Position numbers and translations under genes: made by a program. The notes below the pieces were generated by a model. The model made no database searches, was not told where the DNA came from, and was given only the letters and a program-made list of their open reading frames with translations. Shown one piece after another: positions 1 through 64,000 of a stretch of DNA of 64,000 nt (the first letter of the stretch is position 1; each line of letters opens with the position of its first letter). Location of the stretch: NCBI RefSeq assembly GCF_022378355.1, contig NZ_JAKMAJ010000011.1, positions 62,001 through 126,000 on the forward strand. Reading direction: 5' to 3'. This DNA is from Brenneria bubanii. GTDB taxonomy: Bacteria > Pseudomonadota > Gammaproteobacteria > Enterobacterales > Enterobacteriaceae.

Positions 1-1560
1 CACTTTTTCATACGCTTTATTGGCAACGTATTGGTCTTTTTCGTTTTTAATCGCCGGCACAAAGGTGCCATCCAGTTTCGGCCGGAAGGTTTCGTAATAA
101 TCAGGGTAGTTATTAAAGAACACCGCCAGACGTTTGGATACGTTCACATCATCCGGATAGCCGTCTTTATTGGCGTCCTGATAGTTCGGATAGCCGGCAT
201 CTTCATACACGCCCACTTTCTCGCGCATTTCCGTACCCGGTTTGCCGTCATCCACCGTGCCGATAATGGAGATACCGTGCGTATGGTCGCCCGTTACGAT
301 GATCATCGTATCCGGGTTCTTCTCCACAAACTTTTTGGCGATCGCCACCGACTGATCCAGCATGATGGTGTTATAAAACGCGCGTTCCCAGTCCAGCGGG
401 TGCGACGCTTTGTCAATCAGCGCGGATTCCACCATCAGGAAGAAACCGTCCTTGTTTTTAGACAGCACATCCAGCGCCGCCTGGGTCATTTCAGTCAAAT
501 CAGGCTGGTTGGGGAATTTTTTGGTGACGTCGTTCTTCAGGAAACGACGATCCAGCACGCCATCCATGTTGCCGGTATGGAACAGGCCCAGCAGTTTGGT
601 GGCCTGGGTCGCGTTTTTCTTCAGCGTATCCGCGTCGGTCACCAGCGTATAGCCGTCCTGCTGGAATTTTTCCACATAGTTGTTTTCGTCTTTACGCTTA
701 GAGCCAGGCGTACTCTTCGGCAGAAAATATGCCGAACCGCCCCCCAGAATCACGCTGGGTTTCACGTTGTAAAACATGTCGACGATTTCTGCTTTATCCG
801 CGCGGCGACGGGTATGGGAAACCACGGCGGCCGGAGTGGCGTCTTCAAGCTCGGCATCGCTGACCACGCCGACGGACATTTTGGTTGAACGGGTGATCAA
901 TTCGCCCAGCGTTTCCTGTTTCGGATGCGCCAGCGAGTTTTTACTGCGGCTGATATACACGCCCAGCGCATTAACGCCGGATTTGTGACCGGTCATATAG
1001 GCGCTCATGGTGTTGGCGCTGTCTGCCGCGATAGAATCGGTGCTCGAGGTGCCGCCGAACGCCATATATTGCAGATCGTCAATCGCCAGGCGGCCGTTGG
1101 CCTTCCCTTCGGTAATGCCTTTGGAGAGGATACGAGCGCCGGTGCGGTGCGCCACCGACAGCCCGTCGCCAATAAACAGGATCACGTTTTTGGCCTTGCG
1201 CTTATCAGGCGTCTGGTAAACGTCCCACGTCACTTCCGACGTTTTGCCCTTGGCCTGCGCCGCTACGACATACTTCCCGGCCTGCGGCAGGTTTACATCC
1301 CGCAGCCAGACGGTGGATACGTTTTCACCATCTTCACGCTCTACAAAAGTGGCCGATTTTCCGAATACCTGCTGATAGTCTTTTCCGTTGATCAGGATAC
1401 GGATATCTTCCGGCTTTAATACTTCGTCAAACTCAACTTTAAAATCGAATTTTCCACCCGCCAGCATTGTCGCGCGGTCAATTGGGTAAATGGCTTGTGC
1501 CTGAAGCATTCCCGGTAAAGCGGAAGCAAACAGTAAAGGCAGTAACCAACGAGCTTTCAT
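1..1560 (-). CDS. Alkaline phosphatase, secreted; C-terminus beyond window edge
   Basis: The reverse strand is open from the ATG at 1560 to the window edge, giving 520 residues without a stop, so the C-terminus is missing. The protein starts with a typical signal peptide (basic MKAR, hydrophobic stretch, cleavage near GMLQA, residue 21) and is expected in the periplasm. Visible alkaline phosphatase hallmarks are the metal-binding GDG at residues 131-133, the DSA nucleophile motif with Ser181, a later E-x4-D-x3-H metal cluster (ESALIDKASH) and GDHTHG. The family hydrolyses phosphate monoesters with two zinc and one magnesium ion. About 110 residues lie between the signal peptide and the catalytic domain, longer than in E. 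coli PhoA, so this is a PhoA-superfamily enzyme rather than a clear PhoA orthologue. It is divergent from nothing nearby and probably monocistronic. I saw no convincing Pho box. Confidence 0.88.
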   Translation of the reverse strand, partial: MKARWLLPLLFASALPGMLQAQAIYPIDRATMLAGGKFDFKVEFDEVLKPEDIRILINGKDYQQVFGKSATFVEREDGENVSTVWLRDVNLPQAGKYVVAAQAKGKTSEVTWDVYQTPDKRKAKNVILFIGDGLSVAHRTGARILSKGITEGKANGRLAIDDLQYMAFGGTSSTDSIAADSANTMSAYMTGHKSGVNALGVYISRSKNSLAHPKQETLGELITRSTKMSVGVVSDAELEDATPAAVVSHTRRRADKAEIVDMFYNVKPSVILGGGSAYFLPKSTPGSKRKDENNYVEKFQQDGYTLVTDADTLKKNATQATKLLGLFHTGNMDGVLDRRFLKNDVTKKFPNQPDLTEMTQAALDVLSKNKDGFFLMVESALIDKASHPLDWERAFYNTIMLDQSVAIAKKFVEKNPDTMIIVTGDHTHGISIIGTVDDGKPGTEMREKVGVYEDAGYPNYQDANKDGYPDDVNVSKRLAVFFNNYPDYYETFRPKLDGTFVPAIKNEKDQYVANKAYEKV

Positions 1561-1652
1561 CGTGATGTCCTTGAATTGCAGAATTAGCAGGACATAACCT
1601 AGTTACCTTTTTTTACAGTTTAATGAAGGTTGATATTGTTTAAGGCGCCTGT

Positions 1653-2441
1653 TCACGCCTCTCCGCTGACATCCGCGCGTCGGCTGAACGCCATAATCTG
1701 CTCGACGACCACCTCAGGATGGGAAATAAAAGGCGCATGCGCGGCCTTCGGGATCACGACTGAAGAAGAGCGCGGCCATAGCCGATCCAATAACGCGGCC
1801 ACTTTACGCGGCACCAGGCCGTCCAACGCGCCATACATTCGCAGCAAAGGCAATGTCAGCTCGGCCATCGGTTGGCGCAAATCCGTCTGACGCAGAATCT
1901 CCAGCCCGCCATTCAACACCTCGACCGCGGGCATCGACTGTTCCAGCACCACGCGCTTCAGCAAGCGGGCGTCCTGCCGCGCGGTAACCGTTCCCAATGT
2001 TTGCAGCGCCAGAAAACGCTCAACGGTGCGTTGAAAGTCCTCACTGAGCTGCTGTTGAAACCCATGCAACACCTCCGGTTTAATTCCGGGCCAGGCCGCT
2101 CTGGCGCTAAAACTGGGAGAAGAGGCAAGGGTAATCAGCCCACTCGCCCGCTGCGGCGCGCTTAATGCAATCCGGCTGGCAACCAGTCCGCCCAACGACC
2201 ACCCCAGCCAGATCGCGCGCGCCGGCGCCTGAGCCAGCACCGTCGCCGCCATATCCTCCAGCGACATCGCCCCAAATCCCTGGCTTTTGCCATAGCCGGG
2301 TAAATCCACCAGATGCAGACGAAAATGCGGCGCCAGCCGCGGCGAAATGCAATGCCAGACCTGCGCATTCAGTCCCCAGCCGTGCAGCAACACAAGATCG
2401 GTTTTACCTACACCCTCAGTCTGCCAATACAACGCGTTCAT
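1653..2441 (-). CDS. bioH: Pimeloyl-[acyl-carrier protein] methyl ester esterase BioH
   Basis: BioH removes the methyl group from pimeloyl-ACP methyl ester and so ends the fatty-acid-like phase of biotin synthesis in the cytoplasm. The alpha/beta hydrolase features are clear: the oxyanion-side LLHGWG near residue 20, the nucleophile elbow GWSLGG with Ser at about residue 82, an acidic residue in YGALDGLVP and the catalytic His in KAAHAPF near the C-terminus. I chose the ATG at 2441, because a TTG one codon upstream gives a poorer match to the E. coli N-terminus and AGGA lies about 9 nt before this ATG. The 262-residue length is slightly above the usual 256. It is divergent from gntX, 45 bp away, as in E. 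coli. Confidence 0.95.
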
Positions 2442-2486
2442 CAATTATCATCCTGCCTCAGGGAAAAATATTTCAGGGAGGCCTCT

Positions 2487-3182
2487 ATGTTAACCATCGC
2501 GGCACACTGCTGGCTATGCCGACTGCCGCTTTATCACAGCCGGCACGGGATTTGCTCTTTCTGCCAACGTCATTTGCCGCCGCGGCCGCCATGCTGCCCG
2601 CGCTGCGGCCTGCCCACCGGCGATCCCGCCAGACAGTGCGGCCGTTGTCTGCAACGTCCGCCGCCCTGGCAAACCCTGACGTTTGTCAGCGACTATATTC
2701 CGCCGCTGAATACCCTGGTAAAGCTGCTGAAGTATCACGGAAAAACGGAACTGGCGCCGGTGCTTGCCAGACAGCTCTTATTGCGCTGGCTGAGCGACTA
2801 CCGCGAGCACCCGTCGCTATTCCCCCGGTTACGGCCGGATCGATTGGTGACCGTGCCTTTGCACAGACAGCGTCACTGGGCGCGCGGTTATAATCAGGCG
2901 GAGCTGTTAGCCCGGCCGCTGGCACGCTGGCTATCCTGTACTTATGAACCTCGGGCGCTGCGACGCCTGCATAAGACCCGGATTCAACAGCAGCTTGATG
3001 CGAATGAACGACGTAAAAACCTGAAGGGCGCCTTTGCCTGTGATGCCATATTGACGGGTAAACAGGTGGCGTTGCTGGACGACGTCGTGACAACCGGCAG
3101 TACGGCGGCGGAAGTGAGCCGGACGTTGCTGGATCAAGGGGCGGCCGGGGTGCAGGTGTGGTGTTTGTGCCGAACCTTGTAG
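2487..3182 (+). CDS. gntX: ComF/GntX family phosphoribosyltransferase-like protein
   Basis: This 231-residue protein has an N-terminal zinc-finger part with four CxxC-type pairs (CWLC, CSFC, CPRC, CGRC) followed by a phosphoribosyltransferase fold with the PRPP-loop motif LLDDVVTTGST near the C-terminus. It belongs to the ComF family. The E. coli orthologue GntX has been linked to gluconate use, and ComF relatives act in DNA uptake, but the biochemical role is not settled. The ATG at 2487 is chosen because GGGAGG lies 5 nt upstream and the protein then begins MLTIAAHCWLC, as the family does. Reading frame continues upstream to 2313 without support. It sits between bioH (divergent) and nfuA, the conserved enteric order. 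Confidence 0.93.
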   Translation: MLTIAAHCWLCRLPLYHSRHGICSFCQRHLPPRPPCCPRCGLPTGDPARQCGRCLQRPPPWQTLTFVSDYIPPLNTLVKLLKYHGKTELAPVLARQLLLRWLSDYREHPSLFPRLRPDRLVTVPLHRQRHWARGYNQAELLARPLARWLSCTYEPRALRRLHKTRIQQQLDANERRKNLKGAFACDAILTGKQVALLDDVVTTGSTAAEVSRTLLDQGAAGVQVWCLCRTL

Positions 3183-3241
3183 TTCGCAGGAGGATGGGCG
3201 TATTATAACCGATAGGTATGATCAACATTGAGTCTAACATT

Positions 3242-3817
3242 ATGATCCGTATTACTGACGCAGCTCAGGAACACTTTTTAAAATTGCTGGCGAAACAGGA
3301 AGAAGGCACGCAAATCCGTGTTTTTGTCATCAATCCCGGCACGCCCAACGCGGAATGCGGCGTGTCCTACTGCCCTCCTGATGCGGTCGAAGCCAGTGAC
3401 GCAGAACTGAAATTCGAAAAAATTTCAGCTTATGTAGATGAACTCAGTGCGCCGTATCTGGAAGATGCCGAAATCGATTTCGTCACCGATCAGCTGGGTT
3501 CCCAGCTCACGCTGAAAGCGCCCAACGCCAAGATGCGCAAAGTGGCCGAGGATGCGCCGTTGATTGAACGCGTGGAATACGTGCTGCAATCGCAGATCAA
3601 CCCGCAGCTGGCAGGCCACGGCGGGCGCGTCACATTGATGGAGATCACCGACGACGGTTTGGCGATTCTGCAATTCGGCGGGGGCTGCAACGGCTGCTCC
3701 ATGGTCGACTACACGCTGAAAGAAGGCATTGAGAAAGAGCTGCTGGAAAAATTCCCTGAGCTGAAAGGCGTCCGGGATCTTACCGAGCACCAACGCGGCG
3801 AGCACTCCTACTACTGA
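3242..3817 (+). CDS. nfuA: Fe-S biogenesis scaffold/carrier NfuA
   Basis: NfuA carries a [4Fe-4S] cluster and delivers it to apo-enzymes, especially under oxidative stress or iron limitation. The 191-residue protein has an N-terminal degenerate A-type carrier domain (residues about 1-95) and a C-terminal Nfu domain with the cluster-binding CxxC in GGCNGCSM (residues 149 and 152). The sequence matches the E. coli protein almost throughout, including the last residues GEHSYY. The ATG at 3242 gives the standard length. An in-frame ATG at 3218 would add eight residues that orthologues lack. It follows gntX by 59 bp. Confidence 0.97.
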
Positions 3818-3916
3818 TTCTTGCCGGCTATTCTCCCGGTCATCTGTCTGTCGTCAGGTGGCCGGCGCCTGAATCAGGCGTCAGCGCGGCATCGGCATCA
3901 CGATGTGCCGGCACGA

Positions 3917-5035
3917 CTATCCCTTGTGCGGTATCAGGTGAAAATGTTTGTTCGCGCGCGCGTCTTTCATCGCATATAGCAATTCAGTCAGCGTATCCAA
4001 TCGATCGATGATTTTCATACCTAAATAAAAGTAGCCATAAATCTGATTCTCCACCGCCAAATTCTGTTGCTCTTCATTTTCCGGCAGGCTGGACGTGATT
4101 TTTTTCAGCTCAATCATGACCTCATTTTTAAACTCTCGATAATGGAATTTTTTTATTCCTTCCCTATCTCTGACATTATCGCGAATAAATGACTCCAGCA
4201 TCACGAAACGATACTGGATGGCGTTATTAATCTGTGCGGACAGCGAAGACTTATTAATTATGTTATGGCTAACGTCACACTCCCAATATGCCATTTCAAT
4301 CAACACTAAATAAGAGGTTAGATCCTGAATACACTCCTGAACGCTGGCATACGTCGCTTTGGCGTGTTTGGTTTCTTTTTGCGCCGGAGCAGATAACTTA
4401 ATAATATCTGCGACTATTTTTTTATTTTTCACATTTAACTGACGCAAATCGAGCTTAGTAAAAATGTTCCTCGATAAATTGGCGGCATAAAGCAGGTGCA
4501 AATTCGATATAAGTTTAAAGAGTTCAATATCCCAATGAATACTCGCTTTATGTGGGAATATGCTGGAAAAGATGACCGCAATCAGGCAACCGATAAATAT
4601 ATCGGATATCCGCCACAGAGCGATATCCAGATTGCCTTCCGTCGCCGTCACTACCACCGATAACGAGATACCGATAAGAATCGCGGCATAAGGCACTTTA
4701 CTTAACACCAGATAGCCACAGGTGAATATCCCCATGGCGATAGGTATCAGCGCCAGGAAGGTATTATATTTCCCGACATAAAAAGAAATAATACTAAAAA
4801 CAATCCCTATAAACGTACCCAGCACGCGTTGGATAGCCCTGGGATATACACTGCCTTTATAGGACATAGGTCCCATTATCACGACCAGCGTGATAAATAT
4901 CCATGATACATCTTCTATGGTTTTAATTTGTGAAAATATCAGCAAGCAACAAATAAATGCCATTGTTAATCGAGTAGCATGAGAAACCCGATAATACTTA
5001 TATTGTATGTTTTTTATTTCACCTTCTATTTTCAT
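3917..5035 (-). CDS. FUSC-family inner membrane protein, YeeA-like
   Basis: The 372-residue protein has an N-terminal half of six or so closely spaced hydrophobic segments (about residues 20-165) and a largely hydrophilic C-terminal half. The segment VVIMGP, the following PRAIQRVLGT and the YRVSHATR block before the first membrane segment resemble E. coli YeeA and the fusaric-acid-resistance/aromatic-acid exporter (FUSC) superfamily. The family is associated with efflux of aromatic acids, but the substrate of this subgroup is unknown. It overlaps the upstream zinc-ribbon gene by 17 bp, so the two are very likely one transcript. The pair is AT-rich compared with its neighbours and occupies the place of gntT in E. 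coli, which suggests an acquired insertion. Function is inferred only at family level. Confidence 0.8.
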   Translation of the reverse strand: MKIEGEIKNIQYKYYRVSHATRLTMAFICCLLIFSQIKTIEDVSWIFITLVVIMGPMSYKGSVYPRAIQRVLGTFIGIVFSIISFYVGKYNTFLALIPIAMGIFTCGYLVLSKVPYAAILIGISLSVVVTATEGNLDIALWRISDIFIGCLIAVIFSSIFPHKASIHWDIELFKLISNLHLLYAANLSRNIFTKLDLRQLNVKNKKIVADIIKLSAPAQKETKHAKATYASVQECIQDLTSYLVLIEMAYWECDVSHNIINKSSLSAQINNAIQYRFVMLESFIRDNVRDREGIKKFHYREFKNEVMIELKKITSSLPENEEQQNLAVENQIYGYFYLGMKIIDRLDTLTELLYAMKDARANKHFHLIPHKG

Positions 5036-5300
5036 AACTTTTTTCTTTTAAAATTAAAACAGCAATAACAATCAAAGATGCAATTGAAACAATTGCGATA
5101 AATAATGAATCACCCGAAAAGAAATGATGATCGTATTTAATCATCACTAAAGACAACGCCAGTAGAATACAGGCGATGAACTTTATACATTCCTTTGTAA
5201 AATTAGTTTTCTTATACCTCAGATCGGATAAACAGTGCGGACAGGTAGATTGTTTAAGCGTAACCAATCTGCCGCATTTCGGACAACAATGATATGTCAT
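5019..5300 (-). CDS. Small zinc-ribbon membrane protein
   Basis: This 93-residue protein begins with a double zinc-ribbon knuckle, CPKC at residues 6-9 and CPHC about 12 residues later, followed by two hydrophobic helices (about residues 37-55 and 65-85) and a basic tail. The ribbon therefore probably faces the cytoplasm. GGAG lies 8 nt before the ATG. It overlaps the FUSC-family gene by 17 bp, which suggests translational coupling and a shared task, perhaps as a small accessory subunit or regulator of that transporter. I do not recognise a named family, so the function is unknown. Confidence 0.72.
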   Translation of the reverse strand: MTYHCCPKCGRLVTLKQSTCPHCLSDLRYKKTNFTKECIKFIACILLALSLVMIKYDHHFFSGDSLFIAIVSIASLIVIAVLILKEKSYENRR

Positions 5301-5479
5301 AGTTATTACTCCGGTCTATCCCATCATTCCTTAGCGGATCAAACATATTCCTTATGAAAATGATGTGCCATTTGGCGCATGTAATCAAACGTAATTTTTT
5401 ATTTCATTTTCTCATCGCTCTTTATTTCGTACGCAAAACAATCATGTAAAGCCGTTATCCGCCGCAAAGCATGCGGTGT

Positions 5480-5522
5480 GCCGGACAGAATGCCAGACTG
5501 CGAATGGATAATCCTGTCCGGC
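5480..5522 (-). terminator. Hairpin downstream of malQ
   Basis: A 9-bp perfect inverted repeat, GCCGGACAG at 5480-5488 and CTGTCCGGC at 5514-5522, lies 48 bp past the malQ stop. There is no T-run after it on the minus strand, so it may be a processing or Rho-assisted 3' structure rather than a classical intrinsic terminator. Confidence 0.4.
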
Positions 5523-5569
5523 GCAATGCGGCGTAGCGACTTGCCGGCCGCATCATCAGCGCACGCATG

Positions 5570-7645
5570 TCATTTGATCGGCGCGCCGCGTCGCAAATCG
5601 ACGTCGCGAATCAAACGTTCAAGATAACGGTCGGTGAAGATCGATTCCAGCGTACGGCTCAGCTTCCGCCGCCAGTTCGGATACTCCCGGTTGGTGCCGG
5701 GCACGTTTACCGGCGCCGACATATCCAGCCAGTCCTCCAGTTGAAATCCCACCAGGGCGCTGGCGCTGTCCGCCATATAACGCTGAACTCCCCGGTTGAG
5801 CGGCGCGCCCATGGCCGTCAGCGATGAATTCCGTCCTACCCTTTGCGGCAAAAGCCCCTGCTGATGCAGGGCATTCAATAGACCCTGCTTCGCTTTTTCG
5901 CGGAAACGAATCTGCTGATGTAACAACTCGGCGCTCGGGTACAGCGCCAAATCCCTGCCCAAGGATAAATCCACCGCCTGCCAGTAGCCACGCAGCGTGG
6001 GAAGATCATGAGTGGTAATTGTCGCCAGCGCCTGCCGGGGATATTTTTCTGGCGCAAGGAACCGATATTGTTCATCGTGCTCAAAGAACAGCACTTTATA
6101 GGAATAAATGCCAAAATCATGCAGCTTAGCGACGATATCCAGCGGCACTGTTCCCAAATCTTCGCCGATCACCAGGCAGCGGTGCCGCTGGCTTTCGAGC
6201 GCCAGTATCGCCAGCAGGTCGTCCAGCGGGTAATGCACATAGGCGCCGTTAGCGCACGGTTCCGCTTTAGGTATCCACCATAAACGCATCAGCGCCATCA
6301 CATGGTCGATACGCAACGCGCCGCAGCTCGCCATATTGCTGCGTAGCACATCAATAAAGGGCTGATAACCGCGTAACCGCATCATATTGGGATTCATCGG
6401 CGATAACTGCCAGTTTTGCCCCTGCGGACCCAGCGGATCCGGCGGCGCGCCGATAGAAGCATCCAGACAATACAGCAACCGCTCGTCCCAGGTTTCCGCG
6501 CCGCCCTGCGCCACGCCGACCGCTAAGTCTCGATACAGCCCAATAGGCAGGCCAAGCTGCTTACTGTGCGCAAAACACTCCGCCAACTGTTCATACGCCA
6601 CCCATTGCAGCCAGCAATAAAAGGTTATCTCATCGGCGTAATCATGGCGAAACGCCTTAACCGTTTCACCGTGTACGTCACGATAGCAGGCGGGCCATTG
6701 TAGCCAATCCGCATAGTTTTCCCCCTGACGCTTCAGATAAGCCTGCAGCGCATCGTACGTCGCCTGCAGTTGTAAACTCTGCCCGCCGTTGACCACGAAC
6801 TGACGAAAAGCGCTGATGCGCGGGTCCAGCGCGCTGCGGGTATTGAAATAGCGGAAGGCCAGCCGTAATGCGCTCAGCTTGAGCGTAATGACCTGATCAT
6901 AATCCACCCAGCGCTCCGCACGCAGCGCCGATACCCTGTGTTGCGTATCATCCTGCAGCCACCAGAGCTGCGTTTCAGCGCTCTGTTGGAAATCATCCAC
7001 CCGGTTGACGTCGATATAAATGATATTCAGCCAATGGCGGGAAGAAGGGCTATATGGACTTGCCGCTTCGGGAACCGAGGGATAGAGCGAGTGAACCGGA
7101 TTCAGCCCCACAAAGGCTCCGCCGCGTCGGGCAACCTCCTCCACCAGTTGGCGCAGATCGCCGAAGTCGCCCACGCCCCAGTTATTTTGCGAACGCAGGG
7201 TATAAAGCTGCACGGTCACGCCCCACCATCGTTTGCCCTGCAACAGCGCTTCCGGCTCGAAACAACGATGCGGAGCGATAATGATTCGGCTGTTCCAACG
7301 CTGCTCGTCTTGCGTTAGCGTGAGGTGATGGTAGCCCAACGGAAGCTTGGCGGGGAGCGTCAGGCACGTGCCGCCGGTTACCCGGCCCTGAACCTGACCG
7401 CCGTTTTCATACATCAGCGTCCAGAGAAACTCCCCGTTGCCAACCAGCCTGATGGCGGCATCCTGTCCCTGAAGAAAAACGCTTACCGGCGGCAACGGTG
7501 CATTGCCACTCCCGGCGACATCCATCATCGTCAGCAGCCTGTCCCGGATCGACGCGTCAACAATGTGTTCATTGCCATAAGCATCCGTGTATTTTTCTGC
7601 AATACCCATTGATTGGATTGTCGATTTATCCGCCTTGAATGCCAT
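5570..7645 (-). CDS. malQ: 4-alpha-glucanotransferase (amylomaltase) MalQ
   Basis: MalQ disproportionates maltodextrins by moving 4-alpha-glucosyl chains and releasing glucose, working with MalP in the cytoplasm. The 691-residue length fits the family (E. coli 694). The GH77 catalytic signatures are visible: RIDHVM with the nucleophile Asp, GEDLGTVP with the acid/base Glu, and TTHDLPTL with the transition-state Asp. The start is the ATG at 7645, preceded by AAGGA about 9 nt upstream; an in-frame start ten codons earlier lies inside malP. The Shine-Dalgarno sequence overlaps the malP stop codon (gap 11 nt), so malP and malQ form one translationally close operon. Confidence 0.96.
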   Translation of the reverse strand: MAFKADKSTIQSMGIAEKYTDAYGNEHIVDASIRDRLLTMMDVAGSGNAPLPPVSVFLQGQDAAIRLVGNGEFLWTLMYENGGQVQGRVTGGTCLTLPAKLPLGYHHLTLTQDEQRWNSRIIIAPHRCFEPEALLQGKRWWGVTVQLYTLRSQNNWGVGDFGDLRQLVEEVARRGGAFVGLNPVHSLYPSVPEAASPYSPSSRHWLNIIYIDVNRVDDFQQSAETQLWWLQDDTQHRVSALRAERWVDYDQVITLKLSALRLAFRYFNTRSALDPRISAFRQFVVNGGQSLQLQATYDALQAYLKRQGENYADWLQWPACYRDVHGETVKAFRHDYADEITFYCWLQWVAYEQLAECFAHSKQLGLPIGLYRDLAVGVAQGGAETWDERLLYCLDASIGAPPDPLGPQGQNWQLSPMNPNMMRLRGYQPFIDVLRSNMASCGALRIDHVMALMRLWWIPKAEPCANGAYVHYPLDDLLAILALESQRHRCLVIGEDLGTVPLDIVAKLHDFGIYSYKVLFFEHDEQYRFLAPEKYPRQALATITTHDLPTLRGYWQAVDLSLGRDLALYPSAELLHQQIRFREKAKQGLLNALHQQGLLPQRVGRNSSLTAMGAPLNRGVQRYMADSASALVGFQLEDWLDMSAPVNVPGTNREYPNWRRKLSRTLESIFTDRYLERLIRDVDLRRGAPIK

Positions 7646-7656
7646 CTTACTTTTCC

Positions 7657-10080
7657 TTAACAACGCACTTGCCAAATGCGTTTCTGGTAATCATGAATCG
7701 CCCGATCCGAGCTGAACATTCCCATCCTGGCCGTATTGAGTACACAACGGCGAGTCCATTCTTCCGGTTCACGATATTTCGCATCCACGCGCTGCTGCGC
7801 CCGGCAATAGGGCGCGAAATCAGCCATCAGCAGATAAGGATCCCCCTCTTTCAACAAACTGTTCAACAAGGGGTCAAACGCTCGCTTATCTCCCTGACTA
7901 AATGCGCCGCTGCCCAGTTCAGCCAATATTTCACCCAGTAAAGGGGTCTCGGCAATATAGTCGGACGGACGGTATCCCTGCGCCTGTAGCGCTTTAACCT
8001 GCTCAACCGTATGGCCGAAAATAAACAGATTCTCTGCGCCGACCTGCTGAGCTATCTCGACATTGGCGCCATCCAGCGTTCCCACCGTCAGCGCCCCATT
8101 AAGCGCCAGCTTCATATTTCCGGTACCGGAAGCCTCTTTGCCTGCCGTGGATATTTGCTCGGAGACATCAGTAGCCGGGATTATCAACTCAGCCAACGAT
8201 ACGCGGTAATCGGGAAGGAATACCACCTTAAGGCGATCGTTGCAGCGGCTATCCCGATTAATCTTTTCTGCTACCTGATTGATGGCGTAAATGATATTTT
8301 TCGCCAGCTCATAGCCCGGCGCAGCCTTTGCGCCAAACAGAAAGACGCGCGGAACTATATCCAGATGCGGGTTATCACGCAATTGCCGATAAAGAGAAAG
8401 GATGTGCAGCAGATTCAGGTGCTGGCGCTTGTATTCGTGCAGCCGCTTGATCTGCACATCAAACAGCGCGTGCGGATCGAGCCTTACCCCAAGATATTGC
8501 TGCAAACGATCCGCCAGCCGAACCTTATTGTCATACTTTATCCGCCGGTAACGTTCGCGGAACCCGGCGTTATCAGCGTAGGGCTCCAATCCTTTTAGCG
8601 CCGGCAGGTTGTTGACCCACTCCGTCTCTAAAGCATCGTCAATCAACGCGGACAAGGCCGGGTTACATTGCTTCAGCCAGCGGCGTGGCGTAATACCGTT
8701 TGTCACATTGTGAAATTTATTGGGCCATAGCCGGTGATATTCGGGAAACAGGTCTTTCACCACCAGCTCGGAATGCAACGCCGCCACGCCGTTTATCGCA
8801 AAGCAGCTCACCACGCACAAATTGGCCATGCGAATTTGCCGCTGATGGCGCACCGCCAGCTTCGCCCACATCCGGCGATCGCCGGGCCACTGCCGCGCCA
8901 CCTGTACCTGAAACTGAGCGTCGATTTGCTTAATGATCGCCAGATGGCGCGGTAGCAGCCGGCCAAACAGCCCTTCATCCCAGCGCTCCAGCGCTTCCGG
9001 CATTAAGGTATGGTTGGTATAGGCGAATGCGCGCCCGGTTATCGACCAGGCTTCATCCCATTGCATATGGTGCTCATCCAACAGCAGCCTCATTAGCTCC
9101 GGGATCGCCAGCGTCGGATGGGTATCGTTAAGCTGAATAACCTCATAGTCGGCAAGCTGCGCCACGGCTCTTCCCGCCCGCTGATGACGGCGCAAAATGT
9201 CGGCCACCGAACAGGCGCACTGAAAATATTGCTGCATCAGCCGCAGGCGTCTGCCCGCTGCGTGGCTATCGTTCGGGTATAGCACGTTGGTCAGGCTGGC
9301 GGCCGTAATCCCGGCCTGCTCAGCCTGAAGGTAGCGCCCCGCATTGAACAACCGCAGGTCGAATGGATGACGGTGGGTCGCCCGCCACAGTCGCAGCGGC
9401 AGGCCGACGCCATTGCGATATCCCAACACCGGCAAATCGCTGGCCTCGCCGCGTAAATAGAACGCCGGCAGCCATCGCATATCGCCGTCATCCTGTGATT
9501 GCAGGCGGCCGCCGAAACCGACATCGACCGCCAGTTCCGGGCGGTGAAAGAACCAGGGATAGCCGTCACGATCCCAGTTATCGGGGGTTTCCTGCTGCTG
9601 CCCCTGGGAAAAATGCTGGCGGAACAGGCCATACTGATAGTTAAGGCCATAGCCGGTTGCCGGCTGCCCGACCGTCGCCATCGAATCCAGAAAGCAGGAG
9701 GCCAGCCGGCCCAGTCCGCCATTGCCCAAACCGGGATCGGTTTCCTGCTCCAATACCTCGCTCAGGTTGATCCGCTGCGCCGCCAGCACCTCGGCGGCGG
9801 CATTATACCATCCCAGATTCAACAGGTTATTGCCCGTCAGGCGGCCAGGTAGAAACTCCATCGATAAATAATTGACATGCCGGCGGGCCGGCTGATCTGA
9901 CGCGTCATAAGGCGGGGAGGTAAATATCGCGTGGGCGGCCAGCTGTTCGGCCAGCGCGGCGCTAACGGCGCGCCAACACTGTGCTGGCGTCATCAGGCTT
10001 AAAGAGGAAACACCGAGGTATTGCTGTTGACGAAGCAATGCTGACGCAAACTGTGTCGGGTTAAACGCAAACTGCGACAT
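7657..10080 (-). CDS. malP: Maltodextrin phosphorylase MalP
   Basis: MalP splits glucose-1-phosphate from the non-reducing end of maltodextrins. The 807-residue GT35 protein contains the family blocks YLSMEF near residue 73, the [13 protein letters not shown]-type segment (here [11 protein letters not shown]), and [12 protein letters not shown] carrying the pyridoxal-phosphate lysine. It is the shorter, more divergent of the two phosphorylases in the window, and its position before malQ marks it as MalP rather than GlgP. GGGAGAGG lies 4 nt before the ATG. In E. coli malP is divergent from the activator gene malT; here the upstream neighbour is glpR in the same direction with only 44 bp between, and malT is absent, so regulation must differ or MalT must act from elsewhere. 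Confidence 0.95.
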
Positions 10081-10118
10081 GGTGCCTCTCCCTTATAGTC
10101 CGCCACGGAAAAGGCACC
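10081..10118 (-). promoter_or_regulatory. Inverted repeat over the malP ribosome-binding region
   Basis: Seven-base arms, GGTGCCT at 10081-10087 and AGGCACC at 10112-10118, flank the malP Shine-Dalgarno sequence, one arm directly abutting the ATG. In the transcript this could fold over the ribosome-binding site, or act as a weak glpR 3' hairpin. The role is inferred from position only. Confidence 0.35.
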
Positions 10119-10124
10119 TCTGGA

Positions 10125-10883
10125 TCAGCACAACTCCAGCTGCACCTTATATTGTTCAATAATTTTCATTACGCTAGGTGGCGGTAGTTGATCGGTAAAA
10201 AGATAGTCGATCAAATCCATGTTGCCCAGATTCACCATGGCGTTGCGACCAAACTTAGAATGATCCGTCACTAACATGACACAACGGGAGTTTTCGATGA
10301 TTGCCCGTTTGGTGCGTACTTCATGGTAGTCAAACTCCAGCAATGAGCCGTCCATGTCAATGCCGCTGATACCCAAAATACCGAAATCCAGACGAAACTG
10401 AGAGATAAAATCCAGCGTAGCCTCCCCCATAATGCCGCCGTCCCGACTACGCACTTCGCCGCCGGCGAGGATTAAACGGAAATCCTCCTTCGCCGTCAGC
10501 AACGTCGCCACGTTCAGGTTGTTGGTCACCACACGCAGATTTTTATGCTGCATCAGCGCATGGGCGACCGCTTCCGGCGTGGTGCCGATATCAATAAATA
10601 ACGTCGCGCCATCCGGGATCTGGCTGGCGACCTGACGGGCGATACGCGCCTTCTCTTCCGACAGCATCATCTTACGGTCAGTATAGGCGGTATTAACCGA
10701 ACTTGAAGGCAGCGCCGCGCCGCCATGATGGCGGTGAATCTTATTCTGCGCAGCCAGGTCATTGAGGTCACGACGAATCGTTTGCGGACTCACCAAAAAA
10801 TGCTCGACCAGTTCTTCCGTGCTGACATACCCCTGACAACGCACCAGTTCAATAATGGCTTCATGACGTTGTGTTTGCTTCAC
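10125..10883 (-). CDS. glpR: Glycerol-3-phosphate regulon repressor GlpR
   Basis: GlpR is the DeoR-family repressor of the glp regulon and is released by glycerol-3-phosphate. The protein shows the N-terminal helix-turn-helix (VSTEELVEHFLVSPQTIRRD, residues about 18-38) and the sugar-phosphate sensor domain with DIGTTPEAVAHAL and SRDGGIMGEATLDF. I chose the GTG at 10883, with AGGGG six bases upstream, which gives 252 residues, the E. coli length and N-terminus (VKQTQRH). An ATG two codons earlier touches the Shine-Dalgarno sequence. It follows glpG by 24 bp. Candidate target operators are visible before glpD and glpA in this window. Confidence 0.96.
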   Translation of the reverse strand: MKQTQRHEAIIELVRCQGYVSTEELVEHFLVSPQTIRRDLNDLAAQNKIHRHHGGAALPSSSVNTAYTDRKMMLSEEKARIARQVASQIPDGATLFIDIGTTPEAVAHALMQHKNLRVVTNNLNVATLLTAKEDFRLILAGGEVRSRDGGIMGEATLDFISQFRLDFGILGISGIDMDGSLLEFDYHEVRTKRAIIENSRCVMLVTDHSKFGRNAMVNLGNMDLIDYLFTDQLPPPSVMKIIEQYKVQLELC

Positions 10884-10907
10884 GTTCATCCCCTAAACAT
10901 TGCGGAT

Positions 10908-11741
10908 CTACCGGCGGACGGTTTTATTATAGGTATCCCAAAAGGCCATCGATAACCCGACGACTAATCCCGCCACATGCGCGGCATTGGCTATCGACAT
11001 GCCTAAAATATCGAAATATCCGGCGATCAGCCACAGTAGCGCGAAAATCATCATGCCCCGCGGCATAAATAAATGACCGTCCGGCTCCCGTTCTCCCCGC
11101 AGCCAGACATATCCCATCAGCGCATACACCACGCCGGACAACCCGCCAAAATAGATACCGCTGAACCAGGATTGCGCCCAGCCGCTCGCCACCGAGGATA
11201 TCAGCGTAATCATGAGCAGTTTTCGGGTGCCGAGCGTTTTCTCGACCGGCCCGCCCAGGTACCACCACCACATCAGATTAAACAGAATGTGTAGGGCGGA
11301 AAAATGCAATAAGGCATGGCTGAACCAACGCCAGAGCTGTAGTTCCTGCCCGGCATCCGGATAGGACAACCGCGCCATCACCGGCCCATAACCCAAAGCC
11401 TGCATCAGCAGGTAAACCGCGATGGCGGCGACCATCACCAATAGCGTCAACGGCCCGGCGTGCTGCTGTATGGTTTGCAGATAAGAAAAAGATTTATATT
11501 GGATACCGGCATCGGTCGAGCCCGTCGACCAGCTTGCCGCCTGATAGCGCGGGTTGAGCGGATCCTGCAAAAACACCGCCAGCGCCTGCTGTACTTTCGC
11601 CAGTTGCTCATCATCAGCCAGCCACAGCTCGGCTTCCTGCCCCGTTACACGCATTTCCAGCATGACATTCTGCGTATGCATGTAATCAATAAACGCCTGG
11701 GCAAGACGCAGGTTGGAGAACGTAATAATTTGGATTGCCAT
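10908..11741 (-). CDS. glpG: Rhomboid intramembrane serine protease GlpG
   Basis: GlpG cleaves membrane proteins within the bilayer. The 277-residue protein has the cytoplasmic N-terminal domain (about residues 1-85) and six membrane helices. The catalytic Ser lies in [12 protein letters not shown] and the catalytic His in NAAHVAG; the loop-1 WR and [14 protein letters not shown] segments are typical. The ATG at 11741 matches E. coli GlpG; a GTG five codons upstream is less likely. No good Shine-Dalgarno sequence is visible before either. In E. coli glpG lies directly after glpE; here a 4.6 kb Rhs remnant separates them, so glpG has lost its native upstream sequence and may use a new promoter. 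Confidence 0.95.
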
Positions 11742-11969
11742 AGTTTGATTTATCACATATCTGTGGGTGTATTGCGCGTAAAAATATCATATATCCACAA
11801 GGTGAAGGCGCGAGAATATACTTTTTCCACAATGGACCGCCTTTTGGCGAGTGTCCAGGGGGAGCAGAGGAGAAATCAGCTCCCATGCAGTGTCAGGAAG
11901 TTCGTCATGACCCATAACCGTATCTGCATGAAAATCACGTGCATATGATACCAAAATCTATTGCAGGAC

Positions 11970-11984
11970 GGCTTTGTTGAATAA
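11970..11984. repeat. Possible IS903-like terminal end
   Basis: GGCTTTGTTGAATAA at this point is what I remember as the outer end of IS903-type (IS5 family) elements. No matching second end or transposase was seen nearby, so it would be a solo remnant marking the glpG-side edge of the inserted DNA. Chance similarity is possible. Confidence 0.4.
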
Positions 11985-11986
11985 TA

Positions 11987-12025
11987 AAAAGCCGAAAGGA
12001 TGGTTGGGATCGCTTCCGGCTTTTA
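11987..12025. terminator. Bidirectional intrinsic terminator
   Basis: AAAAGCCG at 11987-11994 pairs with CGGCTTTT at 12017-12024, with an A-run on one side and a T-rich tail (TTTTATTT) on the other. It follows the immunity-like gene at 12081 on the minus strand and would end transcription coming out of the Rhs remnant before glpG. Confidence 0.7.
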
Positions 12026-12080
12026 TTTACTACTGAGGCATCTTTTCTGTAAACAGAAAATTTTCGATCATTTCGATAAA

Positions 12081-12362
12081 CTATAGCCTGGATTTGGTTT
12101 TTTTAGTTCCAATAAAATGCTCATTTTGTTTGCTTGTAAACAGTTGGATAAAATCCAAAACAAATTCACCATTAGGATCACCTTCTGGCTCAAATTTTGA
12201 ATCAAAACATAATCCTTTATTATTATTCCCGCTAATCAAAACTGATCCACAAAACCAATCTCTATTTTCCGAGGAGGGTTCTAAAGAATAAAAGTTATTT
12301 ACATCGATAGACCAACCACTTGCCACACGCAATGGCTGCATGCCTTTCCAGACAGTAACCAT
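12081..12362 (-). CDS. Putative immunity protein of a decayed Rhs toxin tip (cassette 1)
   Basis: This 93-residue protein is not one I recognise. It is acidic to neutral, without signal peptide or membrane segment, so it is probably cytoplasmic. Its ATG overlaps the stop of the preceding toxin remnant (TAATG), the coupling expected for a contact-dependent toxin and its immunity protein. The reading frame is intact although its toxin carries a nonsense codon and a frameshift, so it may survive as an orphan immunity gene. The immunity assignment rests on position only. Confidence 0.6.
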   Translation of the reverse strand: MVTVWKGMQPLRVASGWSIDVNNFYSLEPSSENRDWFCGSVLISGNNNKGLCFDSKFEPEGDPNGEFVLDFIQLFTSKQNEHFIGTKKTKSRL

Positions 12363-13220
12363 TATAATGCTCCCGTAATATATTTACTTACTTGATCTAA
12401 TGATGCTGGGAAACTATGTATTATCGGAATAGGGGAATTTTTCATTTCAACACGAACCCAACTTGTTAATTCCCCACCAATATATCCCACCGCCCTGTAG
12501 GTTTTTTATAGAACATAAACCGTGTTCCACCATGTTCAAAAACTTGACCGTCTTTTATTGCACTATAGGCCGCCTATTTTTCAAACCCAGTAGCTTTTTT
12601 GGCATATTCCGGCAAATAAGAAGCTTCCGGTCTTCCATCCAAAGATCCTTTTCCTAAACTTAACTCTCTTGCTTGGCTCTCATTTCTGGCTTTTACATTT
12701 AGTTGCATGACGTCCTCCAGGACGCTGTGCGTTATATACATCTGTTCGTAGCTGTTTACGGGAATAGTAACCATTATATGCACACCCAGCCAACCCAAAC
12801 GGATCAACCCAACTAATAGGATTTAGTGCGTAAGCATAGTTATTATCGCTTCCCAATCCCCCTATCGGGTCCAGATGCGAATTCTGTTCATCCGTCGGAT
12901 CGTAATATCAATTTCGGTTGTAAATCACCCAACGATCCGCTTCATCGTTCATATACTACCGCCCTACCTTGATAGTTTTACCTGCACAAAGTTATTGTAA
13001 ATTACACGGTAATATAAATACAGACTGATTGAGACACAGAAACATCATCTATATTGGCGTCAACTGGATACGGGATAACGACGAGCTCTATCTGATACTG
13101 GCCCATATACCACCAGACCTTCACGCGCTTTGCTGATCCGACCTCCGAACATATCGTAGCTATATCGCCGCCGCGCTCCGTCCGATAGGCTTACTCGCCG
13201 CAACCGCTCCTGCGAATCCC
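12362..13220 (-). pseudogene. Degenerate Rhs C-terminus with toxin tip (cassette 1)
   Basis: Reading the minus strand, an Rhs YD-repeat is visible around 13105-13215 ([21 protein letters not shown]), then the Rhs junction around 12779-12900 (HLDPIGGLG, NNYAYALNPISWVDPFGLAG), then a variable tip of about 110 residues from about 12720 to 12364. The tip is open from LNVKARNESQ to KKATGFEK, hits a TAG near 12570, continues in the same frame (AAYSAIKDGQVFEHGGTRF to GRWDIL), then shifts frame (GGELTSWVRVEMKNSP to QVSKYITGAL) and ends at a TAA that touches the next ATG. Stops also interrupt the core. It is a dead remnant of an Rhs-family polymorphic toxin. I do not recognise the tip's activity. Confidence 0.75.
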
Positions 13221-13370
13221 ATTAGTAACCAGGCGGTTACGACTAGAAGTGAATAGGTTGAAACAGAACGTTACTATACTGCAGGATATGCTGTGCAACT
13301 CGGCGATTGGCCATAAAGGCCGCTGGCTTGCAAAGTCGGAAGGATCGTAATATCGCGCCTGAACTTTATT

Positions 13371-13760
13371 TTATAAAAACGCCATCGATGAACCGCCTAT
13401 TCCTTTAACAGATAGACCTGAGAATTTAATACCAATGCCGTGCTCTGTATCTCCGCCCCATCTAAATACAAAACCAAATTCATCTTTGACATCAGGAAAA
13501 ATATAAATTTTCACCAATTTGAAAAACATATCTTTAGATTTATAAATCTTATAAACATATGAATGTATTGCACTTACCGATAATTTAAAAAAAACGTCCT
13601 GGTTTTTAACTATAAAATTAATATCATTTAGCACCTTTTTATCACTAGATTCTGATTCCAGATAAATGACTTGTACCTCAGACTCATTAAATACATCAAA
13701 TATAATATTAACCGAAACACCTTCATCATCTTCATAAAAATAAAAATTATCGCCATCCAT
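13371..13760 (-). CDS. Putative immunity protein of a decayed Rhs toxin tip (cassette 2)
   Basis: The 129-residue product is acidic and rich in aromatic residues (MDGDNFYFYEDDEG at the start), without signal peptide or membrane helices. Its C-terminal HGIGIKFSGLSVKGIGG pattern recalls a DUF6985-like domain found in toxin-neighbouring proteins, but this is from memory. Its ATG overlaps by 14 bp the end of an in-frame toxin-tail remnant (stop at 13747-13749), the usual coupling of toxin tip and immunity gene. It is AT-rich relative to the backbone. The frame is intact, so it may still be expressed. Confidence 0.6.
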   Translation of the reverse strand: MDGDNFYFYEDDEGVSVNIIFDVFNESEVQVIYLESESSDKKVLNDINFIVKNQDVFFKLSVSAIHSYVYKIYKSKDMFFKLVKIYIFPDVKDEFGFVFRWGGDTEHGIGIKFSGLSVKGIGGSSMAFL

Positions 13761-13888
13761 TTAAACCTCTCGATTTCTGTTTGCAAACCTTAGGTGGTTT
13801 GGGTTTATTCATTTCTTTAGCAATACGTTTAGCGTCAGGTGATTCAGATTCCACAACACCATGCGTCTCAAGCATGAGCTGTCCATGA
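13747..13888 (-). pseudogene. Toxin-tip tail remnant (cassette 2)
   Basis: One frame of the minus strand stays open from about 13888 to a TAA at 13747-13749 and reads QLMLETHGVVESESPDAKR, then IAKEMNKPKPPKVCKQK and SRGLNGWR. It overlaps the start of the immunity-like gene. It looks like the last 45 residues of a polymorphic toxin tip whose front has been lost. The activity cannot be named from this tail. Confidence 0.45.
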
Positions 13889-13958
13889 AATTAGTTCCAC
13901 CTCATTATAATGCCGGATTGTAACGAGGCACAAGATCCCTTTTATCTGTAGTAGTAAA

Positions 13959-14245
13959 TTATTGGTGAATATTTTCACCATCGTCTTTTTTTCCACCAAA
14001 AGGTACCAATATCCCCGGATAGTCGAAGATAATTATTCCGTTGAAATCAACGTCAATATTTATTGTCTTAACCACATTTACCTCCTGAGGTCTTACTATC
14101 TTGTTTATTATTGAATCATTGCAATAATTTGGGGTGTGGCTCAGTAAACCCACCGGGTCCAGATGCGAATTCTATTCATCCGTCGGGTCGTAACATCAAT
14201 TTAATCACCCAACGCTCCGCATCATCGTTCATATGCTACCGCCCT
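13959..14245 (-). pseudogene. Second Rhs junction fragment with unknown tip
   Basis: About 110 bp at 14135-14245 repeats the Rhs junction seen at 12860-12975 (same bases around CCAGATGCGAATTCT and the GCCCTACCTTGAT end) with a few substitutions and a 9-bp deletion. After the junction LDPVG the frame reads LLSHTPNYCNDSIINK through LVPFGGKKDDGENIHQ to a stop at 13959. It is a displaced tip joined to a duplicated Rhs end. No immunity gene follows directly; the tail of cassette 2 comes next. Confidence 0.55.
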
Positions 14246-14484
14246 ACCTTGATCACCAACGAACTCCTTGTCTTCAAGTCCAATAAAAAATTCATCAATA
14301 TGTGTTCGAGGTATTCTTTCTTCACTTCTTTAATATCATGATCAATTAACACATTAAACCCTATTTTTTCAAATAAACCCAACCCATTAAGCTGTTTCCC
14401 GCTTACATCACTAAATCGAAAAGAAATAATTTGATAACAATCAAAGTTAAACTTTACTTTCACATTGTTATTCATCAGTAACAT
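14236..14484 (-). CDS. Truncated immunity-like protein (cassette 3)
   Basis: The 82-residue frame starts inside the end of the cassette 3 toxin tail (overlap of 17 bp from the first ATG, 8 bp from a second ATG at 14475, which gives MNNNVKVKF). The product resembles a small cytoplasmic immunity protein and is AT-rich. Its last residues (VIKVGR) are encoded by the Rhs junction repeat, so recombination has fused the gene to the next Rhs fragment and probably removed the true C-terminus. Function is inferred from arrangement only. Confidence 0.5.
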
Positions 14485-14800
14485 TTTCCGTTATAAACAT
14501 GGTCATATAAATTTTAATATTTTTATTACTTAGAGAAGCCACTTCGCCATTTTTATTTTTCTTGCCAGTATTAAAGCCGGAAGATTTAGTATGCGGTGCC
14601 GATTGCAGTGAGGCCACCTGACCTTCGCGCACCTTGCTGACCGGGCGTCCGAACGCATCGTAGCCATAGCACCACCGCGCGCCGTCCGGCAGGCTCACCT
14701 GCCGTAACCGTTAAAACGAAAATACTGCTCGCCCCAGTGGGTATCTTCCATCCCCACCAGACGGCCTAAATTTCAGATGGTGATTTGAATGCGACTATAA
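14468..14800 (-). pseudogene. Rhs core fragment fused to short toxin tip (cassette 3)
   Basis: The minus strand reads an Rhs core segment ([22 protein letters not shown], about 14715-14785) followed in another frame by [21 protein letters not shown] at 14630-14698, a classic Rhs/YD repeat. The frame then runs into an unrelated tip ([20 protein letters not shown] to [14 protein letters not shown]) and stops at 14468, overlapping the downstream immunity-like gene. The frame change and the abrupt joins show decay. Confidence 0.65.
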
Positions 14801-14868
14801 AACATGCTGTATAAAAACGATTATAAATAAATAGTTTTATTGGTTTATATATCTAGTTAAAAACACTA

Positions 14869-15297
14869 TTATTTATTACCATCTGCACTCGGTTTAAATT
14901 CGAAATACTCCCCCATGAACCTAATCACTTCTGCCAAATCGAAATTCAAAAAACCTAATACCTCTATAAACCATGATAAATGCTCACTTATATTTTCACA
15001 GCGCTCTTCATTCATAGATAAAAAACAAATCGCTAAACGAGACATCAACAAAGATCTATCTTTGGAATTCCTGATATTTTTATCGTCTATCGAACCCCAC
15101 CAATATGATAAAGCTAATTCTCTGTCTTTATCATTTACAAGACCATTTAAATAATCTTTAGTTATTACGATAGGGTTATTTTCCCCATCGAAATTTATGT
15201 TTAACAGATCAGCCACTTCAATTAAAAAATTGAGATATAATCTAACTGATAAAGCTTTATTTTCTGGCCACTTAATCAAACCAATACTGATAGTCAC
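14869..15297 (-). CDS. Putative immunity protein (cassette 4)
   Basis: The 142-residue product is helical in character, acidic, without signal peptide or membrane segment. It starts with a GTG at 15297 that overlaps the TGA of the preceding toxin tail by four bases, the strongest coupling of the four cassettes. I do not recognise the family; repeated leucine-rich segments such as LMSRLAICFL suggest an all-alpha immunity protein. It is AT-rich and intact. Confidence 0.6.
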   Translation of the reverse strand: MTISIGLIKWPENKALSVRLYLNFLIEVADLLNINFDGENNPIVITKDYLNGLVNDKDRELALSYWWGSIDDKNIRNSKDRSLLMSRLAICFLSMNEERCENISEHLSWFIEVLGFLNFDLAEVIRFMGEYFEFKPSADGNK

Positions 15298-15479
15298 TTA
15301 GCAATAACCCCAAAATGTTCAAGTATATCGTTACAAAATGTACATACTGCTTTTGCTGTAAGATGTCCAGATCCTGAAGCACCAATATTAATAGCCCTAA
15401 ATAGCGGTGCGGAATAGTAGATCACGCTGAGGGAACTTCGCCCGAATTGTGCGATCTGATCAATCGCTGAATATGCCAA
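15294..15479 (-). pseudogene. Toxin-tip tail remnant (cassette 4)
   Basis: The frame ending at 15294 reads IGASGSGHLTAKAVCTFCND and ILEHFGVIAK before a TGA that overlaps the GTG of the immunity-like gene. The upstream part (MAYSAIDQIAQFG) runs up to the IS630-type remnant, which probably truncated it. The conserved-looking CTFCND motif may belong to the toxin active site or a metal site, but I cannot assign a family. Confidence 0.45.
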
Positions 15480-15499
15480 ATCACCAACCGGACTGAGCG

Positions 15500-15952
15500 A
15501 TACCGATCATAGCACCTATACCCCGAATCGAACGACGCCTTATGCAGAAAACTATCCACAAAACGAGAGATAAAAATCATGCCCGCAGACTCACCGCCAT
15601 GCTGATGCTTCATCGGGGGGCGCAGGGCCGCACCAACCCTGCGTATCCGTGCCCCACACAAGGATGAAAAGATGGCGCTATACATAAAGCGCTGGACGAA
15701 TACAGTGCAGAACATCCGGTCTTTTATGAGGATGAAGCGGATATCCATCTCAATCCCAAAATCGGCGCAGACTGGCAGCTTCGCAGACAGCAAAAGCCAA
15801 TAGCCACACCGGGACAAAATGAAAAATACTATCTGCCCGGGGCGTTACACAGCGGCACAGGAAAAATCAGCTACGTTGGCGGTAACGGTAAAATTTCAGC
15901 GCTGTTCATCAGCTCATTCCCCGGAGGGGAACATAGGCTGGAAAAAGTGTAG
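15500..15952 (+). mobile_element. IS630-family transposase remnant with internal deletions
   Basis: The plus strand carries collinear pieces of an IS630-type transposase: an N-terminal part (PIIAPIPRIERRLMQKTIHK to RRLTAMLMLHRG) whose start codon is now ATA, a middle piece (RRAAPTLRIRAPHKDEKMA) in another frame, a catalytic-domain piece (ALDEYSAEHPVFYEDEADIH to YVGGNGKISALFIS) with a first DDE-region acidic motif, and the C-terminus FPGGEHRLEKV ending in TAG at 15950-15952. Two stretches are missing, after LMLHRG and after ALFIS, so the element cannot transpose itself. Confidence 0.8.
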
Positions 15953-16054
15953 CGGTATTAGGCGCAGCTATTTAAGCCAATTTCAATTTTTTCCCCCATC
16001 AATATATGCTGATATTACATCAATGTTTTCCGGGATAAATATCAACCTGGATAG

Positions 16055-16192
16055 TGCGAGTTGCTCCAGACCAGTGGCCTTATATTAGCCGCTGTGCCGG
16101 GCTTCGGTCTGGACTTCTCGGTACTGCGCGATGCGGTCTATGGCGAGTTGGAAGACAATGGCAACCTGCGCGCGGTCCCCACTAAGGATTGA
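16055..16192 (+). pseudogene. Orphan C-terminal coding fragment
   Basis: Between stops at 16052 and 16190 one frame reads ELLQTSGLILAAVPGFGLDF and SVLRDAVYGELEDNGNLRAV, ending PTKD. The composition looks coding and has the high GC of the backbone, but no start is present. I do not recognise it. It may be the tail of a gene cut by the insertion of the Rhs/IS material next to glpE. Confidence 0.3.
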
Positions 16193-16389
16193 CCACCTCG
16201 GTAATCGGCAAGGTTTTTCCATCATGAAGGTATTCATCAGTATCGCCATATTCACGTTAATTCGCTTTATGAGATACCCAGGCAAAATATCACAAGGTGA
16301 AAAATTTTATGCAAACCGTTGGCTGACGTGCATAACGGTCATCAGCCAGTAGCGCCAATAACCGCGCTACTGGCTCAACAGATACCATC

Positions 16390-16713
16390 TCAAATCTGCG
16401 TCTGAACACTCTGAGGATAGCGGTTCTGCCAGGCTTCGAAACCGCCGTCAATACTGCAAACCACATCAAACCCCAGACCGAGCAAATACTGCGCCGCACT
16501 GCGGCTGCTGACGCCGTGATAGCAAATGACCATCACCGGCGATTCAAAATCGGCCTCGCGTACAAATTCAGGCAGGGTCTCATTGCTCAAGTGTATGGCG
16601 CCAGGCACATGCGCGGCCGCAAAGCTCTGCGGATCGCGGATATCGACGATAACCTCCCCTTGTTGCCAGCGTGAATAGGCATTTTCAATGTCAATCGTTT
16701 TAAATTGTTCCAT
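16390..16713 (-). CDS. glpE: Thiosulfate sulfurtransferase GlpE
   Basis: GlpE is a single-domain rhodanese that moves sulfane sulfur from thiosulfate to cyanide or thioredoxin. The 107-residue length and the active-site loop CYHGVSSR with Cys64 match the E. coli enzyme, as does DIRDPQSF with the structural Asp. It is divergent from glpD, 451 bp away, which keeps the E. coli glpD/glpEGR arrangement, but the partners glpG and glpR are now 4.6 kb downstream behind the Rhs remnant and can hardly be cotranscribed. Confidence 0.96.
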
Positions 16714-17164
16714 TAGGGATGGCGGCCTTGTCAGTCACGGAAAACGTTAGCATGGCATATTATGGCATAACCTATCGATTGCAAAGTGCGGCAAGATGGC
16801 AACCGGATGAAGAATTCGCCGGCAACGCCGACGGGGTCGCCGCCATTTGCCACGCTGATATCGGCAAGCGGTATATCACCGCAACCATGATGCGCACGCC
16901 GGCTATTTTGGCGATATGCCCTGCCCCCGCGCGTTGACTGCACTGGTCGTCGACGAGGAATATGAAAAAATACCGGTATCATCACTGCGCCTTTCCCTTT
17001 GTTTTTACCCTCGATAACCACTCTTTCTATATGACAATTATCATCAAATTGTTACCTCCATCACGCATAAATGTTTTTATTAGGTTAATTATTGTCTGCC
17101 TTGATTGTTTCCGATTATTATAATGCTCGAAAACGAACATTTACTCTAATGGTGGAGGCAATAC
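16714..17164. other. glpE-glpD divergent intergenic region
   Basis: These 451 bp hold the divergent promoters of glpE and glpD, including the GlpR operator at 17122-17141. Short open frames at 16719-16937 and its complement lack support and are not called. The part next to glpD is AT-rich (TATTATAAT just before the operator could be a -10 element). Confidence 0.6.
17122..17141 (+). promoter_or_regulatory. GlpR operator of glpD
   Basis: AATGCTCGAAAACGAACATT is an imperfect dyad close to the GlpR consensus (AATG-TTCG-centre-CGAACATT as I remember it). It lies 23 bp before the glpD start, directly after a TATAAT-like sequence, where bound GlpR would block transcription. Confidence 0.8.
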
Positions 17165-18664
17165 GTGGAAACCAAGGATCTGATTGTGATCGGCGGCGGC
17201 ATTAACGGCGCCGGCATCGCCGCCGATGCCGCAGGACGCGGATTATCCGTTCTGCTACTGGAAGCGCAGGATCTGGCCTGCGCCACTTCCTCCGCCAGCT
17301 CTAAACTGATTCATGGCGGTTTACGCTATCTGGAGCATTATGAGTTTCGTTTGGTCAGCGAAGCGCTCTCCGAACGTGAAACCCTGCTGAAAATGGCGCC
17401 CCACATCATTTTCCCCATGCGTTTTCGCTTACCGCACCAGCCGCATCTGCGCCCGGCGTGGATGATCCGCATCGGCTTGTTTATGTATGACCATATCGGG
17501 AAACGCGTCAGTCTGCCGGCCAGCAAAAGCGTGAAGTTCGGTGCGAATTCCGTATTGGCTCCTCAACTGACCCAGGGCTTTGAATATTCAGACTGTTGGG
17601 TGGATGATTCACGTTTGGTGGTATTGAACGCTCAGGAAGTCGCTAAACACGGCGGTGAAGTACGCACCCGCGCCAGGGTCGTCAGCGCCCGACGTGAACA
17701 GGGTCTGTGGGTGGTTGAAGCCGTCGACGCGCTCAGCGGCGAAAGGCTCATCTGGCGCGCCAAAGGCCTGGTCAATGCCACAGGTCCGTGGGTAAGGCAA
17801 TTTTTTGACGATGGCTTACGGCTGAAATCACCTTATGGGATCCGACTGATCAAAGGCAGCCATATTGTGGTGCCTAAAGTTCACGATCAGCCGCAGGCTT
17901 ACATTCTCCAGAATAAGGATCACCGCATTGTCTTTGTGATCCCCTGGCAGGATGAGTTTTCCATCATCGGCACCACCGATGTGGAATATCACGGCGATCC
18001 CCATCAGGTACAAATCGATGAAAGCGAGATCGACTACCTGTTAGCGGTTTATAACGATCACTTTACGCAGCCGCTTACCCGTGATGATATCGTCTGGACC
18101 TATTCCGGCGTACGGCCCCTGTGCGACGATGAATCCGATTCTCCGCAGGCCATTACCCGCGATTACACGCTGTCGGTCAGCGATGAACAGGGTCAGGCTC
18201 CTCTGCTATCCGTATTCGGCGGCAAGCTGACCACCTATCGTAGGCTGGCGGAACATGCGCTGGATAAATTAGAGAAATACTATCCTCAGGCAGGAAAAGC
18301 CTGGACCAAAGGCGCCCTGTTGCCCGGCGGCGATATTTCCGGTTCGCGTGACGCGTATGCGGCCGCCCTGCGCCGTCGTTTCAACCTGCCGGAGGCGCTG
18401 GCTCGGCGCTACAGCCGGACATACGGCTCACACAGCGAGTTGATTCTGGCGAATACCAACGGGCTAAGCGATCTGGGCGAGCATTTTGGCCATGATTTGT
18501 ACGAGGCGGAACTGCGCTATCTGGTGGAGAAGGAGTGGGCTGTCGCGCTGGATGATGTGATCTGGCGCCGTACCAAGTTGGGTATGTGGTTGACCGAAAC
18601 GCAGCAGCAGCGCATCCGCGAGTGGCTAGAGGCTTACCACCATCAAGTGGCGAAAGTCAGCTAA
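17165..18664 (+). CDS. glpD: Aerobic glycerol-3-phosphate dehydrogenase GlpD
   Basis: GlpD oxidises glycerol-3-phosphate to dihydroxyacetone phosphate at the inner membrane and passes electrons to ubiquinone. The 499-residue protein is nearly collinear with E. coli GlpD: the FAD-binding VIGGGINGAGIA at residues 8-19, SSASSKLIHGGLRYLE, and GVRPLCDDES are visible. Translation starts at a GTG (17165) with GGAGG 7 nt upstream, giving the N-terminus METKDLIVIGG; the E. coli gene starts with ATG. A GlpR operator overlaps the promoter region. It is convergent with glgP. Confidence 0.98.
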   Translation: METKDLIVIGGGINGAGIAADAAGRGLSVLLLEAQDLACATSSASSKLIHGGLRYLEHYEFRLVSEALSERETLLKMAPHIIFPMRFRLPHQPHLRPAWMIRIGLFMYDHIGKRVSLPASKSVKFGANSVLAPQLTQGFEYSDCWVDDSRLVVLNAQEVAKHGGEVRTRARVVSARREQGLWVVEAVDALSGERLIWRAKGLVNATGPWVRQFFDDGLRLKSPYGIRLIKGSHIVVPKVHDQPQAYILQNKDHRIVFVIPWQDEFSIIGTTDVEYHGDPHQVQIDESEIDYLLAVYNDHFTQPLTRDDIVWTYSGVRPLCDDESDSPQAITRDYTLSVSDEQGQAPLLSVFGGKLTTYRRLAEHALDKLEKYYPQAGKAWTKGALLPGGDISGSRDAYAAALRRRFNLPEALARRYSRTYGSHSELILANTNGLSDLGEHFGHDLYEAELRYLVEKEWAVALDDVIWRRTKLGMWLTETQQQRIREWLEAYHHQVAKVS

Positions 18665-18678
18665 TTCATCCGCCACCA

Positions 18679-18710
18679 GCAACAGGCTTACCTTCAGGTA
18701 AACCTGTTGC
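18679..18710. terminator. Bidirectional hairpin between glpD and glgP
   Basis: GCAACAGG-C-TTACC pairs with GGTAA-A-CCTGTTGC around a TTCA loop, a 13-bp stem with one mismatch. It lies 15 bp after the glpD stop between two convergent genes. The following T-run is poor on both strands. Confidence 0.6.
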
Positions 18711-18794
18711 TTCACAGACGCAATTCCCACGCTTTGTGTGATTTATCAAATGCGCCGCTCAAGCGAGGAAAGCCTTTAGGCCGGACTCTCGCCG

Positions 18795-21242
18795 TTACAA
18801 ACGTATCGGACTGATGTTCCAAATCTCTTCGGCATACTCGCTGATGGAGCGGTCGGAAGAGAAATAGCCCATGCCGGCGATATTGTGCGCGGTGCAGCGC
18901 GTCCATTCATCCTCGTTACGGTAGAAATCATCCACCCGATCCTGGGTATCAACGTAGCTGCGGTAATCGGCCAGCAGCTGGTAGTAGTCGCCGAAATTAA
19001 CCAGTGAATCAAAAAGATCGCTATAGCGTCGGCTATCATCAGGACTGAATACGCCGGTGGCGATCTGCGTGAGCACCCGGTGCAGTTCATCATCCTTATC
19101 GTAATACTCGCGTGGGTTGTAACCATTCTGGCGCAGCGCCTCCACCCGCTCGGCGGTATTACCGAAGATAAACATGTTTTCTTCGCCGATATGCTTCAGC
19201 ATTTCCACGTTCGCCCCGTCCAGCGTTCCAATGGTCAATGCGCCATTCAGCGCGAACTTCATGTTGCTGGTGCCCGAGGCTTCCGTTCCGGCCAGAGAAA
19301 TCTGCTCGGAAAGATCGGCCGCCGGAATGATGATCTGCGCCAGACTGACGCTGTAGTTCGGGATAAAAACCACCTTCAGCCGATCGCCCACGACCGGATC
19401 CTGATTGATCGCCTGCGCCACATCGTTGATCAAATTGATGATGTGCTTGGCCATGTAGTAAGCCGAGGCGGCTTTTCCGGCAAAGATTGCGACGCGCGGC
19501 ACGCGTTCGGCGGAAGGCTCGTCCTTAATGCGGTTATAAAGCGTGATAATGTGCAGCACATTGAGCAACTGACGTTTGTATTCATGAATGCGCTTGATCT
19601 GCACATCGAACAGCGCGTTGGGATTGACGACAATACTTAGATTTTCCGCGATATAGTTGGCCAGACGCGCTTTATTCTCCAGCTTGGCCTGGCGGATGCG
19701 CTGCACAAACGCTGGGTAGTCAATGTGTTGCTTTAACTCTTCAAGCTGGCTCAGATCGATACGCCAGGTCTGTCCGATGGTCTCGTCCAACACCTTGGCC
19801 AGCGGGCGGTTTGCCAGCGCCAGCCAGCGCCTCGGCGTAACGCCGTTCGTTTTGTTGCAAAAACGGTTGGGGAACAAACGCGCAAAATCGGCAAACAGCG
19901 ATTGCACCATCAGGTCTGAGTGCAGTTCCGACACCCCATTGACTTTATGACTGGCGACGACCGCCAGCCAGGCCATGCGTACCCTGCGCCCGTTGGTCTC
20001 CTCAATAATGGAAACCCGCGCCAGCAGATCGTTGTCGCCGGGGAACGCTGTCTGCACGAATTCGAGAAAGTGTTCGTTAATCTCGAAGATCAGTTGCAGA
20101 TGACGCGGCAAAATTTTACCCAGCATGTCCACCGGCCAGGTTTCCAGCGCCTCCTGCATCAGGGTATGGTTGGTATAGGAAAAGACTTTCGTGACGATCT
20201 CCCAGGCACCCTGCCATTTAAACTTATGTTCATCAATCAGCAGTCGCATCAGCTCGGGGATCGCCAGAACCGGATGGGTATCATTCAGGTGGATGGCAAA
20301 CTTTTCCGCCAGATTATCGTAGGTTTTATGCATCATCCAGTGACGGCTGAGAATATCCTGCACCGTGGCGGAAACCAGGAAATACTCCTGCCGCAGACGC
20401 AGCTCGCGGCCTGAATAGGTCGAATCATCGGGATAAAGCACCCGCGACACGTTCTCCGAATGGTTTTTATCTTCTACCGCGGCGAAGTAGTCGCCCTGGT
20501 TAAACTTGCCCAGATTGATCTCATTACTGGCCTGCGCGCTCCATAAGCGCAGGGTATTAGTCGCATCCGTATCAAAACCGGGAATGATCTGATCATAGGC
20601 GCAGGCGATAACCTCTTCGGTTTCCAACCAGCGCACCTTGGCGCCTTCCTGCTGGATACGGCCGCCAAAGCGCACTTTGTAGCGCGTGCTGTGACGCGGG
20701 AATTCCCATGCGTTGCCGTATTCCAGCCAGTAGTCCGGCGATTCAGCCTGCTGTCCGTTGACGATGTTCTGTTTGAACATGCCGTATTCATAACGAATGC
20801 CGTAGCCGCGCCCCGGCAGCGCCAGGGTAGCGAGCGAGTCCAAAAAACAGGCCGCCAGCCGCCCCAGACCGCCGTTGCCCAGACCGGGGTCGTTCTCTTC
20901 CTCAAGCAGGTCGTCGAGCTCCAGCCCCATACCGTCCAGCGCGGCGTTTAAATCGTCATACAACCCCATCGCCAGTAGCGCATTCGACAGCGTGCGCCCC
21001 AGCAAAAACTCCATCGAAAGATAATAAACCTGACGTACATCCTGCGACAGCTGCGCCCGGTTGGATCGCAGCCAGCGCTCAACCATACGATCGCGCACCG
21101 CCAACAGCGTGGCATTCAACCAATCATGCTTGGTGGCGATAGCCGGATCTTTGCCCACCGCGAACATCAGTTTGTAAGCAATCGAGTGTTTCAGCGCTTC
21201 CACGCTGAGCGTTGGTGAAGTATAGGTAAACGGCGTGTTCAT
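18795..21242 (-). CDS. glgP: Glycogen phosphorylase GlgP
   Basis: GlgP shortens glycogen outer chains to glucose-1-phosphate. The 815-residue protein equals E. coli GlgP in length and shows [21 protein letters not shown] and the pyridoxal-phosphate lysine in [11 protein letters not shown]. The ATG at 21242 is preferred because GGGGA lies 9 nt upstream; an ATG three codons earlier touches that sequence. It is the last gene of glgBXCAP. It is paralogous to malP at 7657-10080, and its closer match to E. coli GlgP and its place in the operon settle the naming. Confidence 0.97.
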
Positions 21243-21315
21243 GATATTCATTCCCCAGTGAGTGTTACCTACCCGCTATCCCTCAAGACGCCGCCTGAGC
21301 GCGGCCCCGACGCAA

Positions 21316-22752
21316 TCAGGCAGAGAGGCGTTGATATAGCGCACGATAAGCCTGCGCGGCTATCTGCCAACTAAAGTCCATCGCCATCGCCTGACGCTGT
21401 ACATAGCGCCAGAGCGTCGGGCGCGCCCACAGAACAAATACACGACGAATTGCCCGGGACAGCGACACAACATTGCAATCGTGAAACACAAAACCACTCG
21501 CCAGACCATCCGCCAGATTTTCCAGCGAACAATCCGCCACCGTGTCCGCCAGTCCGCCGGTGCGACGCACCAGCGGCAGCGTGCCGTATTTCAGCCCATA
21601 GAGCTGCGTCAACCCGCAAGGTTCAAAGCGGCTGGGCACCATGATGACATCCGCCCCACCGATAATGCGGTGCGAAAAGGCCTCGTGATAACCAATCTGC
21701 ACCCCGACCTGACCGTGATATTTTGCCGCCGCCGCCAGGAACCCCTCCTGCAGCGGGGCGTCGCCTGCCCCCAGCACCACCAGTTGCCCGCCCTGATCCA
21801 GCAAATCAGGCACCGCGCTCAGCGCAATATCCAACCCCTTCTGGCTGGTAAGACGGCTGACGATGGCGAACACCGGCGCCTTTTCATCCAGCCGCAGTCC
21901 CATTGCCGTTTGCAAATGCCGTTTATTCTCCGCCTTGTTGACCAACATATCCCGGTTGTAATGACTGGTCAGTAAAGGGTCATGCGCCGGATCCCAGATG
22001 GCATCGTCGACGCCGTTGAGAATGCCGGACAGGCGTCCTTCCTCCTCTCGGGTTTTAAGTAACCCCTCCATGCCATAACCGTATGCCGGCAACGTGATTT
22101 CATGCGCATAGGTCGGGCTGACCGTCGTCACATGATCGGCGTAATACAGACCCGCTTTGAGATAAGAAATCTGCCCGTGAAACTCCAGCCCATGAATCTG
22201 AAAGAAATCAGGCGGCAGTTGAATCTCTGCCAAATGGCGGGCGTCAAACAGGCCTTGATAGGCTAAATTATGGACGGTAAATACCGATTTTGCCGGTCTG
22301 CCGCGCGCGGCCAGGTAGGCGCAGGTTAAACCGGCATGCCAGTCATGAGCATGCACGACATCCGGCCGCCAGTGAAGATCGAGTCCGCAGGCCAGCTCAC
22401 AGCCCATCCATCCCAATAACGCAAAGCGTAAATAGTTATCCGCATACGCGTACTGTTCGGGATTGTGGTAAGGGCTACCGGCGCGCTGGTACAGCGTCGG
22501 CGCGTCGACCAGATAGATGCCGACGCCGTTGAAATAGCCATACAACAAGGCGACGCGTCCGGCGAACGTATCCAGCTCGCGGACGATTTGCGTATCGGCA
22601 ATCCCTTTCTTCAGGTCAGGGAACGCAGGCAGCATGACACGGGCATCCATGCCGGCTTGAATCTGCGCCGCCGGCAATGCTCCGGCGACATCCGCCAATC
22701 CGCCGGTTTTCAACAACGGAAACAGCTCTGAACAAACATGTAATACCTGCAT
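21316..22752 (-). CDS. glgA: Glycogen synthase GlgA
   Basis: GlgA extends alpha-1,4-glucan chains from ADP-glucose. The 478-residue GT5 enzyme has the ADP-glucose-binding KTGGLADV at residues 15-22, [16 protein letters not shown] and the [11 protein letters not shown] motif with the catalytic-site Glu. The ATG at 22752 has AGGAG five bases upstream; a GTG two codons earlier is less likely. It stands between glgC and glgP with short gaps and is surely cotranscribed. Confidence 0.97.
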
Positions 22753-22876
22753 TCTCACTCCTGCATTGTTCCAACGTCATTACCTGCCGTTGCCCGACGC
22801 TCCCGCGCTGGCGGAAATATCCTGGATCCCGGGCAGCCAGCGAAAGCAGACCGCCAGTCTGGATGGCAAACTGAGA

Positions 22877-24175
22877 TCACAAGCCTGAGGTCCCCGCTGA
22901 CAGGGCCTCCAGCATCGCCCGCGTCACCAGTACGATCCCTTCGTCCGAGCGGTAGAACCGACGGCTGTCTTCCTCCGCGTTTTCGCCGATAATCGTGCCG
23001 TCCGGAAGTCGGCAGGCGCGGTCGATAATGCAACGCCGTAAGCGACAGGAACGTCCGACGGTGACATCCGGCAACAGCACCGATGAGTCAATGCTGCAAA
23101 ACGAATTAACCCGGACGCGGGGAAACAGCACCGAGTGCGTCACCACCGAGCCGGAAACAATACAGCCGCCGGAAACCAGCGAATTCATGGTCATACCGTG
23201 GCTGCCGGAATGGTCCTGCACAAATTTGGCCGGCGGTAACGACTCAATCGCCGAGCGGATCGGCCAGTTGCGGTCATACATATCCAGTTCAGGCGTGACG
23301 GACGCCAAATCGAGGTTCGCCTGCCAGTAGGCTTCCAAAGTGCCGACATCGCGCCAGTAAGGGCGATCGTTGTCGCCGGACGTGACGCAGGACAGGGTAA
23401 ACGGGTGCGCCCAGGCCGATCCCTGAGCGACGATTTTGGGGATCAGATCCTGACCAAAATCATGCTTGGAGTCGGTCACGCAGACATCGTCTTCCAGCAG
23501 GTGATAGAGATAGTCCGCGTTAAAGACATAGATACCCATGCTCGCCAGCGCCATATCAGGGTTGCCCGGCATCGCAACCGGCTGCGACGGTTTTTCGGCG
23601 AAATCGAGAATGCGATGCTGCGCATCGACGCTCATGACGCCAAACGCGCCGGCCTCTTTCAGCGGCACCGGCAGACAGGCCACGGTGCACTGCGCCCCTT
23701 TTTCGACGTGGTCGATCAGCATGCGCGAGTAATCCATTTTATAAATATGATCGCCTGCCAGTATCACCACATATTCCGCCCGGTAGCGGCGGATAATGTC
23801 CAGGTTCTGGCAAACGGCGTCGGCGGTGCCGCGATACCAGTGTTCAGTGGCGTTACGCTGCTGCGCGGGCAGCAGGTCGATAAACTCGTTCATTTCCACA
23901 TTCAGGAAAGACCAGCCGCGCTGGATATGCTGCACCAGCGTATGCGACTGATATTGCGTAATCACCCCGATGCGCCGGATGCCGGAGTTAAGGCAGTTGG
24001 AGAGGGCGAAATCAATGATGCGGAATTTTCCTGCGAAATGAACGGCCGGCTTGGCTCTTAACGCCGTCAACCCTTTCAGGCGGGTTCCCCGTCCCCCCGC
24101 CAGAATGAGCGCCACTGATTTCAACGGCAGCTGTCTTGCCAGCATCAGGGGGTCGTTTTTATCGTTACTCACCAT
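22877..24175 (-). CDS. glgC: Glucose-1-phosphate adenylyltransferase GlgC
   Basis: GlgC makes ADP-glucose and is the allosterically controlled step of glycogen synthesis. The 432-residue protein (E. coli 431) has the nucleotidyltransferase motif LAGGRGTRL at residues 25-33, YRGTADAV, the glucose-1-phosphate site FAEKP, and a C-terminal left-handed beta-helix with [11 protein letters not shown]-type repeats. The N-terminal RxK-type activator region is present. A 124-bp gap separates it from glgA, larger than the other gaps, and could hold an internal promoter or mRNA-processing site. Confidence 0.97.
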
Positions 24176-24188
24176 GGCTAACTCCTTC

Positions 24189-26159
24189 TTATTTTGTCAG
24201 GATGCAGACCGCCGGTGCATGCCCTTGCCATACCCCCTCGCTGATGCGGTACGCCGTTTCATCAAACGGAGGCCGCACCTTCCACTGTCCTGGCGGCAGG
24301 ACGAAATCCACCACGTTTTCGCTGGCGTTAATCACCAATAACCACGCTTGCGAAAGCAAAATTTGTAGCTGGGGGGCGCCCTGCTCCCACTGTTGCGGGG
24401 TCAATGGCCGCCCTTTTATATCCAGCCATTGCACGACGCTATCGTCTTCCGGCCACCACCCTTCCTGTTGCAATGCCGGTATCGCGCGACGCAGGCGTAT
24501 CAACCCGGCGGTGAACTGCATCAGCGTCTCATCGGCCTGCTCCCAGTTCAGCCAGGCCAGCTCGTTATCCTGGCAATAAGCATTGTTGTTGCCCTGCTGG
24601 CTATTCCCCAGTTCATCCCCCGCCAGCAGCATCGGCGTGCCCTGTGAAAGCAGCAGCGTCGTCAACAACGACCGCTGGCTAAGCTGACGGCGCCGTTGCG
24701 TCGCTTCATCGGCCTCCAGCCCTTCCGTGCCGTAATTGTTGCTGAAATTGTTGTCGGTGCCGTCGCGGTTATCTTCACCGTTGGCCTGATTATGCTTATG
24801 GTTAAAACTGACCAGATCGCGCAGGGTGAAGCCATCATGCGCGGTCAGCTTGTTCACCGAGGCGTAAGGCAGGCGATCGTCGTGTTGAAAGAGATCGCTG
24901 GAAGCGGCAAAACGGCGGGCGAAAACGCCTGGCGAAATATCGCCATGCAGCCAGAAACGGCGCATATCATCGCGATAGCGGTCGCTCCATTCGGCGAACG
25001 GCGCCGGAAACCCGCCCAGTTGGTAACCGCCGGCCCCCAGGTCCCAGGGTTCGGCGATCAGCTTGCATGCCTGAAGCTGCGGGTCGTTTTTCATCGCCAG
25101 AAATAATGGCGCCGCGGGGTCAAAATCCGGCGTGCGCCCCAGCACCGTCGCCAAATCAAAACGGAAACCATCGACGTGGCAGGCTTGGCGCCAGAAACGC
25201 AGACAGCTCATCACCCAATCGACAACCGGCGGATGGTTAAGCCGCAGTACGTTGCCGCAGCCCGTCCAGTTATGGTATTCGCCCCGGTCGTTAAGCCAGT
25301 AGTAGCTAGGGTTATCGATGCCGCGCAGCGAGAGCGTCGGCCCCGCCGCATCCAGCTCGGCGCTGTGGTTAAACACCATATCCAGAATGACCTCGATGCC
25401 GGCCCGATGCAGCGCTTTTACCGCATCGCGAAACTCGTTCAGCGCATCGTCCGCGCACGACAGGCCGTTATCCACCGCAAACGGCAGCAACGCGTTATAG
25501 CCCCAGTAATTACGCAACCCCAGTTGCTGAAGCCGCGGCTCATCGGCATGTTGCTGAACGGGCAGCAGTTCCAGCGCAGTGATCCCCAGACGTTGTAAAT
25601 AGTCGATCATCACCGGATGCCCCAGCGCCTTGTAGCTACCGCGAATCGCGGCCGGGATGCCGGGATGCCGTTGAGTCAGCCCGCGCACGTGCGCTTCATA
25701 AATCACGGTCTGACGCCAGGGCGTTTGCGGATGGCGATCGTTATGCCAGTCGTACGCCTCATCGACGACCACGCATTTGGCCATGGCCTGCGCGCTATCG
25801 CGCTCATCGCGCCGTTCAATGCCGCCCTGCAGACTGGCGTCATTCGGGATCCGGCCGTCCAGCTGACGGGCGCAGGGATCCAGCAGCAGCTTATGCGGGT
25901 TAAAGCGCAGACCTTGCTGCGGCTCAAATGGCCCATCGACCCGAAATCCATAGCGCAGCCCCGGCCCGGCGCCGGGCAGATAGCCGTGCCAGATATCCCC
26001 GCTGCGCGCGGTCAACTCAAGCCGCTGTTCCTGCTGGTGCGCATCGAACAGACATAGTTCCACCCGCTGCGCCTGTGCCGAAAACAGCGCGAAATTGACC
26101 CCTTCGCCATCAAAGCTCGCCCCCAGAGGGGCGGGGCTGCCCGCCTGCAGTGCCGTCAT
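24189..26159 (-). CDS. glgX: Glycogen debranching enzyme GlgX
   Basis: GlgX hydrolyses alpha-1,6 branches of phosphorylase-trimmed glycogen. The 656-residue GH13 enzyme begins with a CBM48-like domain (residues about 8-110) and shows the catalytic Asp in [12 protein letters not shown], Glu in [10 protein letters not shown] and transition-state Asp in TAHDGFTL. E. coli GlgX has 657 residues. Its ATG directly follows the glgB stop with no gap, so the two are translationally coupled; glgC follows after 13 bp. Confidence 0.96.
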
Positions 26160-28346
26160 TCACGCCTCTCTCGCCAGGTATAACGTTGCCAGGGGAGGAA
26201 GCGTCAGCGCCAGCGACTGCGGTCGCTGATGGCTGCCGATATCCTCGCTGTGAACCGCCCCTTCATTCCCCTGATTGCCGCCGCGGTAATAACAGGAGTC
26301 GGTGTTGATAATCTCCCGCCAGCGACCGGGCTGATTAATGCCGATGCGGTAGCCGTAGCGAACTACCGGGGTAAAATTACTCACCACCAGAATTTCATTG
26401 CCCCGCTCGTCCCGGCGTACAAAAGCGAAGACCGAGTTTTCCCGATCGTCCACCACCAGCCATTCAAACCCCTGCGGTTGGAAATCCAATTGATACAGCG
26501 GCGGCTGTTGGCGGTAGCAATGGTTGAGATCGCGCACCAGATGCTGCACGCCGCGGTGCCAGCCCTGCGGTTCATCCAGCAGATGCCAGTCCAGGCTGGC
26601 GTCGTAGTTCCATTCACGCCCCTGGGCGAACTCCCCGCCCATAAACAGTAACTTTTTGCCGGGATAGGCCCACATAAAGCCGTAGTAAGCCCGCAGGTTG
26701 GCGAATTTCTGCCAGGCGTCGCCGGGCATCCGGTCGAGCAGAGAACGTTTGCCGTGCACCACTTCATCGTGGGAAAGCGGCAGGACGAAGTTTTCGCTGT
26801 AGGCATACAACATGCCGAAAGTCAGCCGATCGTGATGATATTTGCGGTGAATAGGATCAAGTTGCATATAGGACAGCGTGTCGTGCATCCAGCCCATGTT
26901 CCATTTGTAATGGAAGCCCAGCCCGCCGCAGTCAGGAGGAAGGGTCACGCCGGGATAGTCGGTCGATTCTTCCGCCACGGTAATGGCGCCCGACGCGGCG
27001 TGACCCAGCGTCTGATTGGTATAACGCAGGAACGCGATGGCCTCCAGGTTCTCTCTGCCGCCATAGTGGTTCGGCAGCCACTGCCCTTCATTGCGGCTGT
27101 AGTCGCGGTAGATCATGGAGGCCACCGCATCCACCCGCAGCCCGTCGATGCCGTAGTGCTCCATCCAGAACAGCGCATTTCCCGCCAGATAGTTGCGCAC
27201 CTCATGACGGCCATAGTTATAGATCAGGGTATTCCAATCCTGATGATAGCCCTCGCGGGGATCGGCATATTCATACAGCGCCGTGCCGTCAAACTGCGCC
27301 AGGCCATACTCATCGGCGGGAAAATGTCCCGGAACCCAGTCCAGCAGCACATTGATGCCGGCGTCGTGAAAAGCGTCGATAAACCGGCGGAAATCCTGCG
27401 GCGTGCCGAAGCGGCGCGTCGGCGCGTACAGCCCGAGAGGCTGATAGCCCCAACTGCCGTCAAACGGGTGCTCATTAATCGGCATCAGCTCGATATGGGT
27501 AAACCCCATCTCCTTTATATAGGCGATAAGCTGTTCCGCCAGTTCCTGATAGCTGAGCCAGAAATTGTTATCCGCATGTCGTCGCCAGGAGCCGAGATGC
27601 ACTTCATAAATCGCGATCGGCGCCTGCAGGCCATTGGCCTCCCGCCGCGCTTCGTTGATTGCCACCCTCTCCGGCAGCGCGGCAATCAACGAAGCGGTAT
27701 CCGGGCGCATCTGCGCTTCAAATGCATAAGGGTCGGCTTTCAGACGGACGTCGCCGCGGCGGTCGATCATCTCATATTTGTATAATTCGCCCTGCGTCAC
27801 GGCGGGCAGGAACAGCTCCCAGACGCCGTTCTCCTGGCGCAAACGCATGGGGTGACGCCGACCGTCCCAGAAATTGAACCGGCCGACGACGGATACCCGC
27901 TGCGCATTCGGTGCCCAGACGCCGAAACGGGTGCCGACCACGCCGTCCAGCGTTGCCACATGCGCGCCCAGGCGTTCATACGGACGTAAATGCGTCCCTT
28001 CCGCCAGTAGCCAGATATCCAGATCCTGTAACAAAGGCCCGAAGCGATAAGGATCCTCAATCAGATACGTCTCCTGTTGCCAGGTCACCGCCAATTGATA
28101 GTGAAAAACATTTTTTCGGCGCGGCAACCTGGCGCAAAAAAAACCGCGTTCGTCATAAGGTTCCATCTGCGCCACTTTACAACCGCGGCGTGTTTCTACT
28201 ACCCAGACTTCCTGAGCATCAGGCAATAACGCGCGCACCTCGATTCCATTTGAAGTTTTATGCATACCCAATAGAGAAAAGGGGTCGGCATAATGCCCGG
28301 CAATAAGTGAATTAATCGCATCAGAAAACTCCCGCACGGTATTCAT
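26160..28346 (-). CDS. glgB: 1,4-alpha-glucan branching enzyme GlgB
   Basis: GlgB introduces alpha-1,6 branches into glycogen. The GH13 protein has an N-terminal CBM48 region (about residues 20-220), the catalytic Asp in [14 protein letters not shown], Glu in [11 protein letters not shown] and Asp in [10 protein letters not shown]. The start is uncertain. ATG 28346 gives 728 residues like E. coli but touches AGAGG; a GTG at 28337 lies 9 nt after that AGAGG; an ATG at 28361 has no Shine-Dalgarno sequence. It is the first gene of the glycogen operon. In E. coli asd precedes it; here the accessory island starts upstream. Confidence 0.95.
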
Positions 28347-28900
28347 CCTCTGATTAACCATTTGAATTAAATAACTATGTTATATAAACAACTCACAGTA
28401 TTGCGGTTAAACCCCTTCGAAACCTTTTAAACAAAAGACAATAAAAACAATAAAATAAACACAAAAAAACAAAATAAAACGGATGAAAAAAAATAATTCG
28501 TGGAGCGAAATAATTTATTCAATAACGATGACCTTTTTAGCGTAGACAATTAAGCGAAAAATATCTGAGGCGACATCGAACTTTTGTGTTTCTATTTATA
28601 CAAATAAGTTATGCAAGAGAGGTTTTAGCACATATTGATTAAAATAATCATGGTGCGGAGAGAGAGAAAATTTCATTTAAAAATAAATTTAAATACCACC
28701 GATTAATTAAGGTATTACGAAAATTAACCACCTGAAAAACCCGATTAAGGCGAGTGTTCGGGTCACCATCGCCACGTCGACGGAAATACGAAAATAACGA
28801 TTAGCATCGACGCTCGCCAAGCTGCGAACGGCATGCGCAGGGCAGAAAAGCCTTTCGTCTTGTCGATCACGCACACCGGCAGCCAGCCACCTTATCATCA
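28347..28900. other. AT-rich upstream region of the glycogen operon
   Basis: No gene is supported here. The first 350 bp before glgB are strongly AT-rich with long A-runs, consistent with the glycogen-operon promoter and possibly H-NS or CsrA-related control of the leader, but I could not fix a promoter. The remainder is the 3' flank of the LysR-type gene. Small frames in it are not credible. Confidence 0.5.
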
Positions 28901-29809
28901 TCACAGCCGGGTGCGCTGCGCCTTGGAGGAGGAACGCAGCAGGTCGCGTATCGCGCGAATCAAGACTTCCTTGCTGCGCCCGCGGCGAAAGATCAGTGAA
29001 AACGGCGCCTGATAGCCATAGTCGGTCGGCAACAGCGCGCGCAGTCGCCGCCGCTGCACCCAGGGCAGCGCATAATGCTCAGGCAAATAGCCGATATATT
29101 TTCCCGACAGGATCAACAGCAGCTGCGCCTCCATGCTTTCCACGGTGGCGGTGCTGTGCTTGAAACCCCGTTTGCCCAAATCCGACGAACGCCAGTAGCT
29201 GCGCGTCACCATTCGCATCTGGGCGACATGCGCCGCTTCGGGATGCGCCACTGCAAACAGCTCGTGCTGGTCGCTGCAATACAGCCAATGCTGTTCACGA
29301 TATAACGGATGAGCGATCACGCTGTTGCCCTGTAGCGGGAAATTACCGACCGCCACATCCAGCTCATTGTCCAGAATATCTTGCAGCAGCACATGCGGGC
29401 TTTTGATTTGCAGATTGATATGCACCAAAGGAAAACGGTCGCTGAAGCGCCCGATAGCGTCGGCGATGGAGAGCACCGGATCGGTAGCCGTAGCGTCAAG
29501 CACGCCGAGGCGCAAAATACCGCCCTGTTCTCCCTGGAGCGTGGCGCTGTAGCGATCGAAGTTTTCCAGATTATTCATTAAAGACAGCGTCTGCTGTAAA
29601 AAGGCTTCGCCTTTGAGCGTCAGCGCGAACCCTCCCCGGCCGCGTTGACAAAGTACGAATCCCAGTTTCTCTTCCAATTCGCTCATGTAGTTGCTGATGG
29701 CGGAAATCGTCAGGTTGAGTTCCTGCTGGGCGCGGGCGAACCCCTGATGTTTCGCCACAATGGTGAAAATATGCAGCAAGCGCAGATTAGGCAGTTTTCC
29801 AATCGACAT
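28901..29809 (-). CDS. LysR-type transcriptional regulator of the guanidino island
   Basis: The 302-residue protein has the LysR winged helix-turn-helix at residues about 10-65 (QGFARAQQELNLTISAISNY) and a periplasmic-binding-like effector domain. It is divergent from the ureohydrolase gene, with 160 bp between, the classic LysR arrangement, so it probably activates that gene and perhaps the transporter genes in response to a guanidino compound or a product. GpuR and GbuR of Pseudomonas are LysR-type regulators beside comparable ureohydrolase genes. The effector is not known here. Confidence 0.85.
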   Translation of the reverse strand: MSIGKLPNLRLLHIFTIVAKHQGFARAQQELNLTISAISNYMSELEEKLGFVLCQRGRGGFALTLKGEAFLQQTLSLMNNLENFDRYSATLQGEQGGILRLGVLDATATDPVLSIADAIGRFSDRFPLVHINLQIKSPHVLLQDILDNELDVAVGNFPLQGNSVIAHPLYREQHWLYCSDQHELFAVAHPEAAHVAQMRMVTRSYWRSSDLGKRGFKHSTATVESMEAQLLLILSGKYIGYLPEHYALPWVQRRRLRALLPTDYGYQAPFSLIFRRGRSKEVLIRAIRDLLRSSSKAQRTRL

Positions 29810-29838
29810 CGTATTGTTTCCACATGGAAGAGGGACAA

Positions 29839-29862
29839 TTAGTTTTCAAATTACTGAACTGA
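29839..29862 (+). promoter_or_regulatory. Candidate LysR-type binding site
   Basis: TTAGTT and AACTGA form an interrupted dyad with a 12-nt centre in the divergent region between the LysR gene and the ureohydrolase gene, 107 bp before the latter's start. It resembles the general T-N11-A type of LysR recognition site. It was found by eye only. Confidence 0.35.
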
Positions 29863-29969
29863 TTTTTTGTATTCTGCTATTTTTCCCCGCCCGTCGTCTA
29901 CCGCACTATTTTCCCACTAATCCGTAGCCGGTGCGTACCCGGCCGCAGTCGACATGGGAAACAGTGACA

Positions 29970-30920
29970 ATGGAAAAACAGTACCAGCAACCCCAGGGCG
30001 GCAACGAGATGCCGCGTTTCGCCGGACGCGCCACCATGATGCGTCTGCCATACAGCGACGGTCCGCAAGGTCTGGATGCCGCCTTTATCGGCATTCCGCT
30101 GGATATCGGCGCGTCCCAGCGCGCCGGCACCCGCTACGGGCCGCGTCATATCCGCAGTGAATCCGTGATGATCCGTCCCTATAACATGGCGACCGGCGCC
30201 GCGCCGTTCGACTCGCTGCAGGTGGGCGATCTGGGCGATGTGCCGATCAATACCTACAGCCTGCTGAAATCGGTGGATATCATTGAGGACTACTACACCG
30301 CGCTCAACGACTGGCCGCTGATCCCGCTGACGCTGGGCGGCGACCATACCATCACCCTGCCGATCCTGCGCGCATTGACGAAGAAGCATGGTCCGGTCGG
30401 CCTGATCCACGTCGACGCCCATACGGATACCAACGATGAGATGTTCGGCGAAAAAATCGCCCACGGCACCACCTTTCGCCGGGCGGTGGAGGAAGGTCTG
30501 CTGGACTGCCGGCGCGTGGTGCAAATCGGTCAGCGGGCGCAGGGCTATACCAGCGAAGATTTCCAGTGGGGCGTCGATCAGGGCTTTCATCTGATTCCGG
30601 TGGAACAGTGCTGGCACCGCAGCCTGACGCCGTTGATGGCGGAAGTGCGCGCGCGGATGGGCGATGGTCCGGTATATCTTTCGTACGATATCGACAGCCT
30701 CGATCCAGCCTGGGCGCCCGGCACCGGAACGCCGGAAGTGGGCGGATTGACCTCGGTGCAGGGGCTGGAGATTGTACGCGGCTGCCAGGGGCTCAATCTG
30801 GTGGGCTGCGATCTGGTGGAAGTCTCTCCGCCCTACGACATCAGCGGCATGACCGCCCAGATGGGCGCCAACCTGCTGTATGAAATGCTGTGCGTGCTGC
30901 CGGGCGTAGCGCAACGATGA
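29970..30920 (+). CDS. Ureohydrolase, guanidinobutyrase-like
   Basis: The 316-residue protein is a manganese (or nickel) ureohydrolase of the agmatinase/arginase fold. Metal ligands are visible: His126 in LGGDHT, Asp149, His151 and Asp153 in HVDAHTD, and Asp240 and Asp242 in SYDIDSLDPAWAPGTGTPE. The N-terminal GGNEMPRFAGRATMMRLP and the SVMIRPYNMATGAAPFDSL block resemble Pseudomonas guanidinobutyrase GbuA more than E. coli agmatinase SpeB, as I remember them. The reaction would yield urea and an amine or amino acid such as 4-aminobutyrate. ATG 29970 has GGGA about 10 nt upstream. Its neighbours, an NCS1 permease, an ABC importer and urease, suggest a pathway that uses the urea. Agmatine, guanidinopropionate or free guanidine remain possible substrates. 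Confidence 0.85.
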   Translation: MEKQYQQPQGGNEMPRFAGRATMMRLPYSDGPQGLDAAFIGIPLDIGASQRAGTRYGPRHIRSESVMIRPYNMATGAAPFDSLQVGDLGDVPINTYSLLKSVDIIEDYYTALNDWPLIPLTLGGDHTITLPILRALTKKHGPVGLIHVDAHTDTNDEMFGEKIAHGTTFRRAVEEGLLDCRRVVQIGQRAQGYTSEDFQWGVDQGFHLIPVEQCWHRSLTPLMAEVRARMGDGPVYLSYDIDSLDPAWAPGTGTPEVGGLTSVQGLEIVRGCQGLNLVGCDLVEVSPPYDISGMTAQMGANLLYEMLCVLPGVAQR

Positions 30921-31044
30921 GCGCGGCGTCAGGGCGGCGGACAGAAACGCGGCCCTGACGACCACAAGCGCCTGCCGGCCCGTCACAGAAATCAGCCGTC
31001 CGTCACGCGGTACGACGCGGATCTTGAAGCTATAAGAGGCGATT

Positions 31045-32514
31045 ATGTCACCTTCCCCTATGACCATTGAAACCTTCGGCATCGAGCAGATACCCGACGA
31101 TCGGCGCGATGCTTCGCCGCTGGATCTTTTCCGTCTCACCTTCGGCGGCGCCAATACTTTCGCCACGTCGGTGCTGGGCAGTTTTCCTATTCTCTTCGGA
31201 CTCTCTTTTCAGGCCGGTTTCCTGGCGATAGTCATCGGCGTCGTCGTCGGCGCGTTGATCCTGGCGCCGATGGGCATATTCGGCGCGCTCAACGGCACCA
31301 ATAACGCCGTGTCCTCCGGCGCCCATTTTGGCGTTCATGGCCGCATTGTGGGGTCTTTCCTATCGCTCCTGACGGCGGTGGCGTTTTTCTCTCTATCGGT
31401 CTGGAGTTCAGGCGATGCCCTGATCGGCGGCGCCCACCGCCTGCTGGGCCTTGCGGAAAACAACTTCACGCTCGGCCTGGCCTACGCCATGTTCGCCATA
31501 CTGGTTCTGATTGTGTGTATCTACGGTTTTCGCTTCATGCTGTGGGTCAACAAAATCGCCGTCTTCGCCTCCAGCCTGATGTTCCTGCTTGGCGTATTCG
31601 CATTCAGCGGCTCGTTTGATCCCGGGTTTGCAGGCCGTCTGACACTGGGCGAGGCCGGATTCTGGGCCGCGTTCATCGGCGCGATACTCCTGACCATGAG
31701 CAACCCAATCTCCTTCGGCGCCTTTTTGGGAGACTGGTCGCGCTATATCCCGCGGCGCACCCCCAAGTTCCGCATCATGACGGCGGTATTCGCCGCGCAG
31801 CTAGCCACGCTGATCCCGTTCCTATTCGGGCTGTGTACGGCATCGGTGGTGGCAACCTATGCGCCGCAGTATGTGGCGGACAACAACTACGTCGGCGGCT
31901 TGCTGGCCGTCTCTCCGACCTGGTTCTTTCTGCCGGTATGCCTGATCGCCATCATTGGCGGCATGTCCACCGGCACCACCGCGCTCTACGGCACCGGACT
32001 CGACATGTCCAGCATATTCCCACGCCTGCTCAGTCGCGCCCGGGCGACGATCCTCATCGGCATAGCCGCAATCGCCTTCATCTTCATCGGCCGCTTTGGC
32101 TTTAACCTGGTGCAAAGCGTCTCCACTTTCGCGGTGCTGATCGTCACCTGTACCTCGCCCTGGATAGTCATCATGATCATCGGGCTCATCGTACGTCGGG
32201 GCTTCTACCACGCGGATGATCTGCAGGTGTTTACGCGCGGCCAGCGCGGCGGCCGCTACTGGTTTCACCATGGCTGGAACTGGCGCGGAATCGGCGCCTG
32301 GATCCCCAGCGCGCTCGCCGGATTGTGTCTGGTCAATATTCCGGGCCAGTTCGTCGGTCCGTTTGGCGACGTCGCCGGCGGTATCGACGTCAGTCTGCCG
32401 GTCACGCTCGGCCTGACGTCACTGCTCTATCTGACATTATTACGCGCATTTCCAGAGCCTTCGACCGTATACGGTCCTGACGATTTACGCCCGCCGACCG
32501 GCGTAAAATGGTGA
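31045..32514 (+). CDS. NCS1-family permease (cytosine/purine/hydantoin type)
   Basis: The 489-residue protein has about twelve membrane segments and the NCS1 look: an N-terminal cytoplasmic start before LFRLTFGGANTFATSVLGSF, and polar helix motifs such as ALNGTNNAVSSGAHFGVHG and MSNPISFGAFLGDWSRY. The family imports nucleobases and related compounds by sodium or proton symport. AAGAGG lies before the ATG. It follows the ureohydrolase by 124 bp in the same direction, so the likely cargo is the guanidino substrate of that enzyme, which would be a departure from nucleobases. The assignment of cargo is inferred. Confidence 0.85.
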   Translation: MSPSPMTIETFGIEQIPDDRRDASPLDLFRLTFGGANTFATSVLGSFPILFGLSFQAGFLAIVIGVVVGALILAPMGIFGALNGTNNAVSSGAHFGVHGRIVGSFLSLLTAVAFFSLSVWSSGDALIGGAHRLLGLAENNFTLGLAYAMFAILVLIVCIYGFRFMLWVNKIAVFASSLMFLLGVFAFSGSFDPGFAGRLTLGEAGFWAAFIGAILLTMSNPISFGAFLGDWSRYIPRRTPKFRIMTAVFAAQLATLIPFLFGLCTASVVATYAPQYVADNNYVGGLLAVSPTWFFLPVCLIAIIGGMSTGTTALYGTGLDMSSIFPRLLSRARATILIGIAAIAFIFIGRFGFNLVQSVSTFAVLIVTCTSPWIVIMIIGLIVRRGFYHADDLQVFTRGQRGGRYWFHHGWNWRGIGAWIPSALAGLCLVNIPGQFVGPFGDVAGGIDVSLPVTLGLTSLLYLTLLRAFPEPSTVYGPDDLRPPTGVKW

Positions 32515-32566
32515 ATAGTAACGACATCAAACAGCGACATATTTCTTAACTCTCGGGAGCAACGCC

Positions 32567-33400
32567 ATGAAATCATCCATTATTCTGCGCCGACTGCGCG
32601 CAGCCGTTCTGTTATCACTGACGCTGGGCGCAAGCGCCCTGTCGTCATCCCACGCCGCAACCGTCCCCCCTACGCTGGCGCCGGGCGTGTTCAAAGTCGG
32701 CATCGAGGTCGCCTATCCGCCGTTCGAATCCTGGCAGAACGGGCAGGTCGTCGGGTTTGATGCCGAGCTGGCCGCCCTGCTCAGTAAACACCTCGGCGCC
32801 AAGCTGGCGCTCGCCGATACGCAATTTTCCGGTCTGATCCTCGGGCTGAACGCCGCCAAACACGACGCGGTGATTTCCGCCCTGTATGTTACCGCCGACC
32901 GCACCGCGCAGGCGGACGCCATTCCTTACGCCGATACCGGCGCCTACATTCTGGCGCGCAGCGACAGCAAGGTTATCCCGCAGGATGAAAAAGCGCTGTG
33001 CGGTCTGACTGTCGGCCTGCAGCAGGGATCCGTATGGGTGAAACAGCTACGGCAACTCGCCGCCGATTACTGCCAGCCCAACGGCAAGCAGACCATCACC
33101 GTCAAAGAATACCCCACCGCGCCGGAAACCTTGCAGGCGCTGCTGGCGGGCCACATTCAGGCTCAGGTGGAGATGGCCGGCGCGGCGCGGATGTTCGCCG
33201 AGCGCAGCCGCAGACGGGCAACCATAGCGTCGCCGCAGATCATCTACCCGCAGACGCTTGGCATCTACGTGAAAAAAGGCAACCAGGCGCTGTTGAACGA
33301 ACTGCAAGCGGCGCTGCAAAAGGTCCGCGACAACGGCGAATATGCGGCACTGCTGGAAAAATACCGGCCTTACGGCATTACCGACACCGCCGCGCGCTAA
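32567..33400 (+). CDS. Amino-acid type ABC transporter substrate-binding protein
   Basis: The 277-residue product has a signal peptide ending near SSSHA (about residue 30) and the family 3 solute-binding fold (VGIEVAYPPFESWQNGQVVGFDAELA). Such proteins bind polar amino acids or opines in the periplasm. It precedes the fused permease/ATPase gene and follows the NCS1 gene by 52 bp, so the three probably work in uptake of related nitrogen compounds. The ligand cannot be read from the sequence. Confidence 0.88.
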   Translation: MKSSIILRRLRAAVLLSLTLGASALSSSHAATVPPTLAPGVFKVGIEVAYPPFESWQNGQVVGFDAELAALLSKHLGAKLALADTQFSGLILGLNAAKHDAVISALYVTADRTAQADAIPYADTGAYILARSDSKVIPQDEKALCGLTVGLQQGSVWVKQLRQLAADYCQPNGKQTITVKEYPTAPETLQALLAGHIQAQVEMAGAARMFAERSRRRATIASPQIIYPQTLGIYVKKGNQALLNELQAALQKVRDNGEYAALLEKYRPYGITDTAAR

Positions 33401-33430
33401 CAGACGGCATCCGATCTCATACGCTAATAC

Positions 33431-33544
33431 ATTCAAGCTGCAGGACAAAACGCATCACGTATTGAACAGCGTTTACGGCGGCATAACGGGGCGAGGTCCA
33501 TGGAAGGACCTGGCAACAAAGCCAACGCACAAGCAACTTGAAGT
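33431..33544. repeat. Decayed palindromic intergenic repeat
   Basis: Between the binding-protein and permease genes, TTCAAGCTGC at 33432-33441 is inverted as GCAACTTGAA at 33533-33542, and an inner hairpin AGGTCC/GGACCT lies at 33494-33511. I remember similar elements, ending in CAACTTGAAGT, as common intergenic repeats in Pectobacteriaceae. A related half-copy is at 50445-50575. Confidence 0.5.
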
Positions 33545-33582
33545 TTGACGAGCTTATTCGCTCAGGGAGTGGTACTACCGCC

Positions 33583-35115
33583 ATGATTTTCGACTGGACC
33601 TACTTTTTTTCTCTGTTCTCAATGCGGGCGTTCTGGCAAGCCAGCATCACCGTGGTAGAGCTGAGCATCCTGTCCTGGCTCATCAGCCTGATGCTCGGCT
33701 TCATCGTCGCCAGCGCCCGCCAGTCCGGCCCCATTTGGCTGCGCGGCGCATGTCAGGCCTATATCTGGCTATTTCGCAGCGTGCCGCTGCTGGTGCTGGT
33801 GGTGTTCGTCTACAACCTGCCGCAGATGCTGCCGGCGACCGGCGTGGTGCTCGGCAACGCGTTTTTCGCCGGGCTGCTGGCCACCGTACTGGTGGAAACC
33901 GCCTATATGTCCGAAATTCACCGCGGCGGCTTGCTCTCGGTGGCGAAAGGACAGCATGAAGCCGGACATGCGCTCGGCATTCGCTTTCTCGGCGTGCAGC
34001 GTCTGGTGGTGATCCCGCAGGCGTGGCGAATTTCGCTGCCGGCGCTGGTCAACGAATTCGTCACCATCGTCAAGCAGACCTCGCTGGTGTCGGTCATCTC
34101 CCTACCGGAACTGCTAATGACCGGCCAGCGCCTGTATGCGGAAAATTTTCTGGTGATGGAGACGCTGGCTGCGGTGGCGGTGTACTACATTCTGATCGTC
34201 TCTCTGTTCACCCTGCTGTTTCAGTGGCTGGAGCGGCGGGTGAACATTCAGACCCGCACGCCGGGTACGCTGGCGGAGAGCGAACTGGCCGCACTGCGGC
34301 GGCAGGCGAACGCGCCGGTATTCCGTCAGCCGACGGCGCGTCCCGGCGAGCCTAACGCGCTGCTGATAAAAAATATTCATAAGGCTTACGGCCGCCATCA
34401 GGTACTTAAAGACATTACGCTGACGGTTGCGCCCGGCGAAGCGATCAGCATCATCGGGCCGTCAGGATCGGGCAAAACATCGCTGATCCGCACCGTCAAC
34501 GGACTGGAGAGTCTCGATCGGGGCGAAATCATTCTGTTCGGCGAAACGTTTATCGTCGCGGGCGGTCCAAAGGAGAGCGGCACCCTGCGGCAAGGCATCC
34601 GACGCGTCGGCATGGTGTTTCAGAACTTCAATCTGTTTCCCCACTACAGCATTCTGCAAAACGTGATGCTGGCGCCGCGTTACCACGCTCAACCCGACGA
34701 TGCCGTCACGCGGCGCTCGCAAGCCCTTTACCTGCTGGATAAAGTCGGATTGCTGGCCCATGCGGAAAAATACCCGCATCAGTTGTCCGGCGGACAGCAG
34801 CAACGCGTGGCGATCGCCCGCGCGCTGGCGCTATCGCCGGACATCATGCTGTTTGATGAGCCCACCTCGGCGCTCGATCCGGAACTGGTGAGCGACGTGC
34901 TGAAAGTCATTGACGCGCTGGCGCGGGAAGGCATGACGATGCTGATCGTCACTCACGAGATGGAATTCGCGCTGGCGATTTCCGATCGGGTGGTGCTGAT
35001 GGAGCATGGAAATATACAGGCGGACGCGTCTCCGGCGGCAATCCGCGCAGGCGGACAGGATCCGGCGCTGCGGCGCATCCGGCAGTTCATGGGGTTAGAC
35101 GACGCGGCGCGTTGA
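33583..35115 (+). CDS. ABC transporter with fused permease and ATPase domains
   Basis: One 510-residue chain contains a HisM/GlnP-type permease (residues about 1-225, five helices, with the EAGHALGIRFLG coupling loop) and an ATPase (about 265-510) with Walker A GPSGSGKTS, signature LSGGQQQR, Walker B IMLFDEP and the switch His in IVTHEM. Polar amino acid transporters usually have these as separate proteins. As the chain dimerises it would make a complete importer with the binding protein 183 bp upstream. The ATG at 33583 is preferred, although its GGGAG is rather far (about 14 nt); an in-frame TTG at 33538 lies in the repeat. Confidence 0.85.
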   Translation: MIFDWTYFFSLFSMRAFWQASITVVELSILSWLISLMLGFIVASARQSGPIWLRGACQAYIWLFRSVPLLVLVVFVYNLPQMLPATGVVLGNAFFAGLLATVLVETAYMSEIHRGGLLSVAKGQHEAGHALGIRFLGVQRLVVIPQAWRISLPALVNEFVTIVKQTSLVSVISLPELLMTGQRLYAENFLVMETLAAVAVYYILIVSLFTLLFQWLERRVNIQTRTPGTLAESELAALRRQANAPVFRQPTARPGEPNALLIKNIHKAYGRHQVLKDITLTVAPGEAISIIGPSGSGKTSLIRTVNGLESLDRGEIILFGETFIVAGGPKESGTLRQGIRRVGMVFQNFNLFPHYSILQNVMLAPRYHAQPDDAVTRRSQALYLLDKVGLLAHAEKYPHQLSGGQQQRVAIARALALSPDIMLFDEPTSALDPELVSDVLKVIDALAREGMTMLIVTHEMEFALAISDRVVLMEHGNIQADASPAAIRAGGQDPALRRIRQFMGLDDAAR

Positions 35116-35220
35116 CCGCAGGCGACATGGCTGGTTAAATCATAAGAAAAAAATATTACTGTTCGTTTATCCCGCCATGTCAAATAGATAGCGGTATTTT
35201 AAGCAAACGAGCGTATCGAC

Positions 35221-36063
35221 ATGGTTAGCAGCGACAACGGTAATGCGGTCACAGGGGATGAAACATCGGCAGGCTGGCGCGCGTCGCTTTACCTCGGGTT
35301 GCGCCGCCATTCGGCGCGAACCCTGGTCGCCGAGCGCCGCCATAGCGGGCCGCTGCTGATTCAGCGGCCGTTTTATCCCGAAGGCGAAACCTGCCACGTC
35401 TACCTGCTGCATCCGCCGGGCGGCGTGGTGGGCGGCGACCGGCTCAGCACGGAGATCCGCCTGGAGCAGGATGCGCGGGCGCTGATCACGACGCCGGGCG
35501 CCACCAAGTTTTATCGCAGCGCGGGCGAAACTTCGCACCTACAGCAAAGGTTTCATCTGGCGCCTGGCAGTTGCCTTGAATGGCTGCCGCAGGACACGAT
35601 CGTGTTCCCCGCAGCCAAAGCGCGGGTCGACACCTGCTTTTACCTTGAGGACGATGCCCGGCTCATCGCCTGGGAAACCCTCTGCCTCGGCCGCCCGGTT
35701 ATGCGGGAACGCTTCTCCAGCGGTGAACTGAAAACGCGGCTGCGCGTACTGCGCAACGGCGAGCTGATACTGCACGAAGCGCTGCGGATTCTCGACGGCG
35801 ACCTCGACTGTATCGCCGACTACGCCCTGACCGGCACCATGATAATGACCCCCGCCGGACCGGAAACGCTGGAGAAAGCGCGCCAGTTGCTGGCTTTCAG
35901 CGCCACGCCCGCCGGGGCCACGCTGCTGGACGGGTTGCTGATCGTCAGAATGCTGGCCGGCGACAACCGGCAGATGCAAGCTCTCCAGCAAGCGCTTTGG
36001 TTCGGTCTGCGCAGCGATATCATCGGTATACCGCCGCTGCCGCCGAGAATATGGTCTACGTAA
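35221..36063 (+). CDS. ureD: Urease accessory protein UreD
   Basis: UreD (UreH) binds apo-urease and, with UreF and UreG, conducts nickel into the active site. The 280-residue length is typical, and the conserved blocks RPFYPEG, HPPGGVVGGD, TTPGATKFYRS and LPQDTIVF are visible. It is the first gene of the urease operon, 105 bp after the ABC transporter gene in the same direction, so transcription from the transporter could continue into it. Confidence 0.94.
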   Translation: MVSSDNGNAVTGDETSAGWRASLYLGLRRHSARTLVAERRHSGPLLIQRPFYPEGETCHVYLLHPPGGVVGGDRLSTEIRLEQDARALITTPGATKFYRSAGETSHLQQRFHLAPGSCLEWLPQDTIVFPAAKARVDTCFYLEDDARLIAWETLCLGRPVMRERFSSGELKTRLRVLRNGELILHEALRILDGDLDCIADYALTGTMIMTPAGPETLEKARQLLAFSATPAGATLLDGLLIVRMLAGDNRQMQALQQALWFGLRSDIIGIPPLPPRIWST

Positions 36064-36075
36064 AAGGATACAATT

Positions 36076-36378
36076 TTGGAACTCACCCCCAGAGAGAAAG
36101 ACAAGCTGCTGCTGTTTACCGCGGGTTTGGTGGCCGAGCGCCGGTTGGCGCGCGGTCTGCGCCTCAATTATCCGGAAGCGGTGGCGCTGATCGGCTCAGC
36201 CATCATGGAGGGCGCGCGCGATGGAAAAAGCGTGGCCGAACTGATGGAGTTCGGCAGGCATATTCTTCGGCGCGATCAGGTGATGGACGGCATCGCCGAA
36301 CTGATCACCGACGTACAGGTGGAGGCCACCTTTCCGGACGGCACCAAACTCGTCACCGTACACAATCCAATTGAGTGA
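36076..36378 (+). CDS. ureA: Urease subunit gamma UreA
   Basis: The 100-residue gamma subunit starts with TTG at 36076, preceded by AAGGA 7 nt upstream, and reads [14 protein letters not shown] as in Klebsiella UreA. No other start is possible, so the rare TTG codon is probably used. The family signature [18 protein letters not shown] is present at the end. UreA forms the (alpha-beta-gamma)3 urease with UreB and UreC in the cytoplasm. It lies 12 bp after ureD and 7 bp before ureB. Confidence 0.96.
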
Positions 36379-36385
36379 GGCGCAC

Positions 36386-36709
36386 ATGATCCCTGGGGAA
36401 ATACAGGTCGCCGACGGCCGTATCGAGTTGAATTCGGGGCGCGAGCGCATCAGCATCGTGGTGGAAAATCACGGCGATCGGCCGATCCAGATCGGCTCGC
36501 ACTACCATTTTTATGAGGTCAATCCCGCGCTGGTATTCGATCGCGACGCCTCGCGCGGCTACCGGCTGGATATCGCGGCCGGCACCGCCGTGCGGTTCGA
36601 ACCGGGTCAGGCGCGGGAAGTGACGCTGGTGGCGTTGGCCGGCCGGCGTCGGGTGTTTGGCCTGCGCGGAGAGGTGATGGGCAAACTGGATGGACAAAAC
36701 GATGACTAG
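36386..36709 (+). CDS. ureB: Urease subunit beta UreB
   Basis: The 107-residue beta subunit begins MIPGEIQV at the ATG 36386, with GTGAGG just upstream; an in-frame TTG at 36371 inside the ureA end is rejected. [16 protein letters not shown] and the [17 protein letters not shown] block are the usual UreB hallmarks. Its stop at 36707-36709 overlaps the ureC start, which indicates translational coupling. Confidence 0.96.
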
Positions 36710-38405
36710 CATTTCTCGTCAGGCATACGCCGACATGTTCGGCCCCACCGTGGGCGATCGGGTACGGCTCGCCGACACGGCGCTGTGGGTGGAAGTGGAA
36801 CGGGATCTCACCGTCTACGGCGAAGAGGTCAAGTTCGGCGGCGGCAAAGTGATCCGCGACGGCATGGGGCAAGGCCAAATGCTGGCGGACGAAGTGATGG
36901 ATCTGGTGTTGACCAATGCGCTGATTATCGACCACTGGGGCATCGTAAAAGCGGATATCGGCATCAAAGACGGTCGAATTCGGGCCATCGGCAAGGCCGG
37001 CAATCCGGATATTCAGCCGGGGGTGGATATCCCCATCGGCGCGGCGACGGAGATCATTGCGGCGGAAGGTAAAATCGTTACCGCCGGCGGCATTGATTCG
37101 CATATTCACTTCATCTGCCCGCAGCAGGCGGAGGAAGCCCTGACCTCCGGCGTCACCACCATGATTGGCGGCGGCACCGGTCCGGCGACTGGCACCAACG
37201 CAACCACCTGCACCCCCGGCCCCTGGTATATCGCGCGTATGCTGCAGGCGGCCGACGCGCTGCCCGTCAACATCGGGCTGCTGGGCAAGGGCAATACTTC
37301 GCGGCCGGAAGCGTTGCGCGAACAGGTGGCGGCGGGCGTTATCGGCCTGAAGCTGCATGAGGACTGGGGATCGACGCCGGCGGCGATTGACTGCTGTCTG
37401 AGCGTGGCGGAAGAGATGGACGTGCAGGTCGCCATTCATACCGATACGCTGAATGAAGCCGGTTTCGTTGAGGATACGCTGCGCGCCATCGGCGATCGCG
37501 CGATCCACACCTTCCATACCGAAGGCGCCGGCGGCGGCCATGCGCCGGATATCATCACCGCCTGCGCTCGACCAAACGTACTGCCGTCATCCACCAACCC
37601 TACGTTGCCCTACACCGTCAACACCGTCGACGAGCACCTCGACATGCTGATGGTCTGCCACCATCTCGATCCGAATATTCCGGAAGATATCGCGTTCGCC
37701 GAGTCGCGGATTCGCCGCGAAACCATCGCCGCCGAAGATATTCTGCATGATATCGGCGCCTTCTCCATGACCTCGTCCGATTCCCAGGCCATGGGTCGGG
37801 TGGGCGAAGTGGTGCTGCGCACCTGGCAGGTGGCGCACAAGATGAAGATGCAGCGCGGCACGCTGCCGGAAGACAGCGAACGCCACGATAATTTTCGCGT
37901 TAAGCGCTACATCGCCAAATACACCATTAACCCGGCCATCACCCACGGCATCGCGCACGAAGTCGGCTCGGTCGAAACCGGCAAACTGGCGGATCTGGTG
38001 CTGTGGGCGCCGGCGTTTTTCGGCGTGAAGCCGGCGTTGATCATCAAAGGCGGCCTGATCGCCAGCGCGCCGATGGGGGATATCAACGCCTCCATCCCCA
38101 CGCCGCAGCCGGTACACTATCGCCCGATGTTCGGCGCGCTGGGCGCGGCGCGTCATCAGACGCGCATGACGTTTCTTTCCCAGGCGGCGATCGAACGCGA
38201 CGTCGCCGGCGCATTAGGACTGCAGAGCCTGATCGGCGTGGCGCGCCAGTGCCGCACGGTGCGGAAAGGCGATATGGTGCATAATGACGCGCTGCCGGAT
38301 ATTCAGGTCGATTCGCAAACCTATGAAGTCAGCGCCAACGGCGAACGCCTGACCTGCGAACCCGCAACCGAGTTGCCGCTGGCGCAGCGCTATTTTCTGT
38401 TTTAA
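36702..38405 (+). CDS. ureC: Urease subunit alpha UreC (catalytic)
   Basis: UreC hydrolyses urea to ammonia and carbamate at a dinuclear nickel centre. With ATG 36702 the protein has 567 residues, and all active-site residues fall at the Klebsiella numbers: His134 and His136 (DSHIHF), carbamylated Lys217 (GLKLHEDWG), His219, His246, His272, catalytic His320 (CHHLDP) and Asp360 ([10 protein letters not shown]). The enzyme is therefore expected to be active. An in-frame ATG at 36690 would add four residues. It overlaps ureB by 8 bp. Confidence 0.98.
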
Positions 38406-38414
38406 GGAAGATTG

Positions 38415-38879
38415 ATGAAGCTACTCACACAACGTCTGGATCAGGCTGAAACGGTCACCGCCTGCGCCACGCTGGATTTGGCGACCCGGCTGAAAAGCCG
38501 CGCCAGAATCACCCTGGATGACGGACGGGAAGCGGGGCTGATGCTGGATCGCGGTCAGTTGATTCGCGGCGGCGATCTGCTTGGCGACGACACGGGGCAG
38601 GAAATTGTGCGTATCGTCTCCGCCGACGAGCAGGTGTCGCAGGCCGAATGCGCCGATCCGCTGCTGCTGGCCAAGGCGTGTTACCACCTCGGCAACCGCC
38701 ACGTTCCGCTGCAGATAACCGCCGGGCTGGTGCGCTATCATCACGACCATGTGCTTGACGACATGGTGCGCCAGCTGGGGCTTCAGGTACGCGTCGTCAT
38801 GGCGCCGTTCGAACCGGAAAGCGGCGCCTATCAGGCCGCGCCGCATGCGCACGGCCACCATCATGCCCACGATCATTAA
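38415..38879 (+). CDS. ureE: Urease accessory nickel chaperone UreE
   Basis: UreE hands nickel to UreG for urease activation. The 154-residue protein ends with a histidine-rich tail (HAHGHHHAHDH) that can hold several nickel ions, and the metal-site region RHVPLQITAGLVRYHHDHVLD is present. The ATG at 38415, 6 nt after AAGGA, is chosen over a TTG one codon earlier. It is 9 bp after ureC. Confidence 0.95.
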   Translation: MKLLTQRLDQAETVTACATLDLATRLKSRARITLDDGREAGLMLDRGQLIRGGDLLGDDTGQEIVRIVSADEQVSQAECADPLLLAKACYHLGNRHVPLQITAGLVRYHHDHVLDDMVRQLGLQVRVVMAPFEPESGAYQAAPHAHGHHHAHDH

Positions 38880-38954
38880 AGGCCGAGATGAAGGCCCCAT
38901 ACAAGCGATAATGCGATTCATCACGGCGGCATGCATCGCCGTACGGGAGGTCTG

Positions 38955-39635
38955 ATGCTTGCCGATCTGCGTCTGCCGCGCCTGCTGCAGCTGGCTAGCG
39001 CCACGCTGCCGGTCGGCGGATTTACCTATTCGCAGGGGCTGGAATGGGCAGTGGAAGCCGGCTGGGTGCGCGATGAAGAGGGTTTTCGCCGCTGGCAACG
39101 CCAGCAAATGACGCACACGCTGGCGCACTTTGACTGGCCGCTGTTGCAGCGCCTGTATCATGCCTGCGAACGACGCGACCTCTCCGCGCTGCGCCAGTGG
39201 CGCGATCTGCTGCTGGCCGGGCGCGAAACCAGCGAGCTGCGGGCGGAAGAACGTCAGCGCGGCCAGGCATTTATGCGTATTCTCGCCGGTTGGGGATTCG
39301 CCGAAGAACTTGACGCCGACTGGCGCGATGCGTTGACGCACAGCCAGCTGTGCGGCATGGCGTGGCTGGGGCCGCGCTGGCAGATTCCGCTGCCGGAACT
39401 GGCGCTGGCCTACGGCTACAGTTGGCTGGAGGGCGCGGTCATGGCCGGCGTGAAGCTGGTGCCGTTCGGCCAACAGTCGGCGCAAAACCTGTTGCTGGAG
39501 CTGGGCGCGCAGTTGACGCAGCTGCTGCCGGCCGCGCTGGCGCTTAACGATGACGAGATAGGCGCGGGGCTGCCGCTGGCGGCGATCGCCTCCGCCCGTC
39601 ATGAAACACAATACACCAGACTTTTTCGTTCCTGA
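38955..39635 (+). CDS. ureF: Urease accessory protein UreF
   Basis: UreF bridges UreD and the GTPase UreG in the activation complex. The 226-residue protein begins [20 protein letters not shown], typical of UreF, from the ATG 38955 with GGGAGG four bases upstream; upstream in-frame codons to 38931 are not supported. [14 protein letters not shown] and the C-terminal end match the family. It lies 75 bp after ureE and 8 bp before ureG. Confidence 0.95.
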
Positions 39636-39643
39636 GAGGCGCT

Positions 39644-40261
39644 ATGTCAGATTACAAACAACCGCTGCGCGTGGGCGTCGGCGGCCCGGTAGGCTCGGGG
39701 AAAACCGCATTGCTGGAAGCCTTATGCAAAGCCATGCGCGACACCTGGCAGTTGGCGGTGGTGACCAACGATATTTACACCAAAGAAGACCAGCGTATTT
39801 TAACCGAAGCCGGCGCGCTGGCGCCGGAACGCATCATCGGCGTGGAAACCGGCGGTTGCCCGCATACCGCCATCCGTGAGGACGCCTCAATGAATCTGGC
39901 GGCCGTCGAGGATCTGGCGCGCCGCTTCGGCAACCTGGACATTGTTTTCGTGGAGAGCGGCGGCGATAACCTGAGCGCTACCTTCAGCCCGGAGCTGGCC
40001 GATTTGACCATTTACGTGATCGACGTAGCCGAAGGCGAAAAAATTCCCCGCAAGGGCGGGCCGGGCATCACCCGTTCGGACTTTCTGGTGATCAACAAAA
40101 CCGATCTGGCGCCTTACGTCGGCGCGTCGCTGGAGGTAATGGAACGCGATACCAATCGCATGCGTCCGCAACGTCCCTGGACGTTTACCAATCTGAAGAC
40201 CGGCGACGGGCTGCAAGCCATTATCCGCTTCCTCGAAACCGAGGGTATGCTGGCGGTATGA
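39644..40261 (+). CDS. ureG: Urease accessory GTPase UreG
   Basis: UreG uses GTP to drive nickel insertion into urease. The 205-residue SIMIBI GTPase shows the P-loop GGPVGSGKT at residues 12-20, the metal-binding CPH in [15 protein letters not shown], and NKTD for guanine recognition. It is the last gene of ureDABCEFG. No nickel permease follows directly, but nikABC and nikR lie about 4-9 kb downstream in the same island. Confidence 0.97.
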
Positions 40262-40445
40262 CGACGCGCGCGTTTCGCACGGCATCGCTCCCCGGCATAA
40301 CGGCCTATGGATGATTATCCGCACGGTGCGTCGAGGATCCATGCCGTGCGGGAAGGAGGCGAATAGCCGGTTCGATCGCCGCCATGGCTTTGCAATCAGC
40401 CACCGCCCGCAAGATGGCTATTTTGATATAACCGATTAATAGTCA

Positions 40446-40470
40446 AGGCGTAAGGCTAAATAGCCTTGCC
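40446..40470 (+). terminator. Terminator-like hairpin after the urease operon
   Basis: AAGGCTAAATAGCCTT is a near-perfect inverted repeat, extended by GGC and GCC on its outer sides, followed by CTCTGTTTTAAAT. It lies about 185 bp after the ureG stop and is a plausible intrinsic terminator. The rest of the 413-bp gap (40262-40674) shows no gene. Confidence 0.5.
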
Positions 40471-40674
40471 CTCTGTTTTAAATAATTTTAACGGCCGGGA
40501 AACGGCAATAACGGAATATGACGTACGGCGAACAGGAATTATCATCGGTAACGCCCGAGGCGACGCGGCAGGGGCCGGTTCGGCCGCATCAGTCTAGTGC
40601 GCGGATCGGGGCGATGTTTCTCTTTCAGAGAACGCGCTACACTAGCTCAACCACGCGGCAAGGCGTATCTTCTT

Positions 40675-42393
40675 ATGATCAATCAGGTTGATTTGATTCT
40701 TTCTTTACTGCAACAGATGTGCGTTTATCTGGTCATCGCTTATCTATTGAGTAAAACCCCTTTATTCATTCCGCTGATGCAGGTCACCATCCGCTTACCC
40801 CACAAGCTGGTGTGTTATCTGGTTTTTTCCGTGTTCTGCATCATGGGTACCTATTTCGGCCTGCATATCGATGACTCCATTGCCAATACCCGCGCTACCG
40901 GCGCCGTATTAGGCGGTATGCTGGGCGGCCCCTCGGTCGGTTTTCTCGTCGGCCTGACCGGCGGGCTGCATCGTTATTCGATGGGCGGCATGACGGCGCT
41001 GGCCTGTATGCTGTCGACTATCGCCGAAGGTCTGCTGGGCGGCTTGCTGCACCGCTATCTGACGCGGCGCAACCGTATCGATCTGCTGTTTCAGCCCCTG
41101 GTGGTCGGTTTAACCGCGCTGGTGGCCGAAATTCTGCAGATGGTCATTATTCTGCTGGTTGCCCGACCGTTTGATAACGCCATCGCGCTGGTGAGAGATA
41201 TCGCCCTGCCGATGATGATCACCAATACCATTGGCTCCGCCATGTTTATGCGTATTTTGCTCGACAGGCGCGCCATTTTTGAGAAATACACCTCGGCCTT
41301 TTCCGCCAAGGCGCTGAAAATCGCCGCCCGCGCCGAAGGTACGCTGCGCCAGGGTTTCAACCAGCAGAACAGCATGCGCGTCGCCCGTATCCTGTATGAG
41401 GAGCTGGGCGTCGGCGCCGTCGCGATTACCGACCGGGAGAAATTACTGGCGTTTATCGGCCTGGGCGACGATCACCACACCGTCGACTCCCCTATCACCT
41501 CCCGCCACACCCATCGGGCGATAGAGAAAAATCAGGTGGTGTACGCCGACGGCAATGAAATGCCTTACACCTGCTCCATTTCCCCCAACTGTAAGCTGGG
41601 CTCAACGCTGGTGATCCCACTGCGAGGCGAAGAGCAACGCGTCATCGGCACCATTAAGCTGTACGAGCCCAAGAACAAGCTGTTTTCCAGCATCAACCGG
41701 ACGCTGGGAGAAGGGATAGCCCACCTGCTTTCCGCCCAGATTCTGGCCGGGCGTTTCGAACGGCAGAAACAGCTGCTGGTACAGTCGGAAATCAAACTGT
41801 TGCATGCCCAGGTTAACCCTCATTTCCTGTTTAACGCGCTGAATACCTTATCCGCCGTGATACGCCGCAACCCCGATCATGCTCGTCAACTGGTGCTGTC
41901 GCTGTCGACCTTTTTTCGCAAAAACCTCAAGCGCAGTAATGATGAGGTATCGCTGAGCGACGAGTTGGAACATGTGAACGCCTATCTGGAAATTGAGAAA
42001 GCGCGTTTCGCCGATCACCTGACGGTGGATATCACGCTGCCGGACCAACTGCTGGAAGCGCGCTTGCCGGCATTTTCTCTGCAACCCATTGTGGAAAACG
42101 CCATCAAACACGGTATCTCACAGATGCTCGACGTCGGTCACGTTCATATCAGCGGACGTTTGCACGCCAATACCCTGGAACTGACGGTAGAAGACAACGC
42201 CGGCATGTATCAACCGCCCAGCGGCGGAGATGGTTTGGGGATGAATCTGGTGGATCGGCGCATCAAGGCCCGCTACGGTACGCACTTTGGTATTACTGTG
42301 ATTTGCGAAGCGGACAGCTTTACCCGGGTAGAGGTCCGCGTTCCCTTTATTTCACCCAAAAAGCCGCTCAACGATCGGCATCAGGCGGCTTAG
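40675..42393 (+). CDS. btsS: Sensor histidine kinase BtsS (YehU), without adjacent BtsR
   Basis: BtsS is the high-affinity extracellular pyruvate sensor of the LytS family. The 572-residue protein has five or six membrane helices (5TMR-LYT domain, about residues 1-200), a GAF domain (about 225-355) and a kinase domain with the phospho-accepting His in AQVNPHFLFNALNTL and an ATP-binding GLGMNLVDRR. The match with E. coli BtsS runs through the whole length. ATG 40675 is chosen by this match, with AAGGCG upstream. In E. coli btsR follows directly; here no response regulator gene is adjacent, so the partner must be elsewhere or lost. Confidence 0.93.
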   Translation: MINQVDLILSLLQQMCVYLVIAYLLSKTPLFIPLMQVTIRLPHKLVCYLVFSVFCIMGTYFGLHIDDSIANTRATGAVLGGMLGGPSVGFLVGLTGGLHRYSMGGMTALACMLSTIAEGLLGGLLHRYLTRRNRIDLLFQPLVVGLTALVAEILQMVIILLVARPFDNAIALVRDIALPMMITNTIGSAMFMRILLDRRAIFEKYTSAFSAKALKIAARAEGTLRQGFNQQNSMRVARILYEELGVGAVAITDREKLLAFIGLGDDHHTVDSPITSRHTHRAIEKNQVVYADGNEMPYTCSISPNCKLGSTLVIPLRGEEQRVIGTIKLYEPKNKLFSSINRTLGEGIAHLLSAQILAGRFERQKQLLVQSEIKLLHAQVNPHFLFNALNTLSAVIRRNPDHARQLVLSLSTFFRKNLKRSNDEVSLSDELEHVNAYLEIEKARFADHLTVDITLPDQLLEARLPAFSLQPIVENAIKHGISQMLDVGHVHISGRLHANTLELTVEDNAGMYQPPSGGDGLGMNLVDRRIKARYGTHFGITVICEADSFTRVEVRVPFISPKKPLNDRHQAA

Positions 42394-42546
42394 CTCAATA
42401 TGTTTCGCGCTTAAAAGCCGCTCGCTCACACAACGAGCAGGCCGGCGCGATCGAGACAGGTTAGAGATTTTTCTCATTTCTAAAACAAAGAATAGTGATG
42501 TTATACTCAGCCCGGTCTATTTAATTATGCGAATTTAAGGTACAGG

Positions 42547-43131
42547 ATGTCCTCTATCGACATAAAGCTCACCAAACCTATCGGTATTTTTATCATTATC
42601 GAACGTTTGTATGCCCGCGATGGGTTAGCGCCGTCAATCGGTGAATTAGGCCCTTCATTGACGCAAATACACCGGACCGTTATACAGTTAAGAAGAAAGC
42701 AAGACATGTATATGGACGGCGCCAAATTAGCCCCCAGAGATATCAGCTTATGGCAACGCATTAAATATCTCACCGGATCCGTCGTCACCACCAAAGACAC
42801 CGATGAACTCGTTTATACGCCAGAGTTTATGGGGTCTCTGTTAGCGGCAACACCGCTTGCCAATGTCGACTACAAAAATATTCCCCGCTTTTTAACCACC
42901 GAAGGCATCTATTCCTTACCTAAAGTGATGGCGTTCGGCCGGGATCCTATTCCCGACGTGCTGCTGTATGGCAAAAGCAATACGACCTTTTTCGTCGACG
43001 ACGGCGGCAGAGGAACGCCAACGGCCATCGCAAAATATAATCAACGGACAAAAGATCTGATGATGATCAATAATCAGTCGGATGTCGCCAACATCATGAA
43101 AGACCTGATAGCGAAAGAGGTCAAATTATGA
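42547..43131 (+). CDS. Uncharacterised protein, first gene of a three-gene set
   Basis: The 194-residue product has no signal peptide or clear membrane segment. Its N-terminus (IFIIIERLYARDGLAPSIGE, then LTQIHRTVIQLRRKQD) could form a winged helix, and the middle reads like an alpha/beta domain (IPDVLLYGKSNTTFFVDDGG). I do not recognise a family. Its stop overlaps the next ATG by four bases (ATGA), so it is coupled to a membrane protein gene. It is less GC-rich than the island around it. Confidence 0.6.
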   Translation: MSSIDIKLTKPIGIFIIIERLYARDGLAPSIGELGPSLTQIHRTVIQLRRKQDMYMDGAKLAPRDISLWQRIKYLTGSVVTTKDTDELVYTPEFMGSLLAATPLANVDYKNIPRFLTTEGIYSLPKVMAFGRDPIPDVLLYGKSNTTFFVDDGGRGTPTAIAKYNQRTKDLMMINNQSDVANIMKDLIAKEVKL

Positions 43132-43610
43132 AGACGGGAGTTAAGGTTTCTGGCATCCTATTACTCGTCATCCTTTCTTTCCTGCTAGGTTTAAATACCT
43201 ATTATCCTTATTTATCCTGGTACTTCGGTACAGATTCGCTTTCAGTTTCCAGCGTAAACGCCATGATGCTTAACGACTTGATCAACGGCGCGCTATTTGC
43301 ACTATCCGGCATCGTTATTTTCATTATGAGCACTAAATTCAAGAAAACGCCGTTGCCGACGATTAAAGCGCTGTTTACCTTTATCATTGTGCAGTTGGTG
43401 GTGAACTTCCTATTATTCAGCGCGTTTATTGGTTTGCATAAGGTTTATAACCAGTTTTATTACAGCGACCTGCATAATATCGATATTACAAATATATATT
43501 TTGTCATCGAGATAATATCAAGTGCGATTATCAGCATTATTTTTATGAGCGTATTTTATGATAAGCTTTTTTATAAAAACCATAAAAATGGGATATGTAA
43601 GAGCGTTTGA
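43128..43610 (+). CDS. Small four-helix membrane protein of unknown function
   Basis: The 160-residue protein has four hydrophobic stretches (about residues 7-25, 45-68, 78-102 and 122-147) and a basic C-terminus. It overlaps the preceding gene by four bases, so the soluble protein and the membrane protein are probably made together. No family is recognised. Confidence 0.6.
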   Translation: MKTGVKVSGILLLVILSFLLGLNTYYPYLSWYFGTDSLSVSSVNAMMLNDLINGALFALSGIVIFIMSTKFKKTPLPTIKALFTFIIVQLVVNFLLFSAFIGLHKVYNQFYYSDLHNIDITNIYFVIEIISSAIISIIFMSVFYDKLFYKNHKNGICKSV

Positions 43611-43875
43611 CTGTTCTGGATGCGACAGTAAACTGCAATACTTCTGTATTCTATCGTTCCAGCTGTGCTGGTTTTTGTTTTATCTGTGGATCCCATATCG
43701 TAGCGATTATGCGATCCTTATTTTCCTGATCTTCTTTTTGCCCGTAATCTCCAGCAACACCAGGTGTATCAACCACGCTGGGTACTCTCGCGCCTGGTGT
43801 TTTGTATGGCTTATAGCCCCGTATATCATGCTGCTTCTGCCTTTCTTCTTAAAGAGAAAGGGGGCAACGGGGTAA
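43588..43875 (+). CDS. DUF805-like small membrane protein
   Basis: From the ATG at 43588 the frame gives 95 residues with three hydrophobic helices and a C-terminal pattern TRCINHAGYSRAWCFVWLIA that recalls the R-x-H-D-x-G-x-S-x-W motif of DUF805 (YhaH-like) proteins. It overlaps the end of the previous gene by 23 bp in another frame. An earlier ATG at 43558 is possible. The function is unknown. It is convergent with nikC. Confidence 0.5.
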   Translation: MGYVRAFDCSGCDSKLQYFCILSFQLCWFLFYLWIPYRSDYAILIFLIFFLPVISSNTRCINHAGYSRAWCFVWLIAPYIMLLLPFFLKRKGATG

Positions 43876-44045
43876 CCCCATCATTAGCCTCAAGCCGCGA
43901 CACAGGCATAGCCACCCGCGGTTGAGAGTCAGGGACGGCCAACAGCAGGCATCGCCATAAGTTCACCCCGGTTAATGGGCGGGGTGATAAGAGGCGGCAA
44001 ACGCACCTGCAAAATGCAGGATATAAGACCAACGCCAATATCCCT

Positions 44046-44879
44046 TTAGTTTTTACCATCTCCGCCCAAGACATCGCGCAGAAAATCGCCCAGATAGTTA
44101 AACGCCGCCACCACCAGCACAATGGCTATGCCGGCGGGCAGCATCTGCTCCGGATGTACCATCAGGATGTTTTTCGCTTCGCCCAGCATCGCGCCCCACT
44201 CCGGAGTGGGCGGCTGCACGCCAAGTCCGATAAAAGACAGTGCCGATAGCAGCAGAATCAGCGCGCCGCTGTCGGTAGTGGCCAGCACCGCCATTTCCGC
44301 GGCGCTCACCGGCAGCAGATGCCGCAGGATGATATAAGTCGGCTTGGCGCCGATCAGCCTGGCGTAATGAATGTAGTGCCGATCGCTATATTGCAGCACG
44401 ATGCCGCGAATCATCCGGGCATACCAGGCCCACTTCACCAGCAGCACCGCCAGTATGATATTGCCCAGTCCCGGCCCCAGAATGCCGACCAAAGCAAAAA
44501 TCATCACTTCGCTGGGAAACGACAGCATCACATCGCACATGCGCATTAATACGGCGTCGACGCGACCGCGGAAATACCCCGCCAGCATGCCGATCAGCAT
44601 ACCGAACGCCAGCGTGACCGCCATCGCCAACAGCGAGACAAACACCGTGGTGCGAATGCCGTACAACAGACGGGAAAACAGGCAACGCCCCAGATGGTCG
44701 GCGCCCAGCGGATAATCCATGCCGATGGCGTGATATTTATCGCGCCACGAAACCAGCAGCGGATCATGCGGCGCAATCCAGGGCGCCAGCAACCCGGCCA
44801 GCAGCACCAATGCCAGAAAACACAGGCACCACAGCGCCAGTCGGTCCTGTTTCAGACGCAGCCAGAAGTGCCGGCTCAT
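44046..44879 (-). CDS. nikC: Nickel ABC transporter permease NikC
   Basis: The 277-residue protein is a Dpp/Opp-type inner-membrane permease with an N-terminal helix and five further helices, the ADHLGRCLFSRLLYGIRTT entry and the EAA-type loop (YARLIGAKPTYIILRHLLP). Length and sequence match NikC. ATG 44879 overlaps the nikB stop by four bases (ATGA). In E. coli nikD and nikE, the ATPases, follow; here nothing on this strand follows, and the next genes face the other way, so the transporter lacks local ATPases. Confidence 0.88.
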   Translation of the reverse strand: MSRHFWLRLKQDRLALWCLCFLALVLLAGLLAPWIAPHDPLLVSWRDKYHAIGMDYPLGADHLGRCLFSRLLYGIRTTVFVSLLAMAVTLAFGMLIGMLAGYFRGRVDAVLMRMCDVMLSFPSEVMIFALVGILGPGLGNIILAVLLVKWAWYARMIRGIVLQYSDRHYIHYARLIGAKPTYIILRHLLPVSAAEMAVLATTDSGALILLLSALSFIGLGVQPPTPEWGAMLGEAKNILMVHPEQMLPAGIAIVLVVAAFNYLGDFLRDVLGGDGKN

Positions 44880-45814
44880 ACGGCGATACCGCGCCGCAAA
44901 CGGGGATCCAGCCACATCTGCAATAGATCGATGATGAAATTCATCGAGACGAACAGCAGCGCCATTAGCAGGACATAAGCCTGGATCACCGGATAATCAC
45001 GGTTAAAAATCGCCGTCACGCACAGCCGTCCCAAGCCGGGCCAGGAGAAAATGTTTTCGATAATCAGCGTACCGGCAATCAGGCGGGGAATGCTCATGCC
45101 CAGCGCCACCAGCGGCGAATAGAGGGCGTTGATCAGCACATGCCGCCAGAGGATACGCCGGGCGCTCAGGCCGCGCGCCTGCGCATAGGCGACGTAGGGC
45201 TGGCCAAGCTGGCCAAGCATATTGCTGCGCAACAGGCGAACATAGGTGCCGAGATAACCCAGCGCCAGGGTTAATGCGGGTAATATCACCGCGCCCGGCG
45301 CCTGCATACCGCCGACGGGCAGCCAACCCAGTTTGACCGACAGCAGCCAAATCAGCAGCAGGCCCAGCCAATAATTCGGCATCGCGGTAAGTAGGAAAAG
45401 CAAGGTACGCAACCATTTATCCAGCCAGCGGTCATGGGTTGCCACACAAAGCATGGCGAATGACAGCGACCCCAGCAAAATCATGCCAAACGCGCTGGCG
45501 GCCAGCCGCAACGTGGCGGGCAAGGCCGTCATTAGCGCCTGCCACACGCTGGTTCGGCTGACGTACGAGTCGCCGAAATCCAGATGCAGGCAACGTTGCA
45601 GCCAGGAAAGGTATTGGCGCCAGAATGGCAGGTCCAACCCCAGCTCATGACGCATCGCCGTGACGGCCTCGTCGGTCGGCACGACCATATTGACGCGCAG
45701 CGCCGCTTCGGCGGGATCGGACGGTGAAAGCCGGATCAGCGTAAAGGCGATCAGAGATATCGCCAGAATCAGTGGCATCATCAACAATAGCCGGCGAAAG
45801 CAATAGCGCGTCAT
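44876..45814 (-). CDS. nikB: Nickel ABC transporter permease NikB
   Basis: The 312-residue permease (E. coli 314) has six membrane helices and the family features LGLDLPFWRQYLSWLQ, the AMPNYWLGLLLIWL helix and the EAA-type loop YVAYAQARGLSARRILWRHV. It forms the channel with NikC. It lies 15 bp after nikA and overlaps nikC. Confidence 0.88.
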   Translation of the reverse strand: MTRYCFRRLLLMMPLILAISLIAFTLIRLSPSDPAEAALRVNMVVPTDEAVTAMRHELGLDLPFWRQYLSWLQRCLHLDFGDSYVSRTSVWQALMTALPATLRLAASAFGMILLGSLSFAMLCVATHDRWLDKWLRTLLFLLTAMPNYWLGLLLIWLLSVKLGWLPVGGMQAPGAVILPALTLALGYLGTYVRLLRSNMLGQLGQPYVAYAQARGLSARRILWRHVLINALYSPLVALGMSIPRLIAGTLIIENIFSWPGLGRLCVTAIFNRDYPVIQAYVLLMALLFVSMNFIIDLLQMWLDPRLRRGIAV

Positions 45815-45829
45815 CCGTTCTCCCGCCGC

Positions 45830-47443
45830 TTAACGCCAATACATTTTTTCAAAAGGGATCTCATACTGGGAAGGATTAAACGTCACGCCTTGCAGGTCGG
45901 CGCTGAAAACGGCCTTGGTGCGGGAATAGGTCAGCGGTATATAAAGCGCTTCCCGTGCCAACATCTCCCATATCTGTCGATACAGCGCCCGCCGCTGCGC
46001 CTCATCCGGGGTAATCAGCACCTGGCCAATCAGCGCATCCAGCTCAGCCTTGCCCGGCAAGCCTTTTTGTCCCTGGTAATCGGCATGCGCCGGGAGCCGA
46101 AACGAAGAAATATACGACTGCGGATCGTATGGCTTCCCCCAGGAAAACGAGTATTGCAGGTCGAAATCACCGGATTTCTGCCTGTCCAGATAAGCCTGTT
46201 TTTCCTCTCCGATAAGCACGACGTCCACGCCGACCTGCCGGAAATTGCTTTGAATCACTTCGGCGATGGCCCTTTCCCCGGCATTATTGGCGTTGTAAGA
46301 GAAGACCAGCCGCATCGGCTCGCCCTGCTTCTCGCGGATGGCGCGCCCGGCCGGGAGCCGCCAGCCCGCATCATCCAATAACGCTTGAGCCTTGGCCATG
46401 TCGTAGTGATAACGCACCGGTTCGGCAACGTCGGCATAAGGCAGGTTCGGCGCCAGCAGCGTATCCGCCACGCTTTCGCTGCCCGCCATCACGCCTTCGG
46501 CAATCGCCTGCTTATCCACCGCATACTGCAACGCGCGCCGAACCTGACGATCGGCGGTAATCGGCCGGCTGCTGTTCATCACCAGCGCGCGTGAGGCCAC
46601 CGGTTCGCTCACCGCCGTGTGAAACCGGCGATTCTTCTGTAATGCCGTAAAGCTATCGCCGTCCATCATGTCGCCGTCCGCGCCGAAAACCAGCTGAATA
46701 TCGCCTTTTTCCAGCGCCAGCAGCATGCTCTGACGCTCGGGGATTACATGCCAGATCACGCGCTCAATCCGCGGCGGCGTTCCCCAGTAGTGGGGGTTGG
46801 CGCTAAACCCGGCGTACTGATTTTTCACATATTCCGTCAATAGCCACGGCCCGGTTCCGGCATAGGCGCTGACGCCGTTTCGGGTTTGACCGTCAATAAA
46901 ATCCTTCGGCGAGATGAAGCGGAAAGGCCGGGTTAGGCCAAGCTCCACCAGCGTGGGGTAATAGGGGTTTTTCAGATTGAGGGCGACGGTATACTCATCC
47001 ACCACCTCGACGTTATCGATCTGTTGAACCAGCTCAAGCCAGGCATGGCGCTGATAATTCGCCAGTACCGCCGCGATATTCAGCTTAACCGCCCCGGCAT
47101 TAAATTTTTCGCCATCGCTGAAGCTCACGTCATGACGCAGATGAAAGAGATAACGCTTACCATCCGGCGAAACGTCCCAACTTTGCGCCAGCCAGGGCCG
47201 CACTCCCTGCTCGGTATTAATCACCAGCGGCTCAAACACCATATTCTGCGCGGCCATCTCACCGCTATAGAGGTGGGGATTGATATCGCGGATATCTTTG
47301 GTGCTGGCGTAGTTTAATCGCGCACGGCCGGCGCTGGTTTCCGCCGCCAGTCCGCTCGAGGTCGCCGTCACGGTCATCGCCAGGCATAAAACCGGAAGAT
47401 AGCGGAAAAACCGCGGCGTCCGCGCTGTTTTGATGGTCGGCAT
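45830..47443 (-). CDS. nikA: Nickel-binding periplasmic protein NikA
   Basis: The 537-residue protein starts with a signal peptide (cleavage near SSGLAA, residue 34) and has the Dpp/NikA fold: INPHLYSGEMAAQNMVFEPL, NYQRHAWLELVQQIDNVEVV and GTGPWLL follow E. coli NikA closely. NikA binds nickel as a chelate, in E. coli with histidine, and passes it to NikBC. GGGGAG lies just before the ATG, and the methyltransferase gene ends 14 bp upstream. Nickel specificity is supported by NikR and urease nearby, though peptide or other chelate cargo cannot be excluded. Confidence 0.88.
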   Translation of the reverse strand: MPTIKTARTPRFFRYLPVLCLAMTVTATSSGLAAETSAGRARLNYASTKDIRDINPHLYSGEMAAQNMVFEPLVINTEQGVRPWLAQSWDVSPDGKRYLFHLRHDVSFSDGEKFNAGAVKLNIAAVLANYQRHAWLELVQQIDNVEVVDEYTVALNLKNPYYPTLVELGLTRPFRFISPKDFIDGQTRNGVSAYAGTGPWLLTEYVKNQYAGFSANPHYWGTPPRIERVIWHVIPERQSMLLALEKGDIQLVFGADGDMMDGDSFTALQKNRRFHTAVSEPVASRALVMNSSRPITADRQVRRALQYAVDKQAIAEGVMAGSESVADTLLAPNLPYADVAEPVRYHYDMAKAQALLDDAGWRLPAGRAIREKQGEPMRLVFSYNANNAGERAIAEVIQSNFRQVGVDVVLIGEEKQAYLDRQKSGDFDLQYSFSWGKPYDPQSYISSFRLPAHADYQGQKGLPGKAELDALIGQVLITPDEAQRRALYRQIWEMLAREALYIPLTYSRTKAVFSADLQGVTFNPSQYEIPFEKMYWR

Positions 47444-47457
47444 ATCTCCCCCGATGG

Positions 47458-48237
47458 CTACTTTTCCGCACAGATCAAAAACATCGGCGTCGAGGCGTAA
47501 TTCACCTTTTCGGTTTCATCCCACAGTTCATCGCCGACACGGATATCCAGCGAGACCTTACGGTATCCGCATTTCAGCAGCGCCTGCGTGTCCCACTGCG
47601 GGCGACGCTCACGGCTGAGCGGCAGCTGGCGAGCGATGTTTTCCATCGCGCTGGTATCGGTATTGACGTAGTGATCGTCCAGCCCCAGATAGCGGGCGTT
47701 CGCCCGATCTTCCAGATAGCCGAGGTGGCTTTGCTCATCAAACAGTTGCAGATACCAGTTGGCGTCAAAGTTAATCAGCCGTCCGCCGGGAGCCAGCACC
47801 CGATACCAGTCTTCATAGGCCGATTGCGGCGCATCCAGATTCCAGGTCACATTGCGCGTTACAATCAGGTCGAAGCTTTCATCCGCAAACGGCAATGAAT
47901 GCACGTCGGATAATACGAAATTCACCTCGACGCCATAGCGCGCCGCATTGCCGCGCGCCTGATCCAGCATCGCCTGCGTGATATCGACGGCCGTTACCTG
48001 ATGTCCGGCCATCGCCAGCGTGACGGCGAAGAAGCCCGGCCCGCTGCCGATATCCAGCACCTTCAATACCGTTTTTGACGGGGCGTATTGGTTGATTTTT
48101 TTCAACCATGCGGCACGCTTGGCATTGGCCAATTCGGTGGCATTCAGTTGGCTGTAGCTGACGGCGCGGGTTGTCCAGTAGCACTGCACGTCACGCAATA
48201 ACTCACGGCTTTCATTTTCGACAAGGCATTGGCTCAC
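47458..48237 (-). CDS. SAM-dependent methyltransferase leading the nik operon
   Basis: The 259-residue protein is a class I methyltransferase: motif I VLDIGSGPGFFAV near residue 62, the acidic ribose-binding AVDITQ, motif LPFADESFDLIVTRNVTWNL and a C-terminal substrate domain. It resembles UbiE-type enzymes but no substrate can be named. GTG 48237 has AGGA about 9 nt upstream. It is 14 bp before nikA and follows a NikR operator, so it should be made when nickel is short. Its product might be a modified ligand that chelates nickel for NikA, or it might modify the carrier; both are conjecture. Confidence 0.8.
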   Translation of the reverse strand: MSQCLVENESRELLRDVQCYWTTRAVSYSQLNATELANAKRAAWLKKINQYAPSKTVLKVLDIGSGPGFFAVTLAMAGHQVTAVDITQAMLDQARGNAARYGVEVNFVLSDVHSLPFADESFDLIVTRNVTWNLDAPQSAYEDWYRVLAPGGRLINFDANWYLQLFDEQSHLGYLEDRANARYLGLDDHYVNTDTSAMENIARQLPLSRERRPQWDTQALLKCGYRKVSLDIRVGDELWDETEKVNYASTPMFLICAEK

Positions 48238-48315
48238 GCGGATCTATCCTGTAAAAGCGTTCAGGCCGGCGGTACCCTCGCGCCGCGCCGGTGGTGAACG
48301 CGAAAGAAATGCTTT

Positions 48316-48432
48316 CGCAAAGCGACGTTGAAAATCGCTCCTGGCGATTTTTTATCGCGGGCTATCCCTGCCCGCTCCCCATAGGGCCGTCGCAAAGCGA
48401 CGTTGAAAATCGCTCCTGGCGATTTTTTTATC
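48316..48432 (-). repeat. Tandem structured repeat in the nik-operon leader
   Basis: Two nearly identical 41-bp copies, 48316-48356 and 48391-48432, lie 75 bp apart. Read on the minus strand toward the methyltransferase gene, each forms a hairpin of AAAATCGC and GCGATTTT around the loop CAGGA, then CGTCGC-TTT-GCGACG; between copies is GCGGGC-AGGGATA-GCCCGC. The apical loops carry GGA. The same architecture, with changed stems, lies before rhtB at 59954-60059. Confidence 0.75.
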
Positions 48433-48473
48433 TTCGACTTATAGCATAGGGAATTGATGAATTTAACCGCAGA

Positions 48474-48500
48474 GTATGAACTTTATAAAAAAAATCATAC
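48474..48500 (-). promoter_or_regulatory. NikR operator of the methyltransferase-nikABC operon
   Basis: GTATGA at 48474-48479 and TCATAC at 48495-48500 are exact half-sites of the enteric NikR operator as I remember it (GTATGA-N16-TCATAC), here with a 15-nt centre containing a run of eight A. The site is about 237 bp before the methyltransferase start and between nikR and that gene. Nickel-loaded NikR would repress the operon. Confidence 0.8.
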
Positions 48501-48648
48501 TTTTTTGATCCGGCTTAACTTAGGCCGCAAAGCGAACCAGGGGGTTATCCTCCGCTCCGGAGGCGAAGCGCCCCTCTTTTCACGGACGTGACGCTCATCG
48601 CGCCGCCGTCAGCTCGCGCGAAGGCGCATTTATACCGACATTAAAAAG

Positions 48649-49047
48649 TCACAATGGAATAAGATTCAACCTGCCGTGGCGCACGCCGGTTTGCGCCATG
48701 ACGGACTCGGCAAAACGTTCAACCTGCAGCGTGGTGCCGCGCAGGATAATGGTTTCCACGCACTCCTCATGGCTCAAATGCGTATGCATGGTGGAGACCG
48801 TTAAATCGTGATGTTCATGCTGCATATCGGCCAGCCGGCTGGAAAGCTGACGCTCATGATGATCGTAGACATAGCTCAGCACCGCCACGCACACGCCATC
48901 CTTATCCGTCTCCAGCGTCATCTCACCGAGATCACGGCGCAGCATATCGCGAAACGCCTCTGAACGATTGGCATAGCCTTTGCTCCGCATCAGTTCATCA
49001 AAGCTCTGCGCCAGTTGATCATCCATTGAAATCGTCAGTCTTTGCAC
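48649..49047 (-). CDS. nikR: Nickel-responsive regulator NikR
   Basis: NikR is a ribbon-helix-helix repressor that binds DNA when loaded with nickel. From a GTG at 49047, with GAGG a few bases upstream, the protein has 132 residues: the ribbon-helix-helix domain (VQRLTISMDDQLAQSFDELM) and an ACT-type metal domain with the four nickel ligands His77, His88, His90 and Cys96, each one position beyond the E. coli numbers. An ATG 15 codons upstream is rejected. It lies upstream of the nik operon in the same direction, unlike E. coli where it follows nikE. Confidence 0.95.
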   Translation of the reverse strand: MQRLTISMDDQLAQSFDELMRSKGYANRSEAFRDMLRRDLGEMTLETDKDGVCVAVLSYVYDHHERQLSSRLADMQHEHHDLTVSTMHTHLSHEECVETIILRGTTLQVERFAESVMAQTGVRHGRLNLIPL

Positions 49048-49249
49048 CGTCGGCCTCGTTACGAAACAGAATAGAGGGGAATTTGCCGGCATTATAAAAG
49101 GCGGATGGCGTGATGAATACGCGTCATATCAATTTAGCGGCAATCGGAGAAATGTCGCCAGAATCATCCCGCGGAAAGTGGGCATACGAAAAGCGTCGCG
49201 GATAGACTGGCGCAGCGCCTTAACAGCGCTACGCCAAATCAAGGGAAGA

Positions 49250-50353
49250 TTACAGCAGAATACGCAGCATACGGCGCAGCGGCTCAGCAGCCCCCCACAG
49301 CAACTGATCGCCAACCGTAAAGGCGGACAGATATTCCGGCCCCATATTCAGCTTGCGCAAGCGGCCGACCGGAGTAGACAGCGTACCGGTCACCGCCGCC
49401 GGCGTCAGTTCGCGCATCGAGATGTCGCGGTCATTCGGCACCACCTTCACCCAGTCATTGTGGGTCGCCAGCATTTGTTCGATTTCCGGCACCGCCACAT
49501 CTTTTTTCAATTTGATGGTAAAGGACTGGCTGTGGCAGCGCAGCGCGCCGACACGAACGCACAGGCCGTCAACCGGGATCACGCTGCCGGTGCCGAGGAT
49601 TTTGTTGGTTTCCGCCTGACCTTTCCACTCTTCGCGGCTCTGGCCGTTATCCAGCTGTTTATCGATCCACGGAATCAGGCTGCCGGCTAAAGGCACGCAG
49701 AAGTTGTCGGTCGGCAGCGTACCGCTGCGGGTCAGCGCGGTCACTTTACGCTCGATATCCAAAATGGCCGAAGCGGGATCTTGAAGCTCCTTCGCCACCT
49801 CGCCGTGCAGCATGCCCATTTGCACCAGCAGTTCGCGCATATGCCGCGCGCCGCCGCCGGAAGCCGCCTGATAGGTGGAAACAGAAACCCAGTCCACCAG
49901 ATCGTTGGCGAACAAGCCGCCGAGGGACATCAGCATCAGGCTGACGGTACAGTTACCACCGACAAAGGTTTTAATGCCGTTATCCAGCCCTTGCTTAATC
50001 ACGTTATGGTTAACCGGATCAAGAATGATAATGGCGTCATCCTTCATACGCAGGGAAGAGGCGGCGTCAATCCAATAACCCTGCCAGCCGCTTTCACGCA
50101 GCTTCGGATAAACTTCATTGGTATAATCGCCGCCCTGGCAGGTGACGATGATGTCCAGCGCCCGCAGGGCTTCCAGACTGTATGCGTCCTGCAATACGCC
50201 TTGCTGACCGCCCAGCGTGGGCGCCGGTTCACCGTGCTGAGAAGTGGAAAAAAATACCGGGCGGATCCCGTCGAAGTCGCGTTCTTCGACCATACGCTGC
50301 ATGAGAACCGAACCGACCATACCGCGCCAGCCAACAAAACCAACATTTTTCAT
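49250..50353 (-). CDS. asd: Aspartate-semialdehyde dehydrogenase Asd
   Basis: Asd reduces aspartyl-4-phosphate to aspartate-4-semialdehyde, the branch point to lysine, diaminopimelate, threonine and methionine, and is essential for the cell wall. The 367-residue protein matches the E. coli enzyme: N-terminal [13 protein letters not shown] for NADP, and catalytic Cys135 in GGNCTVSLM. In E. coli it stands next to glgB; here the nitrogen island lies between. Confidence 0.98.
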
Positions 50354-50444
50354 GGTAACTGTCCTACCTTGGGGGTAACAAAAAGAATCCTGAATGCTGT
50401 CTTAGTGTAGTAATTGATAGCAAATACATTAAGAGAGTATACCC

Positions 50445-50575
50445 ATGGGCTATCCAGCCCATCAGCTTTCGCAGCGTTGCGGGAAAGCGGCAAACGAGCC
50501 AGTGCCGATGCGCTGACATCAGTGCGGATAATTTGCGGCCAACACACCTGCGACTTGAAAGATGAGGGGTATAAC
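50445..50575. repeat. Intergenic repeat element between asd and yhgN
   Basis: The 362-bp gap 50354-50715 contains no gene. Within it GGCAAACGAGCCAGTGCCGA and the end ACACCTGCGACTTGAAAGAT look like a Pectobacteriaceae intergenic repeat related to the one at 33431-33544. The promoter of asd and that of yhgN must also be in this gap, but I could not place them. Confidence 0.4.
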
Positions 50576-50715
50576 GACTTTCCACCATACAAAATGTACA
50601 CAAAGTCGCAAGCGAATTTATTCGATAATATGACGTTTTTCAGCAGTCATTCTAATATCATCACTTCTTACGCAGGATGATGTACCACTTTGACGCTCAG
50701 GAGCAAAATACTAAA

Positions 50716-51309
50716 ATGACGGAAATGATCTCGGCAATCGTGCTATTGCTGTTAATTATGGACCCGCTCGGCAACCTGCCTATTTTCATGTCGGTGCTGA
50801 AGCATTTGGATCCTAAACGCCGACGCGTCGTGCTGATTCGGGAAATGATTATCGCATTGGGGCTGATGCTGATCTTTTTATTCGCCGGCGAGCGGATCCT
50901 GACCGTGCTTAATCTGCGTACCGAAACGGTCTCCATCTCCGGCGGGATCATTCTGTTCCTGATTGCCATCCGCATGATATTCCCCTCGCGGGAAGGCAAT
51001 AATACCGGCCTGCCTGCCGGGGAAGAGCCTTTCCTGGTGCCTCTGGCTATCCCGCTGGTGGCCGGCCCATCGATTTTGGCGGCGCTGATGCTGCTTTCCC
51101 ATCAGTATCCCAACCAGCTGCCGCATCTGACGCTGGCGCTGTTTATCGCCTGGTCGATCTCCTTCGTGATTCTATTAATGTCTAACCTCTTTTTACGCCT
51201 GCTGGGCGAAAAAGGCGTCAGCGCGCTGGAAAAACTGATGGGGTTAATTCTGGTGATGTTATCAACGCAGATGTTCCTGGATGGCATTCGGGCATATATG
51301 AAGTTGTAG
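50716..51309 (+). CDS. yhgN: MarC-family inner membrane protein YhgN
   Basis: The 197-residue protein equals E. coli YhgN in length and pattern: six membrane helices, LLIMDPLGNLPIFMSVLKHL at the first, ETVSISGGIILFLIAIRMIF, and PLAIPLVAGPSILA. MarC proteins are membrane proteins of unknown function. ATG 50716 follows from the match; AGGAG is about 13 nt upstream. It follows asd divergently, as in E. coli. gntU and gntK, next in E. coli, are missing. Confidence 0.95.
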   Translation: MTEMISAIVLLLLIMDPLGNLPIFMSVLKHLDPKRRRVVLIREMIIALGLMLIFLFAGERILTVLNLRTETVSISGGIILFLIAIRMIFPSREGNNTGLPAGEEPFLVPLAIPLVAGPSILAALMLLSHQYPNQLPHLTLALFIAWSISFVILLMSNLFLRLLGEKGVSALEKLMGLILVMLSTQMFLDGIRAYMKL

Positions 51310-51318
51310 CAAACAAAA

Positions 51319-51334
51319 GGCCCGCTATGGGGCC
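51319..51334. terminator. Hairpin between yhgN and gntR
   Basis: GGCCC-GCTAT-GGGGCC forms a short GC stem in the 75-bp gap between convergent yhgN and gntR, preceded by AAACAAAA, which would give a U-run for gntR transcripts on the minus strand. Confidence 0.5.
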
Positions 51335-51384
51335 GATTGACGTCGTGCGTTTAAAAATAGCGCGGCGCATCGTGCAATGCGGCA

Positions 51385-52380
51385 TCAGATGCTGCCGCCG
51401 TCCAGCAGCGTAAATCCGACGTCCACCTGCGCTGGTTCAACAGGTTCGCCCCGTAAGCGTTGAAGCAGGCGTTCGGCGCTAATCTGCCCCATACGTTCAC
51501 GCGGGGTAAGCACGCTGGCCAGCTTCGGCACCATGGTCTGACCGATGTCATGCCCATGAAAACCCACCACCCCCATATCCTGCGGCACGCGTAACCCCTG
51601 ACGCAGGCATTCGAACATCGCGCCGACGGCCAGGTCATCGTTAGTACAAAAAACGCTATCGACTTCGGGGTAGTCGGCCTGCGCCTGCCGCAGTAATTCG
51701 CCGCCCAGCGAGTAGGAGGAAGCCTGATTGTTCATGACGCTGTGGCTGGTCAGTTGATGATCGCGCATGGCCTGCTCATAACCGCGACATTTTGTAATGG
51801 TGCGTTCATCCTGGCGCGCGCCGAGATAAACGATGTGGCGATAGCCGCGCGAAATCATATGCCGGGTCATTTGTCGGGCCGCCTCGAAGTTATCGAAGCC
51901 GACGGCCATATCCAGACAGGGAGAAACCGAATCCATCAGTTCCACCACGGGAATGCCCGCGACATCGATCATCTGCCGGGTTCGATCCGTGTGACAGCGC
52001 TCGGCCAGAATCAACCCGTCGATGTTATAGGCCAGCAATGACGTCAGCCGCTGCTCCTCTTTCTCGGGATGATAACCATAGTGAGCCAGCATGGTTTGAT
52101 AGCCGTGCGCATCGGTGACCTGTTCAATACCACGCAGCACTTGCGCAAACACCTGATTGGTCAGCGACGGCAGCAGAACGCCTATCGCCCGGCTGGTGGC
52201 GCTGGCAAGCATATTGGGCGCCTGATTGGGGATGTACCCCAACTCATCGAGCGCGATGGCTATCTTTTCCTGCAGCGCCGCGGAAACCTGGGCCGGGTTA
52301 CGCAAATAACGGCTCACCGTCATTTTGGTAATGCCCACCCGATCGGCGACATCCTGGAGAACCGGTCTTTTTTTCTTCAT
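51385..52380 (-). CDS. gntR: Gluconate operon repressor GntR (LacI family)
   Basis: GntR represses gluconate uptake and Entner-Doudoroff genes until gluconate is present. The 331-residue protein begins MKKKRPVLQDVADRVGITKM with the LacI helix-turn-helix and hinge (residues about 5-60), followed by the periplasmic-binding-like effector domain (AIGVLLPSLTNQVFAQVLRG). The match with E. coli GntR is close. ATG 52380 is the second of two adjacent ATGs. Its usual targets gntK, gntU and gntT are not in this window. Confidence 0.95.
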   Translation of the reverse strand: MKKKRPVLQDVADRVGITKMTVSRYLRNPAQVSAALQEKIAIALDELGYIPNQAPNMLASATSRAIGVLLPSLTNQVFAQVLRGIEQVTDAHGYQTMLAHYGYHPEKEEQRLTSLLAYNIDGLILAERCHTDRTRQMIDVAGIPVVELMDSVSPCLDMAVGFDNFEAARQMTRHMISRGYRHIVYLGARQDERTITKCRGYEQAMRDHQLTSHSVMNNQASSYSLGGELLRQAQADYPEVDSVFCTNDDLAVGAMFECLRQGLRVPQDMGVVGFHGHDIGQTMVPKLASVLTPRERMGQISAERLLQRLRGEPVEPAQVDVGFTLLDGGSI

Positions 52381-52518
52381 CATCCACGGAGAACGACAGC
52401 AAATATTGAGCGGGAGTCTAACAAAAAAATAAACCCAAACACCATCGCGCCTTCACGATCGGCCCGCTCTCACCGTCCGGCGCACATGGTCATCAACCTC
52501 GTTTTTCCGCTAGACGCC

Positions 52519-53214
52519 TTATAACGACGGTAAATCAAACAGCAGGATTTCGCTCTCGCTGTCGGCATGAATCGATAACGTCTCTTCCTCGCAAATGGCC
52601 AAGGCATCGCTGGTTTCAGCCTGCTGACCGTTAATCGTCACGCTGCCGCGTACGACCTGGATCCAGATTCTGCGCCCAGCCTGTATTTGATAAGCCGAAT
52701 GTTGCTGCGCGTTCAGCGCCCAACGCCACAGCGTCATATCCTGGAAAACCTTGAGCGAACCATCACGGGCATCCGGCGACAGTACCAGCTGACGTCCCTG
52801 CGGAATATCAAAGCGCCGTTGCTCATAACGCGGGGTCAGCCCGGCCTTCTGCGGAATAATCCAGATCTGATACAGGTGCAGCTGATGTTCGCGACTGGCG
52901 TTGTACTCCGAATGGCGGATCCCGGTGCCGGCGCTCATGATCTGAAATTCACCGGACTGGATCTGCGCCTTGTTTCCCATGCTGTCCTGATGCTCTACCG
53001 TCCCGTCCAGTACATAGGTCAGAATCTCCATATCTTTATGGGGATGAGTGCCGAATCCCTGTCCGCCTTCAATCCGGTCTTCATTAATGACGCGCAACGC
53101 CGAGAACCCCATAAACGCCGGTTCGTAATAATCCGCAAATGAGAATGTATGCCAGCTATCAAGCCAGCCATGATCGGCATGCCCGCGCTGCTGTGCTTTA
53201 CGTGAATAAATCAT
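52519..53214 (-). CDS. yhhW: Pirin-like quercetin 2,3-dioxygenase YhhW
   Basis: The 231-residue bicupin equals E. coli YhhW in length. The metal-binding His and Glu of the N-terminal cupin appear in GFGTHPHKDMEILTYVL and GTGIRHSEYN. E. coli YhhW oxidises quercetin in vitro; a natural substrate is unknown, though plant flavonoids are plausible for a plant-associated bacterium. It stands between gntR and ryhB, as in E. coli. Confidence 0.94.
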   Translation of the reverse strand: MIYSRKAQQRGHADHGWLDSWHTFSFADYYEPAFMGFSALRVINEDRIEGGQGFGTHPHKDMEILTYVLDGTVEHQDSMGNKAQIQSGEFQIMSAGTGIRHSEYNASREHQLHLYQIWIIPQKAGLTPRYEQRRFDIPQGRQLVLSPDARDGSLKVFQDMTLWRWALNAQQHSAYQIQAGRRIWIQVVRGSVTINGQQAETSDALAICEEETLSIHADSESEILLFDLPSL

Positions 53215-53322
53215 GTCGGTGTCTCCCGTCTATTTGTTAAGCAGAGTCTAACGGGCGGCCGGAAATAAGATAGCGGAAAAAACTTAACGCTCAGTTCAAA
53301 AAATTGATGGAAGCAATGGCGT

Positions 53323-53430
53323 AAAAAAAAAGCCAGCACCCGAGCTGGCTAAAATAAATACTGGAAGCAATGTGAGCAATGTCGCGCCTTCGCGGTAAAG
53401 CCGAAATCATTATGTGAAGATCATCCACAC
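53323..53430 (-). ncRNA. ryhB: Small RNA RyhB
   Basis: RyhB is the Hfq-dependent RNA that shuts down iron-using proteins when iron is scarce. The minus strand carries its conserved core CGACATTGCTCACATTGCTT followed by CCAGTATT, then the terminator stem AGCCAGC-TCGGG-TGCTGGCT and a run of nine T ending at 53323. A Fur box lies upstream. The genomic place after yhhW matches E. coli (yhhX-ryhB-yhhY). The 5' half differs from the E. coli RNA, so the 5' end is estimated (53415-53435). Confidence 0.9.
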
Positions 53431-53464
53431 AGGCATACTCTTCGGCTTCCCCGGAACGCCATGC

Positions 53465-53483
53465 AATAATAATCATTATCATT
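53465..53483 (-). promoter_or_regulatory. Fur box of ryhB
   Basis: AATGATAATGATTATTATT on the minus strand is a near-consensus 19-bp Fur box made of overlapping NATWAT units. It lies 35-50 bp before the estimated ryhB start, so Fur with iron would repress ryhB. Confidence 0.85.
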
Positions 53484-53547
53484 CTCGTCTGTAAAGCGTT
53501 TTTTATAATGGCTTCCCTGCCCATTACCCTGCTGGCCGTCGCGCCGC

Positions 53548-54756
53548 CTAATCCTGCGCTAAAGCCCGCGCCAGCAACGTTATCGGGTGTTCGCATGGTT
53601 TGCCGGTGGACATTTCAATTTGCCATTTACAGGTTTCACAATCGGTGATCACCACATCGGCGCCGCTTTCCTCAATTTGCTGGAACAACGTCGCGCCGAT
53701 CGCCTGCGCGGTCGCGTAATGCTCTTTTTTGAAGCCATAGGTGCCGGCAATCCCGCAGCACTGGGAATCCAGCACGATAAGTTCAATACCGGGAATACGC
53801 TGCAACAATGTCAGCGTGTAGGCGGTCCAGCCCATTTTTTCCAGATGGCAAGGCGTATGGTACGCCACCCGCAGCGGTAGTGAGCGTAACGGCAGCTCGC
53901 GTCCTTGTTCGTCCAACAGGCGGTATAGCTGACGAGTCGCCAGCTCAATGCCGTCGCGAACATGGCGCGTATCAACGCCCAGGATATGCGAATACTCATC
54001 GCGCAGGGTGAAAGTACAGCTGGACGATGTCGCCACCACGGGAATAGCGTTGCTGTTGATGGCTTCATCCAGCGATTTGATATTTACCCGCGCCTGTTTT
54101 CTCGCCCGATCGTGAAAACCATTGGCAATCAAGGGTACGCCGCAGCACTTCTCTTTGGTCAATAGCTGAACGCCCACATTCAGCGCGTTGAAAACCCGGA
54201 TCAGATCTTTGCCCAGTTGAGGATGGTTATAGTTGACGTAACAGCCATGAAAGTAGGCGATCTGCTCAGGATAATGCCGCTGCGTTTCCGCCTGCCGACG
54301 GTACCAGCGACGAAACGTGCCGAAAGAGTACTTCGGCAACTGGCGCCGGTGGTCGATCCGCAAAGCCCGATCCAATAGCCGGCGCACCGTTTTCAACCCG
54401 GTGACGGTATTCACCAGCGGAGCGAAAGGCGTAGATACCGACCCCATCAGATCGGTATGGCTCAGAATCGCGTCGCGCAACGCCGGCTTGTGCGTGCCGT
54501 AGCCGGCTTTTGCTCGCTGAATGATATCGCCGATTTTCACGTCTGACGGGCAGGCCACCTCGCAACGCTTACAGTTGGTGCAGTACTTGAGCGCCTCATC
54601 ATACAACGCGGCATCTTTACGCCGCAGACGTTCGCCGTCAGGTCCGGCCTGCTTGGGCCCCGGATAAAGAGGATTAACCCGTGATACCGGACAATAGGTG
54701 GTGCACACCGTACATTTGATACAATTTTCAAAACTGTTGTCGGTCAGCAAACTCAT
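53548..54756 (-). CDS. glpC: Anaerobic glycerol-3-phosphate dehydrogenase subunit C
   Basis: GlpC anchors the anaerobic dehydrogenase to the membrane and passes electrons to menaquinone through iron-sulfur clusters. The 402-residue protein has two ferredoxin-type clusters of Cys (CIKCTVCTTYCPVS and CTNCKRCEVACPSD) and two CCG domains (EKCCGVPL and SQCCGIAGTYG). ATG 54756 with GGAGAG upstream matches E. coli; the longer frame to 54825 overlaps glpB and is rejected. It overlaps the glpB stop by four bases. Confidence 0.96.
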   Translation of the reverse strand: MSLLTDNSFENCIKCTVCTTYCPVSRVNPLYPGPKQAGPDGERLRRKDAALYDEALKYCTNCKRCEVACPSDVKIGDIIQRAKAGYGTHKPALRDAILSHTDLMGSVSTPFAPLVNTVTGLKTVRRLLDRALRIDHRRQLPKYSFGTFRRWYRRQAETQRHYPEQIAYFHGCYVNYNHPQLGKDLIRVFNALNVGVQLLTKEKCCGVPLIANGFHDRARKQARVNIKSLDEAINSNAIPVVATSSSCTFTLRDEYSHILGVDTRHVRDGIELATRQLYRLLDEQGRELPLRSLPLRVAYHTPCHLEKMGWTAYTLTLLQRIPGIELIVLDSQCCGIAGTYGFKKEHYATAQAIGATLFQQIEESGADVVITDCETCKWQIEMSTGKPCEHPITLLARALAQD

Positions 54757-56015
54757 GAGCCGCTCTCCTTCAGTATCAGATCGGCCGCATACAGCGCGCT
54801 CAACATCGAAACGCCGGCGCCGCACCCTTGCGTAATCGGGTCGAACCCTGCCAGCACCGCGCCGATGGCATACAGATTATCCACCGTTTTGCCGTCGATA
54901 GCGGGGTGCAGATTGTCATCGGTTATCACGCCGAATTGCATATAGGGTTGCGCGGCGAACATATCCTGCCGGCACCAGGCTTCGCGATGCGCCTCAAAGC
55001 GCACATCCAGCCCGAACACCGGTTCAATAATCCTGTCGAAGCGCGCGGACAGACCATTGCTAAAGAAACTGCCGCTGGCCAGCACCACCTGGGCGGCGCG
55101 AAGCGGAATGTCCTGGTGGTTGCGGGTATAAAGCGCCATTTCCGACGTATCCCGCATCGCCCGCTCCACCCTATCGCCGGGCATCATCACGCCGCCTAAC
55201 CGGCGAAAGCGGCGCGACAACGCCTGGTGTAAACGCAGCCCCGGCACGGAGGGCGGCAGCGTTGGCAACAGCCGCACCGGCTTCCCCACCCGCTCGCTTA
55301 GCCCGGTCAGCGTCGAGGACGCCGCCAGCCCGATACAGGCGGGCATAATTATCCCGTCGTTGCCGCTGGCCAATACCCGCAGTTCTTCCGCCAGCGCCGC
55401 CTGATTTTCCGCTTGATCAAGGACGCGGGAAATATTCACCGCCCGAAACTCGCTGGGATTGCGGCGCAGCCGATCAAGCAGCGGCAGTTTCAAATCATCG
55501 CTGCGAGCGGCAATGCCCCGAGCCTGAAGCGTCCCGGCGACAACCCGGGACTGAAAGTCGAGAAAACCTTCTATGCCGGCAATCAACGGCCTTTCCCAAT
55601 CATCGGCGGGGGATAAGCCGCTGGCGACGCTATCGGCCGGGCTCAGCCAGCAGGGACGAAACTTACCCAGCGGCGTCATTCGCCGATGGTTTTCCCGCTG
55701 ATCGCCCTGCATGGATATCGCGCTACGCGTCAGCAATGCCATAACCTGCGGCAATAGCGCGCGGATAGTTTGGCTTCCCATCAGCGAATAAGGATGACGC
55801 GGCGCCTGACGAGCCAGTTCGTCCAATGCTTCAAGGGGGCGCTCGACCGGTTGACCATCAGGAAGGCAGGCCAGTAAATCCAGCGCGCCGGAAGAGAAAT
55901 GCAGCGCACTTTGCCCGGCGCTGACGATGGCGCAGCGTTTGCCCTGCTCGGATAACCGCATGCCGCAGGTTAACCCCGCCAGTCCGCCGCCGATAATGAC
56001 TACGTCATAGCGCAT
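54753..56015 (-). CDS. glpB: Anaerobic glycerol-3-phosphate dehydrogenase subunit B
   Basis: GlpB is the FMN-containing subunit that relays electrons from GlpA to GlpC. The 420-residue protein starts with a dinucleotide-binding motif (VVIIGGGLAGLTCGMRL, residues 5-21) and has LHFSSGALDLL, LLPTLPPSVPGLRL and the C-terminal GGFDPITQGCGAGVS as in E. coli. ATG 56015 has GAGGAGGA upstream. It overlaps glpA by 11 bp and glpC by 4 bp. Confidence 0.95.
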   Translation of the reverse strand: MRYDVVIIGGGLAGLTCGMRLSEQGKRCAIVSAGQSALHFSSGALDLLACLPDGQPVERPLEALDELARQAPRHPYSLMGSQTIRALLPQVMALLTRSAISMQGDQRENHRRMTPLGKFRPCWLSPADSVASGLSPADDWERPLIAGIEGFLDFQSRVVAGTLQARGIAARSDDLKLPLLDRLRRNPSEFRAVNISRVLDQAENQAALAEELRVLASGNDGIIMPACIGLAASSTLTGLSERVGKPVRLLPTLPPSVPGLRLHQALSRRFRRLGGVMMPGDRVERAMRDTSEMALYTRNHQDIPLRAAQVVLASGSFFSNGLSARFDRIIEPVFGLDVRFEAHREAWCRQDMFAAQPYMQFGVITDDNLHPAIDGKTVDNLYAIGAVLAGFDPITQGCGAGVSMLSALYAADLILKESGS

Positions 56016-57690
56016 CACGTTCCTCCTCGCTGTCGCCGGCGGTCAACCCACATAAGCCCTGGTAGACCCAACTGGTATACTCGCTTTCACGCAGCGTGTT
56101 TCCCCAGGCCACCGGACGAATGCCTTTCCAGCGTTCATTCAGAAACTGACTCAACTGGGCAATAGACTCCCGCGGCGTCGATTGGCCAAACCGGCACAGC
56201 AACCCGGCCGCCCGGCAGGCGCACAGCTCGCCCTGGCAGGTTCCCATGCCAACGCGGGTACGCCGGCGTAAGTCAATCAGGTTGTTCACCTGAAGCGAAG
56301 CCACCGCATAACGCACTTCGCCTGCGGTAACCGCCTCGCATTCGCAGACCAGGCTGTTGTCCAGCCGTTCACCGGACAGCAAGCGCCCGGCCCGCTCGCC
56401 ATGACGATAAATGGCCGATCCGCGAAGCGGCGCGGATAAAGACGATGCCTTGCTTTGTCGGTTAGCCCCGAGCTCGGCAAGCAAGGATAAATTGGCCGCC
56501 GGGTCTTCCATGCCGGGTGCCGAACCGGGCAACAGCCGGTGTGCGGTGGCGCATACCGCGTGGTGGCCCAGCTTTTCACAAATTTTATCCGTCACCCACT
56601 CCGCCATTAGCCGGTAAGTCATCAACTTGCCGCCGGTGATGGTAATAAACCCTTCCAGCCCATCGCGGTCGGCATGATCAAGCAACACAATGCCCCGGCT
56701 GACGCTGCGCCCGCTGGGATCGCTGTCGCTGGCCACCAGTGGACGCACGCCGGCATAGGCGCGCAGAATGCGCGTAGCGGCGAGCTGCGGAGCCAATCTG
56801 GCGCCCTGGCGCATCAGTGTTTCCACCTCCGCCGGCGTGACGGCCATATTGTCGATTTGGTCGTAATCGATACGCGTCGAGGTGGTGCCGATCAATGAAA
56901 TGGTGTCGCCCGGCACCAAAATATCGGCATCGGCCGGTTTTCGGCAGCGGTTAATCACCATGTGGTTAATACGATGACCCAAGATCAGCAGTGCGCCCTT
57001 CGCCGGAAACATCCGTACGCGCAGGTCGGCGTACTCGGCGATGCGCTGCCCCCAAATGCCGCCGGCATTGACCACTATCTGCGCATAAATTGTGCTTTCA
57101 ATACCGCTGTTATGGTCGCGAACGCGTACCCCGGTGATGCGATCGCTCTGACGTATCAGGCCGACCACCTCATGATAGGTCAGCACCTCGGCGCCATGCT
57201 CCTGCGCGTCGATCATATTGGCCGTGGTCAGCCGAAACGGATCCACCGTACCGTCAGGCACCCGGACCGCGCCGATCAGCGACGGGTTTGCCGCAGGTTC
57301 AAGCCGCAAAGCTTCTTGCGGATCAATCGCCTGCGCGTCAATCCCGGCCCGACGGCAGGCAGCGATAAATTGGGTTTGATAAGCGAGGTCGTCTTCCGGC
57401 AGGGTGATAAACAAGCCATCGGTAGGTTCGACGCAGTGGCGGGCGATGCGTCGCAGAATTTGGTTTTCTTCAATGCATTCGCGGGCGGACTCGCCATCGG
57501 TCACCGCATAGCGTGATCCGCTGTGCAGCAGGCCATGATTACGCCCGGTCGCCCCGGTCGCGATATCATAACGTTCGAGCAACAGACAGCGTAATCCCCG
57601 CAGCGCGCAATCGCGTACGGTCCCGGCCCCGGTCGCGCCGCCGCCAATCACAATGACATCGGTTTCCCGGTATGCCCCACTCTTTTGCAT
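56005..57690 (-). CDS. glpA: Anaerobic glycerol-3-phosphate dehydrogenase subunit A
   Basis: GlpA is the FAD-containing catalytic subunit, oxidising glycerol-3-phosphate under anaerobic conditions. The 561-residue protein shows VIVIGGGATGAGTVRDCALR at residues 13-32, ATGRNHGLLHSGSRYAV, and a C-terminal [2Fe-2S]-type BFD region (CECEAVTAGE, CQGELC). It is about 20 residues longer than E. coli GlpA. ATG 57690 has GAGGG a few bases upstream; the ATG before it touches that sequence. First gene of glpABC. Confidence 0.96.
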   Translation of the reverse strand: MQKSGAYRETDVIVIGGGATGAGTVRDCALRGLRCLLLERYDIATGATGRNHGLLHSGSRYAVTDGESARECIEENQILRRIARHCVEPTDGLFITLPEDDLAYQTQFIAACRRAGIDAQAIDPQEALRLEPAANPSLIGAVRVPDGTVDPFRLTTANMIDAQEHGAEVLTYHEVVGLIRQSDRITGVRVRDHNSGIESTIYAQIVVNAGGIWGQRIAEYADLRVRMFPAKGALLILGHRINHMVINRCRKPADADILVPGDTISLIGTTSTRIDYDQIDNMAVTPAEVETLMRQGARLAPQLAATRILRAYAGVRPLVASDSDPSGRSVSRGIVLLDHADRDGLEGFITITGGKLMTYRLMAEWVTDKICEKLGHHAVCATAHRLLPGSAPGMEDPAANLSLLAELGANRQSKASSLSAPLRGSAIYRHGERAGRLLSGERLDNSLVCECEAVTAGEVRYAVASLQVNNLIDLRRRTRVGMGTCQGELCACRAAGLLCRFGQSTPRESIAQLSQFLNERWKGIRPVAWGNTLRESEYTSWVYQGLCGLTAGDSEEERDAL

Positions 57691-57759
57691 CATGCCCTCG
57701 CTTCACGCGGCTCGCTATCGCGTGCAAGTAAGACACAAAATGTGGGGTTAATGTTTGAT

Positions 57760-57779
57760 AAAGAGCAAGAACGAACATT
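57760..57779 (-). promoter_or_regulatory. Candidate GlpR operator near glpA
   Basis: AATGTTCGTTCTTGCTCTTT on the minus strand has a perfect left half of the GlpR dyad and a weak right half. It lies 70 bp before the glpA start. Confidence 0.5.
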
Positions 57780-57813
57780 AAACGAAAATAACGAGGCGAT
57801 AAAAATCCATAAT

Positions 57814-57829
57814 TGTGATTAAAATCACA
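57814..57829. promoter_or_regulatory. CRP binding site before glpA
   Basis: TGTGATTAAAATCACA is a perfect CRP dyad (TGTGA-N6-TCACA) 124 bp upstream of glpA. The E. coli glpTQ-glpACB region is also CRP-controlled, so cAMP-dependent activation of glpABC is likely. Confidence 0.85.
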
Positions 57830-57876
57830 CACTCGCGCCACCAAGCCGATGGGAAGCCTGAAGGTTAGAGACCACT

Positions 57877-57896
57877 ACGTTCGTTATGGAACATAA
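57877..57896 (-). promoter_or_regulatory. Second candidate GlpR operator
   Basis: Reading TATGTTCCATAACGAACGTA on the minus strand, most bases fit the GlpR dyad AATGTTCG-AT-A-CGAACATT. It lies farther upstream of glpA, beyond the CRP site, and could allow looping with the site at 57760. Confidence 0.55.
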
Positions 57897-57974
57897 GGTT
57901 ATCGTTGCAGACAACGGCGATGGGGAGGCGGGAATGGCGGCGCACGAAACACCGCATAAACAGGCGGCCAAGAG

Positions 57975-58019
57975 GGCGGCGCGAGTGGAGAGCCAATCCT
58001 TCAGCTCGCTCGCGCCGCC
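57975..58019 (-). terminator. Terminator-like hairpin after yigL
   Basis: GGCGGCGCGAG and CTCGCGCCGCC form an 11-bp GC stem with a 23-nt loop, 7 bp after the yigL stop. No T-run follows. The rest of 57691-58025 holds the glpA control region and no gene. Confidence 0.5.
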
Positions 58020-58025
58020 GTCAGA

Positions 58026-58826
58026 TCATGCCAGAAACAGGCGGCGCAGGTAGTTCGGCACGGCGCTCTCGGCGTTGGAGCCGATCACTTCCCGGTCGGG
58101 CAGCAAATCCTTTAAGCGCTGATGCGCGTTTTGCATGATGCAGCCCTTACCCGCCATCGACAACATTTCAAAATCGTTCATGCCGTCGCCGAAGGCGATG
58201 CAGTCTTTCAGTGAGAAACCGATAACCCTCGCAACCTGTTCCAGCGCATGCCCTTTGGATACGCCGCCCGCCATCACCTCCAGACAGGTCAGCGTCGAGA
58301 AACTGACATTAACGCGATCGCCCCAGCGCGCATTGATCGCCTCTTCCAGCGACAATAGCTGTTCGTGCGAATCGCAGGTAAAAAAGATTTTACTTACGCC
58401 GTCGGTTTCCAGCAGGGCGGGTTCGAACAGTTTGTACTTAAACACGGACTCTTTAAAAAAACGCTCTTCTTCCGGACGTTGACGATTCATAAACCAATCA
58501 TCATCGCGGTACACATGCGTCAGCATATCCGGGTTGTGATGCACCACGCCGTAAAGATCGCGGGCAATGTCCGGGTCAAGATTATGACTGAAAATCAGCT
58601 CGCCCTGGGCGTTGTGAACCCGGGCGCCGTTAGACGTGATCATAAATGCGTTGATGCCCAGAGCATCTCGGATCTGCCCCACGTCCATGTAGTGCCGCCC
58701 GGTGGCGAACACAAAATGAATCCCTTTGCCAGTCAATAGCCGAAGTGTTTCTTTCGCATAGGGGGACAGAGAATGGTCGGTTGACAATAGCGTGCCATCT
58801 AAATCGGAAGCGACAACATGGTACAT
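58026..58826 (-). CDS. yigL: HAD-superfamily sugar-phosphate phosphatase YigL
   Basis: YigL is a Cof-type HAD phosphatase acting on pyridoxal phosphate and sugar phosphates and is important in E. coli glucose-phosphate stress through SgrS. The 266-residue protein has the nucleophile motif DLDGTLL at residues 8-14, TSNGARVH, and the Mg-binding GDGMNDFEML. ATG 58826 matches the E. coli start; upstream in-frame codons are not conserved. It follows pldB in the same direction after 48 bp. Confidence 0.95.
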   Translation of the reverse strand: MYHVVASDLDGTLLSTDHSLSPYAKETLRLLTGKGIHFVFATGRHYMDVGQIRDALGINAFMITSNGARVHNAQGELIFSHNLDPDIARDLYGVVHHNPDMLTHVYRDDDWFMNRQRPEEERFFKESVFKYKLFEPALLETDGVSKIFFTCDSHEQLLSLEEAINARWGDRVNVSFSTLTCLEVMAGGVSKGHALEQVARVIGFSLKDCIAFGDGMNDFEMLSMAGKGCIMQNAHQRLKDLLPDREVIGSNAESAVPNYLRRLFLA

Positions 58827-58874
58827 ACGGTGAGCTCTAACCTCTGGTGAATGTGGCGGCATTGGCCGCAGAAT

Positions 58875-59867
58875 TTAATGATACTGGGAAAAATGGGCCA
58901 GAATAAGCCCGAATGCCTCGGCGCGAATCGCGTCTTTCTCAAACAGTATTTCGTGTCGGGCACCTGTAATCATTCGCGGCTTCCCGCCTGCGCATGGATG
59001 GCCGCTGTGCGCCAGAGCCTGACAAAACGCATCCTGACAGCGATTATCCACCACGCGATCTTCCTCAGCCTGCAACAACAGTATCGGCGTCGTGATGTCG
59101 GCGGCCGCCATCGGCAACGCTTTTCCCACCGTAAGGGCTTCGCGCACCCAATGATAGGTCGGCCCGCCAACGCGCAGGCCCGGCTCATCGGCATAGACCC
59201 TGACGCTGCGCTGATAACGTTCCCGGCTGTGAGTCAGTACATTAACCATATAGGGCAACGGCCGCCATTGTCCGGTGCCGATGGCATAATAGTCCCGCAG
59301 CGAAGGGCGGCGTTCCGCCCAGTCGACAATCTGCCAGGCCAACCAGTGCGGCATCGGCAGATGAATGCCGAACATCGGCGCGCACAGCGCCGCGGCATCA
59401 AACGCGTCCGGTCGACGGGCCATAAACTGAGCCAGAATGGCGCCGCCCATCGAATGCGCCAGCGCAAATCGCCGGGCATAGGTCTGGCCGCTAATTTGCT
59501 GTTGCCACAGCAATTCGACATCGTCCGCATAGTCGCTAAAACGCAATACATGCCCGCGATGGCGATCTTCAAGCAGACGCCCGGATCGCCCCTGCCCACG
59601 ATGATCCATCATCAGCACGTCATAACCATGATGGAAGAGATCGTAGGCGACTTCGCTGTATTTTACGAAACTTTCAATACGGCCGGGAAACACGACGACC
59701 AGCTTATCGTGGCGGGAAGAAGCAAAACGCACGAAACGAATCGGCACATTATCGACGCCGATAATCTCCCCTTCTGCGCGCCGACGCCAAAAATCCAGTA
59801 ATTTTCCGCTAGCAAAGGCAGCGTACTGCGCTTCTCTCGTTAACAGGCTATCGGAATACGGAATCAT
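58875..59867 (-). CDS. pldB: Lysophospholipase L2 PldB
   Basis: PldB hydrolyses lysophospholipids at the inner membrane. The 330-residue alpha/beta hydrolase has the nucleophile elbow HSMGGA, the DHRGQGRSGRL segment and a His in TGARHEIL near the end. ATG 59867 with GGAG upstream is chosen; the frame extends to 59927 without support. It precedes yigL and is divergent from rhtB. Confidence 0.92.
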   Translation of the reverse strand: MIPYSDSLLTREAQYAAFASGKLLDFWRRRAEGEIIGVDNVPIRFVRFASSRHDKLVVVFPGRIESFVKYSEVAYDLFHHGYDVLMMDHRGQGRSGRLLEDRHRGHVLRFSDYADDVELLWQQQISGQTYARRFALAHSMGGAILAQFMARRPDAFDAAALCAPMFGIHLPMPHWLAWQIVDWAERRPSLRDYYAIGTGQWRPLPYMVNVLTHSRERYQRSVRVYADEPGLRVGGPTYHWVREALTVGKALPMAAADITTPILLLQAEEDRVVDNRCQDAFCQALAHSGHPCAGGKPRMITGARHEILFEKDAIRAEAFGLILAHFSQYH

Positions 59868-59953
59868 CACACATCTCCGTGGCGGGCCAGTAAAGCTCTC
59901 GGAAAGGCTTTGTGAGCTATAGCACAACTATAGCTATCAGAGTATTGTGTCAT

Positions 59954-60059
59954 AAAAAATCGTCGGGAGCGATTTTCAACAACGCGACGCGTTGGCCCAT
60001 TGGGCGAGCCTCATGGACGAGGCGAGTAAAAAATCGTCGGGAGCGATTTTCAACAACGC
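59954..60059 (+). repeat. Tandem structured repeat in the rhtB leader
   Basis: Two identical 32-nt copies, 59954-59985 and 60028-60059, are 74 bp apart, before rhtB and in its direction. Each forms AAAATCG-TCGGGAG-CGATTTT; between them are CAACGC-GAC-GCGTTG (59980-59994), GCCC-ATT-GGGC (59995-60005) and GCCTC-ATGGAC-GAGGC (60008-60023). GGA is in the loops of the first and last hairpins. The order equals that at 48316-48432, with compensatory stem changes. Confidence 0.75.
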
Positions 60060-60129
60060 CGGCGACGGCCCGTCAGATTGCGGCCAGAACGTCGGCTATC
60101 ACAAAACAGGGATCATGGAGCATCGGAAA

Positions 60130-60750
60130 GTGACCTTCGACTGGTGGTTAACCTATTTATTAACAACGCTTATTCTCAGTCTTTCTCCCGGTTCGGGCGC
60201 AATCAACACCATGAGCACCGGGATCAGCCACGGCTATCGAGGCACCCTTGCCTCAATCACCGGTTTACAGATTGGTCTGGCCGTACACATCGTGCTGGTG
60301 GGGATCGGGCTTGGCGCCCTGCTATCGCAATCCATTCTGTTTTTCGACATATTGAAATGGCTGGGGGCGGCGTATCTGGTTTGGCTGGGTATTCAGCAGT
60401 GGCGCTCGGCAGGCTCATTGGATATGAATGCGCTGGCCAGCACCCTGCCGCGCCGAAAGCTATTGAAACGCGCCATTCTGGTTAATCTGACCAACCCGAA
60501 AAGCATCGTGTTCCTGGCGGCGCTCTTTCCGCAGTTCATCATTCCCCACCAGCCACAGGCCGCGCAGTATCTGGTTTTGGGGACCACCACCATCGCCGTC
60601 GATATTATCGTGATGATTGGTTACGCCACGCTCGCCAAACGGATTTCCGGCTGGTTGAAAGGCGCGCGACAGATGCGGATACTCAATCGAATTTTTGGTT
60701 CGCTGTTTATACTGGTTGGCTTACTGCTGGCGACGGCAAGAAAAGCATAG
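60130..60750 (+). CDS. rhtB: Homoserine/homoserine-lactone exporter RhtB
   Basis: RhtB is a LysE-family exporter for homoserine and its lactone. From the GTG at 60130, with GGAG about 10 nt upstream, the protein has 206 residues, the E. coli length. Six membrane helices and [20 protein letters not shown], the family's first-helix motif, are visible. The longer frame to 59992 runs through the structured leader repeat and is rejected. rhtC, its E. coli neighbour, is missing between rhtB and recQ. Confidence 0.95.
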
Positions 60751-60760
60751 TGATCAAAAC

Positions 60761-60796
60761 GCCGGGTTTATGTCGCTTCAGGCACGTAAACCCGGC
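60761..60796. terminator. Hairpin between rhtB and recQ
   Basis: GCCGGGTTTA and TAAACCCGGC form a 10-bp stem 10 bp after the rhtB stop, between convergent genes. AAAA precedes it, so it could be an intrinsic terminator for recQ transcripts on the minus strand. Confidence 0.6.
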
Positions 60797-60861
60797 CGTC
60801 AGCGAGGGAGGATGAGCTGATCTCGTTGCTTTCCTAGCCCCGACGCAGGGATAACTGAACG

Positions 60862-62688
60862 TCACTCATCAGCGTTATCGACATGATCGCGAATCATGGC
60901 CATAAAGGGCGAGCCGAAGCGTTCCAGCTTACGCTGCCCAACACCGTTGATATTCAGCAGCTCGGCCGCCTTAATCGGCAGCAGTTCGGCCATTTCCAGC
61001 AGCGTCGCGTCGCTGAACACCACATAGGGCGGAATATTGGCCTCATCCGCGATGGATTTACGCAGCTTTCTTAATTTGGCAAACAGCTTGCGATCGTAGT
61101 TGCCGCCGTAGGTTTTCTGACTGGCGCGCGGTTTCAAATTAATCATCCGCGGAACCGCAAGCTGTAGCGGGACTTCGCCGCGCAGCACAGGACGAGCCGA
61201 CTCAGTGAGCTGTAGCGCGGAATGCAGTGCGATATTCTGGCTGAGCAGTCCCAGGTGAATCAGCTGGCGCAGCACGCTGATCCAGTGTTCATGGGACTTA
61301 TCACGGCCAATACCGTAAACCGGCAGCTTATCATGGCCAAACTCGCGAATACGTTGGTTATTCGCCCCGCGCAATACCTCGACGATGTACCCCATGCCAA
61401 AGCGTTGCCCGACCCGGTACACGCAGGAGAGCGCCTTTTGCGCCTCCACCAGCCCGTCATAACGTTTGGGAGGGTCGAGGCAGATATCGCAGTTGCCGCA
61501 TGACTGCTGGCGCCCTTCGCCGAAATAGTTGAGCAGCACCAGACGGCGGCAGGTTTGCGCCTCGGCAAAAGCGCCCATCGCATTCAGCTTATGGCGTTCA
61601 ATGTCCAACTGCTGTCCGGCCGGCTTCTCTTCCAGACAGCGCCGCAGCCAGGCCATATCTGCCGGGTCGTAAAACAGCGCCGCCTCGGCCGCCAGGCCGT
61701 CCCGTCCGGCTCGCCCCGTCTCCTGGTAATAGGATTCAATATTGCGCGGAATATCAAAATGCACCACGAAGCGGACGTTGGGCTTGTTAATCCCCATGCC
61801 GAATGCGACGGTCGCCACCACGACCTGGAGGTCGTCGCGCTGAAAGGCTTCCTGAACCTGCGCTCGCCGCTCGTTGTCCAAACCGGCGTGGTATGCCGCC
61901 ACGCTCAGCCCGCGACTTTGCAGACGGGCGCTGATATCTTCCACCTTGGCCCGGCTATTACAGTAAATAATACCGCTTTTGCCGCGCTGCCCCTGCACAA
62001 ACATCCACAGCTGATCGAGCGGTTTGAATTTTTCCACCAGCGTGTAACGAATATTCGGCCGGTCAAAACTGCTGACCTGTATCAGTGGAGAACGAAGATC
62101 CAGCAGGCGGTGAATATCCCGCCGGGTGGTTTCATCGGCGGTGGCGGTCAGCGCGATCACCGGCAGACCGGGGAAATGCTGTTTCACCTGCCCCAGCGCA
62201 CGGTACTCAGGGCGGAAATCGTGACCCCACTGAGAAATGCAGTGGGCTTCGTCCACGGCGATCAGTGACGGATTCCACTGCATCAGGTGGTCGAGGAAAC
62301 TGTCGGTCGTCAGGCGTTCCGGCGCGATATACAGCAGTTTGATCTGCCCGGAACGACAGCCGGACATCACCTCAAACTGCTGTTCACGAGTCTGGGTTGA
62401 ATTGAGACAGGCGGCCGATACGCCATAGGCCTGGAGCTGATCGACCTGATCTTTCATCAGCGATATCAGCGGAGAAACCACCAGCGTCAGGCCATCCATC
62501 ACCAGCGCGGGAATTTGATAGCACAGCGATTTCCCGCCGCCGGTTGGCATGACCACCAGACAGTCCTGTCCGCCGAGGGTCGCATTGATAATTTCCTGCT
62601 GACCCGGCCGGAATTGTTGATAGCCAAACGTCTCCCGCAGGATTTGAACCGCCAGCGTTTCCTTATTTAATACTTCCGCCGTAGACAC
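60862..62688 (-). CDS. recQ: ATP-dependent DNA helicase RecQ
   Basis: RecQ unwinds DNA 3' to 5' in recombination and repair. The 608-residue protein (E. coli 609) has the Walker A TGGGKS near residue 53, DEAH box [16 protein letters not shown], the conserved [12 protein letters not shown] motif VI, the zinc-binding Cys residues in [14 protein letters not shown] and [10 protein letters not shown], and a C-terminal HRDC domain ([18 protein letters not shown]). It lies between rhtB and pldA as in E. coli. Confidence 0.98.
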
Positions 62689-62783
62689 GCCTTCCCCAAT
62701 CTGATGAACTCAAACAGACGCCATTTTCTGCGTCGTCCGGTAAAACTGCAATATTTACCTGTGAATATTGCCATTATCCGTAA

Positions 62784-62803
62784 CCCGGCGCCTGTGCGCC
62801 GGG
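62784..62803. terminator. Hairpin after pldA
   Basis: CCCGGCGC-CTGT-GCGCCGGG is a perfect 8-bp GC stem 20 bp past the pldA stop, in the gap before recQ. There is no T-run on the minus strand, so termination efficiency is uncertain. Confidence 0.45.
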
Positions 62804-62823
62804 CTAGCGAAACGGCAGGATGT

Positions 62824-63690
62824 TCAGAACATATCGTTTAGCGTCACACCCACCCCGAAGCGGGTCTGGCGGTGATCGTAGTCAATCAGCGACTCGCCAT
62901 AACCACTGAAGACTTTGGTGTAAAATCGTACATGTTCGGTCATCGGGTAGCTCCAGCCGAGTTCACCGCCGCCGTAGCCGGTGTTCCAGTTGTAGCGGCC
63001 CTCCGCGCTGATTACGCTGTCGCCCCAGACATAGCCCACGCGCAGTCGGTAGTGTCCCATATATTTGGTGATATCAGGATTATCGTCCCGGCTGTCGGAG
63101 AAACGGAGCCAGGGTTTCACATCCACCTGCCAGTTGCCGTTTTGCGCCATCAGGCGAGCGTAGGCGCGATTCCAGCTACGAGATGTCGGTTCGGAACGAC
63201 CGTTAGACTGGTGATTAAAGCCGACTTCAACATCGCGCAGCGTCCAGCCAGCCAAGGAGTAGTCGGTGGCCCAGCCCAGAAAAATCTGTGGCTCATAGTC
63301 GGTTTCACGAAACGGCGAAGACTGGCTTTTATTGGACATTTGCCACCAGGAGCGCTGGGTATAGGATGCGCCCAGCAACGAGTTGTCGCCCAGAATACCG
63401 CGCCACAGCGGAAAACCGAGGCTAAGCTGAAAGTTCACTTCATCTTTGCGCGCGTTGTTGCCCCAGTTATAGCTTTGTATCGCGGTCTTATTGATATTAC
63501 TGGTGTAAGTGTACAGCAAATAATTACTCTCATAGGGATAGAGAATAAACGGACTATCATGCTTTTGTAACAGACTGGCGATGATGCTGCCGCGCACGGC
63601 GGGCTTGTCATGCACCGGCTCTATTTTTGCCTCTTCCGCCTGAGCCTGTATCGCCAGCAGCATAACCAACACGCCTACTATTTTACGCAT
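62824..63690 (-). CDS. pldA: Outer membrane phospholipase A PldA (OMPLA)
   Basis: PldA hydrolyses phospholipids misplaced in the outer leaflet of the outer membrane. The 288-residue protein has a signal peptide (cleavage after AIQAQA, residue 18), the catalytic His and Ser in FNHQSNGRSEPTSRSWNR and a beta-barrel ending in the aromatic residue Phe, as outer membrane proteins do. E. coli PldA has 289 residues. Confidence 0.97.
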   Translation of the reverse strand: MRKIVGVLVMLLAIQAQAEEAKIEPVHDKPAVRGSIIASLLQKHDSPFILYPYESNYLLYTYTSNINKTAIQSYNWGNNARKDEVNFQLSLGFPLWRGILGDNSLLGASYTQRSWWQMSNKSQSSPFRETDYEPQIFLGWATDYSLAGWTLRDVEVGFNHQSNGRSEPTSRSWNRAYARLMAQNGNWQVDVKPWLRFSDSRDDNPDITKYMGHYRLRVGYVWGDSVISAEGRYNWNTGYGGGELGWSYPMTEHVRFYTKVFSGYGESLIDYDHRQTRFGVGVTLNDMF

Positions 63691-64000
63691 TTACTTCTTC
63701 TCCTGAGCGATCGTGATAATTACCGGTCACATATTTCCCCTCATGCTCATCAGCCGCCAACCGAACTCTTCGCCCCCGCCCATTGGCGGATAAACCAGAA
63801 TTTTTAAGCGATTCGCATGAAATCCAAAGAGGTCATTTTACACAGTTCGCCGGTATTTGAATCAAGGTTCCGCCATTTCTCGGTTTTTTCTGGCATGAAA
63901 CAATGTTAACCAATTAAAAACAAATAGTTAACATCTTCCTCACCGACAATACACTGCGGCGGCCGCCGGTTAAATTGCTGACTAATGATAAGAGTGGAAA
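63691..64000. other. Upstream flank of pldA, no gene seen
   Basis: The last 310 bp contain the pldA promoter region and the beginning of an unidentified flank. GTTAAC occurs at 63905-63910 and again at 63927-63932 in AT-rich DNA, a possible operator-like pair. No coding region is supported up to the window end. Confidence 0.4.

Follow-up and report, generated by a model that had tools for sequence, protein, structure and literature searches.

A 20 kb interval of Brenneria bubanii DNA, between glgB and asd (which we take to be adjacent in E. coli), carries genes for guanidino-compound degradation, urease and nickel uptake, and raises the question of whether these belong to one locus or to several. 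It lies in the window analyzed here, a stretch of 64,000 nucleotides. The first-pass annotation had read it as a single island, in which a guanidino compound is converted to urea and then to ammonia while the nickel system feeds urease, and profile matches place all the genes it named about where it had put them.

The interval consists of two modules. Module 1 (28901-40261), flanked by glgB and a lytS-type kinase gene, contains a LysR regulator, a guanidinobutyrase, an NCS1 permease, an amino-acid ABC importer and ureDABCEFG. Module 2 (44046-49047), flanked by lytS and asd, contains nikR, a methyltransferase gene and nikABC. The kinase gene itself (40597..42393, plus strand; Pfam 5TM-5TMR_LYT and His_kinase) encodes 598 residues and is found between glgB and asd in relatives. 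Since glgB adjoins lytS in relatives that lack module 1, and lytS adjoins asd in those that lack module 2 (genus genome comparison), lytS is a backbone gene that lies outside both modules and divides the interval. With this gene in its middle, and with modules that differ in distribution and in synonymous divergence (dS), the interval is not a single 20 kb genomic island. Among plasmid sequences, 63 records gave a match, none of them covering most of the block. The kinase gene had no counterpart in the first-pass annotation, nor did three further, unassigned ORFs between lytS and nikC (42547-43875) and the SAM methyltransferase gene of module 2.

The ureohydrolase gene of module 1 (29970..30920, plus strand) is of the gbuA type (guanidinobutyrase, a guanidino-acid hydrolase). 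Compared with ureohydrolases of known structure, its product scores 536 bits against GbuA (3NIO), 324 against GpuA, 214 against proclavaminate hydrolase and 185-199 against the best three agmatinases, and it is 72% identical to Pseudomonas aeruginosa GbuA (229/316 positions). The 3NIO active-site residues (H129, D152, H154, D156, D243 and the capping R72; PMC9772407) are all kept. The agmatinase model TIGR01230 is also above its cut-off (201.5 vs. 174.3 bits). The guanidine-hydrolase type (147 bits) and the metformin-hydrolase type (no more than 98) were rejected on their scores, GbuA reaching 536. On this homology, the enzyme probably cleaves guanidino acids and releases urea. The much closer match to GbuA than to GpuA and the retention of R72, and also of M161, presumably a specificity residue, argue against the alternative that the enzyme really acts on a different guanidino acid (taurocyamine or 3-guanidinopropionate, for example) or on a plant substance new to testing. 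Such a substrate is unlikely, but related enzymes show some breadth: human AGMAT, which shares 60% identity with GbuA, is reported to hydrolyze both taurocyamine and guanidinobutyrate (PMC9772407), and a Candida GBase to accept guanidinopropionate as well as guanidinobutyrate (PMC10833137). It is also favored by a second ureohydrolase gene beside the unit in genomes G002 and G008, whose product is about equally near to GpuA (246 bits) and GbuA (239 bits). No guanidine riboswitch reached the Rfam gathering score within the window.

Regulation and uptake are represented by four genes. A LysR-type regulator (28901..29809, minus strand; Pfam HTH_1 and LysR_substrate) is divergent from gbuA, as in 79 of 80 gbuA loci from Pseudomonas, Enterobacterales and other bacteria. 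Downstream of gbuA, on the plus strand, lie genes for an NCS1-family permease (31045..32514; Transp_cyt_pur), which is absent from G001, an amino-acid type periplasmic binding protein (32567..33400; SBP_bac_3) and a fused ABC permease and ATPase, with BPD_transp_1 and ABC_tran in one ORF (33538..35115). An NCS1 gene is found downstream in 17 of the 80 loci, and the binding protein with the fused ABC gene in 34; the window carries both transporter types, a combination seen in none of the 80.

The urease operon is complete, with structural and accessory genes all identified by profile matches on the plus strand: ureD (35221..36063; Pfam UreD), ureA for the gamma subunit (36076..36378; TIGR00193), ureB for beta (36386..36709; TIGR00192), ureC for alpha (36690..38405; TIGR01792), ureE (38412..38879; NF009751), ureF (38931..39635; Pfam UreF) and ureG (39644..40261; TIGR00101), the TIGR and NF models being above their cut-offs. 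An Rfam match within ureC (RF02514, minus strand) was rejected as an sRNA and probably reflects urease coding similarity. Between the fused ABC gene and ureD is a gap of 105 bp, which may hold a promoter specific to the ure genes; a promoter scan gave 7 sites where 8.7 were expected, no excess over shuffled sequences, and a terminator scan gave 28 against 15.9 expected, with no clear site among them.

This gap is one of two grounds for regarding the two enzymes as chance neighbors, with a urease that serves external urea under its own regulation and a gbuA that merely lies upstream. The other is that gbuA has no linked urease in 79 of the 80 loci (the exception has urease genes about 9 kb away) or in Brenneria alni, in which gbuA is located elsewhere and urease is absent. 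Chance proximity is nonetheless improbable, given that the order and strand of the gbu and ure genes are identical in all four genus genomes with urease, that the product of the first enzyme is the substrate of the second, and that such linkage is rare elsewhere: none of the 80 gbuA loci has urease directly downstream, and a survey of 80 urease neighborhoods, run with a control, found no arginase-family gene nearby. Divergence argues in the same direction. In all six species pairs, dS of module 1 is below that of the backbone, and its gbu and ure halves are within 0.09 of each other, while the nik genes are at backbone level, the per-gene values not being independent of one another. Two observations count against this contrast: asd, with a dS of 0.43-0.50 in five pairs, lies near the block, and in the pair formed by the window and G008 the values of nikC and nikB (0.33 and 0.39) come close to the low ones of the block. 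The low and similar dS of the gbu and ure halves, set against backbone-like nik values, indicates that gbu is inherited jointly with ure, and nik apart from them; judged by gene order and divergence, gbu and ure behave as one unit in a few Brenneria species, separate from the nik genes. The predicted chain from guanidino-acid hydrolase to urease is supported, as is the view that the two form one unit. Surveyed across genomes, nik assorts independently, as does gbuA in B. alni, but gbu and ure do not within the four urease genomes.

Clustering of a ureohydrolase with urease has already been published in kind. In Aminobacter, urease is encoded downstream of the dimethylguanidine hydrolase DmgH and puts its urea to use (PMC11399263); linkage of a GbuA-type enzyme to urease is rare. 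As described there, DmgH is nickel-dependent, has two subunits and is accompanied by HypA/HypB, whereas the block in the window has a single GbuA-type gene, its annotated ORFs including neither a second ureohydrolase nor anything resembling hypA.

Module 2 lies on the minus strand and comprises nikC (44046..44915; NF045473), nikB (44876..45814; NF045469), nikA (45830..47443; TIGR02294; 483 bits to NikA 4OER and 468 to E. coli NikA) and nikR (48649..49047; NF002815, with NikR_C), all above the model cut-offs. Between nikA and nikR is the SAM methyltransferase gene (47458..48237; Pfam Methyltransf_11), which adjoins nikA also in genomes G236, G082 and G300; a literature search found no paper tying the nickel transporter NikA to a methyltransferase or nickelophore. 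A palindrome resembling the NikR operator, GTATGA-N15-TCATAC, with exact half-sites, is located at 48474..48500 (no strand assigned). Allowing one mismatch, two such palindromes were found against 0.05 expected, for a site first spotted by eye and then tested, and it is kept in the same gap in G001, G002, G004 and G008, that is, in 5/5 genomes with nik genes. The 16-nucleotide spacing (GTATGA-N16-TCATAC, up to three mismatches) gave 11 matches against 16.8 expected, not above chance. The module resembles E. coli nikABCDE-nikR in its NikA homology, NikR and half-sites, but lacks nikDE, has an added methyltransferase gene and has an operator spacer of 15 rather than 16 (PMC7055735).

Of the NikABCDE transporter, the window contains the nickel-binding protein and the two permeases, as the first-pass annotation had it, and no significant nikD or nikE remnant was found from nikC to lytS in the window or in the stretches of five relatives (best E 0.22). 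The NikD model TIGR02770, whose cut-off was reached in only 2/14 control genomes, is above it in none of ten genus genomes, among the 116-123 of 135-231 candidates per genome that were scored or listed as matches. Each of the ten, whatever its nik gene content, yielded many Opp/Dpp-type ATPases in these searches, the best sharing 42-47% identity with the NikD of a relative; NikABC may be driven by ATPases borrowed from other systems. Frameshifts disrupt the nik genes of G002 and G008, and G004, a genome that lacks urease, has a partial set. The dN/dS ratios of nikABC (0.14-0.25) are similar to those of ureD and the binding-protein gene, which means that some selection still acts on nikABC.

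These data make it very unlikely that the interval is one integrated locus, in which a guanidino-acid hydrolase and urease are joined by a NikR-controlled nickel importer powered by ATPases encoded elsewhere. The physical closeness of the modules, the fact that both the window and G001 keep nikABC along with the NikR-like box, and the numerous Opp-type ATPases in the genome are in its favor, as is the frequent proximity of NikMNQO systems to urease genes (PMC2667541). So too are G300 and G082, small genomes of the same order and probably Pasteurellaceae, in which urease is directly followed by the methyltransferase gene, nikABC and two ABC ATPase genes in one locus, with 57% identity to the window for the methyltransferase and 62% for NikA. 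This arrangement also counts against a two-module reading, but differs from the window in having another urease (UreC 57-58% identical), the two ATPases and no gbuA. Against integration stand the backbone gene between the modules and their different dS, the missing nikDE, the nik frameshifts in two of the four urease genomes, NicO-family transporters as an alternative nickel route and hydrogenase as another nickel user in 10/10 genomes. A nickel system that feeds urease is not supported by the broken nik genes of these urease genomes or by the partial ones of the urease-less G004.

We regard it as fairly probable that 28901-40261 is one guanidino-acid nitrogen catabolic unit and 44046-49047 an older, separate and eroding nickel operon. 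In this unit the LysR protein would sense a guanidino acid, most likely 4-guanidinobutyrate, and switch on the divergent genes, and the ABC importer and NCS1 permease would bring in the substrate. GbuA, from its close homology and kept residues, is predicted to yield GABA and urea. UreABC, matured by UreDEFG, would convert urea to ammonia and CO2, and GABA would pass to a GABA transaminase, for which a model is above cut-off in 10/10 genus genomes. The dS values suggest that the unit was probably acquired whole by, or exchanged among, a few Brenneria species after their split. The nickel operon would be under NikR, without its ATPases and eroding in the genus, any supply of nickel from it to urease being hypothetical; its separation from the unit is an example of gene closeness alone misleading.

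It is a tentative further proposal that the unit is a transferable operon from guanidino acid to ammonia, in which the guanidino-acid-sensing LysR protein also switches on urease. If so, urease would be induced by the precursor of urea, not by urea or nitrogen limitation, and its induction by a guanidino compound becomes directly testable. The locus would illustrate, in compact form, how linkage completes a pathway, the gene of the second enzyme having been joined to that of the first within one clade, with Klebsiella-type gbuA loci and B. alni, which lacks urease, as unlinked relatives for comparison, and would bear on the range of nitrogen compounds used by these bacteria.

The interval between glgB and asd comprises two modules, not one. 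Starting from glgB (minus strand), the first (28901-40261) consists of a LysR regulator (minus strand) followed on the plus strand by gbuA, encoding a putative guanidinobutyrase, an NCS1 permease, an SBP, a permease-ATPase fusion and ureD, A, B, C, E, F and G. A LytS-type histidine kinase gene, lytS (plus strand, 40597-42393), and three unassigned plus-strand ORFs separate it from nikC, nikB, nikA, a SAM methyltransferase gene and nikR (44046-49047), which, like asd beyond them, lie on the minus strand. The genes named in the first-pass annotation, which had read them as one 20 kb guanidino-urease-nickel island, were all found; the guanidino-urease unit is supported, and the nickel genes have a separate story. 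GC content is 0.59-0.64 at about 29-41 kb (2 kb windows), but the block is only weakly marked by GC, because the right flank of the window has 0.53-0.62 and glgX-glgB reaches 0.61. Elsewhere, GC is 0.38-0.41 at positions 12000-16000, where no ORF exceeds 142 aa and the flanking genes are GlpG/rhomboid-like and GlpD-like (named by eye), and a RyhB small RNA (RF00057) lies at 53324-53391 on the minus strand. The Rfam 5_ureB_sRNA match within ureC (RF02514, 103 bits; 36854-37131, minus strand) is probably due to similarity among urease coding sequences and not to an sRNA.

The division follows from the relatives in the genus Brenneria. lytS directly follows glgB in G003, G004 (B. alni), G005 and G007 and directly precedes asd in G003, G005 and G006 (whose contig begins just before lytS), and is therefore a backbone gene that splits the interval; it was not found in the G009 stretch, where the contig begins about 5 kb from nikR. 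The kinase gene is kept between glgB and asd across the genus, and no response-regulator ORF was noticed beside it in the window. Between lytS and nikC, the window and G008 carry three ORFs that overlap and match no Pfam family (42547-43875 in the window), and G001 and G002 small ORFs resembling a toxin-antitoxin pair (by eye). Urease is present in four of the ten genus genomes (the window's, G001, G002 and G008), each time located between glgB and lytS in the order LysR-gbuA-(NCS1)-SBP-ABC-ure, NCS1 missing from G001. In G002 and G008 (stretches L041 and L043) the guanidino gene set is enlarged by about 7 kb between ureG and lytS. This addition encodes a LysR, an MFS protein, an ABC importer and another ureohydrolase, which scores 246 bits to GpuA and 239 to GbuA; the ATPase and the ureohydrolase were identified from matches, the rest by eye. 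B. alni has LysR-gbuA-SBP-ABC on a different contig, without urease.

Synonymous divergence (dS, Nei-Gojobori) separates the two modules as well. For the six pairs among the four urease genomes, mean dS over eight block genes (ureA, ureB and ureE not among them) is 0.36, 0.32, 0.34, 0.29, 0.26 and 0.20, against 0.69, 0.57, 0.56, 0.59, 0.56 and 0.30 for the backbone (glgX, glgB, lytS, asd, yhgN) and 0.71, 0.52, 0.48, 0.62, 0.63 and 0.29 for the five genes of the nik module. In rank tests taking genes as independent, the block lies below the backbone (p 0.0008-0.014) and the nik module (p 0.0008-0.028), and these two do not differ significantly (p 0.46 or more). The comparison leaves out ncs1, missing in G001, and gntR, without a value in G008. 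The guanidino and urease halves differ by at most 0.09 in every pair. The simplest reading is that the block travelled in one piece and the nik genes descended vertically; against it count asd, whose dS (0.25-0.50) is closer to the block than that of the other backbone genes, and nikC (0.33) and nikB (0.39), which are near the block in the window-G008 pair. GC3 (block 0.69-0.77, backbone genes 0.68-0.71) does not explain the dS difference, since nikC and nikB, with GC3 of 0.73 and 0.74, have a mean above that of the block, and LysR, with a GC3 of 0.69, has a low dS. Relative to B. alni, the four shared genes show a dS of 0.83-1.15, against 0.42-0.84 for the five backbone genes, so the B. alni copy was probably acquired separately.

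The window's NikA scores 483 bits against the nickel-binding structure 4OER and 468 against that of E. coli. nikD and nikE are absent, and the nikC-lytS gap holds no significant remnant in the window, G001, G002, G008, G004 or G007; among candidates scored in the ten genus genomes none passed the NikD model cut-off, which only 2 of 14 controls passed. Of five genomes with nikA, two (the window's and G001) have it apparently whole, along with nikB and nikC. In G002 nikA, and in G008 nikB, is split over two frames, and G004 has partial nikA and nikB, with nikC unseen. nikR alone is kept in G007 and, as far as the contig extends, in G009. The dN/dS of nikABC (0.14-0.25, versus 0.04-0.09 for nikR, glgB, lytS and asd) is similar to that of SBP and ureD (0.14-0.24), which argues against free decay in all lineages. 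GTATGA-N15-TCATAC occurs in the methyltransferase-nikR gap of all five genomes retaining nik genes, with no further exact copy in the 21 stretches scanned and a one-mismatch site inside asd; the E. coli spacer is given as N16 (PMC7055735). The nearest relatives of the module, in G236, G082 and G300 of the same order, each have two ABC ATPases behind nikC, and in G082 and G300 the module lies behind a urease different from the window's. Of 295 genomes of the order, five carry the SAM methyltransferase (47458-48237), which might modify a nickel ligand. Its occurrence tracks a single subgroup of nickel operons: it adjoins all four NikA places of at least 62% identity (window, G236, G082, G300) and none of 16 others (42-50%, 15 genomes), of which only G291 has a copy elsewhere.

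NicO-family transporters occur in seven of the ten genus genomes, the same seven with nikR in the glgB-asd stretch, and [NiFe] hydrogenase in all ten; urease may thus receive nickel by a route other than the nik module, and nikR may have other targets. One G001 cluster (L182:7202-13274) encodes DUF1007, NicO, two Fec-type binding proteins, an ATPase and FecCD, and is a possible other route for nickel or cobalt; L180 of the window's genome shows an order that, judged by eye, is identical.

Linkage of gbu to ure is rare, and a precedent of this kind has been published. The genome collection gave at least 590 confirmed GbuA-type stretches; among the best 80 of them (10 kb flanks; at least 9 kb of downstream sequence in 75), LysR is divergent in 79, SBP plus a fused ABC gene lies downstream in 34 and NCS1 in 17, the two never together; nikA is in none, and urease genes occur once, about 9 kb off in Marinomonas communis. 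The three urease-bearing Brenneria relatives fall outside these 80, and the collection may omit near records. UreC occurs in 143 of 398 genomes of the phylum. For urease, 80 neighbourhoods were compared, roughly half of those listed and chiefly the ones at the head of the list (9 kb per side where the contig allowed, six shorter). A profile search detected no arginase-family ORF in them, even with the E threshold relaxed to 10. This profile, trained on 30 GbuA loci, was positive in 80/80 GbuA loci, a control covering close relatives only. nikA was likewise found in none of these neighbourhoods (tblastn, 1e-20), and nikC and nikR in one each. Published work describes Aminobacter DmgH clustered with urease, which its authors take as evidence of function (PMC11399263). 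In nitrifiers that use guanidine, and likewise in two model organisms, urease is sited apart from the riboswitch-controlled guanidine genes (PMC11410670). Within the literature searched, outside which most subscription papers lay, no description of a gbuA-urease unit was found in titles, abstract openings and selected passages.

The ureohydrolase scores 536 bits against P. aeruginosa GbuA (3NIO; 229 of 316 aligned residues identical), compared with 324 against GpuA, 214 against proclavaminate hydrolase, 185-199 against the best three agmatinases, 147 against 7ESR/7OI1 (titled Probable agmatinase 2; the guanidine hydrolase GdmH) and at most 98 against metformin hydrolase. It also exceeds the cut-off of the agmatinase model TIGR01230, so a family label alone would be misleading. 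M161, a specificity residue, is retained, as are H129, D152, H154, D156, D243 and the capping R72 of 3NIO (this latter set taken from PMC9772407). Gene content, gene order, kept residues, distribution and dS are what the sequences themselves show. In the mechanism proposed, a guanidino acid would induce the block through LysR, be imported and be hydrolysed to GABA and urea; GABA would then be used, GABA transaminase being above cut-off in all ten genus genomes, and urease would complete the pathway on the released urea.
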